From an uncultured Clostridium sp. (GTDB lineage Bacteria > Bacillota > Clostridia > TANB77 > CAG-508): DNA of 40,640 nt. The stretch covers positions 1 through 40,640 of the forward strand of contig CAMMTN010000014.1 of assembly GCA_946499885.1 (NCBI GenBank). The letters run 5' to 3'. Both the position numbers and the translations under genes were made by a program. This document shows, one piece after another, positions 1-40,640 of this stretch. Under the pieces are notes generated by a model. The model worked only from the letters and a program-made list of their open reading frames with translations. It did no database searches and was not told the DNA's origin. The stretch's first letter is position 1; every line of letters starts with the position of its first letter.

Positions 1-67
1 CATATGTTTAATAAAAAAGAAAATTAAGTTACTATTCACTAAAATTACAATTTGTGAGTGAGGTTTA

Positions 68-786
68 ATGGAAAATTTATTTGTAAATAGAGTAAGATTA
101 AATAAGGGGAATGTAGATAATAGTAAATATCCTTTTAATATAAAATGTTTAAGTGATTTTGATGAATTAAAAATAGATAATTCTGTTACATTATTTTATG
201 GTGAAAACGGAGTTGGAAAATCTACACTTATAGAAGCTATTGCAATTGCTTTAGGATTAAATCCAGAAGGTGGTAGTAATAATATGCAATTTTCGAACTA
301 TGATGATTATTCAGAATTATATAAACATTTAACAATTAGCAAGTTCGGAGTACCTAAAACAAAATTTTTTTAAGAGCGGAATCTTTTTATAATGTTGCAA
401 CGGATATTAGCAATAATAGTGATTTAATCTATACAACTTATGGAGGAGAAGATTTGCATTCTTGTTCACACGGAGAATCTTTTTTGAAACTGATTGACCA
501 TAGATTTTGGGATAATGGTTTATACATTTTGGATGAGCCAGAGGCAGCTTTATCTCCACAAAGTCAAATGACTTTGCTTTGTTATATACATAAATTAGCT
601 AAAAATGGCTCACAATTTATAATTGCAACACATTCTCCAATATTATTATCTTATAAATATGGAAAAATAATTGATATGAATAATAAGATGAAAGAAATTA
701 AATATGAAGATACAGAAGTTTATAAAATATATAAAGATTTTTTAAATAATCCTTATGGAATGCAAAAGGTATTATTTGAAGAATAA
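68..786 (+). pseudogene. AAA/ABC-type ATPase, broken by one frameshift
   Basis: Two reading frames make one small P-loop ATPase of about 240 residues. The first (68-373) has Walker A GENGVGKST. The second, open from about 370 to 786, has Walker B LYILDEPEAALSP and the switch motif ATHSP, the order seen in stand-alone AAA ATPases of the OLD/RecF-like group. The frames join at a run of seven T (365-371): one more T would read through as FFLRAESFYNV. This could be a true pseudogene, a sequencing error, or slippage on the T run, and I cannot tell which. A GAGG-type ribosome site precedes ATG 68. The natural substrate is unknown. It lies just upstream of a radical SAM gene in the same direction, with about 200 bases between them, so a functional link is possible but unproven. 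Confidence 0.7.
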
Positions 787-983
787 CGATAACTTACAAT
801 TTTGATAATGAACAGAAATTATAAAATAATATTTTATAACTAATATAATTCTAAAAAAAGTTAAACTATATTTATATTAGTTGGTTTGATAAAATGAAAT
901 GAGCATTAGAAAATTCCAACTGTACATCCAGTAAATACTAATGTATAATTATTATGTCAAATAATAATGAAAGGTTGATATAC

Positions 984-2162
984 ATGAGTAAACAAAAAGT
1001 ATGTTGGAAAATAACTACAAAATGTAATCAAAATTGCAAATATTGCTTTGGTTTTAACAATATTGAAGATTTATCATTTGAAGAAAATAAAAAAGTATTA
1101 AATAATTTAATAAAGAACGGAATAAACCATATTACATGGACTGGTGGAGAAGCAGTATTATATCCTAGAGTAAATGAGCTTATGAGAATTTCTAAGTTAA
1201 ATGGAGTACACAATAAATTAGTAACAAATGGCATTTTTCTATCGAAAAATGATAATGAATATGTTGAAGATATATTAAATATATTAGATGAAATTAATCT
1301 TTCAATAGATTCAATTAATAATGAAATAAATAAGTCATTAGGCAAAGAAGATAACCACTTTGAAATAATCAAAAATCTATTAGAAAAAACTAAGAAGAAA
1401 AAGATAAAAGTTGGTATTAATACAGTAGTTAGTAAAAAGAATGTAAATCAATTGGAAGAATTAGGAGAATTTTTAAATAATTATAATATTGAAAAATGGA
1501 AATTTCTTAAATTTATGCCTATTAGAGAGAAAGCTTTAGTAAACAAGGAAACTTTTGAAATATCTGAAGATGAATTAGAAAATAAAGTAAGAGAATTAAA
1601 AACATTTGAGAATATTAAAATGATTCAATATAAAAAACAAAGTGAATTTGAAAAAAGTATGGTAGTTCTTCCAAATGCAGATATTATACAAACTCAAAAC
1701 GGAAAAGATAAGTATTTCGGAAATGCTTTACAACAAGAAAATTTGGAATTTTTAATAAATAAATTAGGTTCAGAAACAAGAAAAATAAGGACCATCGTTG
1801 CTCATAGTGATGATAAAATAAGAGAATCCATAGTAAATTCTATAGCTAGTTTAAATTATATTAATATAGTTGGAATAGCTTGTGATGGAATTGATACATA
1901 TAAAAAAATAGTTGAATTGAAACCAGAATTAGTATTTTCAAAATATAATTTTTCAAATATGTCGGGATTAGAACTTATAAGAAAGACAAAAGAGAAGTTA
2001 CAAGATAAATTTCCTAGTTTTAGCACAATAGGTGAAATACCTGATAATGAATTGATAGAAGTTATAAATATTACAGAAAATAAATTAAATGCTTTTGTAA
2101 TGCAACCGTATGAAGGAACAGCATTAGATATAGCTAAAGCGTATAATGAAAAATATAAATAA
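984..2162 (+). CDS. Radical SAM protein fused to a degenerate receiver domain
   Basis: The 392-residue protein begins with a radical SAM domain. Cysteines C14, C18 and C21 form CxxxCxxC for the 4Fe-4S cluster, and GGEA at 54-57 takes the place of the usual GGEP. The segments SIDS (107-110), KVGINTVVS and KWKFLKF continue the barrel to about residue 265. Residues 268-392 then resemble a Spo0A-type receiver (IVAHSDD, VGIACDGIDTYKKIVELKPELVF), but the phospho-acceptor position holds S319/K320 instead of Asp, so phosphorylation is unlikely. An ATG at 954 is in frame, but 984 has the better ribosome site (AAAGG). Parts of the barrel recall viperin-like enzymes, but this is not enough to assign a product. 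The adjoining Spo0A-like regulator makes the receiver domain suggestive. The domain calls are firm; the function is unknown. Confidence 0.72.
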   Translation: MSKQKVCWKITTKCNQNCKYCFGFNNIEDLSFEENKKVLNNLIKNGINHITWTGGEAVLYPRVNELMRISKLNGVHNKLVTNGIFLSKNDNEYVEDILNILDEINLSIDSINNEINKSLGKEDNHFEIIKNLLEKTKKKKIKVGINTVVSKKNVNQLEELGEFLNNYNIEKWKFLKFMPIREKALVNKETFEISEDELENKVRELKTFENIKMIQYKKQSEFEKSMVVLPNADIIQTQNGKDKYFGNALQQENLEFLINKLGSETRKIRTIVAHSDDKIRESIVNSIASLNYINIVGIACDGIDTYKKIVELKPELVFSKYNFSNMSGLELIRKTKEKLQDKFPSFSTIGEIPDNELIEVINITENKLNAFVMQPYEGTALDIAKAYNEKYK

Positions 2163-2166
2163 ACAT

Positions 2167-2207
2167 AAAAAGAGAAATAAACTAAATATAAATTTATTTC
2201 TCTTTTT
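2167..2207. terminator. Bidirectional intrinsic terminator
   Basis: A 15-bp perfect stem (AAAAAGAGAAATAAA with its complement) has a loop of about 11 bases and an A run on one side and a T run on the other. It lies between the convergent radical SAM gene and the leftward regulator gene, and overlaps the latter's stop codon. Confidence 0.85.
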
Positions 2208-2922
2208 ATTTTTTCTGTCTTAAATAATATTCTGTTATATTTTTTATAAAATTTTTCGGTGTAATTGTAGTTTCATTTTCAAAAAGTTTAAATATACCTA
2301 TATTACTGTTTCGTTCTCTATAATTATTTACAGATTTAAGAGCATTTCTCATTGCTGGTCTAACAGAGCTATATGAAACATTAAATTCCTTTGCAACTAA
2401 ACTAAAGATATTGTTTAAAGAATTTAATAATCTAGGTGTTTTATAACATTGAATAATTGCATATTTAATATAATCAGTACCAATATGCTCATTATATAAA
2501 TTACATTTATAAAACAAAGCTCTTAAATTTTTTTCGTTTGGTTCATAGAAAATTATATTGTCTAAATTATATTGTTCTATTCCTTTTCTAATTTTTTCAT
2601 AATCTAAAGAATAAAACAACTTATAAATTTTAGCCATAAAGTCTAATTCGATTTTTTCTCCATTGTCTTCCACAGTAAGAATTACATTTGAATTGTTTCT
2701 TTCAAGTGATGTAGATGAAAGTTCATTAAGTATCTCAGTATATCTCTTATCTTTAAAGTCAGAGTTTATTACTAGTACATTTGGGTGAATTTTATTATAC
2801 ATATTCACTGTACTTATTCCACTGTTACAACTTTGTACATCAAGATTTTTATCATTTGCAAGATATTGACAGCAATTTAAGTTTGCTACAGAGTTTTCAT
2901 CAGCCACAAGAACTTTTATCAT
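2206..2922 (-). CDS. Spo0A-like transcription regulator of module A
   Basis: The 238-residue protein has the two-part layout of Spo0A. Residues 1-100 look like a receiver (KVLVADEN with D8/E9), but the acceptor aspartate is replaced by N53, and KDKR replaces the usual following motif. Residues about 130-238 match the Spo0A C-terminal DNA-binding domain: GTDYIKYAI, then FSLVAKEFNVSYSSVRPAMRNAL (split here as FSLVAKEFNV and SYSSVRPAMRNAL), then TPKNFIKNITEYY. The start has a GGAGG site. It is divergent from the sigma-like gene at 3499, with Spo0A-box-like sequences between them, so autoregulation and control of the module are likely. It is not the host master Spo0A: the receiver is degenerate and the context is a mobile-type module. 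Phosphorylation-independent control is an inference. Confidence 0.78.
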   Translation of the reverse strand: MIKVLVADENSVANLNCCQYLANDKNLDVQSCNSGISTVNMYNKIHPNVLVINSDFKDKRYTEILNELSSTSLERNNSNVILTVEDNGEKIELDFMAKIYKLFYSLDYEKIRKGIEQYNLDNIIFYEPNEKNLRALFYKCNLYNEHIGTDYIKYAIIQCYKTPRLLNSLNNIFSLVAKEFNVSYSSVRPAMRNALKSVNNYRERNSNIGIFKLFENETTITPKNFIKNITEYYLRQKK

Positions 2923-2957
2923 TGCTTACCTCCACAAATGTTATAAAATTTGAGACT

Positions 2958-2986
2958 ATTATATCATAGTTATTATGTAAAATCAA
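2958..2986 (-). promoter_or_regulatory. Sigma-A type promoter of the Spo0A-like gene
   Basis: On the minus strand, TTGATT (2986-2981) and TATAAT (2963-2958) are separated by exactly 17 bases. The -10 ends 36 bases before the ATG at 2922. Confidence 0.72.
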
Positions 2987-3000
2987 TATATAATACCATT

Positions 3001-3022
3001 TTTTGACAATTTGTTTTCGACA
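3001..3022. promoter_or_regulatory. Two Spo0A-box-like sites
   Basis: On the minus strand, TTGTCAAAA (3001-3009) and TGTCGAAAA (3014-3022) contain the TGTCRAA core of the Spo0A box. They lie just upstream of the regulator promoter and 13 bases apart. Binding is inferred from the motif and the neighbouring Spo0A-like gene. Confidence 0.5.
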
Positions 3023-3498
3023 GAATTCGCCATTTTATGCAGATTGGATGATATTTTTTAGCCTTTTTAAACCCTGATTAAGCCCTTTTTAACCTAACTA
3101 CCACAAAACTCTTAAAAGAAAATATAATCTAATCAACTTAATCAAGGTCTGAAAAGGAGGCTAATCAAAAGAATTATAAAGAACAAAAGAAAATTACTAT
3201 AAATATTTCGGACTTTGATGAGTTAAAAATACCCCCTAAAAATCAAAACTCCTTTTAGAAATTGTTAAGTCAATTTTCTTTTAGGAGTCTTCTATGTTAA
3301 AAGGTTTGACTAATAATAATACTTATAGCAAATTAAATAATATAAAAGATTTTTTAAAAAACTTATTATGCCTTTTTTTAGAAATCAAGTATGCAGTTAT
3401 ATCATGTGTACTTGATTTTTTTCATATTATAGAACTTCACTGTCGTAGCCCACCTAAAATTCATTTCAAAAAATTTGAAATGAATAGGAGGAAAGACA
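3023..3498. other. Long intergenic region upstream of the sigma-like gene
   Basis: No convincing gene was found. A short frame (about 3157-3259) follows AAAAGGAGG but has no normal start codon. An imperfect hairpin lies at about 3248-3287. A 12-bp perfect inverted repeat (3459-3470 with 3474-3485) ends one base before the AGGAGG of the gene at 3499, so it could influence initiation. The motif CCCACCTAAAA at 3450-3460 recurs in module B at 24350-24360. An open frame at 3294-3518 overlaps these signals and has no ribosome site or recognisable family. Confidence 0.5.
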
Positions 3499-3954
3499 GT
3501 GCAATACGAAGTAGATAGTTATACTTTAGAATATATAGAAGATGAAAATAAATATTACATATCATTTGTAGATAGTGCAGAGCAAGACTGTAGAATTCAA
3601 ATTGATAAGGAAATATTTGATACATATATGAAATCAAAGAAAGCATATACAAAGATAAAAAATGAAACAAGTAGACATCTAGAACATTCTTTATTAACTG
3701 ATGAAGAAATATATAATAGAGCTTTTGATCCAGTTGAAAGTGTAGAAGAAACTGTTATAAAAAATATAGAAAAAGAAAAAATCAATCAAGCAATGCAAAA
3801 ACTTACAGAAGCTCAATATAGAAGAATAGATTTACATATTGTAAATGAAATTACTATAAGAGATCTAGCTAAAATAGAAAAAGTACAAAAAAAGCAAATA
3901 GAAAAGAGTCTTCAATTAGGTTTTAAAAAATTAAAAAAAATTTTTAAACAATAG
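3499..3954 (+). CDS. Sigma-70-like regulator (region 4 type), module A
   Basis: The 151-residue protein starts at GTG 3499 with AGGAGG seven bases upstream. Residues about 1-50 are a beta-rich leader (YTLEYIEDENKYYISFV). Residues 95-151 form a sigma region 4-like helix-turn-helix (INQAMQKLTEAQYRRIDLHI, then TIRDLAKIEKVQKKQIEKSL). No clear region 2 is visible. Such small proteins are common in integrative elements of Clostridia and phages, where they drive or modulate element genes. It stands where module B has a sigma factor with regions 2 and 4. A terminator follows at 3980. It may act as a partial sigma factor or as a stand-alone HTH regulator. Confidence 0.7.
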   Translation: MQYEVDSYTLEYIEDENKYYISFVDSAEQDCRIQIDKEIFDTYMKSKKAYTKIKNETSRHLEHSLLTDEEIYNRAFDPVESVEETVIKNIEKEKINQAMQKLTEAQYRRIDLHIVNEITIRDLAKIEKVQKKQIEKSLQLGFKKLKKIFKQ

Positions 3955-3979
3955 GGGGGACAAAATCAATTTTTATGAG

Positions 3980-4020
3980 CAAATAAGTGAAGGGGTAAGA
4001 ATTACTCTTTCACTTATTTG
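3980..4020 (+). terminator. Terminator after the sigma-like gene
   Basis: A 12-bp stem (CAAATAAGTGAA with TTCACTTATTTG) is followed by TATTTTAAAA. It separates the sigma gene from the leader RNA. Confidence 0.7.
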
Positions 4021-4029
4021 TATTTTAAA

Positions 4030-4277
4030 AATAAACGCACATTGAAAATTGAATAACATTCATTAAAAAACATCTATTATCTAAGCTAGTTTAAATAGAG
4101 AATCAGAACTTTATACTAAAATATAAGTTAGCGACTTATAATGCGATGAAGATAATATTAATAATGATACTCTTGTCCAGTCATAGTTCGAGCGTTAAAA
4201 GCGTCCCAAGCATTGAGGGCAAATCTGGAATACCAGGTAGGTGAAAATCCTGTGAATGATTTAGCTAATCATTTTTT
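4030..4277 (+). ncRNA. Structured leader RNA of module A, possible antiterminator
   Basis: There is no open frame here. The region begins with GCACATTGAAAATTGAATAA (4037-4056), which resembles the boxA antitermination sequence of Bacillota rRNA operons. It continues with AGTCATAGTTCGAGCGT (4179-4195), GCATTGAG (4210-4217), a CTGG-AATA-CCAG hairpin (4225-4236) and GGTGAAAATCC (4240-4250). All of these recur in the same order in the leader of module B on the opposite strand (24116-24409), although the sequence between them differs; this is the pattern of a conserved RNA. It ends in an intrinsic-terminator-like hairpin (4255-4277) before two small genes. A role in conditional read-through is inferred. 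I do not recognise a named RNA family. Confidence 0.68.
4255..4277 (+). terminator. Terminator-like hairpin at the end of leader A
   Basis: AATGATT and AATCATT pair around a short loop, followed by a run of T to 4277. It lies about 36 bases upstream of the first small gene, so read-through would control the downstream operon. Confidence 0.6.
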
Positions 4278-4313
4278 AATGAATTAAATATAAATAATAA
4301 AGTGGAGGAAAAA

Positions 4314-4475
4314 ATGATTATTGTATGTATATTATTATTTTTAATTAGTTTATTTATGTACTTAATAATTGTTGGCGGTAATCTAAATAAATCTGATTAT
4401 GAAAAAATGTTAGAAGATGAAGAACAATTAAAATATATAAAAAGTTATAAAAATAAAGTGGAGGATAAAAATTAA
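4314..4475 (+). CDS. 53-residue single-helix membrane protein, module A
   Basis: The start has a GTGGAGG site seven bases upstream. Residues 1-21 are a hydrophobic helix (IIVCILLFLISLFMYLII), then a polar tail with LEDEEQLKYIKSYKNK. The module B protein at 23894-24064 has the same plan and tail (LEDEEQIKYLNEYQEK), so the two are paralogues. This supports the gene despite its small size. The stop codon directly abuts the next start at 4476. The function is unknown; it may be a membrane-anchored regulatory or stability peptide of the element. Confidence 0.8.
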   Translation: MIIVCILLFLISLFMYLIIVGGNLNKSDYEKMLEDEEQLKYIKSYKNKVEDKN

Positions 4476-4703
4476 ATGGAAAAAATTTTTATAGATAGAG
4501 AAAATGGTATAGCATATACTGTTTTAGCAATATATAGCATTTATCATAGTGCTAATAAAGAAAGAACAATTAATGAACTTGTAGATGAAATTAGGACTAT
4601 GTTTGATGTTCATAACAATCAAGAACAATTAATGAAATTAATGAAAAGAATTATGTCAAAAAAAGAAAAACTAATGATAACTGTAGATGTAAAGGTAAAA
4701 TAG
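4476..4703 (+). CDS. Small conserved module protein (75 aa)
   Basis: The ATG follows the stop of the upstream gene with no gap; GGAGG lies 12 bases before it. The soluble protein has a core AYTVLAIYSIYHSANKERTI that matches SYGLIALHNLLNSANEVNIK in the module B protein at 23691-23882, including the SAN motif at the end of a helix. The remainder is helical and rich in Lys, Met and Glu. It lies between the small membrane protein and the recombinases, as in module B. No function is known to me; a DNA-binding or recombination directionality role would fit the position but is not shown. Confidence 0.7.
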   Translation: MEKIFIDRENGIAYTVLAIYSIYHSANKERTINELVDEIRTMFDVHNNQEQLMKLMKRIMSKKEKLMITVDVKVK

Positions 4704-4747
4704 TTTTAGATTTTTACAAAAGATTTCCTTCATTTTATATAAAAAAT

Positions 4748-4819
4748 ATGTTAGATATTATTTCAATGATTATATTTATAATTTTTATGATATTGTTATG
4801 TATGATTTTGATAAATTGA
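4748..4819 (+). pseudogene. 23-codon relic similar to the module B membrane protein
   Basis: The first 21 bases, encoding MLDIISM, are identical to the start of the module B small membrane protein (24064 leftward). The rest is a short hydrophobic stretch that stops after 23 codons, and no ribosome site is visible. It is probably a recombination remnant, but an expressed micropeptide is possible. Confidence 0.45.
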
Positions 4820-4859
4820 ACTATTATCCGAATAATAAACAATTAAATATTTGTCAAGT

Positions 4860-4891
4860 GTGCAAATCTATTATTTATTTTAGATTTGCAC
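4860..4891 (+). terminator. Terminator between small genes and recombinases, module A
   Basis: An 11-bp perfect stem (GTGCAAATCTA with TAGATTTGCAC) is followed by CTTTGTTTTT. It would stop transcripts before the recombinase genes unless read through. Module B has a terminator in the equivalent place (23667-23692). Confidence 0.85.
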
Positions 4892-4957
4892 CTTTGTTTT
4901 TACTAATGAAGATATGCTAAATTTATAATACAAAATAGTGAAAGGAGTCATATAAGT

Positions 4958-5980
4958 ATGTCTTTTTTGAAATATCAAAAACAAAGTCCAGAATTTCTTA
5001 GCAATTATCTAAAATACAAGAGATATATAGATTTCGGTGCTCAAACTACTACTGATGAAACTTTTTTTGATTTAAGAACTCTATTTAGATATGTTAAATT
5101 ATATTTATATGATAAAAATAAACTAGTAAATATAACAAAAGAAGAATTTAAAAAAATAGATATAACAGATGTAACTATAGAAGATTTGGAAAAAATGAAT
5201 CAAAACGATTTGCAAAATTATCTTTTCTTTTTAGACAGTACTTTAGAAAATGTTAGTAAAACAAGGAATAGAAAGTTAGCCTCTATGAAACGATTATATG
5301 AATATTTAGAAACAAATAATCTAATTAATGTAAATCCTACAAAATGGATGCAATCTGCCACAATTGAAAAAAGACAACCTAAATATTTAGATTTAAAAGA
5401 AAGCAAACAATTACTTGCCAATACTATAAATTCTGATAGTAGATACAAAATAAGAAATTATGCAATAATATGTATATTTTTAAATTGTAGCTTAAGACTT
5501 TCTGAATTAGTAGGAATTAATTTAACGGATTTAAAGATAGATAACAGTGAACAATCATTAAGAGTTACAGGAAAAGGAAATAAGCAAAGAATTTTATATC
5601 TAAATAGTGCTGTTTGTGAAGCTATAAATACTTATTTAAAAGTTCGACCACCATTAGATAAAAGTAACAAAGATTATAATGCTTTATTTCTTAGTTCAAG
5701 AGAAAAAAGGATTTCTCAAAGGTCTGTTCAAGACATTATTAAATCGGAACTCAAAGAATTAATGGAATCGAAAGGAAAAGAAAGTGCAAAATATCATACA
5801 CATACATTAAGACATTCTTGTGCAACACTTCTTTATAATGAAGCTAATGTAGACATATTTGTATTAAAAAGAATTTTAGGACACGAATCTTTAGTAGCAA
5901 CAGAAGTTTATACGCATGTTTCAGATAAAAAATTAAGAGAATTAATGCAAAATTTTAATATTTTAAATAGGAAGGATTAA
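4958..5980 (+). CDS. Xer-type tyrosine recombinase, first of a tandem pair
   Basis: The 340-residue protein has an N-terminal core-binding domain and a C-terminal catalytic domain. All catalytic residues are visible: Arg in CSLRLSEL, Lys in GKGNKQR, HTLRHSCAT, LGHESL and the nucleophile in EVYTHVS. The length is somewhat above XerC/XerD (about 300). An AAAGGAG site precedes ATG 4958. It is followed six bases later by a second recombinase of the same type, so the pair may act together on asymmetric sites as XerC and XerD do. A dif-like 28-bp site lies 1.26 kb downstream of the pair. They could be the host Xer system or the recombinases of module A; the leader RNA module upstream favours a mobile origin. 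Confidence 0.88.
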   Translation: MSFLKYQKQSPEFLSNYLKYKRYIDFGAQTTTDETFFDLRTLFRYVKLYLYDKNKLVNITKEEFKKIDITDVTIEDLEKMNQNDLQNYLFFLDSTLENVSKTRNRKLASMKRLYEYLETNNLINVNPTKWMQSATIEKRQPKYLDLKESKQLLANTINSDSRYKIRNYAIICIFLNCSLRLSELVGINLTDLKIDNSEQSLRVTGKGNKQRILYLNSAVCEAINTYLKVRPPLDKSNKDYNALFLSSREKRISQRSVQDIIKSELKELMESKGKESAKYHTHTLRHSCATLLYNEANVDIFVLKRILGHESLVATEVYTHVSDKKLRELMQNFNILNRKD

Positions 5981-5986
5981 TATAAT

Positions 5987-6973
5987 ATGAGTGAAATAAA
6001 AAAACCTAATTTTGTTGAAGATTTTGCTAATTACTTAGTTGCAATTAAAAATCTATCACAAACATACATAAAAAATATGACTGTTACAATAGAGCAGTTT
6101 TTAGAGTTTATTAATGTTCATAAGTTTAAAAATAAATATAATTCTATAGAAGATATTACTTTAAACGAAATTAGAAGCTTAAATAATAGCGATATATATA
6201 GTTTTATATTCTTTTTAGCTGAATCACACTATCAAAATAATTCAAGAGTTATAAAAATTGAACATTTAAAAACATTTTTTGATTACCTTTTTAGAATAAA
6301 ACATACTATTTTTAAAGAACCCTTTAAAAAAATTAATAGTGAAAGAAAGTTGGTTAAGAAATTGCCAAAATATTTATCATTAGAAGAAAGTAGAAGACTT
6401 CTAAAAATTTATGAAAATAGTACAGATGAAGTTGAAATTAGAGACAATGCAATGCTACATCTGTTTTTAAATTGTGGTCTGCGACTGTCCGAAATAAAAA
6501 ATTTAAACATAAAAGATATAAGCTTAACTGATAATAAATTCACTATAATTGGTAAAGGTAATAAAGAAAGAACAAATTATTTAAATTTAAAAACAAAAGA
6601 AGCTCTTATGAAATATTTAAAAATAAGAGATAATTTTAGTAAAAATAATAAAAATGATGATAAAACTCTGTTTCTAACTTGTTATGGATACAGAATGAGT
6701 CAATTTACTATAAATAAAATTGTAAAACGAGCATATAGAAAAGCAAATTTGGATGATAAGGTATATACTGTTCATACATTGAGACATACCTGCGCAACCA
6801 TTTTATATAGAGCTGGAGTTAATATTAAAACAATACAAGAACTATTAGGACATGTTCAAATTGATACTACAGAAATTTATACACATTTAAATGATCAAGA
6901 GGTTAAAGAAGTTATGCTTAATCATCCATTAGCACAATTTAAAATAGCTGATGCTCTTGCTTATTGCGCTTAA
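5987..6973 (+). CDS. Xer-type tyrosine recombinase, second of a tandem pair
   Basis: The 328-residue protein shows CGLRLSEI, GKGNKERTNY, HTLRHTCATIL, LGHVQIDTTEIYTH, giving an intact Arg-Lys-His-Arg-His-Tyr set. GGAAGGA lies at the end of the preceding gene, with only six bases between stop and start, so the pair is co-transcribed and probably co-translated. The two proteins are related but clearly distinct, which suits a heterotetramer on a site with two different half-sites. The substrate could be the dif-like sites at 8231 and 14320 that flank the inovirus; this is inference from position and site architecture. Confidence 0.88.
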   Translation: MSEIKKPNFVEDFANYLVAIKNLSQTYIKNMTVTIEQFLEFINVHKFKNKYNSIEDITLNEIRSLNNSDIYSFIFFLAESHYQNNSRVIKIEHLKTFFDYLFRIKHTIFKEPFKKINSERKLVKKLPKYLSLEESRRLLKIYENSTDEVEIRDNAMLHLFLNCGLRLSEIKNLNIKDISLTDNKFTIIGKGNKERTNYLNLKTKEALMKYLKIRDNFSKNNKNDDKTLFLTCYGYRMSQFTINKIVKRAYRKANLDDKVYTVHTLRHTCATILYRAGVNIKTIQELLGHVQIDTTEIYTHLNDQEVKEVMLNHPLAQFKIADALAYCA

Positions 6974-6997
6974 ATAAGATATAATAAGGAGGAACTC

Positions 6998-7327
6998 ATG
7001 AAAGAATTAGAAGTTAAATTCGATACAAATAATATTCATTCTGTAGAATTAAATCTACTAGATGGACAAGTCGAAATAATTTTAAGAGCTTTAGAGTTAT
7101 ATGCCTATAATTTGGATTATATGTTAAACAGTAACGACTCTACTAATGAAATTATGCAAGAAAAAACAGCTTTACTAAAATATACTTATGAACAAGTATT
7201 AGCAACTCAAGCAGAACAAGTCGCTAGTAAGAGTAATAACATAGATAACATACCACAAATAGGTAAATTAATAATAAAGGATGGTATAAAAAATAATGGA
7301 TTATGTGTTGAATTAAATGTTGGATAA
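6998..7327 (+). CDS. Unknown protein downstream of the recombinase pair (109 aa)
   Basis: AAGGAGG lies seven bases before the ATG, and the gene follows the second recombinase by 24 bases, so it is probably in the same operon. The product is acidic and soluble, with helices in the middle (QVEIILRALELYAYNLDYML) and a beta-rich end (IGKLIIKDG, LCVELNVG). No family is recognised. It may be an accessory factor of the recombinases or an unrelated passenger. Confidence 0.65.
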   Translation: MKELEVKFDTNNIHSVELNLLDGQVEIILRALELYAYNLDYMLNSNDSTNEIMQEKTALLKYTYEQVLATQAEQVASKSNNIDNIPQIGKLIIKDGIKNNGLCVELNVG

Positions 7328-8230
7328 GAATTTTCAATATAACGAAAAATTACAGAGTGGGAGAGAGGGGTAGTTTAAAAAATTAATAGTTTAAATATTT
7401 AAATAACTATAATAAAAATAAAAAACTATTTAAAACCTTCTACCAAAAATTCTATATAATAATTTTTACAAAACAAAATCATAAAAATTTAAAATTTAAA
7501 ATTTAAGATAAAATTTTTTATAAATTAATAAATTATAATAACTCAAATAAAATGTCAGAAAATTTTGTGCAAAGTTTAATTTATAAAAATTATATTTTAA
7601 AAACGAACAAAGATTTTTAATTTAAGTTTATAAAAATTTATATACTATAAATATAATTTTTTTGTTAGAACTAAATTCTTATAATAATTTGTACATAGAA
7701 AAATTTATATGCATTAAGCTCTAAATTCGTTTTTAAGGCATTTTTATATTAAAGTAGTATAATTACATATTTATAAAATAAGCATAAATATTATTATAGT
7801 TACAGTTTATTAAACAAAAATAGTAAAAATACTGTAAAATATACTGTTTATAGATATTATCTAAAAATGCTGAAAATGCCAAAATAAACGACGCACGAGA
7901 ATCGTTTTTAAGCCGTTTTTATTTTTTAGACATATAGTTTGTTGTCTGCAAAATAAGGTAAATAAACAGTTTTAAAGGATTTATAAATTTTTGATACAAA
8001 TTTAAGATTATAATGTTAATTATATAGAAAAAATATAAAGTAATATAATAAAAAATTATAACAATAAAAATTAAAGCACTAGAAACAAATTTAAGACAGT
8101 TTATTATATAAGTAATATAAGTTATTAAATAATAAGCTATAAAAGTGTTAAAGGAATATAAGTAAACAGTTATAGCAATAGTTAGAAGGACACCTGTAGA
8201 GGCAGTCCATATATTTTGGACCTATACCTT
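7328..8230. other. 900-base AT-rich stretch without genes
   Basis: No open frame with a ribosome site is present on either strand. The stretch is extremely AT-rich. It holds two similar segments around CGTTTTTAAG (7729 and 7903) and several scattered copies of ACAGTT(A/T) or its complement near 7803, 7850, 7967, 8095 and 8167. A small hairpin with GTCC and GGAC arms lies at about 8203-8220, just before the dif-like site. It could be a spacer at a replication terminus or an untranslated RNA; nothing specific is recognised. Confidence 0.6.
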
Positions 8231-8258
8231 ATTGCGCAAAACTTTGATTTTGTGCAAT
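8231..8258. other. dif-like site, left attachment site of the inovirus
   Basis: The arms ATTGCGCAAAA and TTTTGTGCAAT flank the centre CTTTGA, the 11-6-11 plan of Xer sites. By my alignment each arm matches the E. coli dif arms at 8 of 11 positions. Wider flanks extend the inverted repeat to 17 bp per arm. The centre and right arm recur exactly at 14331-14347, giving a 17-bp direct repeat that brackets the phage genes. Confidence 0.75.
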
Positions 8259-8342
8259 AAGGTATATTTTTTAATATGGGAATATATATTGATATTCCCT
8301 ACTTTTTATTAATAAGAACTTTTATAATAATTATATATCATA

Positions 8343-8600
8343 TTATCTAAAAAAATTCAATACTTTTTTTGAAACTTTTTTAGGTTTTTTCATTTGTATA
8401 GTAACATATTTTTCAAAATTTGTATCTAATTCAAGTAATCTCTCATATAAATAAAAAACATTTGTATATTTAAATTCCTGTTCTTCAGTATCTTTTTTAA
8501 TAGACCAAATGTTATTTAGATTTAAAACAAACAATTCTAAACCAGTTAAAATATAATTTATTTCTTCTTCATATAATTCGATGTTAATTTTTTTTAAAAT
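8343..8600 (-). CDS. Small inovirus protein with a probable non-standard start
   Basis: The frame has no ATG, GTG or good TTG near a ribosome site. It is open up to a GGGGGG site at 8607-8612; an ATT at 8598-8600 sits six bases from it and would give 85 residues. A TTG at 8534 would give only 63 residues and lacks a site. The product is helical with a basic end (KKPKKVSKKVLNFF). A consensus promoter lies upstream (8643-8671). It is divergent from the membrane protein gene at 8727, so a role in lysogeny control or copy control is possible. No family is recognised. Confidence 0.5.
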   Translation of the reverse strand: MLKKINIELYEEEINYILTGLELFVLNLNNIWSIKKDTEEQEFKYTNVFYLYERLLELDTNFEKYVTIQMKKPKKVSKKVLNFFR

Positions 8601-8642
8601 AATTATCCCCCCTATTTTATAATAAAAATATACATCAAATAT

Positions 8643-8703
8643 ATTATATCAAATTTATGTAAACATGTCAAAAATTGACAAAAAATTTAATTTATGATTA
8701 AAT
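8643..8703. promoter_or_regulatory. Divergent promoters sharing a palindrome
   Basis: Leftward: TTGACA (8671-8666), 17 bases, TATAAT (8648-8643), a perfect sigma-A promoter. Rightward: TTGACA (8675-8680), 17 bases, TTAAAT (8698-8703). The two -35 boxes form the palindrome TGTCAAAAATTGACA (8666-8680), which also contains a Spo0A-box-like core. This looks like a small operator switch. Confidence 0.7.
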
Positions 8704-8726
8704 ATATGACAAAAGGGGTGATTTTT

Positions 8727-8984
8727 ATGTATTCAGATTTAAAAGCATATTCATTACATATACAAATGTTAGAAATAATAAATATTATACTTTATTTTAT
8801 AATTATAGTAACAGGAACAATAATAGGATATATTATTTCTAAACAATTTATTATAGCATTTGTAGGATTTTTATTGGGTATATTAATTGGATATTTTATA
8901 TATGCAATAGGACAATTAAAAGCAGACCAACATAAAATGCAAATAGATATATATAGAGCAATAATAGAAAAAAAGAGTGAGTAA
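8727..8984 (+). CDS. Two-helix membrane protein of the inovirus
   Basis: ATG 8727 is preferred over the ATG at 8694 because AGGGGTGAT lies seven bases upstream. The 85-residue product has two membrane helices (IINIILYFIIIVTGTIIGYI and FIIAFVGFLLGILIGYFIYA) and a polar C-terminus. It is the only prophage gene on the plus strand and faces the rep gene tail to tail, 11 bases apart. An immunity or superinfection-exclusion role would fit a divergently expressed membrane protein of a prophage, but nothing in the sequence proves this. Confidence 0.65.
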   Translation: MYSDLKAYSLHIQMLEIINIILYFIIIVTGTIIGYIISKQFIIAFVGFLLGILIGYFIYAIGQLKADQHKMQIDIYRAIIEKKSE

Positions 8985-8995
8985 TCTCATTCTTT

Positions 8996-10033
8996 TTATA
9001 TCACTTCTTTCCATTCAAAAGGATTAAAATTAATTGTATTTTCTTCAAAATCAACATCTAATTTTTGTGAAAAATCAATACTAGCTTTTTTTAACTCTCT
9101 TATATTTGTATAATATACATTTTTAGAACTTCTTTTCTTTACTATATCAAGACCATCTAAAACAATGCTTAAATAAAAATTATATAATCTTCTACCTTTA
9201 GTCTTTCCATATAAATTTAATAATCTGTTTTCAACATCTTCCCTACTTCTAACTTTTTTTAAATCATTTTCATATAATTTTAATAACTTCATAAATTCAT
9301 CACACCAAACCTTTTTTAAATCATTATAAAATAAATTTCTAATCCTAATATATTTTTTACCAAATAAATTAAATAACTTCTTCTTTTTTATTTCTACTTC
9401 AAACCTAATAAAACCATTAATACAATTTAAATAATTTATTAAATTAAAATCAGTATTTTTAAATTTTTTTAAATCGTGTTTTTTAAACTCTGCGTACTTA
9501 TTATATATCTTTAATGTGGTAGATGTACCAGAAAAATAAATACCAGTTCCGCCATAATCACCATAATTTTTTAAAGTTCTTCTAGGATAATCGCACATAT
9601 GTAAATTTGAAAGATATTTTAATACATTTTCTTGCTTCTCCAAATCAAAACAAATTGCAACATCTACCCTATTAATAAACCAATGTTGTATAGAAGGTAG
9701 TTTTATTTTATAAGCATTTTCAGTAAATTTTATTAGATTATTACATATAGAATATAAGTTATAAAAACCATTATGGCTATTGTACCCCATAACTATTTTA
9801 TGATAACTTCCTTCAATTTCTATATAGTAACCATTACAAAAGTTATACTTTGAGCCATTATCTACCCTAACACTTAAACTACTATCATAAGAACCAATTA
9901 AATGGTCATTTATAATATTATAAAAAACTTCACCAGTACTAGTTTTATAGCTAGTTTTAATAATACTTTTGTCTTTTATTATATCATATGTATTTTTATT
10001 AATCATTGTATATATTTTAACTGTATCTATCAT
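8996..10033 (-). CDS. Phage replication initiation protein (rolling circle)
   Basis: The 345-residue protein shows RVDVAICFD (122-130), then GTGIYFSG and KIYNKYAEF (163-183) and a later FIRFEVEIKKK. These fit the Rep_trans/phage CRI family, which nicks the origin and starts rolling-circle replication of small plasmids and filamentous phages. ATG 10033 has an AAGGTGA site. The hairpin-rich region directly upstream (10053-10200) is the probable origin. It is the last large gene of the leftward phage transcription unit. I did not identify the catalytic tyrosine with certainty. Confidence 0.78.
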   Translation of the reverse strand: MIDTVKIYTMINKNTYDIIKDKSIIKTSYKTSTGEVFYNIINDHLIGSYDSSLSVRVDNGSKYNFCNGYYIEIEGSYHKIVMGYNSHNGFYNLYSICNNLIKFTENAYKIKLPSIQHWFINRVDVAICFDLEKQENVLKYLSNLHMCDYPRRTLKNYGDYGGTGIYFSGTSTTLKIYNKYAEFKKHDLKKFKNTDFNLINYLNCINGFIRFEVEIKKKKLFNLFGKKYIRIRNLFYNDLKKVWCDEFMKLLKLYENDLKKVRSREDVENRLLNLYGKTKGRRLYNFYLSIVLDGLDIVKKRSSKNVYYTNIRELKKASIDFSQKLDVDFEENTINFNPFEWKEVI

Positions 10034-10052
10034 AAACTCACCTTAAAAAATA

Positions 10053-10200
10053 TAGTTTGTACCAAATTTGGTACTGTCGGAGGGTGTTACTAAGAACCCT
10101 CCTTTCACTCAAGCGCCGTGAGGCTGTCTATTCCCTACGGGCTACCCAGCACTCAATTTTGCATTGCAAAATTTGAGTGCTATGTGCTAACGCACTTCAG
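10053..10200. other. Hairpin-rich, GC-richer region: probable phage origin
   Basis: It holds the 16-bp palindrome GTACCAAATTTGGTAC (10059-10074), a GGAGGGT/ACCCTCC hairpin (10079-10102), a small AGC/GCT hairpin (10112-10125), a 16-bp stem with one bulge (10148-10181) and a GTGC/GCAC hairpin (10184-10195). Base composition is clearly richer in G and C than its surroundings. It lies between coat genes and rep, as the intergenic region of Ff phages does. The exact nick site is not identified. Confidence 0.7.
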
Positions 10201-10208
10201 TAAAACAA

Positions 10209-10512
10209 TTATTTAATATTAATAAATGGTAGCTTTTTCAAAAACCACATAATAAATTTATATATATATTTAAAATTAATAATAAAAATAAGTAATGGTA
10301 TTAATATTTTTAATGTGAGAGGTCTTATAAAAAAACCAAATAAAGAGAGATTATCAAAAATTAAATTAAAAAATGTATTAATACTATTACTAATACTATC
10401 TGGAATTTGTGGTATGTTTATCCAACCGAAAAAGAAAATCTATAATTATATATAAACCATTTAATAAATTTTGTACTAAATCATTCCAATTAAAATTAAA
10501 GAAATCTATCAA
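10209..10512 (-). pseudogene. pVI-like minor coat protein, one frameshift
   Basis: A TTG start (10510-10512) overlaps the stop codon of the preceding gene and follows GAGGAGG. The frame begins LIDFFNFNWNDLVQNLLNG and is broken at a five-T run (10429-10433 on the minus strand). Removing one T restores FGWINIPQIPDSI, then FIRPLTLKILIPLLIFIINF, to a stop at 10209-10211, giving about 100 residues. The hydrophobic helices, the ending FLKKLPFINIK, the small size and the position after the adsorption protein suit the pVI-type minor coat protein that caps filamentous phages. The break may be a read error. Confidence 0.65.
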
Positions 10513-12312
10513 CGAAATACCTCCTCAAATGTCTTCTTGCATAACATTACAAAAAGAAAAATTAAAATAACATCAACAAGAACTAAATAAATATCATATA
10601 AAAAAGAGGATGTTGCAGAAATATTAACTGAATCTTTTAAATTATAACTGGTTTGATTTAATATAATAGTTTTTGTAAATGGATCTTTTAAAGTAGGAAT
10701 TGTTAAAACAGGTTCTTCTATAGTAATGTTTTGAACTCGACCAAAAATATTAATTATTAATTCAAAAGGATAAGTTAAAAAACCAAAATGTAATTTTGAC
10801 CAAGCAACCATCTTATCAGTAAATTTTTCAATATTATCAACATTATCAATTACAAATTGATTAATATCAACATAAATTGAGCCTTCAGTAGTATTTTTAT
10901 TTTCTATGTTATAAAATTGAAAAAAATAATTTCCATCAACATTAACATCTATATAAAAATAATATAAATCAACAATGTTTTCTTTAACACCTGTTTCATT
11001 ATCATAAAACGTATTCCCACTATCAATAGAATAATTATAAATATTTCTATTTTCTTGATATTCTCCATCTTCAAACTTTGTAGAACATTTAAGATTAATT
11101 ATTTCATTAAAAGAAAAAGGTTGTGTCCTAATTCTAACTGTAGTAGTATCAATATACTCTAAAAAAAGAACTGGAGTAGGGTTAAAATTGCCATCTTCAT
11201 CATAATTATCATAATATACATCTTCTCCCCACTGGTTTTTTATACCAATATTACTAATATTAAAAGTTTGATATGTAATTTCTTGAGTACTAAAATTTAA
11301 TATTTTAAATTTATATATTCCATTTACAACAATTTTAAATTGATATTGTGTAAAACTTTTCCCAATTTCTTCATCATAACCAGTAATTGAAAGTGGTGCA
11401 TAAAGATATTTTTCATCATAACCATAAGAAACATCTATATCATAATTATTTAAAAAATCATCACTAGCATTATATTCACCATTATAATAGTATTTATTAG
11501 ATAAAACATATATAGGCTCAGTAGTGTTTTCTGTAGTAGATAAATGTAAATTAAGAGAACCGAAATTCTTCATCAATTTCCGTACAATTAATGATAAAAA
11601 AATAAGTTTCATCAACAGAACTATCAGTTATTTTTATTGTATATGTACCATTTTTATAAATATTATAGTAATAAGCAAATTCAGAATTATCTGGAGAAGA
11701 AAATTCCCAATTTAAATTAAAAGTATTATCATTTTCATCAGTAATAGTAGCAGTTAAATAATCAAATCTTGAATAAGAAATATTTAAATTACTAATAACT
11801 TGATAAAAATTTTCATCTTCATAAAAATTTAAATCAAAATGAAAAGAGGCATTAAAAAGAATAGTAGTTCCATCATCACCATAAATATTATTGCTAGCAA
11901 ATAAAAAAGGCTGACAATCATAAAATTCATTTAAATAATCTTTAATGCCAGAATTATATTCCCACTTACCATTTTTATATAAATAACCATAAAAAGTACC
12001 GTATGTTTCTTGTGAAGGAATTTTGTAATAAATATAATTACCATTTTTTCCATTAGCTCCAGTTATAACAGCACCATTTATAAAACTACGTGGAATATAA
12101 AAAGCATAGGTTTTATTATAAGAACTATAAGCAACCATATACGGAAAAACTAAATACATATCTTCAGTTACACGCTCATCGACAGGCAAATCAGGCAAAG
12201 AAACAAGTTCTCCATCATGATAAACGTCAAAAGATGCTTTACTTTCATTTATATTTATAAATAATAATATAAAAAAAATAAAAAATAGTAATAAAAAAAG
12301 TTTTTTAAACAT
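10509..12312 (-). pseudogene. Adsorption (pIII-like) coat protein split by one frameshift
   Basis: The upstream frame (11551-12312) has an AAGGAG site and a signal peptide (LFLLLFFIFFILLFININ) but no anchor. The downstream frame (ending at 10509) has a C-terminal membrane helix (IYLVLVDVILIFLFVMLC) but no signal. They overlap at 11551-11600; deleting one T from a TTT gives EIDEEFGSLNLHLS and one protein of about 600 residues with signal and anchor, as expected for pIII. Three repeats with the pattern NG(T/I)Y-(T/K)-(I/F)KI, or DGNYFFQF for the third, lie across the break, which again argues for one polypeptide. It would be displayed at the virion tip and bind the host. Two overlapping separate genes are less likely. 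Confidence 0.72.
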
Positions 12313-12322
12313 ATAAATCTCC

Positions 12323-12487
12323 TTATAATTTAAAAGTTTTATCTAAAAAGATAAAAATAAATATGAAAATAATAATAAATGCAATTAATAATAAAATATT
12401 ATAAATATCATTATTTGTAATTAAACTGGTATCGACAAAAGAGTTATCAACAATATTTAAAGTATTAGTTAGTAAATCATTTTCCAT
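12323..12487 (-). CDS. 54-residue one-helix inovirus protein
   Basis: An AGGGGTGAT site lies eight bases before the ATG. A polar N-terminus is followed by a membrane helix (IYNILLLIAFIIIFIFIFIF) and a KTFKL tail. The ATG shares one base with the stop of the gene before it (TAATG), so the two are translationally coupled. The adsorption protein gene follows ten bases after its stop. The size and position are like the small minor coat proteins (pVII/pIX) of filamentous phages, but sequence identity cannot show this. Confidence 0.7.
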   Translation of the reverse strand: MENDLLTNTLNIVDNSFVDTSLITNNDIYNILLLIAFIIIFIFIFIFLDKTFKL

Positions 12488-12636
12488 TATTGAATATCAC
12501 CCCTAAATTTTTTAGGAATTGCTAAAGAAAAGAAGAAATTAATCATAACTTTAACAAGCCATAAAAATATTGATATTGGTATAGCAGTCTTTAATAAATC
12601 AATAAATATCAAAAAAATTTCACTATATTCAACCAC
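12487..12636 (-). CDS. 49-residue one-helix inovirus protein
   Basis: GTG start (12634-12636) with GAGGTGAT seven bases upstream. The product begins VEYSEIFLIFIDLL, has one membrane segment (AIPISIFLWLVKVMINFFFS) and a basic tail (IPKKFRGD). It overlaps the next gene by one base. It is probably a minor coat or assembly protein; no family is recognised by sequence. Confidence 0.65.
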   Translation of the reverse strand: MVEYSEIFLIFIDLLKTAIPISIFLWLVKVMINFFFSLAIPKKFRGDIQ

Positions 12637-12648
12637 AAAAATCACCTC

Positions 12649-13554
12649 TTATATAACATTTTTTTCTTTTAAAACTAAAGTGGAATTTTCATATAAAGAA
12701 CTACGAGAAACACCATTCCACTCATTTCTATATCTTTTCATTTTTTTATAAGTGTCATAAGACCTATATAATTCCACAGAATGAAACCAAAAAACTCTTT
12801 TTACAGTATCAAAACAAAGTTTTCCATCTTCTTCGTGTGATGTTTCACCATCTACAAGTCGATTATATTGAATAAATTTAAAAAAGTTTCTACAAATTAC
12901 AACTTCCTTTATTTGTTCTCTGAGAGGTTTCGCCATACGCATATAAACTTGAGATGTACCTACAATATGCTTACGTTGTTTTCTCTGTTGAGATACTTCA
13001 ACCATAACATCAATAGGTATGTTTTTACTTTCTAATGAATTAAATTCAAGATGTATTTCGTCAATAAAATAAATAATACCTTCTTCCCCATTTTCAAGTT
13101 CTTTTATACAATCTAAACCATTATACTCAATAACAATTCGACCAGAAAAACCAATAACTTCAAATTTCTCAATATTTGAATGTTGCTCACCTTCTATAAA
13201 ATAAGAAGTAACCCTTCTTACAAGCTGATTTCCTAAAATTGTATAATATTCAATGACATTTTTTTCAATTCCTTCATCTGTAATACTAAATCGCTGATAA
13301 AAACAATTAGTAGGAAAATCTTTTATTTCAACATTTGAACACAAAATACAATTTTCGTATTTATCAAGACATTTCGTTACATATTGAACAGCAGATAATG
13401 TTTTTCCACTTCCTTGAGAGCCACAAAAAACCATAAGTCCATCTGGTACAAAATAATGAGGATGTTCTTTTGCAAAATCAAGCCTATTTTTTATAACCTT
13501 AAAAAAATTTATAATATTTAAAGAACCTTTTAGAAGTTCTGTATCAATAGCCAT
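12649..13554 (-). CDS. Zot/pI-type phage assembly ATPase
   Basis: The 301-residue protein has Walker A GSQGSGKT at 45-52 and Walker B IIYFIDEIH at 160-168, followed by SQQRKQRKHIVGTSQ, an arrangement typical of the Zot family (gene I product of filamentous phages). This ATPase drives coat assembly at the membrane and is the marker gene of inoviruses. No clear membrane anchor is seen, which is shorter than in Gram-negative relatives; an adjacent one-helix protein may supply it. AAAGGAG precedes ATG 13554. The family name comes from a claimed toxin activity in Vibrio cholerae and does not imply toxicity here. Confidence 0.9.
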   Translation of the reverse strand: MAIDTELLKGSLNIINFFKVIKNRLDFAKEHPHYFVPDGLMVFCGSQGSGKTLSAVQYVTKCLDKYENCILCSNVEIKDFPTNCFYQRFSITDEGIEKNVIEYYTILGNQLVRRVTSYFIEGEQHSNIEKFEVIGFSGRIVIEYNGLDCIKELENGEEGIIYFIDEIHLEFNSLESKNIPIDVMVEVSQQRKQRKHIVGTSQVYMRMAKPLREQIKEVVICRNFFKFIQYNRLVDGETSHEEDGKLCFDTVKRVFWFHSVELYRSYDTYKKMKRYRNEWNGVSRSSLYENSTLVLKEKNVI

Positions 13555-13566
13555 AAATTTGCTCCT

Positions 13567-13704
13567 TTACATTAAATTTATAAATAAATGTATTAAAATA
13601 AATAATAATAAAATAATTAAAAAATGTTTTAATATTTTCGTAAATTTATAAAAATTTATAAAAACTTTTTTTATAAAACGGATAATAAAATAATAATATT
13701 TCAT
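13567..13704 (-). CDS. 45-residue basic membrane protein of the inovirus
   Basis: AAGGTGATTAT precedes the ATG at 13702-13704. The product has a Lys/Phe-rich N-terminal half (FIIRFIKKVFINFYKF) and a hydrophobic helix (HFLIILLLFILIHLFINL). It lies between the terminator of the major coat gene and the ATPase gene, which starts 13 bases after its stop. It is probably a minor structural or assembly protein; no family is recognised. Confidence 0.6.
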   Translation of the reverse strand: MKYYYFIIRFIKKVFINFYKFTKILKHFLIILLLFILIHLFINLM

Positions 13705-13723
13705 ATAATCACCTTAATTAAAA

Positions 13724-13746
13724 ATAGAGGCAAAAAATGCCTCTAT
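13724..13746 (-). terminator. Terminator after the major coat gene
   Basis: On the minus strand, ATAGAGGC pairs with GCCTCTAT across a seven-base loop, then a run of five T. Placed directly after the coat gene, it would favour abundant coat transcript over the genes downstream, as in Ff phages. Confidence 0.85.
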
Positions 13747-13748
13747 AA

Positions 13749-13940
13749 CTAAACTTTTAGTCTTCCTTTCATCGCATTTTTTACAACAGATATTAATTTT
13801 CTTATACCAAACCATGTTAGATAAAGGGCAATTCCACCGGCTAGTACAATACCAATTATTGTTGCAACATCTGCTGGAGAAATAGAAGAATTCAAAGTAG
13901 CGCCTACAGTATTTAAAGCTTCTGTTATTTCATTAGTCAT
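13749..13940 (-). CDS. Major coat protein (pVIII-like)
   Basis: The 63-residue protein has an acidic amphipathic N-terminus (NEITEALNTVG), a central apolar helix (VATIIGIVLAGGIALYLTWF) and a basic C-terminus (IRKLISVVKNAMKGRLKV). This acidic-apolar-basic order is the hallmark of filamentous phage coat proteins, where the basic end contacts DNA. No cleavable signal peptide is obvious. AAAGGAG precedes the ATG, and a strong terminator follows the gene. Position between the ssDNA-binding protein and the assembly genes agrees with the call. Confidence 0.85.
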   Translation of the reverse strand: MTNEITEALNTVGATLNSSISPADVATIIGIVLAGGIALYLTWFGIRKLISVVKNAMKGRLKV

Positions 13941-13978
13941 AGAAACTAACTCCTTTCATTTGTAAATTTTATATTATA

Positions 13979-14230
13979 TTATTTTAAAATAATATCAATT
14001 AAATCAACTCTCCAAGTATTATTATAAGTTAAACTAAATTTTACCAATAAATCTTGAAGTGGGTTAAATTTTATATTTATTATTTTATTAGATAGCTCAT
14101 CTTTAAAAGAAAAGAAAACTACTGGTGTCATATTACCATCTAATAAATTAAGTTTAATAAACTGTCCTTTTCCATCTTTTCTATTAATAACTTCGTAATT
14201 TAAAAATTTAAAATTATTTTGAATTTCCAT
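13979..14230 (-). CDS. Probable phage ssDNA-binding protein (pV-like)
   Basis: The 83-residue beta-rich protein (VINRKDGKGQFIKLNLLDG, then VVFFSFKDEL and WRVDLIDIIL) fits an OB-fold ssDNA-binding protein of the gene V type in size and pattern. Such proteins coat the viral single strand before packaging. It is the first gene of the leftward block, with AAGGAGG before the ATG, and is followed by the coat gene. A stem-loop with a T run (14260-14281) lies just upstream of its ribosome site. The function is inferred mainly from size, fold pattern and position. Confidence 0.62.
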   Translation of the reverse strand: MEIQNNFKFLNYEVINRKDGKGQFIKLNLLDGNMTPVVFFSFKDELSNKIINIKFNPLQDLLVKFSLTYNNTWRVDLIDIILK

Positions 14231-14259
14231 TAAAATTTTCCTCCTTAAAATAAAAAAAT

Positions 14260-14281
14260 AAGAACTTATATAAAAGTTCTT
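14260..14281 (-). terminator. Stem-loop terminator upstream of the ssDNA-binding gene
   Basis: AAGAACTT pairs with AAGTTCTT, followed on the minus strand by TATTTTTTTATTTT. In the circular phage it would end leftward transcripts that cross the attachment site; in the prophage it shields the phage genes from flanking transcription. Attenuation of the gene at 14230 is also possible. Confidence 0.7.
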
Positions 14282-14319
14282 ACTAAATGTATATTTTTAT
14301 TAATAATTTTGTTAATTAA

Positions 14320-14347
14320 TTGCCACATATCTTTGATTTTGTGCAAT
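14320..14347. other. Right attachment site of the inovirus (dif-like)
   Basis: The centre CTTTGA and right arm TTTTGTGCAAT are identical to the site at 8231. The left arm TTGCCACATAT is diverged and would be the phage-derived half. Swapping halves gives a nearly symmetric dif-like attB. About 50 bases beyond the core also resemble the left site, including a hairpin with GGGAA and TTCCC arms. Confidence 0.7.
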
Positions 14348-14475
14348 TACTTATGCTTTTAAATGTGGGAACTTATATTTATATTCCCTATCTATTAATA
14401 TAACATAATACTAATATTGACAAAACAATATACTTATGTAATAATACAATAAAATTGCTAAAAGGAGAAATTATA

Positions 14476-14710
14476 ATGTTTATATTAGCACTAATGATAA
14501 TAGTTTTAATAATATTAGCAATAATATTTAATAACAATACCCCTATTGAAGTAAAAAATATTAATTCTAATAATAATCTTCAAAAATATACAAGCAAAAA
14601 ATTCCATATTCAACCAAGCAGATATTCCGTTAATAAGGATTAAAGTAAGCGATAATTATAACTTTGAAGAATTAAAAGAAAAATTAGATAATTATTCTAA
14701 GCAATCTTAA
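14476..14710 (+). pseudogene. Small membrane protein gene, probable frameshift
   Basis: AAAAGGAG precedes ATG 14476. The first frame (stop at 14643) has a membrane helix (FILALMIIVLIILAIIF) and a polar tail. One fewer A in the six-A run near 14596-14602 would continue as NSIFNQADIPLIRIKVSDNY to a stop at 14710, giving 77 residues with an acidic helical end, which looks more natural than the early stop. A TTGACA (14415-14420) lies upstream. It lies between the prophage and rho; origin and function are unknown. Confidence 0.5.
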
Positions 14711-14717
14711 ACAATTA

Positions 14718-14765
14718 AAAAACTAGTAACAAGCTTATATATTATTTGGTTTGTTACTAGTTTTT
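14718..14765. terminator. Bidirectional terminator downstream of rho
   Basis: A 15-bp perfect stem (AAAAACTAGTAACAA and its complement, 14718-14732 with 14751-14765) has an A run on one side and T run on the other. It ends rho (leftward) and the small plus-strand gene. Confidence 0.9.
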
Positions 14766-14773
14766 AGTAAATA

Positions 14774-16108
14774 TTATTTTTTTAAGTATTCTTCAATTCT
14801 ATTTAAAAATTCTGTATTATTTTTAGTTTCCATCATTTCTTTTATCAATTGTTCAGTAACTTCTGCTACCGATTTTGTAGACATTGCTTTTCTTAATGCA
14901 AAAACTATTTCTAGTTCTTTTGATGATAATAATAGTTCTTCACGTCTTGTACCAGATTTATTTATATCGATTGCTGGGAATATTCTCTTTTCTGATAATC
15001 CTTTATCTAAATGTACTTCCATATTGCCAGTTCCTTTGAATTCTTCAAATATTACATCATCCATTCTACTTCCTGTTTCTATTAGTGCTGTAGCTAAAAT
15101 TGTAAGGCTTCCCCCATTTTCTATATTTCTAGCTGCACCAAAAAATTTTTTAGGTTTATGCAATGCACTTGGATCCAAACCACCTGATAAGGTTCTACCA
15201 GATGAAGGAATAACCAAATTGTAAGCTCTTGCAAGTCTAGTTATACTATCTAACAATATAACAACATCTTTGTTTTGTTCTGTAAGTCTTTTAGCTCTTT
15301 CAAGTACCATTTCTGCAACTTTTACATGATGTTCTGGCAATTCATCAAATGTGGAATATATAACATCTCCTTTTATAGAACGCCTCATATCTGTAACTTC
15401 TTCAGGTCTTTCATCTATTAATAAAACAATTAATTCTACTTCTGGATTATTTCTAGTAATACTATTAGCTATTTTCTTAAGTAATGTAGTTTTTCCAACT
15501 TTAGGTGGTGCAACTATCATTCCTCTTTGTCCTTTACCTATTGGAGAAATTAAGTCTATTATTCTCATAGCATATTCAGTTGGTATAGTTTCTAGATGAA
15601 GTCTTTCATTTGGATGAATTGGAATTAAATCATCAAATCTTTTTCTTTGAAAAGCTTTCTCAGGAGAATCGCCATTAACCTGTCCAACAAATATTAAAGC
15701 TGGAAATTTTTCACCTTCTTTTGGAAGCCTAGCAATTCCTTTTACTTTATCTCCTTTATCTAATTTAAAACGTTTTATTTGAATTGGAGAAACGTATACA
15801 TCCTCAGATGTAGATAAATAATTATCTCCTCTTAAAAAACCATATCCATCAGGTAATACTTCTAGTACACCTTCTACTATCTTATCATTTGCATTAGTTA
15901 ATTTATATCCAGCATCATAAAAATTTTTATAATTTTCTGAATTTTCATCTATAATATTTTCTATTTTTTCCTCTTCTGAATTCTTAGAAGTATCAACTTC
16001 TTCTAAAAGTTTTACTAATTCTTCTTTGTTTAATTTAGATACATTTTTAATACCATTTTCCTTTGCTAATTGACGTAGTTCTACAATAGTACAATCATTA
16101 AGCTCCAT
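14774..16108 (-). CDS. rho: Transcription termination factor Rho
   Basis: The 444-residue protein has the Rho N-terminal helix domain ([20 protein letters not shown]), an acidic linker, the RNA-binding cold-shock-like domain ([19 protein letters not shown]) and the ATPase core with Walker [22 protein letters not shown] and Walker [17 protein letters not shown]. The Q-loop and R-loop region ([19 protein letters not shown]) is also conserved. Rho is a hexameric helicase that ends untranslated transcripts. AGGGGGG lies six bases before ATG 16108. A bidirectional terminator follows. Length and motifs are normal. Confidence 0.98.
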
Positions 16109-16188
16109 ATTAAGCCCCCCTATTTTAATTTTATTAAATAATGTGTGAAAACGAATAAGAAATTAAATTTATTGAAAAAAGAAATTTT

Positions 16189-16210
16189 GAGGCATATATA
16201 TAAATGCCTC
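16189..16210. terminator. Hairpin between divIC-like gene and rho
   Basis: GAGGCAT pairs with ATGCCTC. The T run is on the plus-strand side (TTTTATTTTT); on the minus strand the T run is interrupted. It may be a weak terminator of the leftward gene at 16213. Confidence 0.5.
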
Positions 16211-16212
16211 TT

Positions 16213-16494
16213 TTATTTTTCGATATCTACATAAACTCTTTCATTAGGATAATACATTCCTAACTTCTCTCTTGCAATTTGTTCTATATATTCATTAGAA
16301 TTTATATTATCTTTTATTGCTTGTAATTCATTTTGTTTATCCTCAGATTCTGCTATTTCTTTATTATAATTTTCTTCTTCTTTTGCATAAGCATTTAAAG
16401 TTTTTTGTTGAGAAATTAAAGTATATATAAAATATATTATAAAACATATTATAACAATTTTCTTTAATAATTTACCTGTTTTCCTGTTTTTCAT
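16213..16494 (-). CDS. Septum formation initiator, DivIC/FtsL family
   Basis: The 93-residue protein has a short basic cytoplasmic start, one membrane helix (IVIICFIIYFIYTLI), an extracytoplasmic coiled coil (EENYNKEIAESEDKQNELQA) and the family signature YIEQIAREKLGMYYPNE. Proteins of this family hold the FtsL-DivIB-DivIC complex at the division septum. In many Clostridia the gene follows yabP and yabQ, as here, which makes DivIC the likely identity. GGAG lies ten bases before the ATG. Confidence 0.88.
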   Translation of the reverse strand: MKNRKTGKLLKKIVIICFIIYFIYTLISQQKTLNAYAKEEENYNKEIAESEDKQNELQAIKDNINSNEYIEQIAREKLGMYYPNERVYVDIEK

Positions 16495-16560
16495 ATGTAT
16501 TTCACTCCAAAATTAATCTATTTATATTTTTCTACATTTTTCCAAAAAATCCTTCCTATT

Positions 16561-17010
16561 TTATTGAACTTTTTTATGAATTTTGTCAGTTTTTAATATA
16601 TGTACAAATTTTTTGCTTGCTTTAGAATAAATGTTTTTAAAAAAAGTACATAGAGGTAGCAAGATTTGTTTTTTTATAAAATTTATACATACTCTAAGTG
16701 GATAAAATATAATTTTAAAAATTTTAACCCAAATTAATATAAAATACTTACTTAAAGTCAATAAATATATGACAATTCCTAAAATTATTGATAGAAAAAT
16801 ATAACCGCGTAGTTCTCCTTTATTAAAAGTGAAAATACTATACAAGAGTATCGCAGCAGTTAAAACCCAAAATAAAATATCTTGAATGTATGTTATCCAA
16901 TCTATATTTTTGAAACTTTTTCTTAAAATTCTAAAAACATCAAATAAAATTCCTATTACAAATCCAGTTACTAAAAAACTAAGGAAAATATATAGTTGCT
17001 CTAAACTCAA
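16561..17010 (-). CDS. yabQ: Spore cortex biosynthesis protein YabQ
   Basis: The 149-residue protein starts at TTG 17010 behind AGGAGG. Three or four membrane helices fill residues 5-105 (YIFLSFLVTGFVIGILFDVF, ILFWVLTAAILLYSIF, GYIFLSIILGIVIYLL), followed by a basic tail. The N-terminal pattern GFVIGILFDVFRILRK is typical of YabQ, which is needed for cortex formation in the outer forespore membrane. It follows yabP by 12 bases. With yabP it shows that the host lineage makes endospores. Confidence 0.9.
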   Translation of the reverse strand: MSLEQLYIFLSFLVTGFVIGILFDVFRILRKSFKNIDWITYIQDILFWVLTAAILLYSIFTFNKGELRGYIFLSIILGIVIYLLTLSKYFILIWVKIFKIIFYPLRVCINFIKKQILLPLCTFFKNIYSKASKKFVHILKTDKIHKKVQ

Positions 17011-17022
17011 AGAAATTTCCTC

Positions 17023-17331
17023 CTATTTGAATATTTTATTTAGTATTCCTCCCCCACTTTTCTTTTCAAAATCTTTTTCACTATATCCTAAGTTATAAAT
17101 CTCACCATCTACTATTACTTCTGCAGTGTCTAAGCTCAATTTATTTATTCTTAAATTTTCTCCTTTAACTGTTAATAATCCTAGTTCTGTTTCTAAAATT
17201 ACTATTTGGTCATCAAAACTAAGGACATCTAGCACTCCTGAAATACTTAATTTTTCACGATTTTCTAATATTAAATTTTGAATTATACTACTATTTTGAA
17301 CATTGTTATTTTTTCTTTCATCTATGGTCAT
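17023..17331 (-). CDS. yabP: Sporulation protein YabP
   Basis: The 102-residue protein begins at ATG 17331, behind GGGGGAA; an upstream in-frame TTG overlaps that site and is unlikely. The core (REKLSISGVLDVLSFDDQIVI split as REKLSISGVLDV and LSFDDQIVI, then TELGLLTVKGENLRINKLSL) is the YabP/YqfC family fold. The protein is needed for spore cortex assembly. It heads a leftward unit with yabQ and the divIC-like gene; a terminator at 17422 isolates it from the gene upstream. Confidence 0.9.
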   Translation of the reverse strand: MTIDERKNNNVQNSSIIQNLILENREKLSISGVLDVLSFDDQIVILETELGLLTVKGENLRINKLSLDTAEVIVDGEIYNLGYSEKDFEKKSGGGILNKIFK

Positions 17332-17421
17332 TTTAAATTCCCCCAATACTTATAATTATCTTACATAAAACATTATATTCACAACTTGTCTTAAATAGAA
17401 CTAAAAATTATAATAAAAAAA

Positions 17422-17449
17422 GATATATGTAGATAATTCTGCATATATC
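17422..17449 (-). terminator. Terminator of the ATP-grasp gene
   Basis: On the minus strand, GATATATG pairs with CATATATC, followed by TTTTTTTATT. It separates the ATP-grasp gene from yabP. Confidence 0.8.
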
Positions 17450-17462
17450 CTTTTTATACAAT

Positions 17463-18446
17463 TTATTTTATACAATTTAATACGTAATCAACAATATCTT
17501 TTCTTCCGCCAGATAATACTTGAACTATATCAAAACCAGGGCGTCTATTTCCTTCGATTATTACAGGTCCTTTATCAGATATTGCCACATCCCAACCTAC
17601 TACCAATATCTTGTCGCTTTCTAAACATGCTTCTAAAACCATTTTTTTGGCTTCTTCAAAACAAGGAATTTGAAATCCATCAAATTTTATATGGCTTACA
17701 GGATGTTCTTCATATTCGTTTAAATCCTTATCTATTGCCTTTCCTATTAATTTTCCAGTTTCCATATCAATATTTATTGCCATTCCTTTTGCATGAAAAT
17801 TATCAATTGCGTTTACTCCATTTCCTACTCTTAGTCCCATCCAAAGAATCTCTGGTTTTCCATGATTATTAAAAGTCATAATACGCATTGTATTAACACT
17901 TTTATCACATAATTTATTCATTTCGGGATGTTGAATTACAAGCTCTTCTAAAAATATTCTGTTTTTTATGCAATTTTCAAAATATTCTTTTCTATTTGTA
18001 ATATTCTTGGTATATTCTTTCTTTACATCTGCTCCACCGAGTCCATCATATGGTTTTGACATAAATACCTCATGACTATCAAGAAATTTTTCAAAATCTT
18101 GATAGTTATCTTCTTTTGGTACTATAAAATCTCTCTTAGTATATTTTTTAAAATCTGCTAAAAAGTCAGGTTTTACAGTATATCTCTTTTTATATGCACT
18201 TGGAGATACTGTTTCATAAAATTTATTTTCTATCTTAGTGCTAAGATATTTTTTACGTTCCTTGCCATTTTTATTATATAATTTATAATTTAAATAATCA
18301 GTAAGTCCAAAACCATATCTAAATACACAATATCCTGTATCAAAAACTAATCTAATAAAATTTTTATTTTCTTTTTTTGCTACTTTTTTTAAATTATCAA
18401 AAAATCTTGAATAATTTGCTGAAAATATATATGAATAAAATGCCAT
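17463..18446 (-). CDS. ATP-grasp enzyme of the sugar-transfer-associated type
   Basis: The 327-residue protein has an ATP-grasp core: FMSKPYDGLGGADVKK (nucleotide-binding lysine and glycine loop), RIFLEELVIQHPEMNKLC, a central RIMTFN stretch, and the metal-binding end VGWDVAIS and VIIEGNRRPGFDI. This matches the family found in polysaccharide and capsule loci (ATPgrasp_ST), which probably joins a carboxyl group to an amine or alcohol on a cell-surface glycan. The exact substrate is unknown. GGGAAGGA precedes the ATG. It stands alone here between lysC and yabP and has its own terminator. Confidence 0.85.
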   Translation of the reverse strand: MAFYSYIFSANYSRFFDNLKKVAKKENKNFIRLVFDTGYCVFRYGFGLTDYLNYKLYNKNGKERKKYLSTKIENKFYETVSPSAYKKRYTVKPDFLADFKKYTKRDFIVPKEDNYQDFEKFLDSHEVFMSKPYDGLGGADVKKEYTKNITNRKEYFENCIKNRIFLEELVIQHPEMNKLCDKSVNTMRIMTFNNHGKPEILWMGLRVGNGVNAIDNFHAKGMAINIDMETGKLIGKAIDKDLNEYEEHPVSHIKFDGFQIPCFEEAKKMVLEACLESDKILVVGWDVAISDKGPVIIEGNRRPGFDIVQVLSGGRKDIVDYVLNCIK

Positions 18447-18513
18447 ATTTTATATTCCTTCCCTACTTCATTTATTAGTATAATTATAACCATATTTATA
18501 ACTAGATAAACTT

Positions 18514-19695
18514 TTAATTTATTAATTCATGATGTAATTGTTCTAATATTTTATCACTTACTTTTTCTTTTGTCATAATAGATAATCTACATTCTTCTAA
18601 TTTTAATGAGAATATATCTATTGAATTCAAATTTAATATTTCTAAAGTTTTTTGTATTATGTTTTTATTGTTCATAATACCATACCCTACAAGTGAAATT
18701 CGTGATATGTTTGTAAAAGATGAACTAAAATTAGCTAAATCTTTCTCAAGCAATTCTTGAAATTTTCCTAAATCTGATGCTTTAATGGTAAAGCTTGCAT
18801 TAAAGCTATTTGTACTGTTATTTATTATTGTTAAAGGTATAATATCATTATTAAGTAATGTTAATTGTAATTTGTTAAGCATATCTGCATTATAGTTTTC
18901 GTATTTTAAGTTAATTAAAAATAAATTATCATTTTTTACTAAACTTTTTACTGTGCTTTCTTCTATTTTATTATTAATTTTAGTTCCAATATTGTTATTA
19001 AAAGTAGAACCAGTTTCAATTAAAACATCATATTTCTCTGCTATTTCAACACATCTATTATGAAGTACTTTTGCTCCTTCATTAGATAAGTCAAGCATTT
19101 CTGTATATGATAATTCTTCTATTTTAGTGGCATCTGTAACTCTTTTTGGGTCTGTTGAATATACCCCATCGACATCTGAAAAAATATAGCAGTGATCAGC
19201 TTTTATTGCTGCAGCGACTGCCACTGCTGTAGTGTCAGAACCACCTCTACCAAGTGTAGTGATATCTTTTTTATCATTTATTCCTTGGAATCCAGCTATA
19301 ATTACTATTTTATTTTCGTTTAATTCTTTTTCAATTCTTTGTGTGTTAATGTATTCAATTTTAGCTTCTTGATTATCTATAGAAGTGTAAATTCCAGCTT
19401 GCCAGCCTGTTAAAGAAATTGCTTTATAACCAAGTCTATTAAGTAATATCGAAAGTTTTGAAATAGACACTTGTTCTCCTGTGCTTAAAAGAACGTCCAT
19501 TTCTCTCTTATCTGGGTCGTAAGATAATTCTTTTGCTTCCTTTACAAGATTATCAGTTGTTTTTCCTTGTGCAGATACAACAACTATTACTTTGTTATTT
19601 TTATTATAAAAATCAATAATTTTGTTTGCAACAATATTTAATTTTATATTGTCTGCAAGCGAACTTCCTCCAAATTTTAAAACTATAGTTTCCAA
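18514..19695 (-). CDS. lysC: Aspartate kinase
   Basis: The 393-residue enzyme opens with VLKFGGSSLADN, has SAQGKTTD, TTLGRGGSDTTAVAVAAA and the aspartate-binding FSDVDGVYSTDP. Two ACT-like domains fill residues about 260-393 and give feedback control by amino acids. It phosphorylates aspartate in the first step to lysine, threonine, methionine and diaminopimelate. It starts at TTG 19695 behind AAAGGA. The 250 bases upstream lack a recognisable lysine riboswitch or T-box but include a long stem-loop (19840-19913). The amino acid that inhibits it cannot be told from the sequence. Confidence 0.95.
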   Translation of the reverse strand: METIVLKFGGSSLADNIKLNIVANKIIDFYNKNNKVIVVVSAQGKTTDNLVKEAKELSYDPDKREMDVLLSTGEQVSISKLSILLNRLGYKAISLTGWQAGIYTSIDNQEAKIEYINTQRIEKELNENKIVIIAGFQGINDKKDITTLGRGGSDTTAVAVAAAIKADHCYIFSDVDGVYSTDPKRVTDATKIEELSYTEMLDLSNEGAKVLHNRCVEIAEKYDVLIETGSTFNNNIGTKINNKIEESTVKSLVKNDNLFLINLKYENYNADMLNKLQLTLLNNDIIPLTIINNSTNSFNASFTIKASDLGKFQELLEKDLANFSSSFTNISRISLVGYGIMNNKNIIQKTLEILNLNSIDIFSLKLEECRLSIMTKEKVSDKILEQLHHELIN

Positions 19696-19839
19696 TATTA
19701 AACAGTCCTTTTCTTATAAATGTAGAAGGCTTAAATATAGTTATATTTTGCCTTTATATATTTTATTATGTTTTGCTAAGTTTAGTTACTTTGTTTGAAA
19801 TTTTACATATATCATTATTATAATTTAATACTTATTTCC

Positions 19840-19913
19840 GTTCCATCTTGCTGGCACTTGGACATTTTCTTTCTCTATGTATTCGAAAGAAAAGTACAAG
19901 TGCCATGTGGAAC
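19840..19913. other. Long stem-loop between prfB and lysC
   Basis: Nested stems are GTTCCA/TGGAAC (outer), GGCACTTG/CAAGTGCC (middle) and TTTTCTTTC/GAAAGAAAA (inner), with small internal loops. There is no T run after the stem in either direction, so it is not a standard terminator. It could be a processed RNA, a leader element of lysC or a small inverted-repeat element. Confidence 0.55.
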
Positions 19914-19942
19914 TAATTAGTTGTAAAATTAGGTTCATATAT

Positions 19943-21044
19943 TTAAACTAAACTTTGCAAATAGCTGTCAATAAATCCATTTAAGTCACCATCTATAACT
20001 GCTTGTACATTACCAACTTCATAATTTGTTCTATGGTCTTTTACTAAAGTGTATGGGCAAAATACATATGAACGTATTTGGCTTCCCCACGCAATATCCA
20101 TTTGTACTCCTTTTAGTTCATCTATTGTATCTTTATGCTCTTGCTCTTTTATGTGTAATAACTTTGACTTTAGCATTTTCATAGCTGTTTCTCTATTTTG
20201 TATTTGTGATCTTTCTGTTTGACATGCTACTACTATATTAGTTGGTATATGTGTTATTCTTACAGCAGATGATGTTTTGTTTATATGTTGACCGCCTGCT
20301 CCTGAAGACCTATATGTATCTATTCTTAAATCATCTGGATTAATATCTATTTCTATATCTTCAGTAATTTCTGGTAAAACTTCAACTGATGCAAAAGATG
20401 TATGCCTTCTTCCTCCTGCATCAAAAGGAGAAATTCTAACTAATCTATGAACTCCTTGTTCTCCTTTTAAATATCCATAAGCATAATCTCCAGAAACTGA
20501 AAATGTAACACTTTTAATTCCTGCTTCATCTCCATCTATATAGTCAAGTTCTTCTATTTTATATCCATTTGCATTTGCCCATCTAGTATACATTCTATAT
20601 AACATTTCTACCCAATCCTGAGCTTCCGTGCCTCCAGCTCCGGGATGTAAAGTTACAATTGCATTGTTTATATCATATTTTCCAGAAAGCAATGTAGCAA
20701 TTTCCAATTTTTCTATTTCTTTTTCAATTGGAGAAATACCACTTTCTATTTCTTGTTCTAAATCTTCATCATTTTCTTGTTTTAATAATTCATTTAATTC
20801 AATAAGGTTTTTAAGTTCATTATGTACCCTTTTATATTGCTCTATTTTATTTTTTATTTCAGTAATTCTTTTTAATACTTTAGAACTGTTTTTAGAGTCC
20901 TCCCAAAAATTATTTTCAGTTGTTTGTATTTCTAATGTAGATAACTCATTTTCTAAATTAGTAATGTCAAAGTGAATCACCTATTTTTGTTAATTTTTCA
21001 TTTAACTTTTCTAATTTTAAAGCTGTTTCTTGTAAATCTATCAA
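19943..21044 (-). CDS. prfB: Peptide chain release factor 2 with programmed +1 frameshift
   Basis: The first frame starts at TTG 21044 (AAGGAAG site), encodes LIDLQETALKLEKLNEKL and reaches an in-frame TGA at 20967-20969 in the classic sequence CTTTGAC, preceded by AGGTGA. Skipping one T at 20969 leads into the main frame (DITNLENELSTLEIQ...), giving about 366 residues. The RF2 marks SPFDAGGRRHTSFASVEV, and the catalytic GGQ in SSGAGGQHINKTSSAVR, are intact. RF2 releases peptides at UGA and UAA; its own level controls the frameshift. secA normally lies just upstream in Bacillota, which makes the SecA-tail remnant at 21773 notable. Confidence 0.97.
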
Positions 21045-21235
21045 ATTATCACTTCCTTGTTTTTGGCTATATTATACCATAATATTTTTAGTTGTAAAGG
21101 AGTATATATTACCTCCTAAAACTATTGATTATTATTATATTAATTTATTAGTAATAAGTCAATAACGCATTGTATGTTGACATAATTTCTAAAAAGTAAT
21201 ATAATTATTTTATAATCTTTTTAGGAGGGTTTGCT

Positions 21236-21427
21236 ATGCTAGAAAAATTTCGGGAAATTTCTCAACTTCTTGATGTAGACCCATTCTGGATTTGGCTGGT
21301 AATTGGATTATTAATTTTACTTTTTATTGTGAAGTGTATCTATCCATGGAAGCCAGTATGGAAATCCAAGAAAACCAAAGATAAAGATGGTAATGAGGTA
21401 ACAACGTATTACCATTTAGATGTATAA
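21236..21427 (+). CDS. Small one-helix membrane protein (63 aa)
   Basis: An AGGAGG site lies nine bases before the ATG. One membrane helix (FWIWLVIGLLILLFIVKCIY) is followed by a charged tail (KSKKTKDKDGNEVTTYYHL). The gene is monocistronic, with a perfect terminator 20 bases after the stop. No family is recognised; its base composition is richer in G and C than the surroundings. Confidence 0.7.
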   Translation: MLEKFREISQLLDVDPFWIWLVIGLLILLFIVKCIYPWKPVWKSKKTKDKDGNEVTTYYHLDV

Positions 21428-21446
21428 ATTATTATTTATATATAAA

Positions 21447-21486
21447 CTGAAAAGGATTCTACAAATTACTGTAGAATCCTTTTCAG
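21447..21486. terminator. Bidirectional terminator
   Basis: A 17-bp perfect inverted repeat (21447-21463 with 21470-21486) contains AAAAGG and CCTTTT ends. It ends the plus-strand gene at 21427 and the minus-strand gene at 21493. Confidence 0.88.
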
Positions 21487-21492
21487 TAAATT

Positions 21493-21651
21493 TTACTCCC
21501 GAATCATAGCTTGAAGAAAGTAAAAATGACATAAAGCGCTAGTAGCTTCAACGCCAATACCTCCTTGGCATTTCCACCCATCCTTAAGATATTCATTTAC
21601 TATGCTTTCTAATTTTTCGAGATCAGATGACATAATAATTTCATATTTCAT
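21493..21651 (-). CDS. Small DUF1737-like protein (52 aa)
   Basis: ATG 21651 follows AAGGAGG; the longer upstream frame lacks a site. The pattern KYEIIMSSDLEKLESIVNEY, then LKDGWKCQGGIGVE, then FYFLQAMIR is that of the small DUF1737 family, which has one helix between beta strands and no known function. It lies between prfB and the SecA-tail remnant and has its own terminator. Confidence 0.7.
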   Translation of the reverse strand: MKYEIIMSSDLEKLESIVNEYLKDGWKCQGGIGVEATSALCHFYFLQAMIRE

Positions 21652-22096
21652 ACTTTTCCTCCTTGTGCATTTGCACTGACAATTGATGTTGATACTTATG
21701 ATGTAATTGAGGATATATATATTACATCTATTAATAATTATAGATGTTTTATGTAAATTTGTCAATATTTCATTACAAATTTTTACCACAGCAGTTTTTA
21801 TATTTCTTTCCACTTCCACAAGAAGTAGCTGCTTATGTATTATCAATATATTTAATATTTATAATATTATTGATATTTCAGGCTTTTGGAGGACTAAGTA
21901 ACATTAAAATTATCAATATTATTAGTATTATTTTTATTATAAATATCATTTTTCTGTGGACAAATCGTGGACAATGTCAACATCCGTTTACCACACTCAT
22001 TATATTCTATTACCAAATATAATCAAATGTATAAATTATCTTTTTATACATTATTCGTTCTTATTATATTATTTTTTTAAACAATAGTCAATGAGT
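21652..22096. other. Gene-poor junction next to the integrase
   Basis: Apart from the SecA-tail remnant (21773-21832), no gene is supported. It holds a direct repeat GTGGACAA (21957 and 21968) and a 10-bp inverted repeat (22026-22035 with 22043-22052). The left end of module B should lie here, since its integrase is terminal. Confidence 0.5.
21773..21832 (-). pseudogene. Remnant of a SecA-type C-terminal zinc motif
   Basis: An open stretch of 19 codons reads AATSCGSGKKYKNCCGKNL and then stops. It is the last part of the SEC-C motif (C-P-C-G-S-G-x-K-Y-K-x-C-C) that ends SecA proteins, missing the first cysteine and everything before it. As secA usually lies just upstream of prfB in this orientation, this may be the displaced 3' end of secA, cut off by the insertion that carries the integrase. 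Another SEC-C protein is the alternative. Confidence 0.6.
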
Positions 22097-22138
22097 AAGA
22101 AAATTACAAGAAATCATAAGAAAATTACAAGAAATCAT
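22097..22138. repeat. Two tandem 21-bp repeats beside the integrase gene
   Basis: Two exact copies (22097-22117, 22118-22138) of a unit starting AAGAAAATTACAAG. Adjacent repeats at the int end of such elements are usually arm-type binding sites of the integrase N-terminal domain. The second copy covers the stop codon of int. Confidence 0.75.
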
Positions 22139-23409
22139 AAATCAATTTTATATTTAATTATTTCTTTTATGGTTTTTGATTGTATTATGCTGTCATATAT
22201 ATCAGTTGCATATTTGCGAGATTCTTCTGTGCTTGATATGTAAAAATTTTCTGTTGTTTCGATATTTTTATGTCCTAAAATATCTGCAACATCTCTGATT
22301 TCAACTCCATTTTTTAATATTTTAGTTGCATAACTTCCTCTTAAATCATAAAACCTACTCTTAATTCCTAATTCATTACGAATAATCTTAAATGGTGAAC
22401 GAGTTATATCTGTTCCTGTATAAGTCCCATCTTCTTTAGTAAAAACTAAATCTATATCGTTTTCATATTTTTCGTTAGGATTATTTTTTACTATTCGCAT
22501 TTCTTTTATTTTGCCAGAAGTATTTTTTACATATTCAATATGGTAATAGACATATCTATCTCCATAAAGTTTTTTCAAATAATCTTGTTTATTTTTGTAA
22601 TTTCGCAATGCAAACAATAAAGTATTGCTTATATGAATTTTCCTTGTTCCTGATTTAGTTTTTGTGCTTCCCAAAAACCATCTTCCCTTATCATCTTTTG
22701 GTTTATCATATACATTGTGCTTAATATTTATAGTTCCGTTACTAAAATCTATATCGTCCCAAGCTAATGCACATACTTCTCCTGTTCTCATTCCTGTATA
22801 ACAAGCTGTTAAGAACACACAAGTAAATGTATCGTTATCTTTAAATTTGTTTAATATTTTATCTATTTCTTCTTGAGTATATAAATGTTTTATATTTTCT
22901 TGCATTTTGTCGAATCGTGGCAATCGTAAATCTCTAGCAGGATTATACTTTATAAATCCATAAATATTACAAGCATCTCTAAAAGATCCTTTTAGTACCT
23001 TTAAAATATTTTTAAAATATGCTGGTGCAAAATTATTTTCTTCACAAATTTCAGTTATAAATGAATTAAGTTTTACACTTGTCAATGTTGATAATCTATA
23101 TTTGCCTAATTTAGGAACTATGTGATTTTTTATTATATTCTTATATGCTTGTATTGTGTTGTATTTTAAATTTATTTTACAATAATTTTCTAACCAATAA
23201 TCTAAATAATCAGTATATGATATATTACATTCTTTAAATGGAATACCTGCGTTCAAATATTCCGTATATGCTTTATTTCCTTCTTCTTGTGCCTCTGCTT
23301 TTGTTTTGAATCCCGATTTTGTTATCCATTTTCGCTTTCCTTTTGCAGGAGCTATTTCAAATTGATATTGATATACTTTACCTCTCTTTTTTATATTTAC
23401 ATTAGCCAT
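22135..23409 (-). CDS. int: Integrase, tyrosine recombinase (Tn916/phage type)
   Basis: The 424-residue protein has an arm-binding N-terminal domain (VNIKKRGKVYQYQFEIA), a SAM-like core-binding domain and the catalytic domain with Arg in ACYTGMRTGEV, Lys in TKTKSGTRKI, DLRGSYAT, LGHKNIETT and Tyr in NFYISS. The usual HxLRH box reads YDLRG, so two histidine positions are changed, which some family members tolerate. The start ATG overlaps the xis stop (TAATG). It lies at the left end of module B next to tandem repeats, so it should integrate and excise that element. Confidence 0.92.
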   Translation of the reverse strand: MANVNIKKRGKVYQYQFEIAPAKGKRKWITKSGFKTKAEAQEEGNKAYTEYLNAGIPFKECNISYTDYLDYWLENYCKINLKYNTIQAYKNIIKNHIVPKLGKYRLSTLTSVKLNSFITEICEENNFAPAYFKNILKVLKGSFRDACNIYGFIKYNPARDLRLPRFDKMQENIKHLYTQEEIDKILNKFKDNDTFTCVFLTACYTGMRTGEVCALAWDDIDFSNGTINIKHNVYDKPKDDKGRWFLGSTKTKSGTRKIHISNTLLFALRNYKNKQDYLKKLYGDRYVYYHIEYVKNTSGKIKEMRIVKNNPNEKYENDIDLVFTKEDGTYTGTDITRSPFKIIRNELGIKSRFYDLRGSYATKILKNGVEIRDVADILGHKNIETTENFYISSTEESRKYATDIYDSIIQSKTIKEIIKYKIDL

Positions 23410-23651
23410 TATATATTATCATCTCCTACATTAGCAGTTAACTTTTTAATATTTGTCAAATCTGAAAGATCATTTCCTTCGTTTTCAATCAAAAATTTTT
23501 CTAATGTAGATTTTAATATTTTTGTACTTCCAAGTTTTAAAGCAGGTAGGTAACCTTTTTCTATTAAAGTGTATATATAGTTAGGACTAGAATGTAAAAT
23601 TTTAGCCACTTCTTGAACTGTATAAATTAATCTTTCACTCATTATTATCAT
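23409..23651 (-). CDS. xis: Excisionase-like helix-turn-helix protein
   Basis: The 80-residue protein (or 77 from the ATG three codons later) contains YTVQEVAKILHSSPNYIYTL and IEKGYLPALKLGS, the winged HTH_17 pattern of excisionases. Such proteins bind the element end and direct the integrase to excise. GGAGAGG precedes the starts. It is coupled to int by overlapping stop and start. The terminator just upstream (23667-23692) means that transcription from the leader region must read through to express both. Confidence 0.85.
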   Translation of the reverse strand: MIIMSERLIYTVQEVAKILHSSPNYIYTLIEKGYLPALKLGSTKILKSTLEKFLIENEGNDLSDLTNIKKLTANVGDDNI

Positions 23652-23666
23652 TTCCTCTCCAAAATA

Positions 23667-23692
23667 AAAAAGTCAGCATTTGCCAACTTTTT
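23667..23692 (-). terminator. Terminator between small genes and xis-int, module B
   Basis: On the minus strand AAAAAGT pairs with ACTTTTT around a short, partly paired loop, followed by TTATTTT. It overlaps the stop codon of the small gene at 23691 and is the counterpart of 4860-4891 in module A. Confidence 0.7.
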
Positions 23693-23882
23693 ATTTTTCT
23701 TTATTTAATAAAATTTCTGCATATTTTTCTGCCTCTTTTTTAGAATGTAATTCTTGTAAAGGCTCATAAAATATTTGCATATTTTTTATATTTACTTCAT
23801 TTGCAGAATTTAGTAAATTATGTAATGCAATTAAACCGTATGAAACAACTTGTTTCCAATTATATATTTTTCTCTCCATCAT
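23691..23882 (-). CDS. Small conserved module protein (SAN motif), module B
   Basis: A GGAGG site overlaps an early ATG, so the start is one of two adjacent ATG codons at about 23882. The protein (about 63 residues) contains VVSYGLIALHNLLNSANEVN, which aligns with the module A protein at 4476-4703, and a Lys/Glu-rich helical tail. Its place, between the small membrane protein and the recombinase genes, is the same. The function is unknown. Confidence 0.65.
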   Translation of the reverse strand: MMERKIYNWKQVVSYGLIALHNLLNSANEVNIKNMQIFYEPLQELHSKKEAEKYAEILLNKEK

Positions 23883-23893
23883 AACCTCCAAAA

Positions 23894-24064
23894 TTATTTT
23901 TTATTTATTTTCTTTTCTTGATATTCATTCAAATATTTAATCTGTTCTTCATCTTCTAATTCTTGTTCTTCTGGGGTTTTTTTACTCCCACCTATAATAA
24001 TTAGAATTAAAGGTAATCCAATTAATATAAACATTAATATAGCCATTGAAATAATATCTAACAT
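23894..24064 (-). CDS. 56-residue single-helix membrane protein, module B
   Basis: A CGGAGG site lies eight bases before the ATG. A membrane helix (ISMAILMFILIGLPLILIII) is followed by a Glu/Lys tail with LEDEEQIKYLNEYQEK. It is the paralogue of the module A protein at 4314-4475. Its first 21 bases also recur at 4748 in module A. The conserved polar tail suggests a cytoplasmic partner; no function is known. Confidence 0.78.
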   Translation of the reverse strand: MLDIISMAILMFILIGLPLILIIIGGSKKTPEEQELEDEEQIKYLNEYQEKKINKK

Positions 24065-24086
24065 TTCTTTTGCCTCCGATTTTCTA

Positions 24087-24115
24087 ATTAGGGCTATTGG
24101 GGGAATAGCCCTAAT
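24087..24115 (-). other. 12-bp stem-loop upstream of the module B small gene
   Basis: ATTAGGGCTATT pairs perfectly with AATAGCCCTAAT around five bases and ends just before the ribosome site of the gene at 24064. On the minus strand it is not followed by a clear T run. It stands where leader A has its terminator-like hairpin. Confidence 0.7.
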
Positions 24116-24412
24116 TTAGATATTTTTCTTTTTTACTTTTTCCCATTTGTTAGACTGCTATTGTTTCTAGCAACATTGGAATTTCACCAACCAGAACTCT
24201 GGCTTGTACTCATTGCGTGTGACGCACCATTATAAAAGTATTATGGACTACCTTTATAACTTTACGCTCGTGCTGTGACTATACAAAAGTTTCCTAAACT
24301 GTCTTCACAATAAGATAACATTCCTATTGTTAATTTAAGTGGTCGATAACCCACCTAAAACGCAGCTCTTGTATGATCTAACAAATACATTATTCAATTT
24401 TCAATGTGCAAT
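24116..24412 (-). ncRNA. Structured leader RNA of module B
   Basis: There is no open frame. Read on the minus strand it has GCACATTGAAAATTGAATAA (24409-24390), identical over 20 bases to leader A, then AGTCACAGCACGAGCGT (24280-24264), GCAATGAG (24216-24209), CCAG-AGTT-CTGG (24202-24191, strand-reversed) and GGTGAAAT (24188-24181). Order and spacing agree with leader A, while connecting sequence differs. The extra segment near 24240 can pair locally. The boxA-like start and the downstream terminator suggest processive antitermination. It is not a known riboswitch that I recognise. Confidence 0.68.
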
Positions 24413-24491
24413 CCATACCAGAAGTTTTTTACGCTTCTACTATGAACAGCACTTGAAAACGAAAAAGGTTACGTTTTTTTTATAAATTTTT

Positions 24492-24704
24492 TTATTTAGC
24501 CAATTTTTCTGCAAAATTTTCTTCTTTTACTACACTAATTGCGTATTCAATTAAAATACTCTTTAAATCTTGGTCTATAACATTTTTTTCATTTAAGGAA
24601 TATTTATCAATAAGAGGCATTATCTTTCCTATTACTAAAATCATTGACACTTCATCTGTTCTTGCCTTTACTAATATTTCATAAAATTTTGTTCTATTTT
24701 TCAT
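24492..24704 (-). CDS. Small HTH-type protein of conjugative-transposon kind
   Basis: The 70-residue protein (EILVKARTDEVSMILVIGKI, then PLIDKYSLNEKNVIDQDLKS, then ILIEYAISVVK) fits the short helix-turn-helix proteins that accompany a sigma factor in Tn916-like elements (the orf8 position). In Tn916 the pair takes part in element regulation. The gene overlaps the sigma gene by 11 bases, and its ribosome site lies within that gene, so the two are coupled. Confidence 0.72.
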   Translation of the reverse strand: MKNRTKFYEILVKARTDEVSMILVIGKIMPLIDKYSLNEKNVIDQDLKSILIEYAISVVKEENFAEKLAK

Positions 24705-25113
24705 AATTTCCCTCCATATATTTTTTCAAATTATTTATTGCTCGTAATTTCAACTGTTTTACTGCATTTTCGTTTATATTCATTTCTTCAGCAATAATTT
24801 TTATTTTTTTATTTTCATAATAGTATTTAACTATTACTTTTCTTTGATTATCATTTAATTTATTTAAAGCAAATTTCAAATCTCTTTTACTAAAAAAAGA
24901 ATGGTCAGAATTACCCCTATTAGATAACTCTTCCCATTCTTCATTAGACATAGATATTTCCTTTTCTAATAAATATTTTTTATGTCTTAAATAATTTAAG
25001 CGTCTGTTTAATAAAGCCTTTCTCATATAATTTATGTACCTTGCAAATACAATATCGTTTGAAAATTCTTTTTCTTGATATATACATTTTTCGTCAATAT
25101 CCTTTCTTTTCAT
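24694..25113 (-). CDS. Sigma-70 family factor of module B
   Basis: The 139-residue protein has a region 2-like part (FARYINYMRKALLNRRLNYL, residues 24-43) and a C-terminal region 4 helix-turn-helix (LNDNQRKVIVKYYYENKKIK, then IIAEEMNINENAVKQLKLRA, residues 86-125). Such short factors sit next to HTH_16 genes in Tn916-type elements and direct or modulate element transcription. It is divergent from the Spo0A-like gene at 25510. A short hairpin with CCAATC and GATTGG arms lies about 20 bases upstream of the start. Confidence 0.8.
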   Translation of the reverse strand: MKRKDIDEKCIYQEKEFSNDIVFARYINYMRKALLNRRLNYLRHKKYLLEKEISMSNEEWEELSNRGNSDHSFFSKRDLKFALNKLNDNQRKVIVKYYYENKKIKIIAEEMNINENAVKQLKLRAINNLKKYMEGNYEK

Positions 25114-25509
25114 TTTCTTTCTCCAATCTTCTTAGATTGGACAAATGCCTGAAAAATCAAAGAAAGTTATTAACTTATAAAACTTATCTTTTTATTTTCT
25201 ATTTAATTATTACCCCATATCTAATCCCCCCATAACAAAAGTCTGTAAAATAATACAGCATATTTTTTAGCATCTTTTGAATCTTATTTTTTATCTACTG
25301 TGCTTTAATATACTTCCTTTAATTTTACAGACTTCTGTCCTAGAAAAAAGAATATACTCTTTTTTCTAGTTTGTCATAAAATCAGCAACAATCGGAAAAA
25401 ATACGCAAAAATCAGCTTATTTTGTCGAATAGTTTAAGGCTATATAGCCAATGGTCATTCATTCTTCCTTATGGTAAAATTTGTATATCATTATTAGGAG
25501 GGTGTTATT
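25114..25509. promoter_or_regulatory. Divergent control region of module B
   Basis: It contains a perfect Spo0A box TTTGTCGAA at 25421-25429 and a near match at 25370-25378 (TTTGTCATA). An 11-bp stem-loop with T runs (TAGAAAAAAGA with TCTTTTTTCTA, 25341-25368) resembles a bidirectional terminator. A 12-bp inverted repeat AAGTCTGTAAAA (25239-25250 with 25323-25334) flanks an AT-rich spacer. The extended -10-like TGGTAAAAT lies near 25475. Confidence 0.6.
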
Positions 25510-26241
25510 ATGGTTAAAATCATAATTGCCAATAATAATGATATTTTTTACAACAGCTTATCTAATATTCTTTTGCAAGATGAACTAAATATTGAACTAA
25601 CAAAAGTACCACCAAACAAGTTAGGAAAACTAATTTGTAAAATCAAACCAAAAGATAATGTAATAATATTGGACTCAAAAACTTCAGTTATATTTGTAAA
25701 AAATATATTGAAGAATGCAATTGAAAATGTAGATACTAAAAAAGTGAATATCATTATTTTGGTGATCAATTCTGATAGCATATCCAATATTAAATACGAA
25801 TACCATTATCACTTTTTTAAAACTTCTAATCATACAAATTTACTTGATATTGTAAAACTAGTGTCTGATTCCTTAAAAGATTGTTTAGAAATAGAAAAAT
25901 CAATTAATGATTTATTAAATAGTCTTGGATTTACTTATTATTTTAAAGGAACTATTTATTTGAAGGATGCAATTCTATTTGCATATACTGAACGAAATTT
26001 ATTATATGATACAAAAGCGCTTGTGAAAAAAGTTGCAAAAAAATATAAAATAAAAAACGATAGAATTGTTCGCTCTGATATGGATAGAGCCTTAAATAGT
26101 ATGCTAACTTATATTAATAAGGATAAAATTTACAATATTTTTGGAAAACATTATGATGGAAGAATAATTAGTTTAAAATATTTTATTGACTTGTGTATTC
26201 GATATTTAGAAGAACAACGATATTGCTGTTTAGAAAATTAA
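25510..26241 (+). CDS. Spo0A-like transcription regulator of module B
   Basis: The 243-residue protein starts behind AGGAGG. The receiver-like N-terminus keeps an acceptor-like D55 (NVIILDSK) but lacks most of the acidic pocket (IIANNND). Residues about 130-243 match the Spo0A DNA-binding domain: INDLLNSLGFTYYFKGTIYL, KDAILFAY, VKKVAKKYKIKNDRIVRSDM, ALNSMLTYINKDK and ISLKYFIDLCIRYL. It is divergent from the sigma gene, mirroring module A, and a perfect Spo0A box lies in the shared promoter region. It is a mobile-element regulator related to Spo0A, not the sporulation master regulator. Confidence 0.78.
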   Translation: MVKIIIANNNDIFYNSLSNILLQDELNIELTKVPPNKLGKLICKIKPKDNVIILDSKTSVIFVKNILKNAIENVDTKKVNIIILVINSDSISNIKYEYHYHFFKTSNHTNLLDIVKLVSDSLKDCLEIEKSINDLLNSLGFTYYFKGTIYLKDAILFAYTERNLLYDTKALVKKVAKKYKIKNDRIVRSDMDRALNSMLTYINKDKIYNIFGKHYDGRIISLKYFIDLCIRYLEEQRYCCLEN

Positions 26242-26242
26242 A

Positions 26243-26332
26243 ATAGGAACTACCCTCCACAAAGAAAAGCAGTTCCTTTGGTATAATATTGTATAAGAAT
26301 TCAAATTGCAATCAGTTTCTTATACAATATAG
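26243..26332 (-). ncRNA. Possible two-hairpin small RNA, or regulator terminator
   Basis: Two stem-loops follow a promoter-like element (26333-26367) on the minus strand: a 14-bp perfect stem (26330-26317 with 26299-26286) and AGGAACT/AGTTCCT (26277-26271 with 26251-26245) followed by ATTTTAATTTT. This is the layout of a small RNA of about 90 bases ending in a terminator. The second hairpin could also end the rightward regulator gene. Expression is not shown by the sequence. Confidence 0.45.
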
Positions 26333-26367
26333 ATTTTATCATTCAAATATATCTAATTTATATCTAA
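26333..26367 (-). promoter_or_regulatory. Response-regulator-type promoter, copy 1
   Basis: On the minus strand, two TTAGATATA units (26367-26359, 26356-26348) lie 11 bases apart and are followed by TTTGAATG and TAAAAT. About 32 of 37 bases match the element at 33669-33703 upstream of the ABC/two-component operon. Direct repeats of 11 bases are typical OmpR-family targets. Confidence 0.6.
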
Positions 26368-26376
26368 TTTATAAGT

Positions 26377-27081
26377 TCACTTTAAAAATGAGGGAATTAT
26401 TTTAGTTGTTACAAATTTATCATTATTTTCTGTATTTACGATTAAGCCATCTTTTTCTAGCCTAAAATTATTCTCAAAGCTTTTCCATCCAGTAGTTTCT
26501 AGTTGTAAATAATTAATGTACTTTTCTAAAGTTTCATTATTCAATGTTATATATTTTTCCTTTACTGTAAAATTTATAATTTTATTAGTCTCATTTTCTA
26601 TCATAAAACTTGCTATTGCATTTTCATAATCATCATTAGTATAAATATTTATTTTAGAGTATTGTATCAATCCACTATCATAATCCCACACTCTATAAAT
26701 AACATAACCTTTAGAAAATTGTTCATAAAATTCTTGTTTTATAATATTCCTTTTTACTAACTCATCAACTTTATTTAAAATATTTGATTCATCTTCTATA
26801 ACAACATTATTATTTTCTATGTTTATCAGTTTTTCTGCATCCATAAAATAGTCTGAAACACTTACATTGTATTGAACATTATTGTATATACTATAGATTG
26901 TTTTAATTAGTTCTGCTTGAATATTATTTTCATCTACATTTTGAATATTAGAATTTATAGTATAATCTTTTGCTAATAATTTATTTTCTTGAAGTCTTAT
27001 CATCACTAATGGTACAATAAATGAAATTATAATAATAAGTAAAAGAATGAAATATGTTAATACATTTTTAAACTTCGTCAT
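26377..27081 (-). CDS. Membrane-anchored extracytoplasmic protein, unknown
   Basis: The 234-residue protein has one N-terminal membrane helix (VLTYFILLLIIIISFIVPLV) and an extracytoplasmic mixed domain with no recognised family. It overlaps the histidine kinase gene by 14 bases, so it is the last gene of the operon with the two-component system. Such partners often modulate the kinase or act as sensors; this is inference. Confidence 0.65.
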   Translation of the reverse strand: MTKFKNVLTYFILLLIIIISFIVPLVMIRLQENKLLAKDYTINSNIQNVDENNIQAELIKTIYSIYNNVQYNVSVSDYFMDAEKLINIENNNVVIEDESNILNKVDELVKRNIIKQEFYEQFSKGYVIYRVWDYDSGLIQYSKINIYTNDDYENAIASFMIENETNKIINFTVKEKYITLNNETLEKYINYLQLETTGWKSFENNFRLEKDGLIVNTENNDKFVTTKIIPSFLK

Positions 27082-28471
27082 TTGCCACCTCCAGATACAT
27101 ACTTACCTTTGTTCCTTTACCTAATTTACTTTCAATAATTAGTTGACTCTTATGGAGTTCAGCTATTTTTTCACATATAGAAAGACCAATTCCATTTCTT
27201 CCATTGTTTCTTGCTCTCGCTTTATCTACCATGTAAAAGCTTTCTGTAATTCTTGGTATTTCTTCTTCTGGAATTCCACAACCACTATCTATAACAGATA
27301 CCTTATATTTTCCTTTTTCCCTTTTACCTATTATTTTAATCAAATAATCTTTTGGATTTGCTTTTTTACTATTATCTATCAAATTTCTTAAGCAATCTTC
27401 TAGTAATACTTTATCAGCCAACACATAACTTTTTTCTACATCTAATTGAAGTCTAATATTACCCAACTCATCTTTTGTAGTATTATATAGCTCATTCATA
27501 AAACTGTTTATATCTACTTTTTCTATGTTAATATTTTCTTTTGATAATCCCATTAAATCCATTAGCTTATGAGATAATTTTTCTAATCTTTTTGCCTCAT
27601 TAAAAATATAGGTGGCAGATTTTATATTTGTTTCATCATCATATTTTCCACTTTTTAAAATATCAGCATAGCCTATAATAGATGTCATAGGATTTTTTAA
27701 TTCATGCGTAAAATTAGTTATAAATTCTTCTCTTTGCTTTATAGAAAGATTCAAATCATCTATTTTCTTTTCAATTGTTTCAATCATCATGTTAAAACTT
27801 TTAGCAAGTTCTCCTATTTCATCATTTGATTTTAATTTAATTCTTTCATTATATTGCCCTTTTGCTATTTTTTTGCTAGTTTCATTTAATTTTATAATAG
27901 GTCTAGTTAGTAATATAGATAAGATACATATAGATATTGCCGATATCAAAATAACTGCTATATCAATTTCATAAAAGTATGTTAATTGTCTATTTCTTTC
28001 TGTAAAAACATTTGTTATATCATACCTGCTAATCAATATTATTTTAGTATCATTGATGTCTAATTTTGAAGATATAAACATATATTTATTACTTTCAATA
28101 TCATTTATAATATATGTTATATTTTCAGCATTTTTTAATTTTTCAAAAGTTGTATTATCTATTTCCATATTAGAATATACTTCTTCATCTTCTATATAAA
28201 TACAAAATTTTCTTGAATTTTCAAGATATGAATTTAAATTTCGTGCATAGCTATTAACTTCCGTTTTTGATATTTCCCCATTTTCATCAATTTTACTATC
28301 TATATTATTCTTTAAGCCATATCTTTCTAATTTATAAGAATCTATATTTTGACTTAATGTTTGCTCAAACGAATGTTCAAAATTGCTATTTATTATTGCC
28401 ATTCCTGCAATAGAAAATATTATTGAAATAATTGCCATAACAGATAGTATAATTTTTAGTGTAAACTTCAT
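27068..28471 (-). CDS. Sensor histidine kinase
   Basis: The start is taken at ATG 28471, two bases past the stop of the response regulator gene. The 467-residue protein has a membrane helix (7-28), an extracytoplasmic sensor domain to about 165, a second helix (170-188), a HAMP segment, a dimerisation domain with the phosphoacceptor H256 in FTHELKNPMTS, and an ATPase domain with LRNLIDNSKKA, DSGCGIPEE and GIGLSICEKIAEL. It phosphorylates the adjacent response regulator. The ligand is unknown; the linked ABC transporter suggests an envelope or peptide-antibiotic signal. Confidence 0.93.
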   Translation of the reverse strand: MKFTLKIILSVMAIISIIFSIAGMAIINSNFEHSFEQTLSQNIDSYKLERYGLKNNIDSKIDENGEISKTEVNSYARNLNSYLENSRKFCIYIEDEEVYSNMEIDNTTFEKLKNAENITYIINDIESNKYMFISSKLDINDTKIILISRYDITNVFTERNRQLTYFYEIDIAVILISAISICILSILLTRPIIKLNETSKKIAKGQYNERIKLKSNDEIGELAKSFNMMIETIEKKIDDLNLSIKQREEFITNFTHELKNPMTSIIGYADILKSGKYDDETNIKSATYIFNEAKRLEKLSHKLMDLMGLSKENINIEKVDINSFMNELYNTTKDELGNIRLQLDVEKSYVLADKVLLEDCLRNLIDNSKKANPKDYLIKIIGKREKGKYKVSVIDSGCGIPEEEIPRITESFYMVDKARARNNGRNGIGLSICEKIAELHKSQLIIESKLGKGTKVSMYLEVANDEV

Positions 28472-28472
28472 C

Positions 28473-29129
28473 CTACTTTTCCGTTTCCTCTCCATTAAAA
28501 ATATAACCAACTCCATGAATCGTTTTAATTCTGTCCTTTAAATCTAATTTCTTTCTTATCCTTTGTATGTGTAATGTAAGTGTTGTTGTATCTAATTCTT
28601 CATCTCCCCATACTCTTTCATAGATATTTTCTCTTTTTAATGCTTTATTCTGATTTTCATATAAATATATAAATAAATCAAATTCTTTAGGCGTTAGTTT
28701 TACTTCTTTTCCACCCTTCTTTACATTTCTGCTTTCTAAATTTATTTCAATATCTGCTATATTTACTTTTTTATGACATCTTCTAATTACTGCTTCTACT
28801 CTTGCTAGTAGCTCATCAATTTCAAATGGTTTTACTATATAGTCATCTGCTCCTAAACTTAAACCTTTTACCTTATCTTTTAATTGTCCTTTTGCAGTTA
28901 TAAATATAACTGGTGTTTCCATTGTTTTTGCATATTCTAATAGTTCATAGCCATTAAATTTTGGTAGCATTATATCCAACAAAACTAAATCATACCTACC
29001 TGTTTCTATTAAATTTGCTCCATTCTCTCCGTCTAACGCATAGTCAACTTTATATCCATTATGACTTAATGCAATTTTTATTAAATCTACTATTGGAAAT
29101 TCATCTTCTACTACCAAAATTTTATTCAT
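28473..29129 (-). CDS. OmpR-family response regulator
   Basis: ATG 29129 is chosen because GAGAGG lies eight bases upstream. The receiver (1-115) has E8/D9, phospho-acceptor D52 in VLLDIMLP and lysine in YIVKPF. The C-terminal winged helix has KEVKLTPKEFDLFIYLYENQ and TLHIQRIRKKLDL with IKTIHGVGYIF. It should bind direct repeats spaced by about 11 bases; two copies of a matching promoter-type element occur at 26333 and 33669, the latter upstream of its own operon. Confidence 0.93.
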   Translation of the reverse strand: MNKILVVEDEFPIVDLIKIALSHNGYKVDYALDGENGANLIETGRYDLVLLDIMLPKFNGYELLEYAKTMETPVIFITAKGQLKDKVKGLSLGADDYIVKPFEIDELLARVEAVIRRCHKKVNIADIEINLESRNVKKGGKEVKLTPKEFDLFIYLYENQNKALKRENIYERVWGDEELDTTTLTLHIQRIRKKLDLKDRIKTIHGVGYIFNGEETEK

Positions 29130-29140
29130 AGCTAAACCTC

Positions 29141-31528
29141 TCATTTACCAAAATTCTTACATAAACTTTTATAACAAAATCCACCTAATACAATTGGAAT
29201 TATTAAATATAACCAATATAAATTCTGACCTGAAAGTAATATTTTGCTTACATTTAGCATTTGACTTACACTTATTACATTTGCAAACTCAAATTTAAGT
29301 TGTGTTAATATTATTGGAATCAGTAATATGCTACTTGTTGCTAAAATAGTATAGGTTGTATTTTTAAGTTTAAAAGAAATCCATAATATAAATAATATAA
29401 TACTGTCAAATACTATAAATCTAATCATATACATTATTACTATATACTCCAAAATACTCATAGTGGTTGGCAGATTTGAAAATTCAGACATACTTGTTAT
29501 ACTGGCTGTAATGTTACTAAATCCGTATATTTCTCCAATTTTTATTATTTCTGGAACAATGCTAATAGCAAATATAATTAAACTTGCTAATATGCATACC
29601 TTTATTTTATTTTTCGCTGTATATTTTTTCCCTTTTGGTGTGGTATTTAATATTTTAATCATTCCAGTTCTATATTCCATTATGAATATTCCTGTAAAGC
29701 ACATAATACTAACCATTATTATATAAATATCACTCTCTAAAAAAGAGTTTTTATTTACTCTTAGTAAATCTTTATACCCAGTATCATAAACAAATTCAGC
29801 TTTTGGGTTGTTTTTAATATATTGATATTGATTATATACCTTCAAAAATACTTCTTGTGTAGAAAGTATTTGATTGTAAGGTTCTTTATATCTTTCTGCT
29901 TCTTCTTGTGTGATTTCTCCATTCATAACTTTTTTATCTATATTTGTTATTGATATTTGTGCCTGTTCGTATTTTTCTTCTTCTGCTTGAATAAATTTTT
30001 CCTTATCAACTGTAAGTTCTCCTTCTAGTGATGTCATATAGTTTTTATATATGTTCTCGTTAAATGAAATATTTTTGTTTATATGATTTAAGCAATATAT
30101 CTGAAATACTACAAATAAGATAAGAACAATTATTACTTTGTTTGTTACAAATATTTTAAATGCTTCATTTGCAAATATACTATGGTTTATATGTGTTTTA
30201 AAAAATTTAATTTTTCCTAATTTCTTAAAAAGATAATTTTCTCTTATTTGTAGGTCTTTCTTTGTATTAAAAATATATACATTTGCTGTTCCTGATGTTA
30301 ACAACAATATTATAGCAAAAAATATACTTAAAGTTAATATATTTTGCATATTTCCTAATATATTTAAGTTAGTATATGTTTTAAATATTCCATTTACTTC
30401 TATCAGATTTATAATATTCACAACTCTGAATACATTGAAATTTGATATAGGATCAATTGTAATATATAAAATATAACTTATTCCAAATATTCCAATTAGA
30501 GTTATATAACTAGATATATTATTTCTTGAAACACTTGAGATTAAGAGTATCATTAGCGATATAATGAAAAGCATTATTATTTTTGTAATTATAAATAATA
30601 CTAAATATTGCCATATATTTATTTGTAATGTGCAATAAATAAATGTATTTATAGACTGTATACTAGCATTCAAGTTTCCATAGCCAATACTTATTCCATA
30701 ATATATAAAATTTATGCCATACATAATTATTGAGATGGCTATAATGTAAAGAAACATTACTATTATCTTTGAAAAAATAGTCTTACTTCTTCCATTTTTT
30801 GTACTTTTAATAAGGATCAATAAGTTTTTTTCTCGTTCTTCATATATAATGATTACAGCAATTACAAATATCAATAAAATAACAAATATATCTGTTACTC
30901 CCATTTGTGTAAATGTGTTTATTCCTTTGGAAGGTGTAAAAGTTACTTCTGTATTTTGCATTTTTTCATATTCTTTGGCAGTATCTTTTATATTTTTACT
31001 AGAAAAATCATCTTGTGAATCTTTAAAAATGGATATTGTTTCTAGGTTTTCTGCTTTGTCTAATATATCTTTTACAATTTGCGTATAATTTTTGCTTTCT
31101 CCATACTCGTTTTTTATTTCTTCCCAAAAAGAAAATTCTTTTCCTATATCACCTGTATATTTATATGTAGCATTTTCAAAATCATCTATATATTTTTCAT
31201 AAAGATTTATATTTTCTTGTTTAATACTTTCAGAGTATTCTCTCATATAGTCATTTTCACTATTTTCTAAATTTTTAATATTATTAATTATATTATAAGC
31301 ATAATTTTTTTCATATTCACTTTCTATTAAATCGCCTTTTTCTTCTTCAGATAAATCTTTTATTTCCATATTTAAAAGTTTATATGCAGAATTAGGTATC
31401 TCATTTTCATTCAATTTATTTGTGATATGAATTATAATAATATTTGCTAAAATTAGAGCTAATATGGTAAATATAAACAGTTTATTTGTGAATATTTTGA
31501 GGAACTCAAACTTAATTATTTTTTTCAA
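29141..31528 (-). CDS. Large ABC transporter permease
   Basis: The TTG at 31528 is preferred as start: AAGGAGG lies nine bases upstream, while the more distal ATG has no site. The 795-residue protein has a helix near the N-terminus, a long extracytoplasmic domain, a block of about six helices to residue 450, a second extracytoplasmic segment and another block of helices to the end. This two-block layout is of the ABC-2 type. It overlaps the ATPase gene by 17 bases and feeds into the two-component genes. The substrate is unknown. Confidence 0.8.
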   Translation of the reverse strand: MKKIIKFEFLKIFTNKLFIFTILALILANIIIIHITNKLNENEIPNSAYKLLNMEIKDLSEEEKGDLIESEYEKNYAYNIINNIKNLENSENDYMREYSESIKQENINLYEKYIDDFENATYKYTGDIGKEFSFWEEIKNEYGESKNYTQIVKDILDKAENLETISIFKDSQDDFSSKNIKDTAKEYEKMQNTEVTFTPSKGINTFTQMGVTDIFVILLIFVIAVIIIYEEREKNLLILIKSTKNGRSKTIFSKIIVMFLYIIAISIIMYGINFIYYGISIGYGNLNASIQSINTFIYCTLQINIWQYLVLFIITKIIMLFIISLMILLISSVSRNNISSYITLIGIFGISYILYITIDPISNFNVFRVVNIINLIEVNGIFKTYTNLNILGNMQNILTLSIFFAIILLLTSGTANVYIFNTKKDLQIRENYLFKKLGKIKFFKTHINHSIFANEAFKIFVTNKVIIVLILFVVFQIYCLNHINKNISFNENIYKNYMTSLEGELTVDKEKFIQAEEEKYEQAQISITNIDKKVMNGEITQEEAERYKEPYNQILSTQEVFLKVYNQYQYIKNNPKAEFVYDTGYKDLLRVNKNSFLESDIYIIMVSIMCFTGIFIMEYRTGMIKILNTTPKGKKYTAKNKIKVCILASLIIFAISIVPEIIKIGEIYGFSNITASITSMSEFSNLPTTMSILEYIVIMYMIRFIVFDSIILFILWISFKLKNTTYTILATSSILLIPIILTQLKFEFANVISVSQMLNVSKILLSGQNLYWLYLIIPIVLGGFCYKSLCKNFGK

Positions 31529-32255
31529 AACTATTCTCCTCCTTATTCTCAAAAATATTCATATAAACATCTTCTAAATCTCCATTTGGTGCATACTTTT
31601 CTATTAACTTTTCAGGAGTGTTTTTTTCTATTAAAACACCCTCTTTTAATATTACAATTTCCTTTGCAATATTCTCAATATCTGGTACTATATGTGTTGC
31701 AATTATGACGATACTTTTACTAGAAAGCTCTTGCATTAGTTTTTTTACCCTTACTCTTTCTTTAGGATCTAATCCTGCTGTAGGCTCATCAAAAATGATA
31801 AGTTTTGGATTACCTAAAATGCAACTTGCAATAAGTAATCGTTGTTTCATTCCTCCAGAATACATATTTATCTTTTTATCTAATTCATTTTGTAAATTTA
31901 CTTTTTTAGCTGATTCTTCTATTTGTAATAATATTTCTTTTTTAGGTATATCTTTTAATACTGCAATATAATTTAAGAATCTCTTTCCAGTAAAACCATT
32001 ATAAAGACCTTGTTGTTGTGGCATATATCCTAATATTTCTCTATATTTCACACCTAATTTCTGATAATCCATTCCATTCCATAATATTTCTCCATTATCT
32101 GCCTTCAAATTGTCTGTAATAATATTCATAAGAGTTGACTTTCCTGCACCATTCGGTCCTAGCAAACCATATAGCCCATTGTCAAATTTTAAATTTATAT
32201 TATTAAGAGCCACTTTTTTACCATAGCTTTTACTTAAATTTCTAATCTCTAACAT
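31512..32255 (-). CDS. ABC transporter ATP-binding protein
   Basis: Start at ATG 32255 behind GAGAGGG. The 247-residue protein has Walker A GPNGAGKST, signature YSGGMKQRL, Walker B LIIFDEPTAGLDP and the switch histidine in IATHIV. It pairs with the permease that overlaps its end and shares an operon with the two-component system. Confidence 0.93.
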   Translation of the reverse strand: MLEIRNLSKSYGKKVALNNINLKFDNGLYGLLGPNGAGKSTLMNIITDNLKADNGEILWNGMDYQKLGVKYREILGYMPQQQGLYNGFTGKRFLNYIAVLKDIPKKEILLQIEESAKKVNLQNELDKKINMYSGGMKQRLLIASCILGNPKLIIFDEPTAGLDPKERVRVKKLMQELSSKSIVIIATHIVPDIENIAKEIVILKEGVLIEKNTPEKLIEKYAPNGDLEDVYMNIFENKEENSFEKNN

Positions 32256-32276
32256 ATTTTTCCCTCTCAATATTTT

Positions 32277-33617
32277 TTAATCTGTATTTTGCATATCTAT
32301 ATATTCAGCTTTTGAGTTCCAGTAATCCACTTTTTTTATTAAAGCATAATTTGTTTTTTCTATATCTTGTTGAGTCGTTCCAGCCCAAGAAGTGTATTCA
32401 TCTCCCATTTCATACCCAGTTTTTACAAAATAGTAATCATTATTTTCAGATAATATTTCTACTAGATAATCATTTCCATCTACTAATTTGAAATTTTTAT
32501 TTTCTTTTGTCGCTAAATCTATATAATATGCACTATCTACTTTTCCTGTATTTCCAGAATAATAAACATATTGTAATTTATTATCATATATACCTTGAAT
32601 ACTTGCTCCTGTTTTTGGCAATTCATACAATGTTTCTTTTTGCTTAGTTTGTAAATCTAGGCACTCTAATTTAGTACTGTTTATTCCTATAAAATAAACT
32701 TTTCCATTGTTACAACTTATCTCAGACATATTTTTATAAACATCTTTATAAATTTCTGTTTCTTCTAAATTTGATAAATTAAACAGTTTTATTACCTTTG
32801 TGGAATTATTTAAGTTGTTAATATAGCCTGTATCATCAGTTAAAAAATTTTCAGGATCTTGTTTGTAGTCTATTTCTTCCAATACTATATTATTATTATA
32901 CACTCCTAATATTTCTCTATTATTACCGTTAAATAGCTCGTCATATTTCCCTGTTTCTAAATTTATTTTTACTAATATTCTTTCTGTTTCAACGGATGTA
33001 TAAGAGTTACTACCTGTTTCTATACTTTTACTTTTAATAAAAAATGTATATAAATCATTTCCGTTCAAAATATATGTTGTATCTATTTGAACACCTGATG
33101 GACATTCAAATACTTTTGTTTTATTTGTTCCATCTAAATTCATTTTATAAATAACTGGTGTTTCTGCTCCTGAACTTTCGTTTATTCCTTCATCTGTTAT
33201 GACCAAACTATTTCCTCCTGCATTTCCACTTGAAGATACTAAATATAAATTATTATTGTATACAAATATATTTCCCATATCTGCAATATCTAAATATGAA
33301 CTACATTCTGAAGTATTATGTTTACAGTTTGGCTTGTTGCATAAATAAATTTCTTTTCTAGTTGCATAATCAAAATATTTTATATTTCTATTGGTCTCTC
33401 CATCTGCTATGTAATAATATCCTTTATCATAATAATTTGTCTTTCCGTTTTGTACTAAACAAAATTCATCTGATAAATTATTTTTTTCATCACTCTCATT
33501 TGTTGTGCTAGATATTACATCTCCTATCTTTTGTTTTTCCTCTTTAGGAATTAAAAAGAAAATTACACTTCCTAAAATAAGTACAATTAAGATTATTAAA
33601 ATTATTTTTTTTAACAT
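32277..33617 (-). CDS. Membrane-anchored beta-propeller-like protein
   Basis: The 446-residue protein has an N-terminal membrane anchor (IILIILIVLILGSVIFFLI) without a lipobox cysteine, and an extracytoplasmic domain of repeated short beta units (for example YYYIADGETN, NIFVYNNNLYLVSSS, DYYFVKTGYE), suggesting a propeller of the DUF5050 kind. A cysteine cluster LCNKPNCKHNTSEC lies near residue 92. It starts the operon of the ABC transporter and two-component system, with the repeat promoter at 33669 upstream. It may sense or bind the inducing compound; this is inference. Confidence 0.7.
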   Translation of the reverse strand: MLKKIILIILIVLILGSVIFFLIPKEEKQKIGDVISSTTNESDEKNNLSDEFCLVQNGKTNYYDKGYYYIADGETNRNIKYFDYATRKEIYLCNKPNCKHNTSECSSYLDIADMGNIFVYNNNLYLVSSSGNAGGNSLVITDEGINESSGAETPVIYKMNLDGTNKTKVFECPSGVQIDTTYILNGNDLYTFFIKSKSIETGSNSYTSVETERILVKINLETGKYDELFNGNNREILGVYNNNIVLEEIDYKQDPENFLTDDTGYINNLNNSTKVIKLFNLSNLEETEIYKDVYKNMSEISCNNGKVYFIGINSTKLECLDLQTKQKETLYELPKTGASIQGIYDNKLQYVYYSGNTGKVDSAYYIDLATKENKNFKLVDGNDYLVEILSENNDYYFVKTGYEMGDEYTSWAGTTQQDIEKTNYALIKKVDYWNSKAEYIDMQNTD

Positions 33618-33655
33618 ACTTTACCTCCTAAATTTAAAATCAGCAAAAAAAATTT

Positions 33656-33703
33656 CAATGCTAGTTTTATTCTAACATTGAAATATATCTAAAATATATC
33701 TAA
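33656..33703 (-). promoter_or_regulatory. Response-regulator-type promoter, copy 2
   Basis: On the minus strand, two TTAGATATA-type units (33703-33695, 33692-33684) lie 11 bases apart and are followed by TTTCAATG and TAGAAT, then a stem-loop with arms ATTTCAATG and CATTGAAAT. It lies upstream of the operon 33617-26377, so the operon's own regulator probably controls it. Confidence 0.62.
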
Positions 33704-33772
33704 GTATGTTTTAATCTATAATTCGGAATAATATTTTTTATTCATTACAATTATTAACTAAAATTGTAATTT

Positions 33773-33955
33773 TTAATGCTTTCTTGTTCTTAATTTATCA
33801 ATAATATAAAAAATAATATCTAAAAATATTCCAAGCATTATACCAAATATGATTTCTTCATTTTTTTCTCCCTGTGCTACTTTTAATATCCTACATAAAA
33901 ATACTGCAATAATTGGAATAACTATATAAAATAAATATTTTAAATATTTTTTCAT
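33773..33955 (-). CDS. Small two-helix membrane protein (60 aa)
   Basis: AGGAGG precedes ATG 33955. Two membrane helices (YLFYIVIPIIAVFLCRIL and IIFGIMLGIFLDIIFYII) are separated by a short loop and followed by RTRKH. It lies downstream of the CPBP gene, with a perfect palindrome in between (33989-34010). The function is unknown; bacteriocin-immunity-type proteins are one possibility. Confidence 0.6.
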   Translation of the reverse strand: MKKYLKYLFYIVIPIIAVFLCRILKVAQGEKNEEIIFGIMLGIFLDIIFYIIDKLRTRKH

Positions 33956-33988
33956 AAATCCTCCTCCTACAAATTACTATAACTCTCT

Positions 33989-34010
33989 CAAATTACAAAA
34001 TTGTAATTTG
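33989..34010. promoter_or_regulatory. Palindrome between CPBP gene and small gene
   Basis: CAAATTACAA and TTGTAATTTG form a perfect 10-bp inverted repeat with two bases in the centre. There is no T run. It may be an operator or a weak hairpin. Confidence 0.4.
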
Positions 34011-34012
34011 TG

Positions 34013-34708
34013 TTAATCCTTAACGATTTTATTTATATAAATTGCATAGCTAATTGATACAACTATTAAAAATATTGGAACAATATATGTTAATATGGTG
34101 TTTTCAACATTAAATATTGCTAGAGAATTAGTAACTGAGTGTGTTATTATACAAGGAATTAATGACTTGCTTTTATAAAATATAATAACAAATAAGTATC
34201 CAATAGCAGTTGCATAACATACTTGCATTAATGTTGGAATAATATCTGCACCATTAAACAAATTAATTATATGTCCAATACCAAATGTTAAAGCACCTAC
34301 TATTATGGCACTTTTAATATTATCTTTTTCCATCATTTTAAACAAAAACCCTCTAAATATTATTTCTTCAATAAATCCAACATTTATCATAGTTAATATA
34401 TAAAATATAATTTCATTTGTCCTATTATTAATATTAATTCCATTCCACAAGTTTACAGTTGCTATTAAGATTAATGGAATGAAGAATAAATATTTTTTTG
34501 AATTTCTAACTTTTGTAAGACCATAGTATTTTGTTCTTTTTAAAATAATCATAAGCACAATTAAAAAAATAGAAAAAATAGTATTAATAATTGCACTTCT
34601 ATAATCAGTTAATCCAAAATTTTGCATACAATATGAATTGATAATCACATACAATAAAATTAATAATATGCAAAATAAAGTTTCGTTTTTTTCAAATATT
34701 TGCTTCAT
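34013..34708 (-). CDS. CPBP-family intramembrane protease
   Basis: ATG 34708 is preferred (TTGGAG eight bases upstream) over the ATG at 34774. The 231-residue multi-helix protein has the three CPBP motifs: EEIIFRGFLFK, FGIGHIINLF and HSVTNSL, with glutamates and histidines in place. The family includes type II CAAX-type proteases and bacteriocin self-immunity proteins. It follows an ABC transporter of unknown substrate, with which it probably forms a transcription unit. A role in peptide processing or immunity is plausible but not shown. Confidence 0.85.
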   Translation of the reverse strand: MKQIFEKNETLFCILLILLYVIINSYCMQNFGLTDYRSAIINTIFSIFLIVLMIILKRTKYYGLTKVRNSKKYLFFIPLILIATVNLWNGININNRTNEIIFYILTMINVGFIEEIIFRGFLFKMMEKDNIKSAIIVGALTFGIGHIINLFNGADIIPTLMQVCYATAIGYLFVIIFYKSKSLIPCIITHSVTNSLAIFNVENTILTYIVPIFLIVVSISYAIYINKIVKD

Positions 34709-34791
34709 AGTTTTACTCCAATCTTTTATATAAATTACTATTTGTTTGCTACATAATACCATAAATGAGAGCAATTACTCTCATCTAAAAT

Positions 34792-36369
34792 TTAAACTCT
34801 TAGCTTAAATGTTTTTGGTGCATATTTATATGCAAGAAATAGTGAAATCAAACAATATGCTATACAGAATACTATTGTTGCTATACCAAAAGTAAATATA
34901 GGCATTTGTATTTGTATCATATACCAACAAACAATATAAGTTAAGCCTTGTACTACTTTATATGTACTACTTTTCATTTCTGTATTTACATTATAAGGCT
35001 GTAGTAAATAATACATTACCAAATAATGAACTGAAAAGAATATACTCATTGCTATAATTGATACAAATTGAATTGCATAATTTATTGGATTATCTGTTCC
35101 TCCAGATAAGTACAATAATAATGCTAATCCTCCTCCCATTAATACTGCTGGTAATAGATTAATTGTAATTAATGTTTTTAATCTTTCTTTAAAAATTCCC
35201 AAAATAACCTTTGGTGTTCTATAAATTCTATATGTTAGCATACTATGATCGCAATTCATAAACATTGCTTGTGTAACACTAGAACTTCTATTTATACAAT
35301 ACATTATAAATACAAAGTATGGTAAATATACCAGTAATATTTCATTTGTTTTTACTTTAAAATCGTTATTCATTTGAATACCAATAATCATTGCTATTAT
35401 AATAAGCAAGATAACTATTGACTGTTTCTTTACAGCTGTTGTTAGTATCTTTCTATGTCTTTTAACAAACAAATCGTGGAAATATGCAAAACCAGATTTA
35501 TTGCTTGTATAGTTTTTATCTAATTCTATTTGTTTTAGACTGGTATCTTTCATCGCTTGTGTTCCAGTTGCTTTTTCTTGTATATATACATTAGATTCTG
35601 TTAATACTTGTTTATACATTCTTCTATAATCGTTAAAATTATGTATTTTTACTAAACTTACAATTCCTAATATTACTGCAATTATAAATACATATAAAAA
35701 TATAGTTTGATTTAATGTTATATTAATTGCTGGTAAACCATAAGCAAGAAGTAGGCATATTCCTACAAATCCCCACACAAATTTTGTTGGTAAATTTTCA
35801 TTAGATGCCTTATTTGTTTTCTTAAAATCATATATACAGTAATTCATAACAATTAATTTTATTCCTAGTACAAAAAACGGAATTGCAATTTGAATCCAAA
35901 GTGGTACACCTGCTATCATACCAAATAGAATTGTAAATGGTAAAAATCCAACAATCAATTTAATTAATTGGTAATAATAATTGGATAATCCGTATTCCCT
36001 AGCATTTATATTCATTAGAATTATTGCATAATATTTATCTTTTGTAGGATTAAGCATATAAGTATTTAAAACTCCTCCTGCAAGTGTTAGAAATGTAAAT
36101 ATATGTATAAATGTATCTGCATTATTTGTTTTATACCAAGACAATGCCATAAATATCATTGCTGCAATATATATAACTTTACCAATAAAAATATTTATTA
36201 TTTCCCAAAGAATACTAATAATACCTGCAAATATTTTTAGTCCTTTATTTTTGTATAAACTATTTGGTAATATTCTTTTTATTAAAGGTAACTGTTTTAA
36301 AGAATAAATAATACTATTTGTTCTATATGTATTCTGTAATTTAAAGGAAGTGAAAAATGTTTTTAGCAT
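34792..36369 (-). CDS. ABC transporter permease (525 aa)
   Basis: AGGAGG at the end of the ATPase gene serves ATG 36369. The protein has about ten to twelve membrane helices with a cytoplasmic segment near residue 260 (NYKQVLTES-type, with KATGTQAMKDTSLKQIELDK). The layout suits large permeases paired with a single ATPase in bacteriocin-type exporters. The product's helices are flanked by few charged loops. The substrate is unknown. Confidence 0.75.
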   Translation of the reverse strand: MLKTFFTSFKLQNTYRTNSIIYSLKQLPLIKRILPNSLYKNKGLKIFAGIISILWEIINIFIGKVIYIAAMIFMALSWYKTNNADTFIHIFTFLTLAGGVLNTYMLNPTKDKYYAIILMNINAREYGLSNYYYQLIKLIVGFLPFTILFGMIAGVPLWIQIAIPFFVLGIKLIVMNYCIYDFKKTNKASNENLPTKFVWGFVGICLLLAYGLPAINITLNQTIFLYVFIIAVILGIVSLVKIHNFNDYRRMYKQVLTESNVYIQEKATGTQAMKDTSLKQIELDKNYTSNKSGFAYFHDLFVKRHRKILTTAVKKQSIVILLIIIAMIIGIQMNNDFKVKTNEILLVYLPYFVFIMYCINRSSSVTQAMFMNCDHSMLTYRIYRTPKVILGIFKERLKTLITINLLPAVLMGGGLALLLYLSGGTDNPINYAIQFVSIIAMSIFFSVHYLVMYYLLQPYNVNTEMKSSTYKVVQGLTYIVCWYMIQIQMPIFTFGIATIVFCIAYCLISLFLAYKYAPKTFKLRV

Positions 36370-36370
36370 T

Positions 36371-37072
36371 TTATTTTTCCTCCTTTAGTGCTTCTAATAT
36401 TTTGTTTTTTAGATGTTCATTATCTATATTGTCTTTATCTATTTCTTCTAAAATACCTTTATTTAAGATAACTATTTCATCACATAAATCTAATGCAAGT
36501 TCCATTATATGAGTTGAAAAAATAATTATGTGATCTTTCTTAATTTCTCTTAACATTTGTTTCATTTCTTCTGCAACTACTACATCAAAAGATGTTAAAG
36601 GTTCATCTAATAATAAAACATTTGGATTTGCAATTATATTTACAAGCATTTGCATTTTGTTTTTCATACCATGTGAATAATCTTTTAGCAATCTATCTCT
36701 ATCTTCTTCTTCGATTTTCATAAACTCAAAATATTCATCTATTGTTTTTTCATTTTTTATTCTTTTTTTATTAATATCAATAAAGAATTTTAAAAACTCT
36801 CTTGCTGTTAAAAATTCTGGTACATTTGGTGTAGATAAAACATATCCTACATCTTCTGCTTCCATTTTTCTTTTAACATCGTTATCTTCAATATAAAAAT
36901 CTCCAGCATCTATATCTAAATCTTCATTTAGGCAGTTAAAAAATGTTGTTTTACCTGCTCCGTTTCTTCCTAGTAAACCATATATTTTTCCTTTTTCAAA
37001 TTCAAAATTAATATCTTTTAATACTTCTTTTTTTTCAAAGTTCTTTTTTAGACTTTTTACAACTAATTTCAT
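36371..37072 (-). CDS. ABC transporter ATP-binding protein, unusual signature
   Basis: The 233-residue protein has Walker A GRNGAGKTT, Walker B VLLLDEPLTSFD and switch FSTHI. The signature loop reads YSHGMKNKM instead of LSGGQ, a variant seen in bacteriocin-type exporters of Bacillota. AAGGGAG lies eight bases before the ATG. It precedes the permease by one base. Confidence 0.9.
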   Translation of the reverse strand: MKLVVKSLKKNFEKKEVLKDINFEFEKGKIYGLLGRNGAGKTTFFNCLNEDLDIDAGDFYIEDNDVKRKMEAEDVGYVLSTPNVPEFLTAREFLKFFIDINKKRIKNEKTIDEYFEFMKIEEEDRDRLLKDYSHGMKNKMQMLVNIIANPNVLLLDEPLTSFDVVVAEEMKQMLREIKKDHIIIFSTHIMELALDLCDEIVILNKGILEEIDKDNIDNEHLKNKILEALKEEK

Positions 37073-37189
37073 AACATTCTCCCTTATTTCTACATTAATT
37101 ACTCCTGCAATAGAATACCATATATTTTTAAATTTTTCTACTATTTAACTGCATATTTTATATAAATTTACTTAAATTTTTTCAAATTT

Positions 37190-37216
37190 AAAGAGAACTA
37201 CATTGCAGTTCTCTTT
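37190..37216 (-). terminator. Terminator of the MacB-type operon
   Basis: AAAGAGAACT pairs with AGTTCTCTTT (10 bp) around seven bases and is followed on the minus strand by AAATTTG, so the U run is weak. It lies between the two ABC operons. Confidence 0.7.
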
Positions 37217-37226
37217 GCTAATTCAA

Positions 37227-37865
37227 TTATTTCCTATTTTCTATTTCTAATTCTCCCCTTCTTAACCTAAGAATTACATCTGTTTGTTTTGCTAGGTCCT
37301 TTGAATGAGTTACGATAACCACACATTTATTCATCTTATGAGAGCAGTCTTTAAGTATTTCCATAATACTATTAGCTGTATCTTCATCTAAATTTCCTGT
37401 TGGTTCATCTGCTAATAATACTGGTGCTTCCGAAGCTAAAGCTCTTGCTATCGCCACTCTCTGTTGTTGACCTCCAGATAACTTTAAAACATTTCTTTTC
37501 ATTTCTTTATCTGTGAGTCCTAATTTTTCTAAAATAGGTTTTGGTGGTAGTTTTGAAGCTATTGATACATTTTCCATTGGTGTTAAATAGTCAATTAAAT
37601 TATAACTTTGAAAAATAAATGATACATTATCTTTCCTATGCTTTGCAAGTCCATAATTCTCAATATTCTCTCCTTTAAATAATATCTCTCCTTCAGTTGG
37701 TGTATCAAGTCCACCTAGTAAAGATAAGAATGTTGTTTTTCCACTTCCAGAGTGTCCTAATATTGAATATACCTTACCTTCTTCTAAATTTACATTTATA
37801 TTTTTAAATACTATACTATCTCTTGAATAAGCATATTTTAAATTTTTTATTTCTAATATAGACAT
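37227..37865 (-). CDS. ABC transporter ATP-binding protein, MacB/LolD type
   Basis: Start at ATG 37865, seven bases after AAGGAGG; an ATG two codons earlier is too close to that site. The 212-residue protein has Walker A GHSGSGKTT, LSGGQQQRVAIARALA, Walker B VLLADEPTGNLD and VIVTHS. This sequence type serves FtsX-fold permeases, two of which lie upstream. These systems move peptides, lipoproteins or antibiotics mechanically, or sense them. Confidence 0.95.
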   Translation of the reverse strand: MSILEIKNLKYAYSRDSIVFKNINVNLEEGKVYSILGHSGSGKTTFLSLLGGLDTPTEGEILFKGENIENYGLAKHRKDNVSFIFQSYNLIDYLTPMENVSIASKLPPKPILEKLGLTDKEMKRNVLKLSGGQQQRVAIARALASEAPVLLADEPTGNLDEDTANSIMEILKDCSHKMNKCVVIVTHSKDLAKQTDVILRLRRGELEIENRK

Positions 37866-37877
37866 TTCCATTCCTCC

Positions 37878-39128
37878 TTAATCTATTCTACTAAAAATAT
37901 CTCTTGGTTTTATTTTGGTAATTTGATAAATTGATATTATTGTTGATACTAATATAATTAGTAATCCAATTCCACTTACTAATAACCAATCAAATATATT
38001 TACACTTATTTCTATACTATTTGTAATACTACTAATCAATTTACTATCTACTATTTTTGTTGCAATAGAACTTGTAAAATATGATAGTATAAATGCTGGT
38101 ACAGATACCATAAGAATTTCGATTATTTGTTGCCATATAATATCTTTTTTACTAATTCCAACAGAAAGTAATATTGCTATTTCGTTTATCCTATGTTTAG
38201 TCCAAAGATTTAATATTAAAACTATCAAAATTATACTAATTATAAATATTACTATAATTGCTGTTGATACAATTTTTTGTATTCCTTCTAATGCTTCTTT
38301 TGTATTTTTAAAATTACTATCATTTTTTGTAATCTTGCAATTATCCCAATTTACATTTTCTATTTTCTTCATTTCTGAAATTAAATTATCTAGTTCTCCT
38401 GGATCTTCAACTTCAAAATCTCCATATTGACTATTATCACTATCTGTTTCATAAATAAGATTTGAAGTTGTATTTAAGTCTGTAAAAATAATATTTTCAA
38501 ATAGATTTGTTGTATCCATATATTCTTCCGAATCGCTTTTTCTGGTACTTGTAAATATTCCAATTATTTGAACTTCTACTCCTATTTCATTTCCTTCAAT
38601 ATTATTTAATACAATATAATCTCCTATCTTTAAGTTATTGTTATTTGCAAAATCTTGGTGTACTAATGCCACTTGTTTTTTATCTGGTGTGATATGTTCT
38701 CCATTAGTTAATTTAAAGCCCTCATCTGTGAAATAACTGTCTTTTTCCGAATATCTATCTCCTACTACTCTACCTGCATTTTCATAAACTTTTAGTCCTA
38801 CATCATCTCTTGTTTTTAGCTTATTGCTGTTTGTATCTCTATACTCTGAAACTGTGTAGCTTCTTAAATTATAACTATCTGTAATGCCATCTATATTTAA
38901 TATTTGATTTACAACACTTTCATCTAATCCATTTTCTAATGTTTTTGCATTTACGGTAAAACCACATTTTAAAGCCTTTCTAACATTTGCATCTGCCATA
39001 CTAGATGATGAGTTAATTGAAAAGCACACTATAAGCAATGTTGCCATTATTAGAATAATAGAAAATAACAATATAGTTCTTACTTTTTTTCTTGTAGTAT
39101 ATAAATATGCTCTTTTTACAAAATTCAC
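37878..39128 (-). CDS. FtsX-type permease, second of two
   Basis: GTG 39128 is the likely start: GAGGTGG lies six bases upstream, just past the stop of the gene before. The 416-residue protein has an N-terminal helix, a large extracytoplasmic domain (about residues 45-280, MacB_PCD type) and three C-terminal helices (ASTAIIVIFIISIILIVLIL-type, then VPAFILSYFTSSI and LLVSGIGLLIILVSTIISIY). It pairs with the permease at 39140 and the ATPase at 37865. Confidence 0.87.
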   Translation of the reverse strand: MNFVKRAYLYTTRKKVRTILLFSIILIMATLLIVCFSINSSSSMADANVRKALKCGFTVNAKTLENGLDESVVNQILNIDGITDSYNLRSYTVSEYRDTNSNKLKTRDDVGLKVYENAGRVVGDRYSEKDSYFTDEGFKLTNGEHITPDKKQVALVHQDFANNNNLKIGDYIVLNNIEGNEIGVEVQIIGIFTSTRKSDSEEYMDTTNLFENIIFTDLNTTSNLIYETDSDNSQYGDFEVEDPGELDNLISEMKKIENVNWDNCKITKNDSNFKNTKEALEGIQKIVSTAIIVIFIISIILIVLILNLWTKHRINEIAILLSVGISKKDIIWQQIIEILMVSVPAFILSYFTSSIATKIVDSKLISSITNSIEISVNIFDWLLVSGIGLLIILVSTIISIYQITKIKPRDIFSRID

Positions 39129-39139
39129 TATCAACCACC

Positions 39140-40453
39140 TCAATTCATTTGAGATAAAATTTGTCTTGGTTTTTTATTCATTATAGGAATACAAGAAATA
39201 ATAACTATCGCAAGTAATATAACTATTCCTATTCCTGTAATTAATGCAAATTGACTATTTTGAATAATTACACTTTCTGCTACTTTTCCAAAGGCTTGTC
39301 CTAAATTTCCTGCAATTAATTTGCTAAAGAAATATGAACCTGTGAATGAAATCGCAGATATTATTAACATTTCTATAATGAATTGAATCATTATTGTTGC
39401 TTTTGATTTACCAATCGAAAGTAATATTCCAATTTCTCTTCTTCTTCCTTTAATACTCATAAAAACAATTATACTTATTACACTAATACTTACAATTATC
39501 GCTATAACAATTAAACTAATAATTAATGTACTTGAATTGTCTACAGATTCTTGTGTATTTTGATAAATTTCGTCATTTGCATAAATATAAAAGTTGTTCC
39601 AGTTTATATCTTTAATGTTTTGAACTTCTTGAATGATAGAATCTAAATTTTCTGGATTTTCAACATAGAAATCTACAACATTAAATTTTCCACTTCCTAC
39701 ATCATCATAATTAACATACAACTTATCTGCTAAATCTGCACTTAAAAACACATAATCATTGTAAACAAAATATCCAGAAAGGTCATAAACTTTCTTGTCA
39801 TCACTTTCATCTGCTGTATCTCCCATTACTCTAAAAATTCCTATAACCTCCACATCTACAAACGGATCATCACTTAGTGGATCATTTACTACTGTCAAAG
39901 TATCACCTAGTTTTAAATTATTTTTTTCTGCATAGGCTTCGCTTATTATAATAGCATTTTCAGTATCTGGTGTAATGTGTTCACCTTCCACTAACTCAAA
40001 AATATGTGAGGTAAAATAATTGCTATATTGGGTGTTTATATTTGTAACACTTAAAGTCTGTGAGTCTACTAAATAATCACCTACATATCTGTCTGTTTGA
40101 TATAAATATTCTCCATCTTTTAAAATAGAAGATATAGAATCAACTGTTGCATTGTAGGCTTTTATTCCTTCAACACTTGCAATTTTTTCTATCATATCAT
40201 CTGTAATAGGATCAGATGTCAAATAAGTATTTCCTTTTTCGTCTGTTTCCATTCCTCCAGATTCGTAATTTCTCTCAACAGAAAAACTTGTTCCTGTTGC
40301 TTCTTTAAATTCTTCTGTTTTTTGTTCTTCTGCATTTAATACTGCTATCCCAGATAAAGTAAGTGTTACAACCATAAATAGAATAAGTAACAGCAAAATA
40401 CTTACTTTCCACTTTCTAAATAAATATAAGATACTTCTTTTTAATAAATTCAT
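39140..40453 (-). CDS. FtsX-type permease, first of two
   Basis: ATG 40453 is chosen because AAGGAGG lies six bases upstream; the longer frame to 40546 has no site and covers the repeat operator. The 437-residue protein has an N-terminal helix (VSILLLLILFMVVTLTLSGI), an extracytoplasmic domain with SVTNINTQY and DTLTVVNDPL, and three C-terminal helices. It heads the operon of two permeases and one ATPase, similar in plan to MacB/SalY-type systems. Confidence 0.88.
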   Translation of the reverse strand: MNLLKRSILYLFRKWKVSILLLLILFMVVTLTLSGIAVLNAEEQKTEEFKEATGTSFSVERNYESGGMETDEKGNTYLTSDPITDDMIEKIASVEGIKAYNATVDSISSILKDGEYLYQTDRYVGDYLVDSQTLSVTNINTQYSNYFTSHIFELVEGEHITPDTENAIIISEAYAEKNNLKLGDTLTVVNDPLSDDPFVDVEVIGIFRVMGDTADESDDKKVYDLSGYFVYNDYVFLSADLADKLYVNYDDVGSGKFNVVDFYVENPENLDSIIQEVQNIKDINWNNFYIYANDEIYQNTQESVDNSSTLIISLIVIAIIVSISVISIIVFMSIKGRRREIGILLSIGKSKATIMIQFIIEMLIISAISFTGSYFFSKLIAGNLGQAFGKVAESVIIQNSQFALITGIGIVILLAIVIISCIPIMNKKPRQILSQMN

Positions 40454-40492
40454 CTTTCTTTCCTCCTTCGCTCTATTTTTACAACCAAAAAA

Positions 40493-40525
40493 TGGAGTTA
40501 AGGTGTAGTTAAGATGTAGTTTTGA
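40493..40525 (-). promoter_or_regulatory. Three tandem 11-bp repeats upstream of the MacB-type operon
   Basis: Units TGGAGTTAAGG, TGTAGTTAAGA and TGTAGTTTTGA lie end to end at 40493-40525, about 40 bases before the start codon. The 11-base period suits a response regulator of the OmpR type. The repeat differs from that at 26333 and 33669, so a different regulator, perhaps outside the window, is likely. Confidence 0.6.
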
Positions 40526-40640
40526 TATATATTTTTCTTCATTCAAATATCTTTTGTTACTTCAATTTTGTAGTTATATTTTCCAGCCATAAAAATAGAC
40601 TAGCCTTTTGACTAATCTAAATTATAATATAATATCAAAT
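40526..40640. other. Right edge of the window, no gene
   Basis: There is no open frame with a start here. A short inverted pair ACTAGCC/TTAGTC-type sequence at 40602-40616 and AT-rich sequence are seen; nothing can be assigned. Confidence 0.4.

What the first reader, a model, noticed from the sequence alone, without database searches (positions are those of the whole stretch)
2206..26241. Two copies of one mobile-element control module with different recombinases
Module A (2206-6973) and module B (26241-22135, reversed) share order: Spo0A-like regulator divergent from a sigma gene, leader RNA, small helix protein ending in LEDEEQ-KY, small SAN protein, terminator, recombinase(s). Module A uses a tandem Xer pair; module B uses a Tn916-type int with xis. 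The tiny proteins are paralogues by sequence. No conjugation gene is visible in either. This looks like a portable regulatory cassette that I do not know as a described system.
Basis: partly seen in the sequence, partly recalled or inferred. Interest (0 to 1): 0.85.

Follow-up and report, generated by a model that had tools for sequence, protein, structure and literature searches.

The report
Shared antitermination switch for mobile elements
Two mobile elements in a gut Clostridia genome carry the same control cassette in front of different DNA-recombining enzymes, and its untranslated RNA belongs to the same family as the Tn916 RNA that lets RNA polymerase run through stop signals, joined here to a signal otherwise known from ribosomal RNA genes.

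Summary
Both modules have the claimed order; leaders and tiny proteins are homologous. A covariance model trained on 26 sequences from outside the window finds leader A (102 bits, E 1e-21) and leader B (72 bits, 1e-14). Leader A is Rfam pemK (RF02913; B is below its cut-off), an RNA for which I found no function in the papers held. The model also finds the canT stretch of a Tn916-type element (101 bits); canT is an experimentally shown cis-acting processive antiterminator (PMC11658703), and that paper mentions neither pemK nor boxA. New here: an rRNA-type boxA upstream, at the strict cut in 31 of 38 relatives' loci (expected 0.29) and 20 of 59 further loci (expected 0.13). The cassette is portable: 74 of 88 leaders precede a recombinase within 3 kb, 50 serine and 24 tyrosine; a serine and a tyrosine case share 91% of the leader. 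So this is the Tn916-type regulation module (orf7/orf8/canT), widened. In the window's relatives a Spo0A-like regulator with 0A boxes can replace orf9. Antitermination is inferred for the window; the boxA role is untested.

The parts
2206..2922 (-). Module A: Spo0A-like regulator (Spo0A_C domain, degenerate receiver), divergent
   Evidence: Pfam 38.9 bits, cut-off 25; Response_reg 13.3 bits, below cut-off 30.2
3016..3022 (+). Module A: canonical 0A box TTCGACA in the divergent intergenic region
   Evidence: 0A box in 8 of 8 Spo0A-like modules counted
3499..3954 (+). Module A: region-4-type sigma-like protein
   Evidence: NCBIfam sigma70-ECF 32.2 bits, below cut-off 42.9; PHROG 11138 3.8e-9
3983..4016 (+). 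Module A: terminator-like hairpin T0 with the GTGAAGGGG motif just upstream of boxA
   Evidence: -16.5 kcal/mol; motif enrichment
4036..4055 (+). Module A: rRNA-type boxA
   Evidence: 14 of 15 pattern positions
4151..4259 (+). Module A: pemK/canT-family leader RNA
   Evidence: R1 102.3 bits, 1e-21; Rfam RF02913 at 4161-4255, 41.9 bits, gathering 34.8
4302..4475 (+). Module A: small protein s1 (LEDEEQLKY), N-terminal hydrophobic stretch by eye
   Evidence: profile from other loci 1.8e-20
4476..4703 (+). Module A: small protein s2 (SAN)
   Evidence: profile from other loci 2.4e-8
4854..4895 (+). Module A: terminator-like hairpin between s2 and the recombinases
   Evidence: -15.8 kcal/mol
4958..5980 (+). 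Module A: Xer-type tyrosine recombinase X1
   Evidence: Pfam Phage_integrase 1.2e-33; XerC profile 1.8e-54, below its equivalog cut-off
5987..6973 (+). Module A: Xer-type tyrosine recombinase X2
   Evidence: Pfam 7.8e-42; XerC profile 2e-59, below its equivalog cut-off
6998..7327 (+). Module A: 109-aa protein of unknown function that follows the Xer pair
   Evidence: 59% identical homologue after the Xer pair of G037, L066; no Pfam match at 0.1
8231..8258 (-). Chromosomal dif-like site (11-6-11) downstream of module A
   Evidence: same site in 4 of 5 rho flanks of relatives (L275-L278, not L279)
25510..26241 (+). Module B: Spo0A-like regulator, divergent
   Evidence: Pfam 39.1 bits, cut-off 25
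25423..25429 (-). Module B: canonical 0A box TTCGACA
24694..25113 (-). Module B: region-4-type sigma-like protein (Tn916 orf7 position)
   Evidence: Sigma70_r4 4.2e-12, 45.8 bits
24492..24704 (-). Module B: HTH_16-family-like protein (Tn916 orf8 position)
   Evidence: profile from nine outside sequences 2.2e-6; no Pfam match on its own
24391..24410 (-). Module B: rRNA-type boxA
   Evidence: 15 of 15 pattern positions
24169..24308 (-). Module B: pemK/canT-family leader RNA
   Evidence: R1 72.2 bits, 1e-14; Rfam only 22.3 bits, below gathering
23894..24064 (-). Module B: small protein s1 (LEDEEQIKY)
   Evidence: profile from other loci 1.2e-14
23691..23882 (-). Module B: small protein s2 (SAN)
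   Evidence: profile from other loci 2.4e-18
23668..23693 (-). Module B: terminator-like hairpin between s2 and xis
   Evidence: -9.2 kcal/mol
23409..23651 (-). Module B: excisionase-type HTH_17 protein
   Evidence: Pfam 6.2e-11; NCBIfam excise 32.5 bits, cut-off 28.8
22135..23409 (-). Module B: Tn916-type tyrosine integrase (arm-binding, SAM_3 and catalytic domains)
   Evidence: Pfam 8.2e-22, 2.6e-14, 3.3e-6
21779..21820 (-). Remnant of the secA 3' end (14 matching codons) beside the integrase: insertion point of element B
   Evidence: tblastn with the secA ends of four relatives; relative's gene confirmed as SecA with SEC-C by Pfam

Best explanation
Both modules are copies of one portable control cassette of integrative elements, the Tn916-type regulation module. 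A promoter between the divergent regulator and the sigma-like gene (inferred) transcribes the regulator genes and then a leader made of a boxA and a canT/pemK-family RNA. boxA would load NusB and S10, and the folded RNA would modify RNA polymerase so that it reads through the terminator ahead of the recombinase and, after excision, through the joined ends into the element's other genes (as shown for canT in Tn916). The recombinase behind it is exchangeable: serine, Tn916-type tyrosine, or tandem Xer pair. In this host group the regulator is a Spo0A-like protein that would bind 0A boxes, tying the element to the sporulation or stationary-phase network. Shown by sequence: RNA homology to canT, boxA, 0A boxes, and near-identical leaders before different recombinase classes. 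Inferred: antitermination in these two copies, Nus dependence, the Spo0A link.
For: R1 (26 training sequences, without A, B or Tn916; one is the third copy of the same genome) finds A 1e-21, the canT stretch of the Tn916-type element of pCF10 2.3e-21, B 1e-14, next 0.9. Rfam pemK lies between orf8 and xis of that element (55.0 bits, E 6.4e-9), where canT was mapped (section 10 of PMC11658703); the stretch is 100% identical in records annotated as Tn916 excisionase (H23, H24). Structure: 19 of 23 pairs with changes on both sides, 97.8% of cells paired, 0 of 500 shuffles as high on any of five measures. boxA at 14/15 or better: 31 of 38 and 20 of 59 loci, expected 0.29 and 0.13. A pattern search in 26 genomes hit 2 rRNA spacers, 2 pemK leaders and 1 unassigned place. 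Recombinase behind 74 of 88 leaders; controls 1 of 25 and 0 of 24. Leader 91% and sigma protein 88% identical across a serine and a tyrosine case (L149, L167). 0A box in 8 of 8 Spo0A-like modules: 12 boxes in about 3.7 kb, about 0.32 expected from the background rate. Terminator-like hairpin between RNA and recombinase in 20 of 79, shuffled 6.7.
Against: No antitermination was measured here. 59 of 79 loci show no terminator by my rule between RNA and recombinase. The more conserved terminator lies upstream of boxA, not downstream, which plain antitermination does not explain. In Tn916 canT was needed for conjugation genes, not for excision, so control of the recombinase itself may not be its main task. 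12 of 54 class loci lack a recombinase by my rule; six of them begin with ParA/ParB-like genes (Pfam for L134). boxA was first seen in set 1, so only set 2 is an independent test; there 39 of 59 miss the strict cut and 20 of 59 also miss 13/15. The downstream control comes from set 1 only; in set 2, 18 of 60 loci have recombinase ORFs starting 3.5-6 kb downstream as well. Loci are not independent (near-identical pairs such as L074/L075).
Confidence: 0.8

Rival explanations
1. rRNA- or CRISPR-type role only: boxA shields the long untranslated leader from Rho, and the pemK fold does something else (stability, translation of s1 or PemK).
For: boxA is of the rRNA spacer type; the leader is some 250-300 nt of apparently untranslated RNA; this genome has rho (14774-16108).
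Against: canT of Tn916, same RNA family, overcame intrinsic terminators, heterologous ones included, and acted processively (PMC11658703, abstract and passages).
Confidence: 0.12
2. Ordinary attenuator or riboswitch-like leader: pemK senses a signal and controls only the next gene (s1 or PemK).
For: Rfam types pemK as Cis-reg; a PemK-like gene follows within 1 kb in 4 of 34 and 13 of 54 loci.
Against: The next gene varies (s1, s2, PemK, xis, recombinase, ParA); homology to canT.
Confidence: 0.06
3. Common descent without exchange: each recombinase class keeps its own old leader lineage, and the cassette is not moving.
For: Some groups of look-alike loci keep one class (L176, L177, L179-L181, all serine).
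Against: Most similar leaders across classes: L149/L167 91% with sigma 88%; L045/L046 88% with sigma 72%; tndX behind a canT-family leader whose upstream genes bear the same protein accessions as orf9 and orf7 of the pCF10 element. No leader tree was built.
Confidence: 0.05
4. The leader acts as DNA (accessory recombination or origin site) rather than as RNA.
For: It lies close to recombinases in most loci.
Against: Compensatory base pairs; canT is orientation-specific, acts in cis and is most likely an RNA (PMC11658703).
Confidence: 0.03

Closest known systems
Tn916 regulation and recombination module (orf9 | orf7, orf8, canT, xis, int), fetched as the Tn916-type element of pCF10 (L284)
   Same: Same order: divergent regulator, sigma-like gene, HTH gene, boxA, canT/pemK RNA, xis, int. 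B matches it part for part.
   Different: Divergent regulator is Spo0A-like with 0A boxes, not the HTH protein at the orf9 place; two extra small proteins; A lacks the HTH_16 gene and xis and has an Xer pair; no conjugation gene named in the window.
canT antiterminator RNA of Tn916 (Wirachman and Grossman 2024, PMC11658703)
   Same: Same RNA family by model R1 and Rfam pemK, same orientation and place.
   Different: Activity tested only for Tn916; boxA, pemK, Rfam, NusB and rRNA have 0 occurrences in that paper.
Tn5397-type element with tndX (name partly recalled; L287, E. faecium plasmid)
   Same: Same protein accessions as the pCF10 element for the orf9- and orf7-type genes, a canT-family leader (R1 120 bits), but the serine recombinase TndX behind it: a precedent for the exchange.
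   Different: One exchange; here it is seen across serine, tyrosine and Xer-pair recombinases in a class-wide sample.
vanB element of pMG2200 (Tn1549-type, name recalled; L285)
   Same: sigma-70 gene, HTH gene, canT-family RNA (R1 112.8 bits), excisionase, integrase.
   Different: boxA weaker (13 of 15); no Spo0A-like regulator annotated in the 10 kb seen.
rRNA spacer boxA
   Same: Same motif between tRNA and 23S in two rRNA spacers of a Clostridia genome (L094, L095).
   Different: Here it precedes a mobile-element RNA; Nus binding not tested.

Membership tests
canT/pemK RNA family | Sequence and structure match to the family, trained without A and B | tested here: met
   R1 102.3 bits (A), 72.2 bits (B), 100.8 bits (Tn916-type)
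canT/pemK RNA family | Rfam RF02913 gathering score (34.8 bits): leader A | tested here: met
   41.9 bits
canT/pemK RNA family | Rfam RF02913 gathering score (34.8 bits): leader B | tested here: not met
   22.3 bits; B is filed through R1, not through Rfam
canT/pemK RNA family | Cis-acting processive antitermination | not testable with these tools
   shown for Tn916 only (PMC11658703)
rRNA-type boxA | Sequence motif in both leaders | tested here: met
   independent set 2 test
rRNA-type boxA | NusB/S10 binding | not testable with these tools
   needs a bench test
Tn916 regulation module | sigma-like gene, HTH_16 gene, leader, xis, int in one direction: module B | tested here: met
   the 70-aa gene is HTH_16-like by an outside-trained profile (2.2e-6) but has no Pfam match of its own
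Tn916 regulation module | same, module A | tested here: not met
   no HTH_16-like gene and no xis found in module A
Tn916-type conjugative element | Conjugation genes | tested here: inconclusive
   none named in the ORFs scanned; the contig ends inside what should be element B
Spo0A | Spo0A equivalog score (cut-off 200 bits), protein A | tested here: not met
   24.6 bits; protein B was not scanned against NCBIfam
Spo0A | Spo0A_C DNA-binding domain | tested here: met
   6 of 7 members of A6; window proteins 38.9 and 39.1 bits
dif-integrated element (IMEX type), element A | dif or half-dif at both ends | tested here: inconclusive
   dif at 8231 and half-dif sites on contig C31 beside xer; the left end of element A is not in the contig

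The most novel reading that the evidence does not exclude
The orphan pemK RNA and canT are one family: a boxA-bearing, nut-like, Nus-dependent processive antiterminator that serves as a standard control element of Clostridia integrative elements whatever recombinase they use, and in this host group a mobile Spo0A-like regulator reads 0A boxes to couple excision to the host's sporulation decision.
Probability: 0.5. Interest if true: 0.85.

Novelty: new variant of a known kind. Interest (0 to 1): 0.74.

Why it matters
It would give a function to a curated but unexplained RNA family, place the Tn916 antiterminator in a family found in 120 of 391 sampled genomes of the class at E 1e-4, and suggest that these RNAs use the rRNA antitermination machinery through boxA, a point that the canT paper does not raise. 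It makes the question of how the canT RNA works directly testable (boxA and nusB mutants), and offers the leader as a handle for finding integrative elements that show no conjugation gene. The Spo0A-like regulators with 0A boxes suggest that some elements listen to the sporulation network.

Tried and rejected
Leader as a mimic of the 5' end of 23S rRNA: suggested by eye and recall; rejected, mean z 0.77 against a fetched Clostridia 23S (0.18 against E. coli), controls up to 0.90, and no LSU match at E 10 in 20 loci. Module A as part of the filamentous phage: rejected; the phage lies between a half-dif at 14331 and dif at 8231 (17-bp repeats), module A is outside it, and G016 has a phage of this kind at dif (L239) but only one X1-like gene, its chromosomal xer. 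Module B as a 4-kb stand-alone element: unlikely, because the integrase end abuts the secA remnant and the element should extend past 26 kb. Direct A-B homology of the sigma genes: not shown. Viral-contig searches with X1 and with the phage replication protein found no relative. A distant DNA search of leader A in phage records gave only pieces of 9-14% of the query among the rows shown, best E 0.08. The G079 23S match lies at a contig end and was not used. Element ends of A were not resolved. Paper searches. Of PMC11658703 I saw the abstract, sections 10, 16 and 20, and passages; of PMC12691694 and PMC7288454 passages only; every other paper only as a search listing (of 30 papers with boxa and tn916, 6 were listed and none was about a leader).
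Full report
WHAT WAS CLAIMED AND CHECKED. The gene order and coordinates are as stated. A: Spo0A-like 2206-2922(-), sigma-like 3499-3954, leader, s1 4302-4475, s2 4476-4703, hairpin 4854-4895, Xer-type X1 and X2 to 6973. B on the other strand: Spo0A-like 25510-26241, sigma-like 24694-25113, a 70-aa HTH_16-like gene, leader, s1, s2, hairpin, xis, int to 22135. Domains. The A sigma-like protein is below every curated cut-off reported and counts as a member by its place and by the family profile. Relatives with titles are uncultured Clostridia assemblies, several from gut samples.

ARE THE COPIES HOMOLOGOUS? s1: 47% identity, z 16. s2: z only 4.2 pairwise. Profiles built only from other loci (4 for s1, 8 for s2) find s1 at 1.8e-20 and 1.2e-14, and s2 at 2.4e-8 and 2.4e-18. 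The other loci of s1 carry serine recombinases (L057, L064, L067) or an Xer pair (L066); those of s2 carry serine (L056, L063, L064, L065, L067, L077) or tyrosine ones (L054, L058). The sigma genes are not significantly alike when compared directly (z 0.3).

WHAT THE LEADER IS. Leader A is Rfam pemK (41.9 bits, gathering 34.8); leader B scores 22.3 bits, below gathering, and has an insert. I built a covariance model, R1, from 26 distinct pemK RNAs of 93-102 nt out of the 98 outside loci, without A, B or Tn916; one of them (L051) is the third copy of the same genome. Its structure has 23 pairs, 19 with changes on both sides; 97.8% of cells pair against 77.0% shuffled, and slid versions reach 50.3% at most. 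R1 finds A (102.3 bits, 1e-21) and B (72.2 bits, 1e-14) in the window and nothing else there up to E 1.

LINK TO A TESTED FUNCTION. Wirachman and Grossman (PMC11658703; abstract, sections 10, 16, 20 and passages seen) mapped canT, a processive, orientation-specific, cis-acting antiterminator, to the stretch between orf8 and xis of Tn916. I fetched the Tn916-type element of pCF10. In that stretch Rfam pemK scores 55.0 bits (E 6.4e-9), R1 100.8 bits, and a perfect boxA lies 153 nt upstream of the R1 match. The stretch is 100% identical in records whose neighbouring gene is annotated as excisionase from transposon Tn916. The paper has no occurrence of boxA, pemK, Rfam, NusB or rRNA. The exact 452 bp of the paper were not at hand, so the identity with canT rests on place and gene order. 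Other named records with R1 matches: L287 with tndX (120 bits), L285 with the vanB cluster, xis and int (112.8), L286 (100.4), and L288 from a C. difficile plasmid (22.9 bits, E 0.005, weak).

boxA. In 40 loci of set 1, window included, a boxA pattern at 14 of 15 or better lies within 250 nt upstream in 33, against 0.29 expected from flanks; without A and B 31 of 38. With the pattern fixed, set 2 gives 20 of 59 against 0.13 expected, reversed pattern 0 (one of 60 loci had too little upstream DNA); at 13 of 15, 35 of 38 (expected 2.20) and 39 of 59 (expected 1.78). A narrower pattern searched in 26 genomes hit five places: two rRNA spacers, two pemK leaders and one unassigned. In the window's own genome a related pattern hits five places: the three pemK leaders, the front of the RNase Y gene (Pfam) and the front of another serine recombinase gene (by eye).

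PORTABILITY. Samples. Set 1: 114 relatives, 28 with a pemK match at E 0.01, 40 matches, of which 38 outside the window were fetched and analysed (one, G073:C23, was left out, one is window A itself). Set 2: 391 genomes of the class, 120 with a match, of which I fetched the best match of 60 genomes not yet sampled, in rank order, so high scorers are favoured. With at least 2.5 kb downstream: 34 of 38 give 19 serine, 13 tyrosine, 2 neither; 54 of 60 give 31 serine, 11 tyrosine, 12 neither; six of the 12 begin with ParA/ParB-like genes (Pfam for L134). The recombinase profiles were trained on set 1 and then widened with set 2. Controls: 1 of 25 (3.5-6.5 kb downstream) and 0 of 24 (1-4 kb upstream), all from set 1. 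In set 2 runs of recombinase genes go further: 18 of 60 have one starting 3.5-6 kb downstream. A sigma-like gene lies upstream in 21 of 33 and 35 of 54, an HTH_16-like gene in 14 of 33 and 9 of 54. Pfam: 22 of 24 HTH_16-like (24 of 25 given) and 47 of 57 sigma-like proteins (57 of 61 given) match HTH_16 and Sigma70_r4_2. Closest leaders across classes: L149 (serine) and L167 (tyrosine), 91%, with sigma 88%; L045 and L046, 88%, with sigma 72%.

REGULATOR INPUT. In 8 of 8 modules where a divergent Spo0A-like gene and a sigma gene were both found, the intergenic region has a canonical 0A box (motif recalled): 12 boxes in about 3.7 kb, background 0.086 per kb. Four modules with the other regulator type (L043-L046) have none; L077, with a short relative of that type, has three. 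L074 and L075 are near-identical. A ninth Spo0A-like match, L073, lies on the other strand and was not counted. These proteins are Spo0A-like in the DNA-binding domain (6 of 7); protein A is not Spo0A by the NCBIfam cut-off (24.6 bits against 200).

TERMINATORS. Between RNA and first recombinase 20 of 79 loci have a terminator-like hairpin, shuffled 6.7; A and B are among the 20. A second one lies just upstream of boxA in 24 of 76 (5 in one shuffle each), with a conserved GTGA-purine-GGG motif in 27 of 76 (0.09 expected); A has the hairpin, B is not in the list. I cannot yet explain this one: it may stop leak-through from the regulator genes, or be part of the RNA, like boxB of rRNA leaders (recalled).

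SURROUNDINGS. Module A lies next to what looks like the chromosomal dif: the 28-bp site at 8231 recurs in 4 of 5 rho flanks of relatives (L275-L278, not L279), half-dif sites lie on contig C31 next to the chromosomal Xer-type gene (Pfam), and the homologous Xer-pair module of G037 (L066) also has a dif. A 6.1-kb filamentous prophage (G2P-type replication protein over cut-off; Zot-like by PHROG 1.3e-5, Pfam Zot below cut-off) occupies 8242-14347 at the same dif; it is a neighbour, not part of the module. Module B is inserted in secA: 14 matching codons remain at 21779-21820, while four of eleven relatives examined show an intact secA end as the longest frame before prfB and a fifth shows it further upstream. 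The regulator and transporter genes at 26.4-40.6 kb may thus be cargo of B.

HOW IT MOST LIKELY WORKS. Promoter before the sigma-like gene (inferred), boxA plus canT fold on the nascent RNA (sequence and fold supported), modified polymerase passes the terminator before the recombinase (inferred from canT), and in the excised circle goes on into the rest of the element (shown for Tn916, inferred here). canT was not needed for Tn916 excision, so the second step may matter more than the first.

NOVELTY. A new, widespread variant of a known kind. What I did not find in print in the searches listed: that pemK and canT are one RNA, that it carries an rRNA-type boxA, and that Spo0A-like regulators with 0A boxes sit at the head of such modules. 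Weinberg-type descriptions of pemK could not be read.

Noticed in passing
window 8242-14347: Filamentous (inovirus-type) prophage at a dif-like site, flanked by 17-bp repeats; one with a replication gene of the same Pfam family lies between a half-dif and dif in G016 (L239 5047-11134).
   Followed up: partly
window 21779-21820: Only 14 matching codons of secA remain upstream of prfB; element B is inserted in the 3' end of secA. The other secA part is not in the contig.
   Followed up: partly
L274 (contig C31) 70 and 1398: Two half-dif sites next to the chromosomal Xer-type gene (1661-2650), suggesting several elements stacked at dif.
   Followed up: partly
window 3983-4016 and 24 of 76 loci: Terminator-like hairpin with a GTGAAGGGG-type motif just upstream of boxA; role unexplained.
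   Followed up: partly
L134, L142, L143, L145, L146, L162: pemK/canT RNA directly before ParA- and ParB-like genes, without a recombinase within 3 kb (Pfam checked for L134 only).
   Followed up: partly
L091 8891 (contig C3:79890) and L090 9217 (contig C15:25716): boxA-like motif in front of a serine recombinase gene (by eye, hairpin after the motif) and in front of the RNase Y gene; no pemK RNA was found there by R1.
   Followed up: partly
L014, L027, L031: Rfam dinG RNA scores below its gathering score on the same stretches as pemK; the two Rfam families may be related.
   Followed up: no
L288 1-2939 and window 26377-40546: ABC transporter, response regulator and histidine kinase genes beside the same cassette in a C. 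difficile plasmid and beside module B: a recurrent cargo?
   Followed up: no
window 954-2162: Radical SAM protein with a receiver-like stretch at its C-terminus (below cut-off), directly beside module A.
   Followed up: no
L043-L046 upstream of the sigma gene: A different divergent regulator (cluster 10) without 0A boxes takes the place of the Spo0A-like one.
   Followed up: no
sigma-like proteins, alignment A3: 3 of 57 also match Pfam Phage_antitermQ (best 7.4e-4); these region-4-only proteins might act like Q rather than as sigma factors.
   Followed up: no
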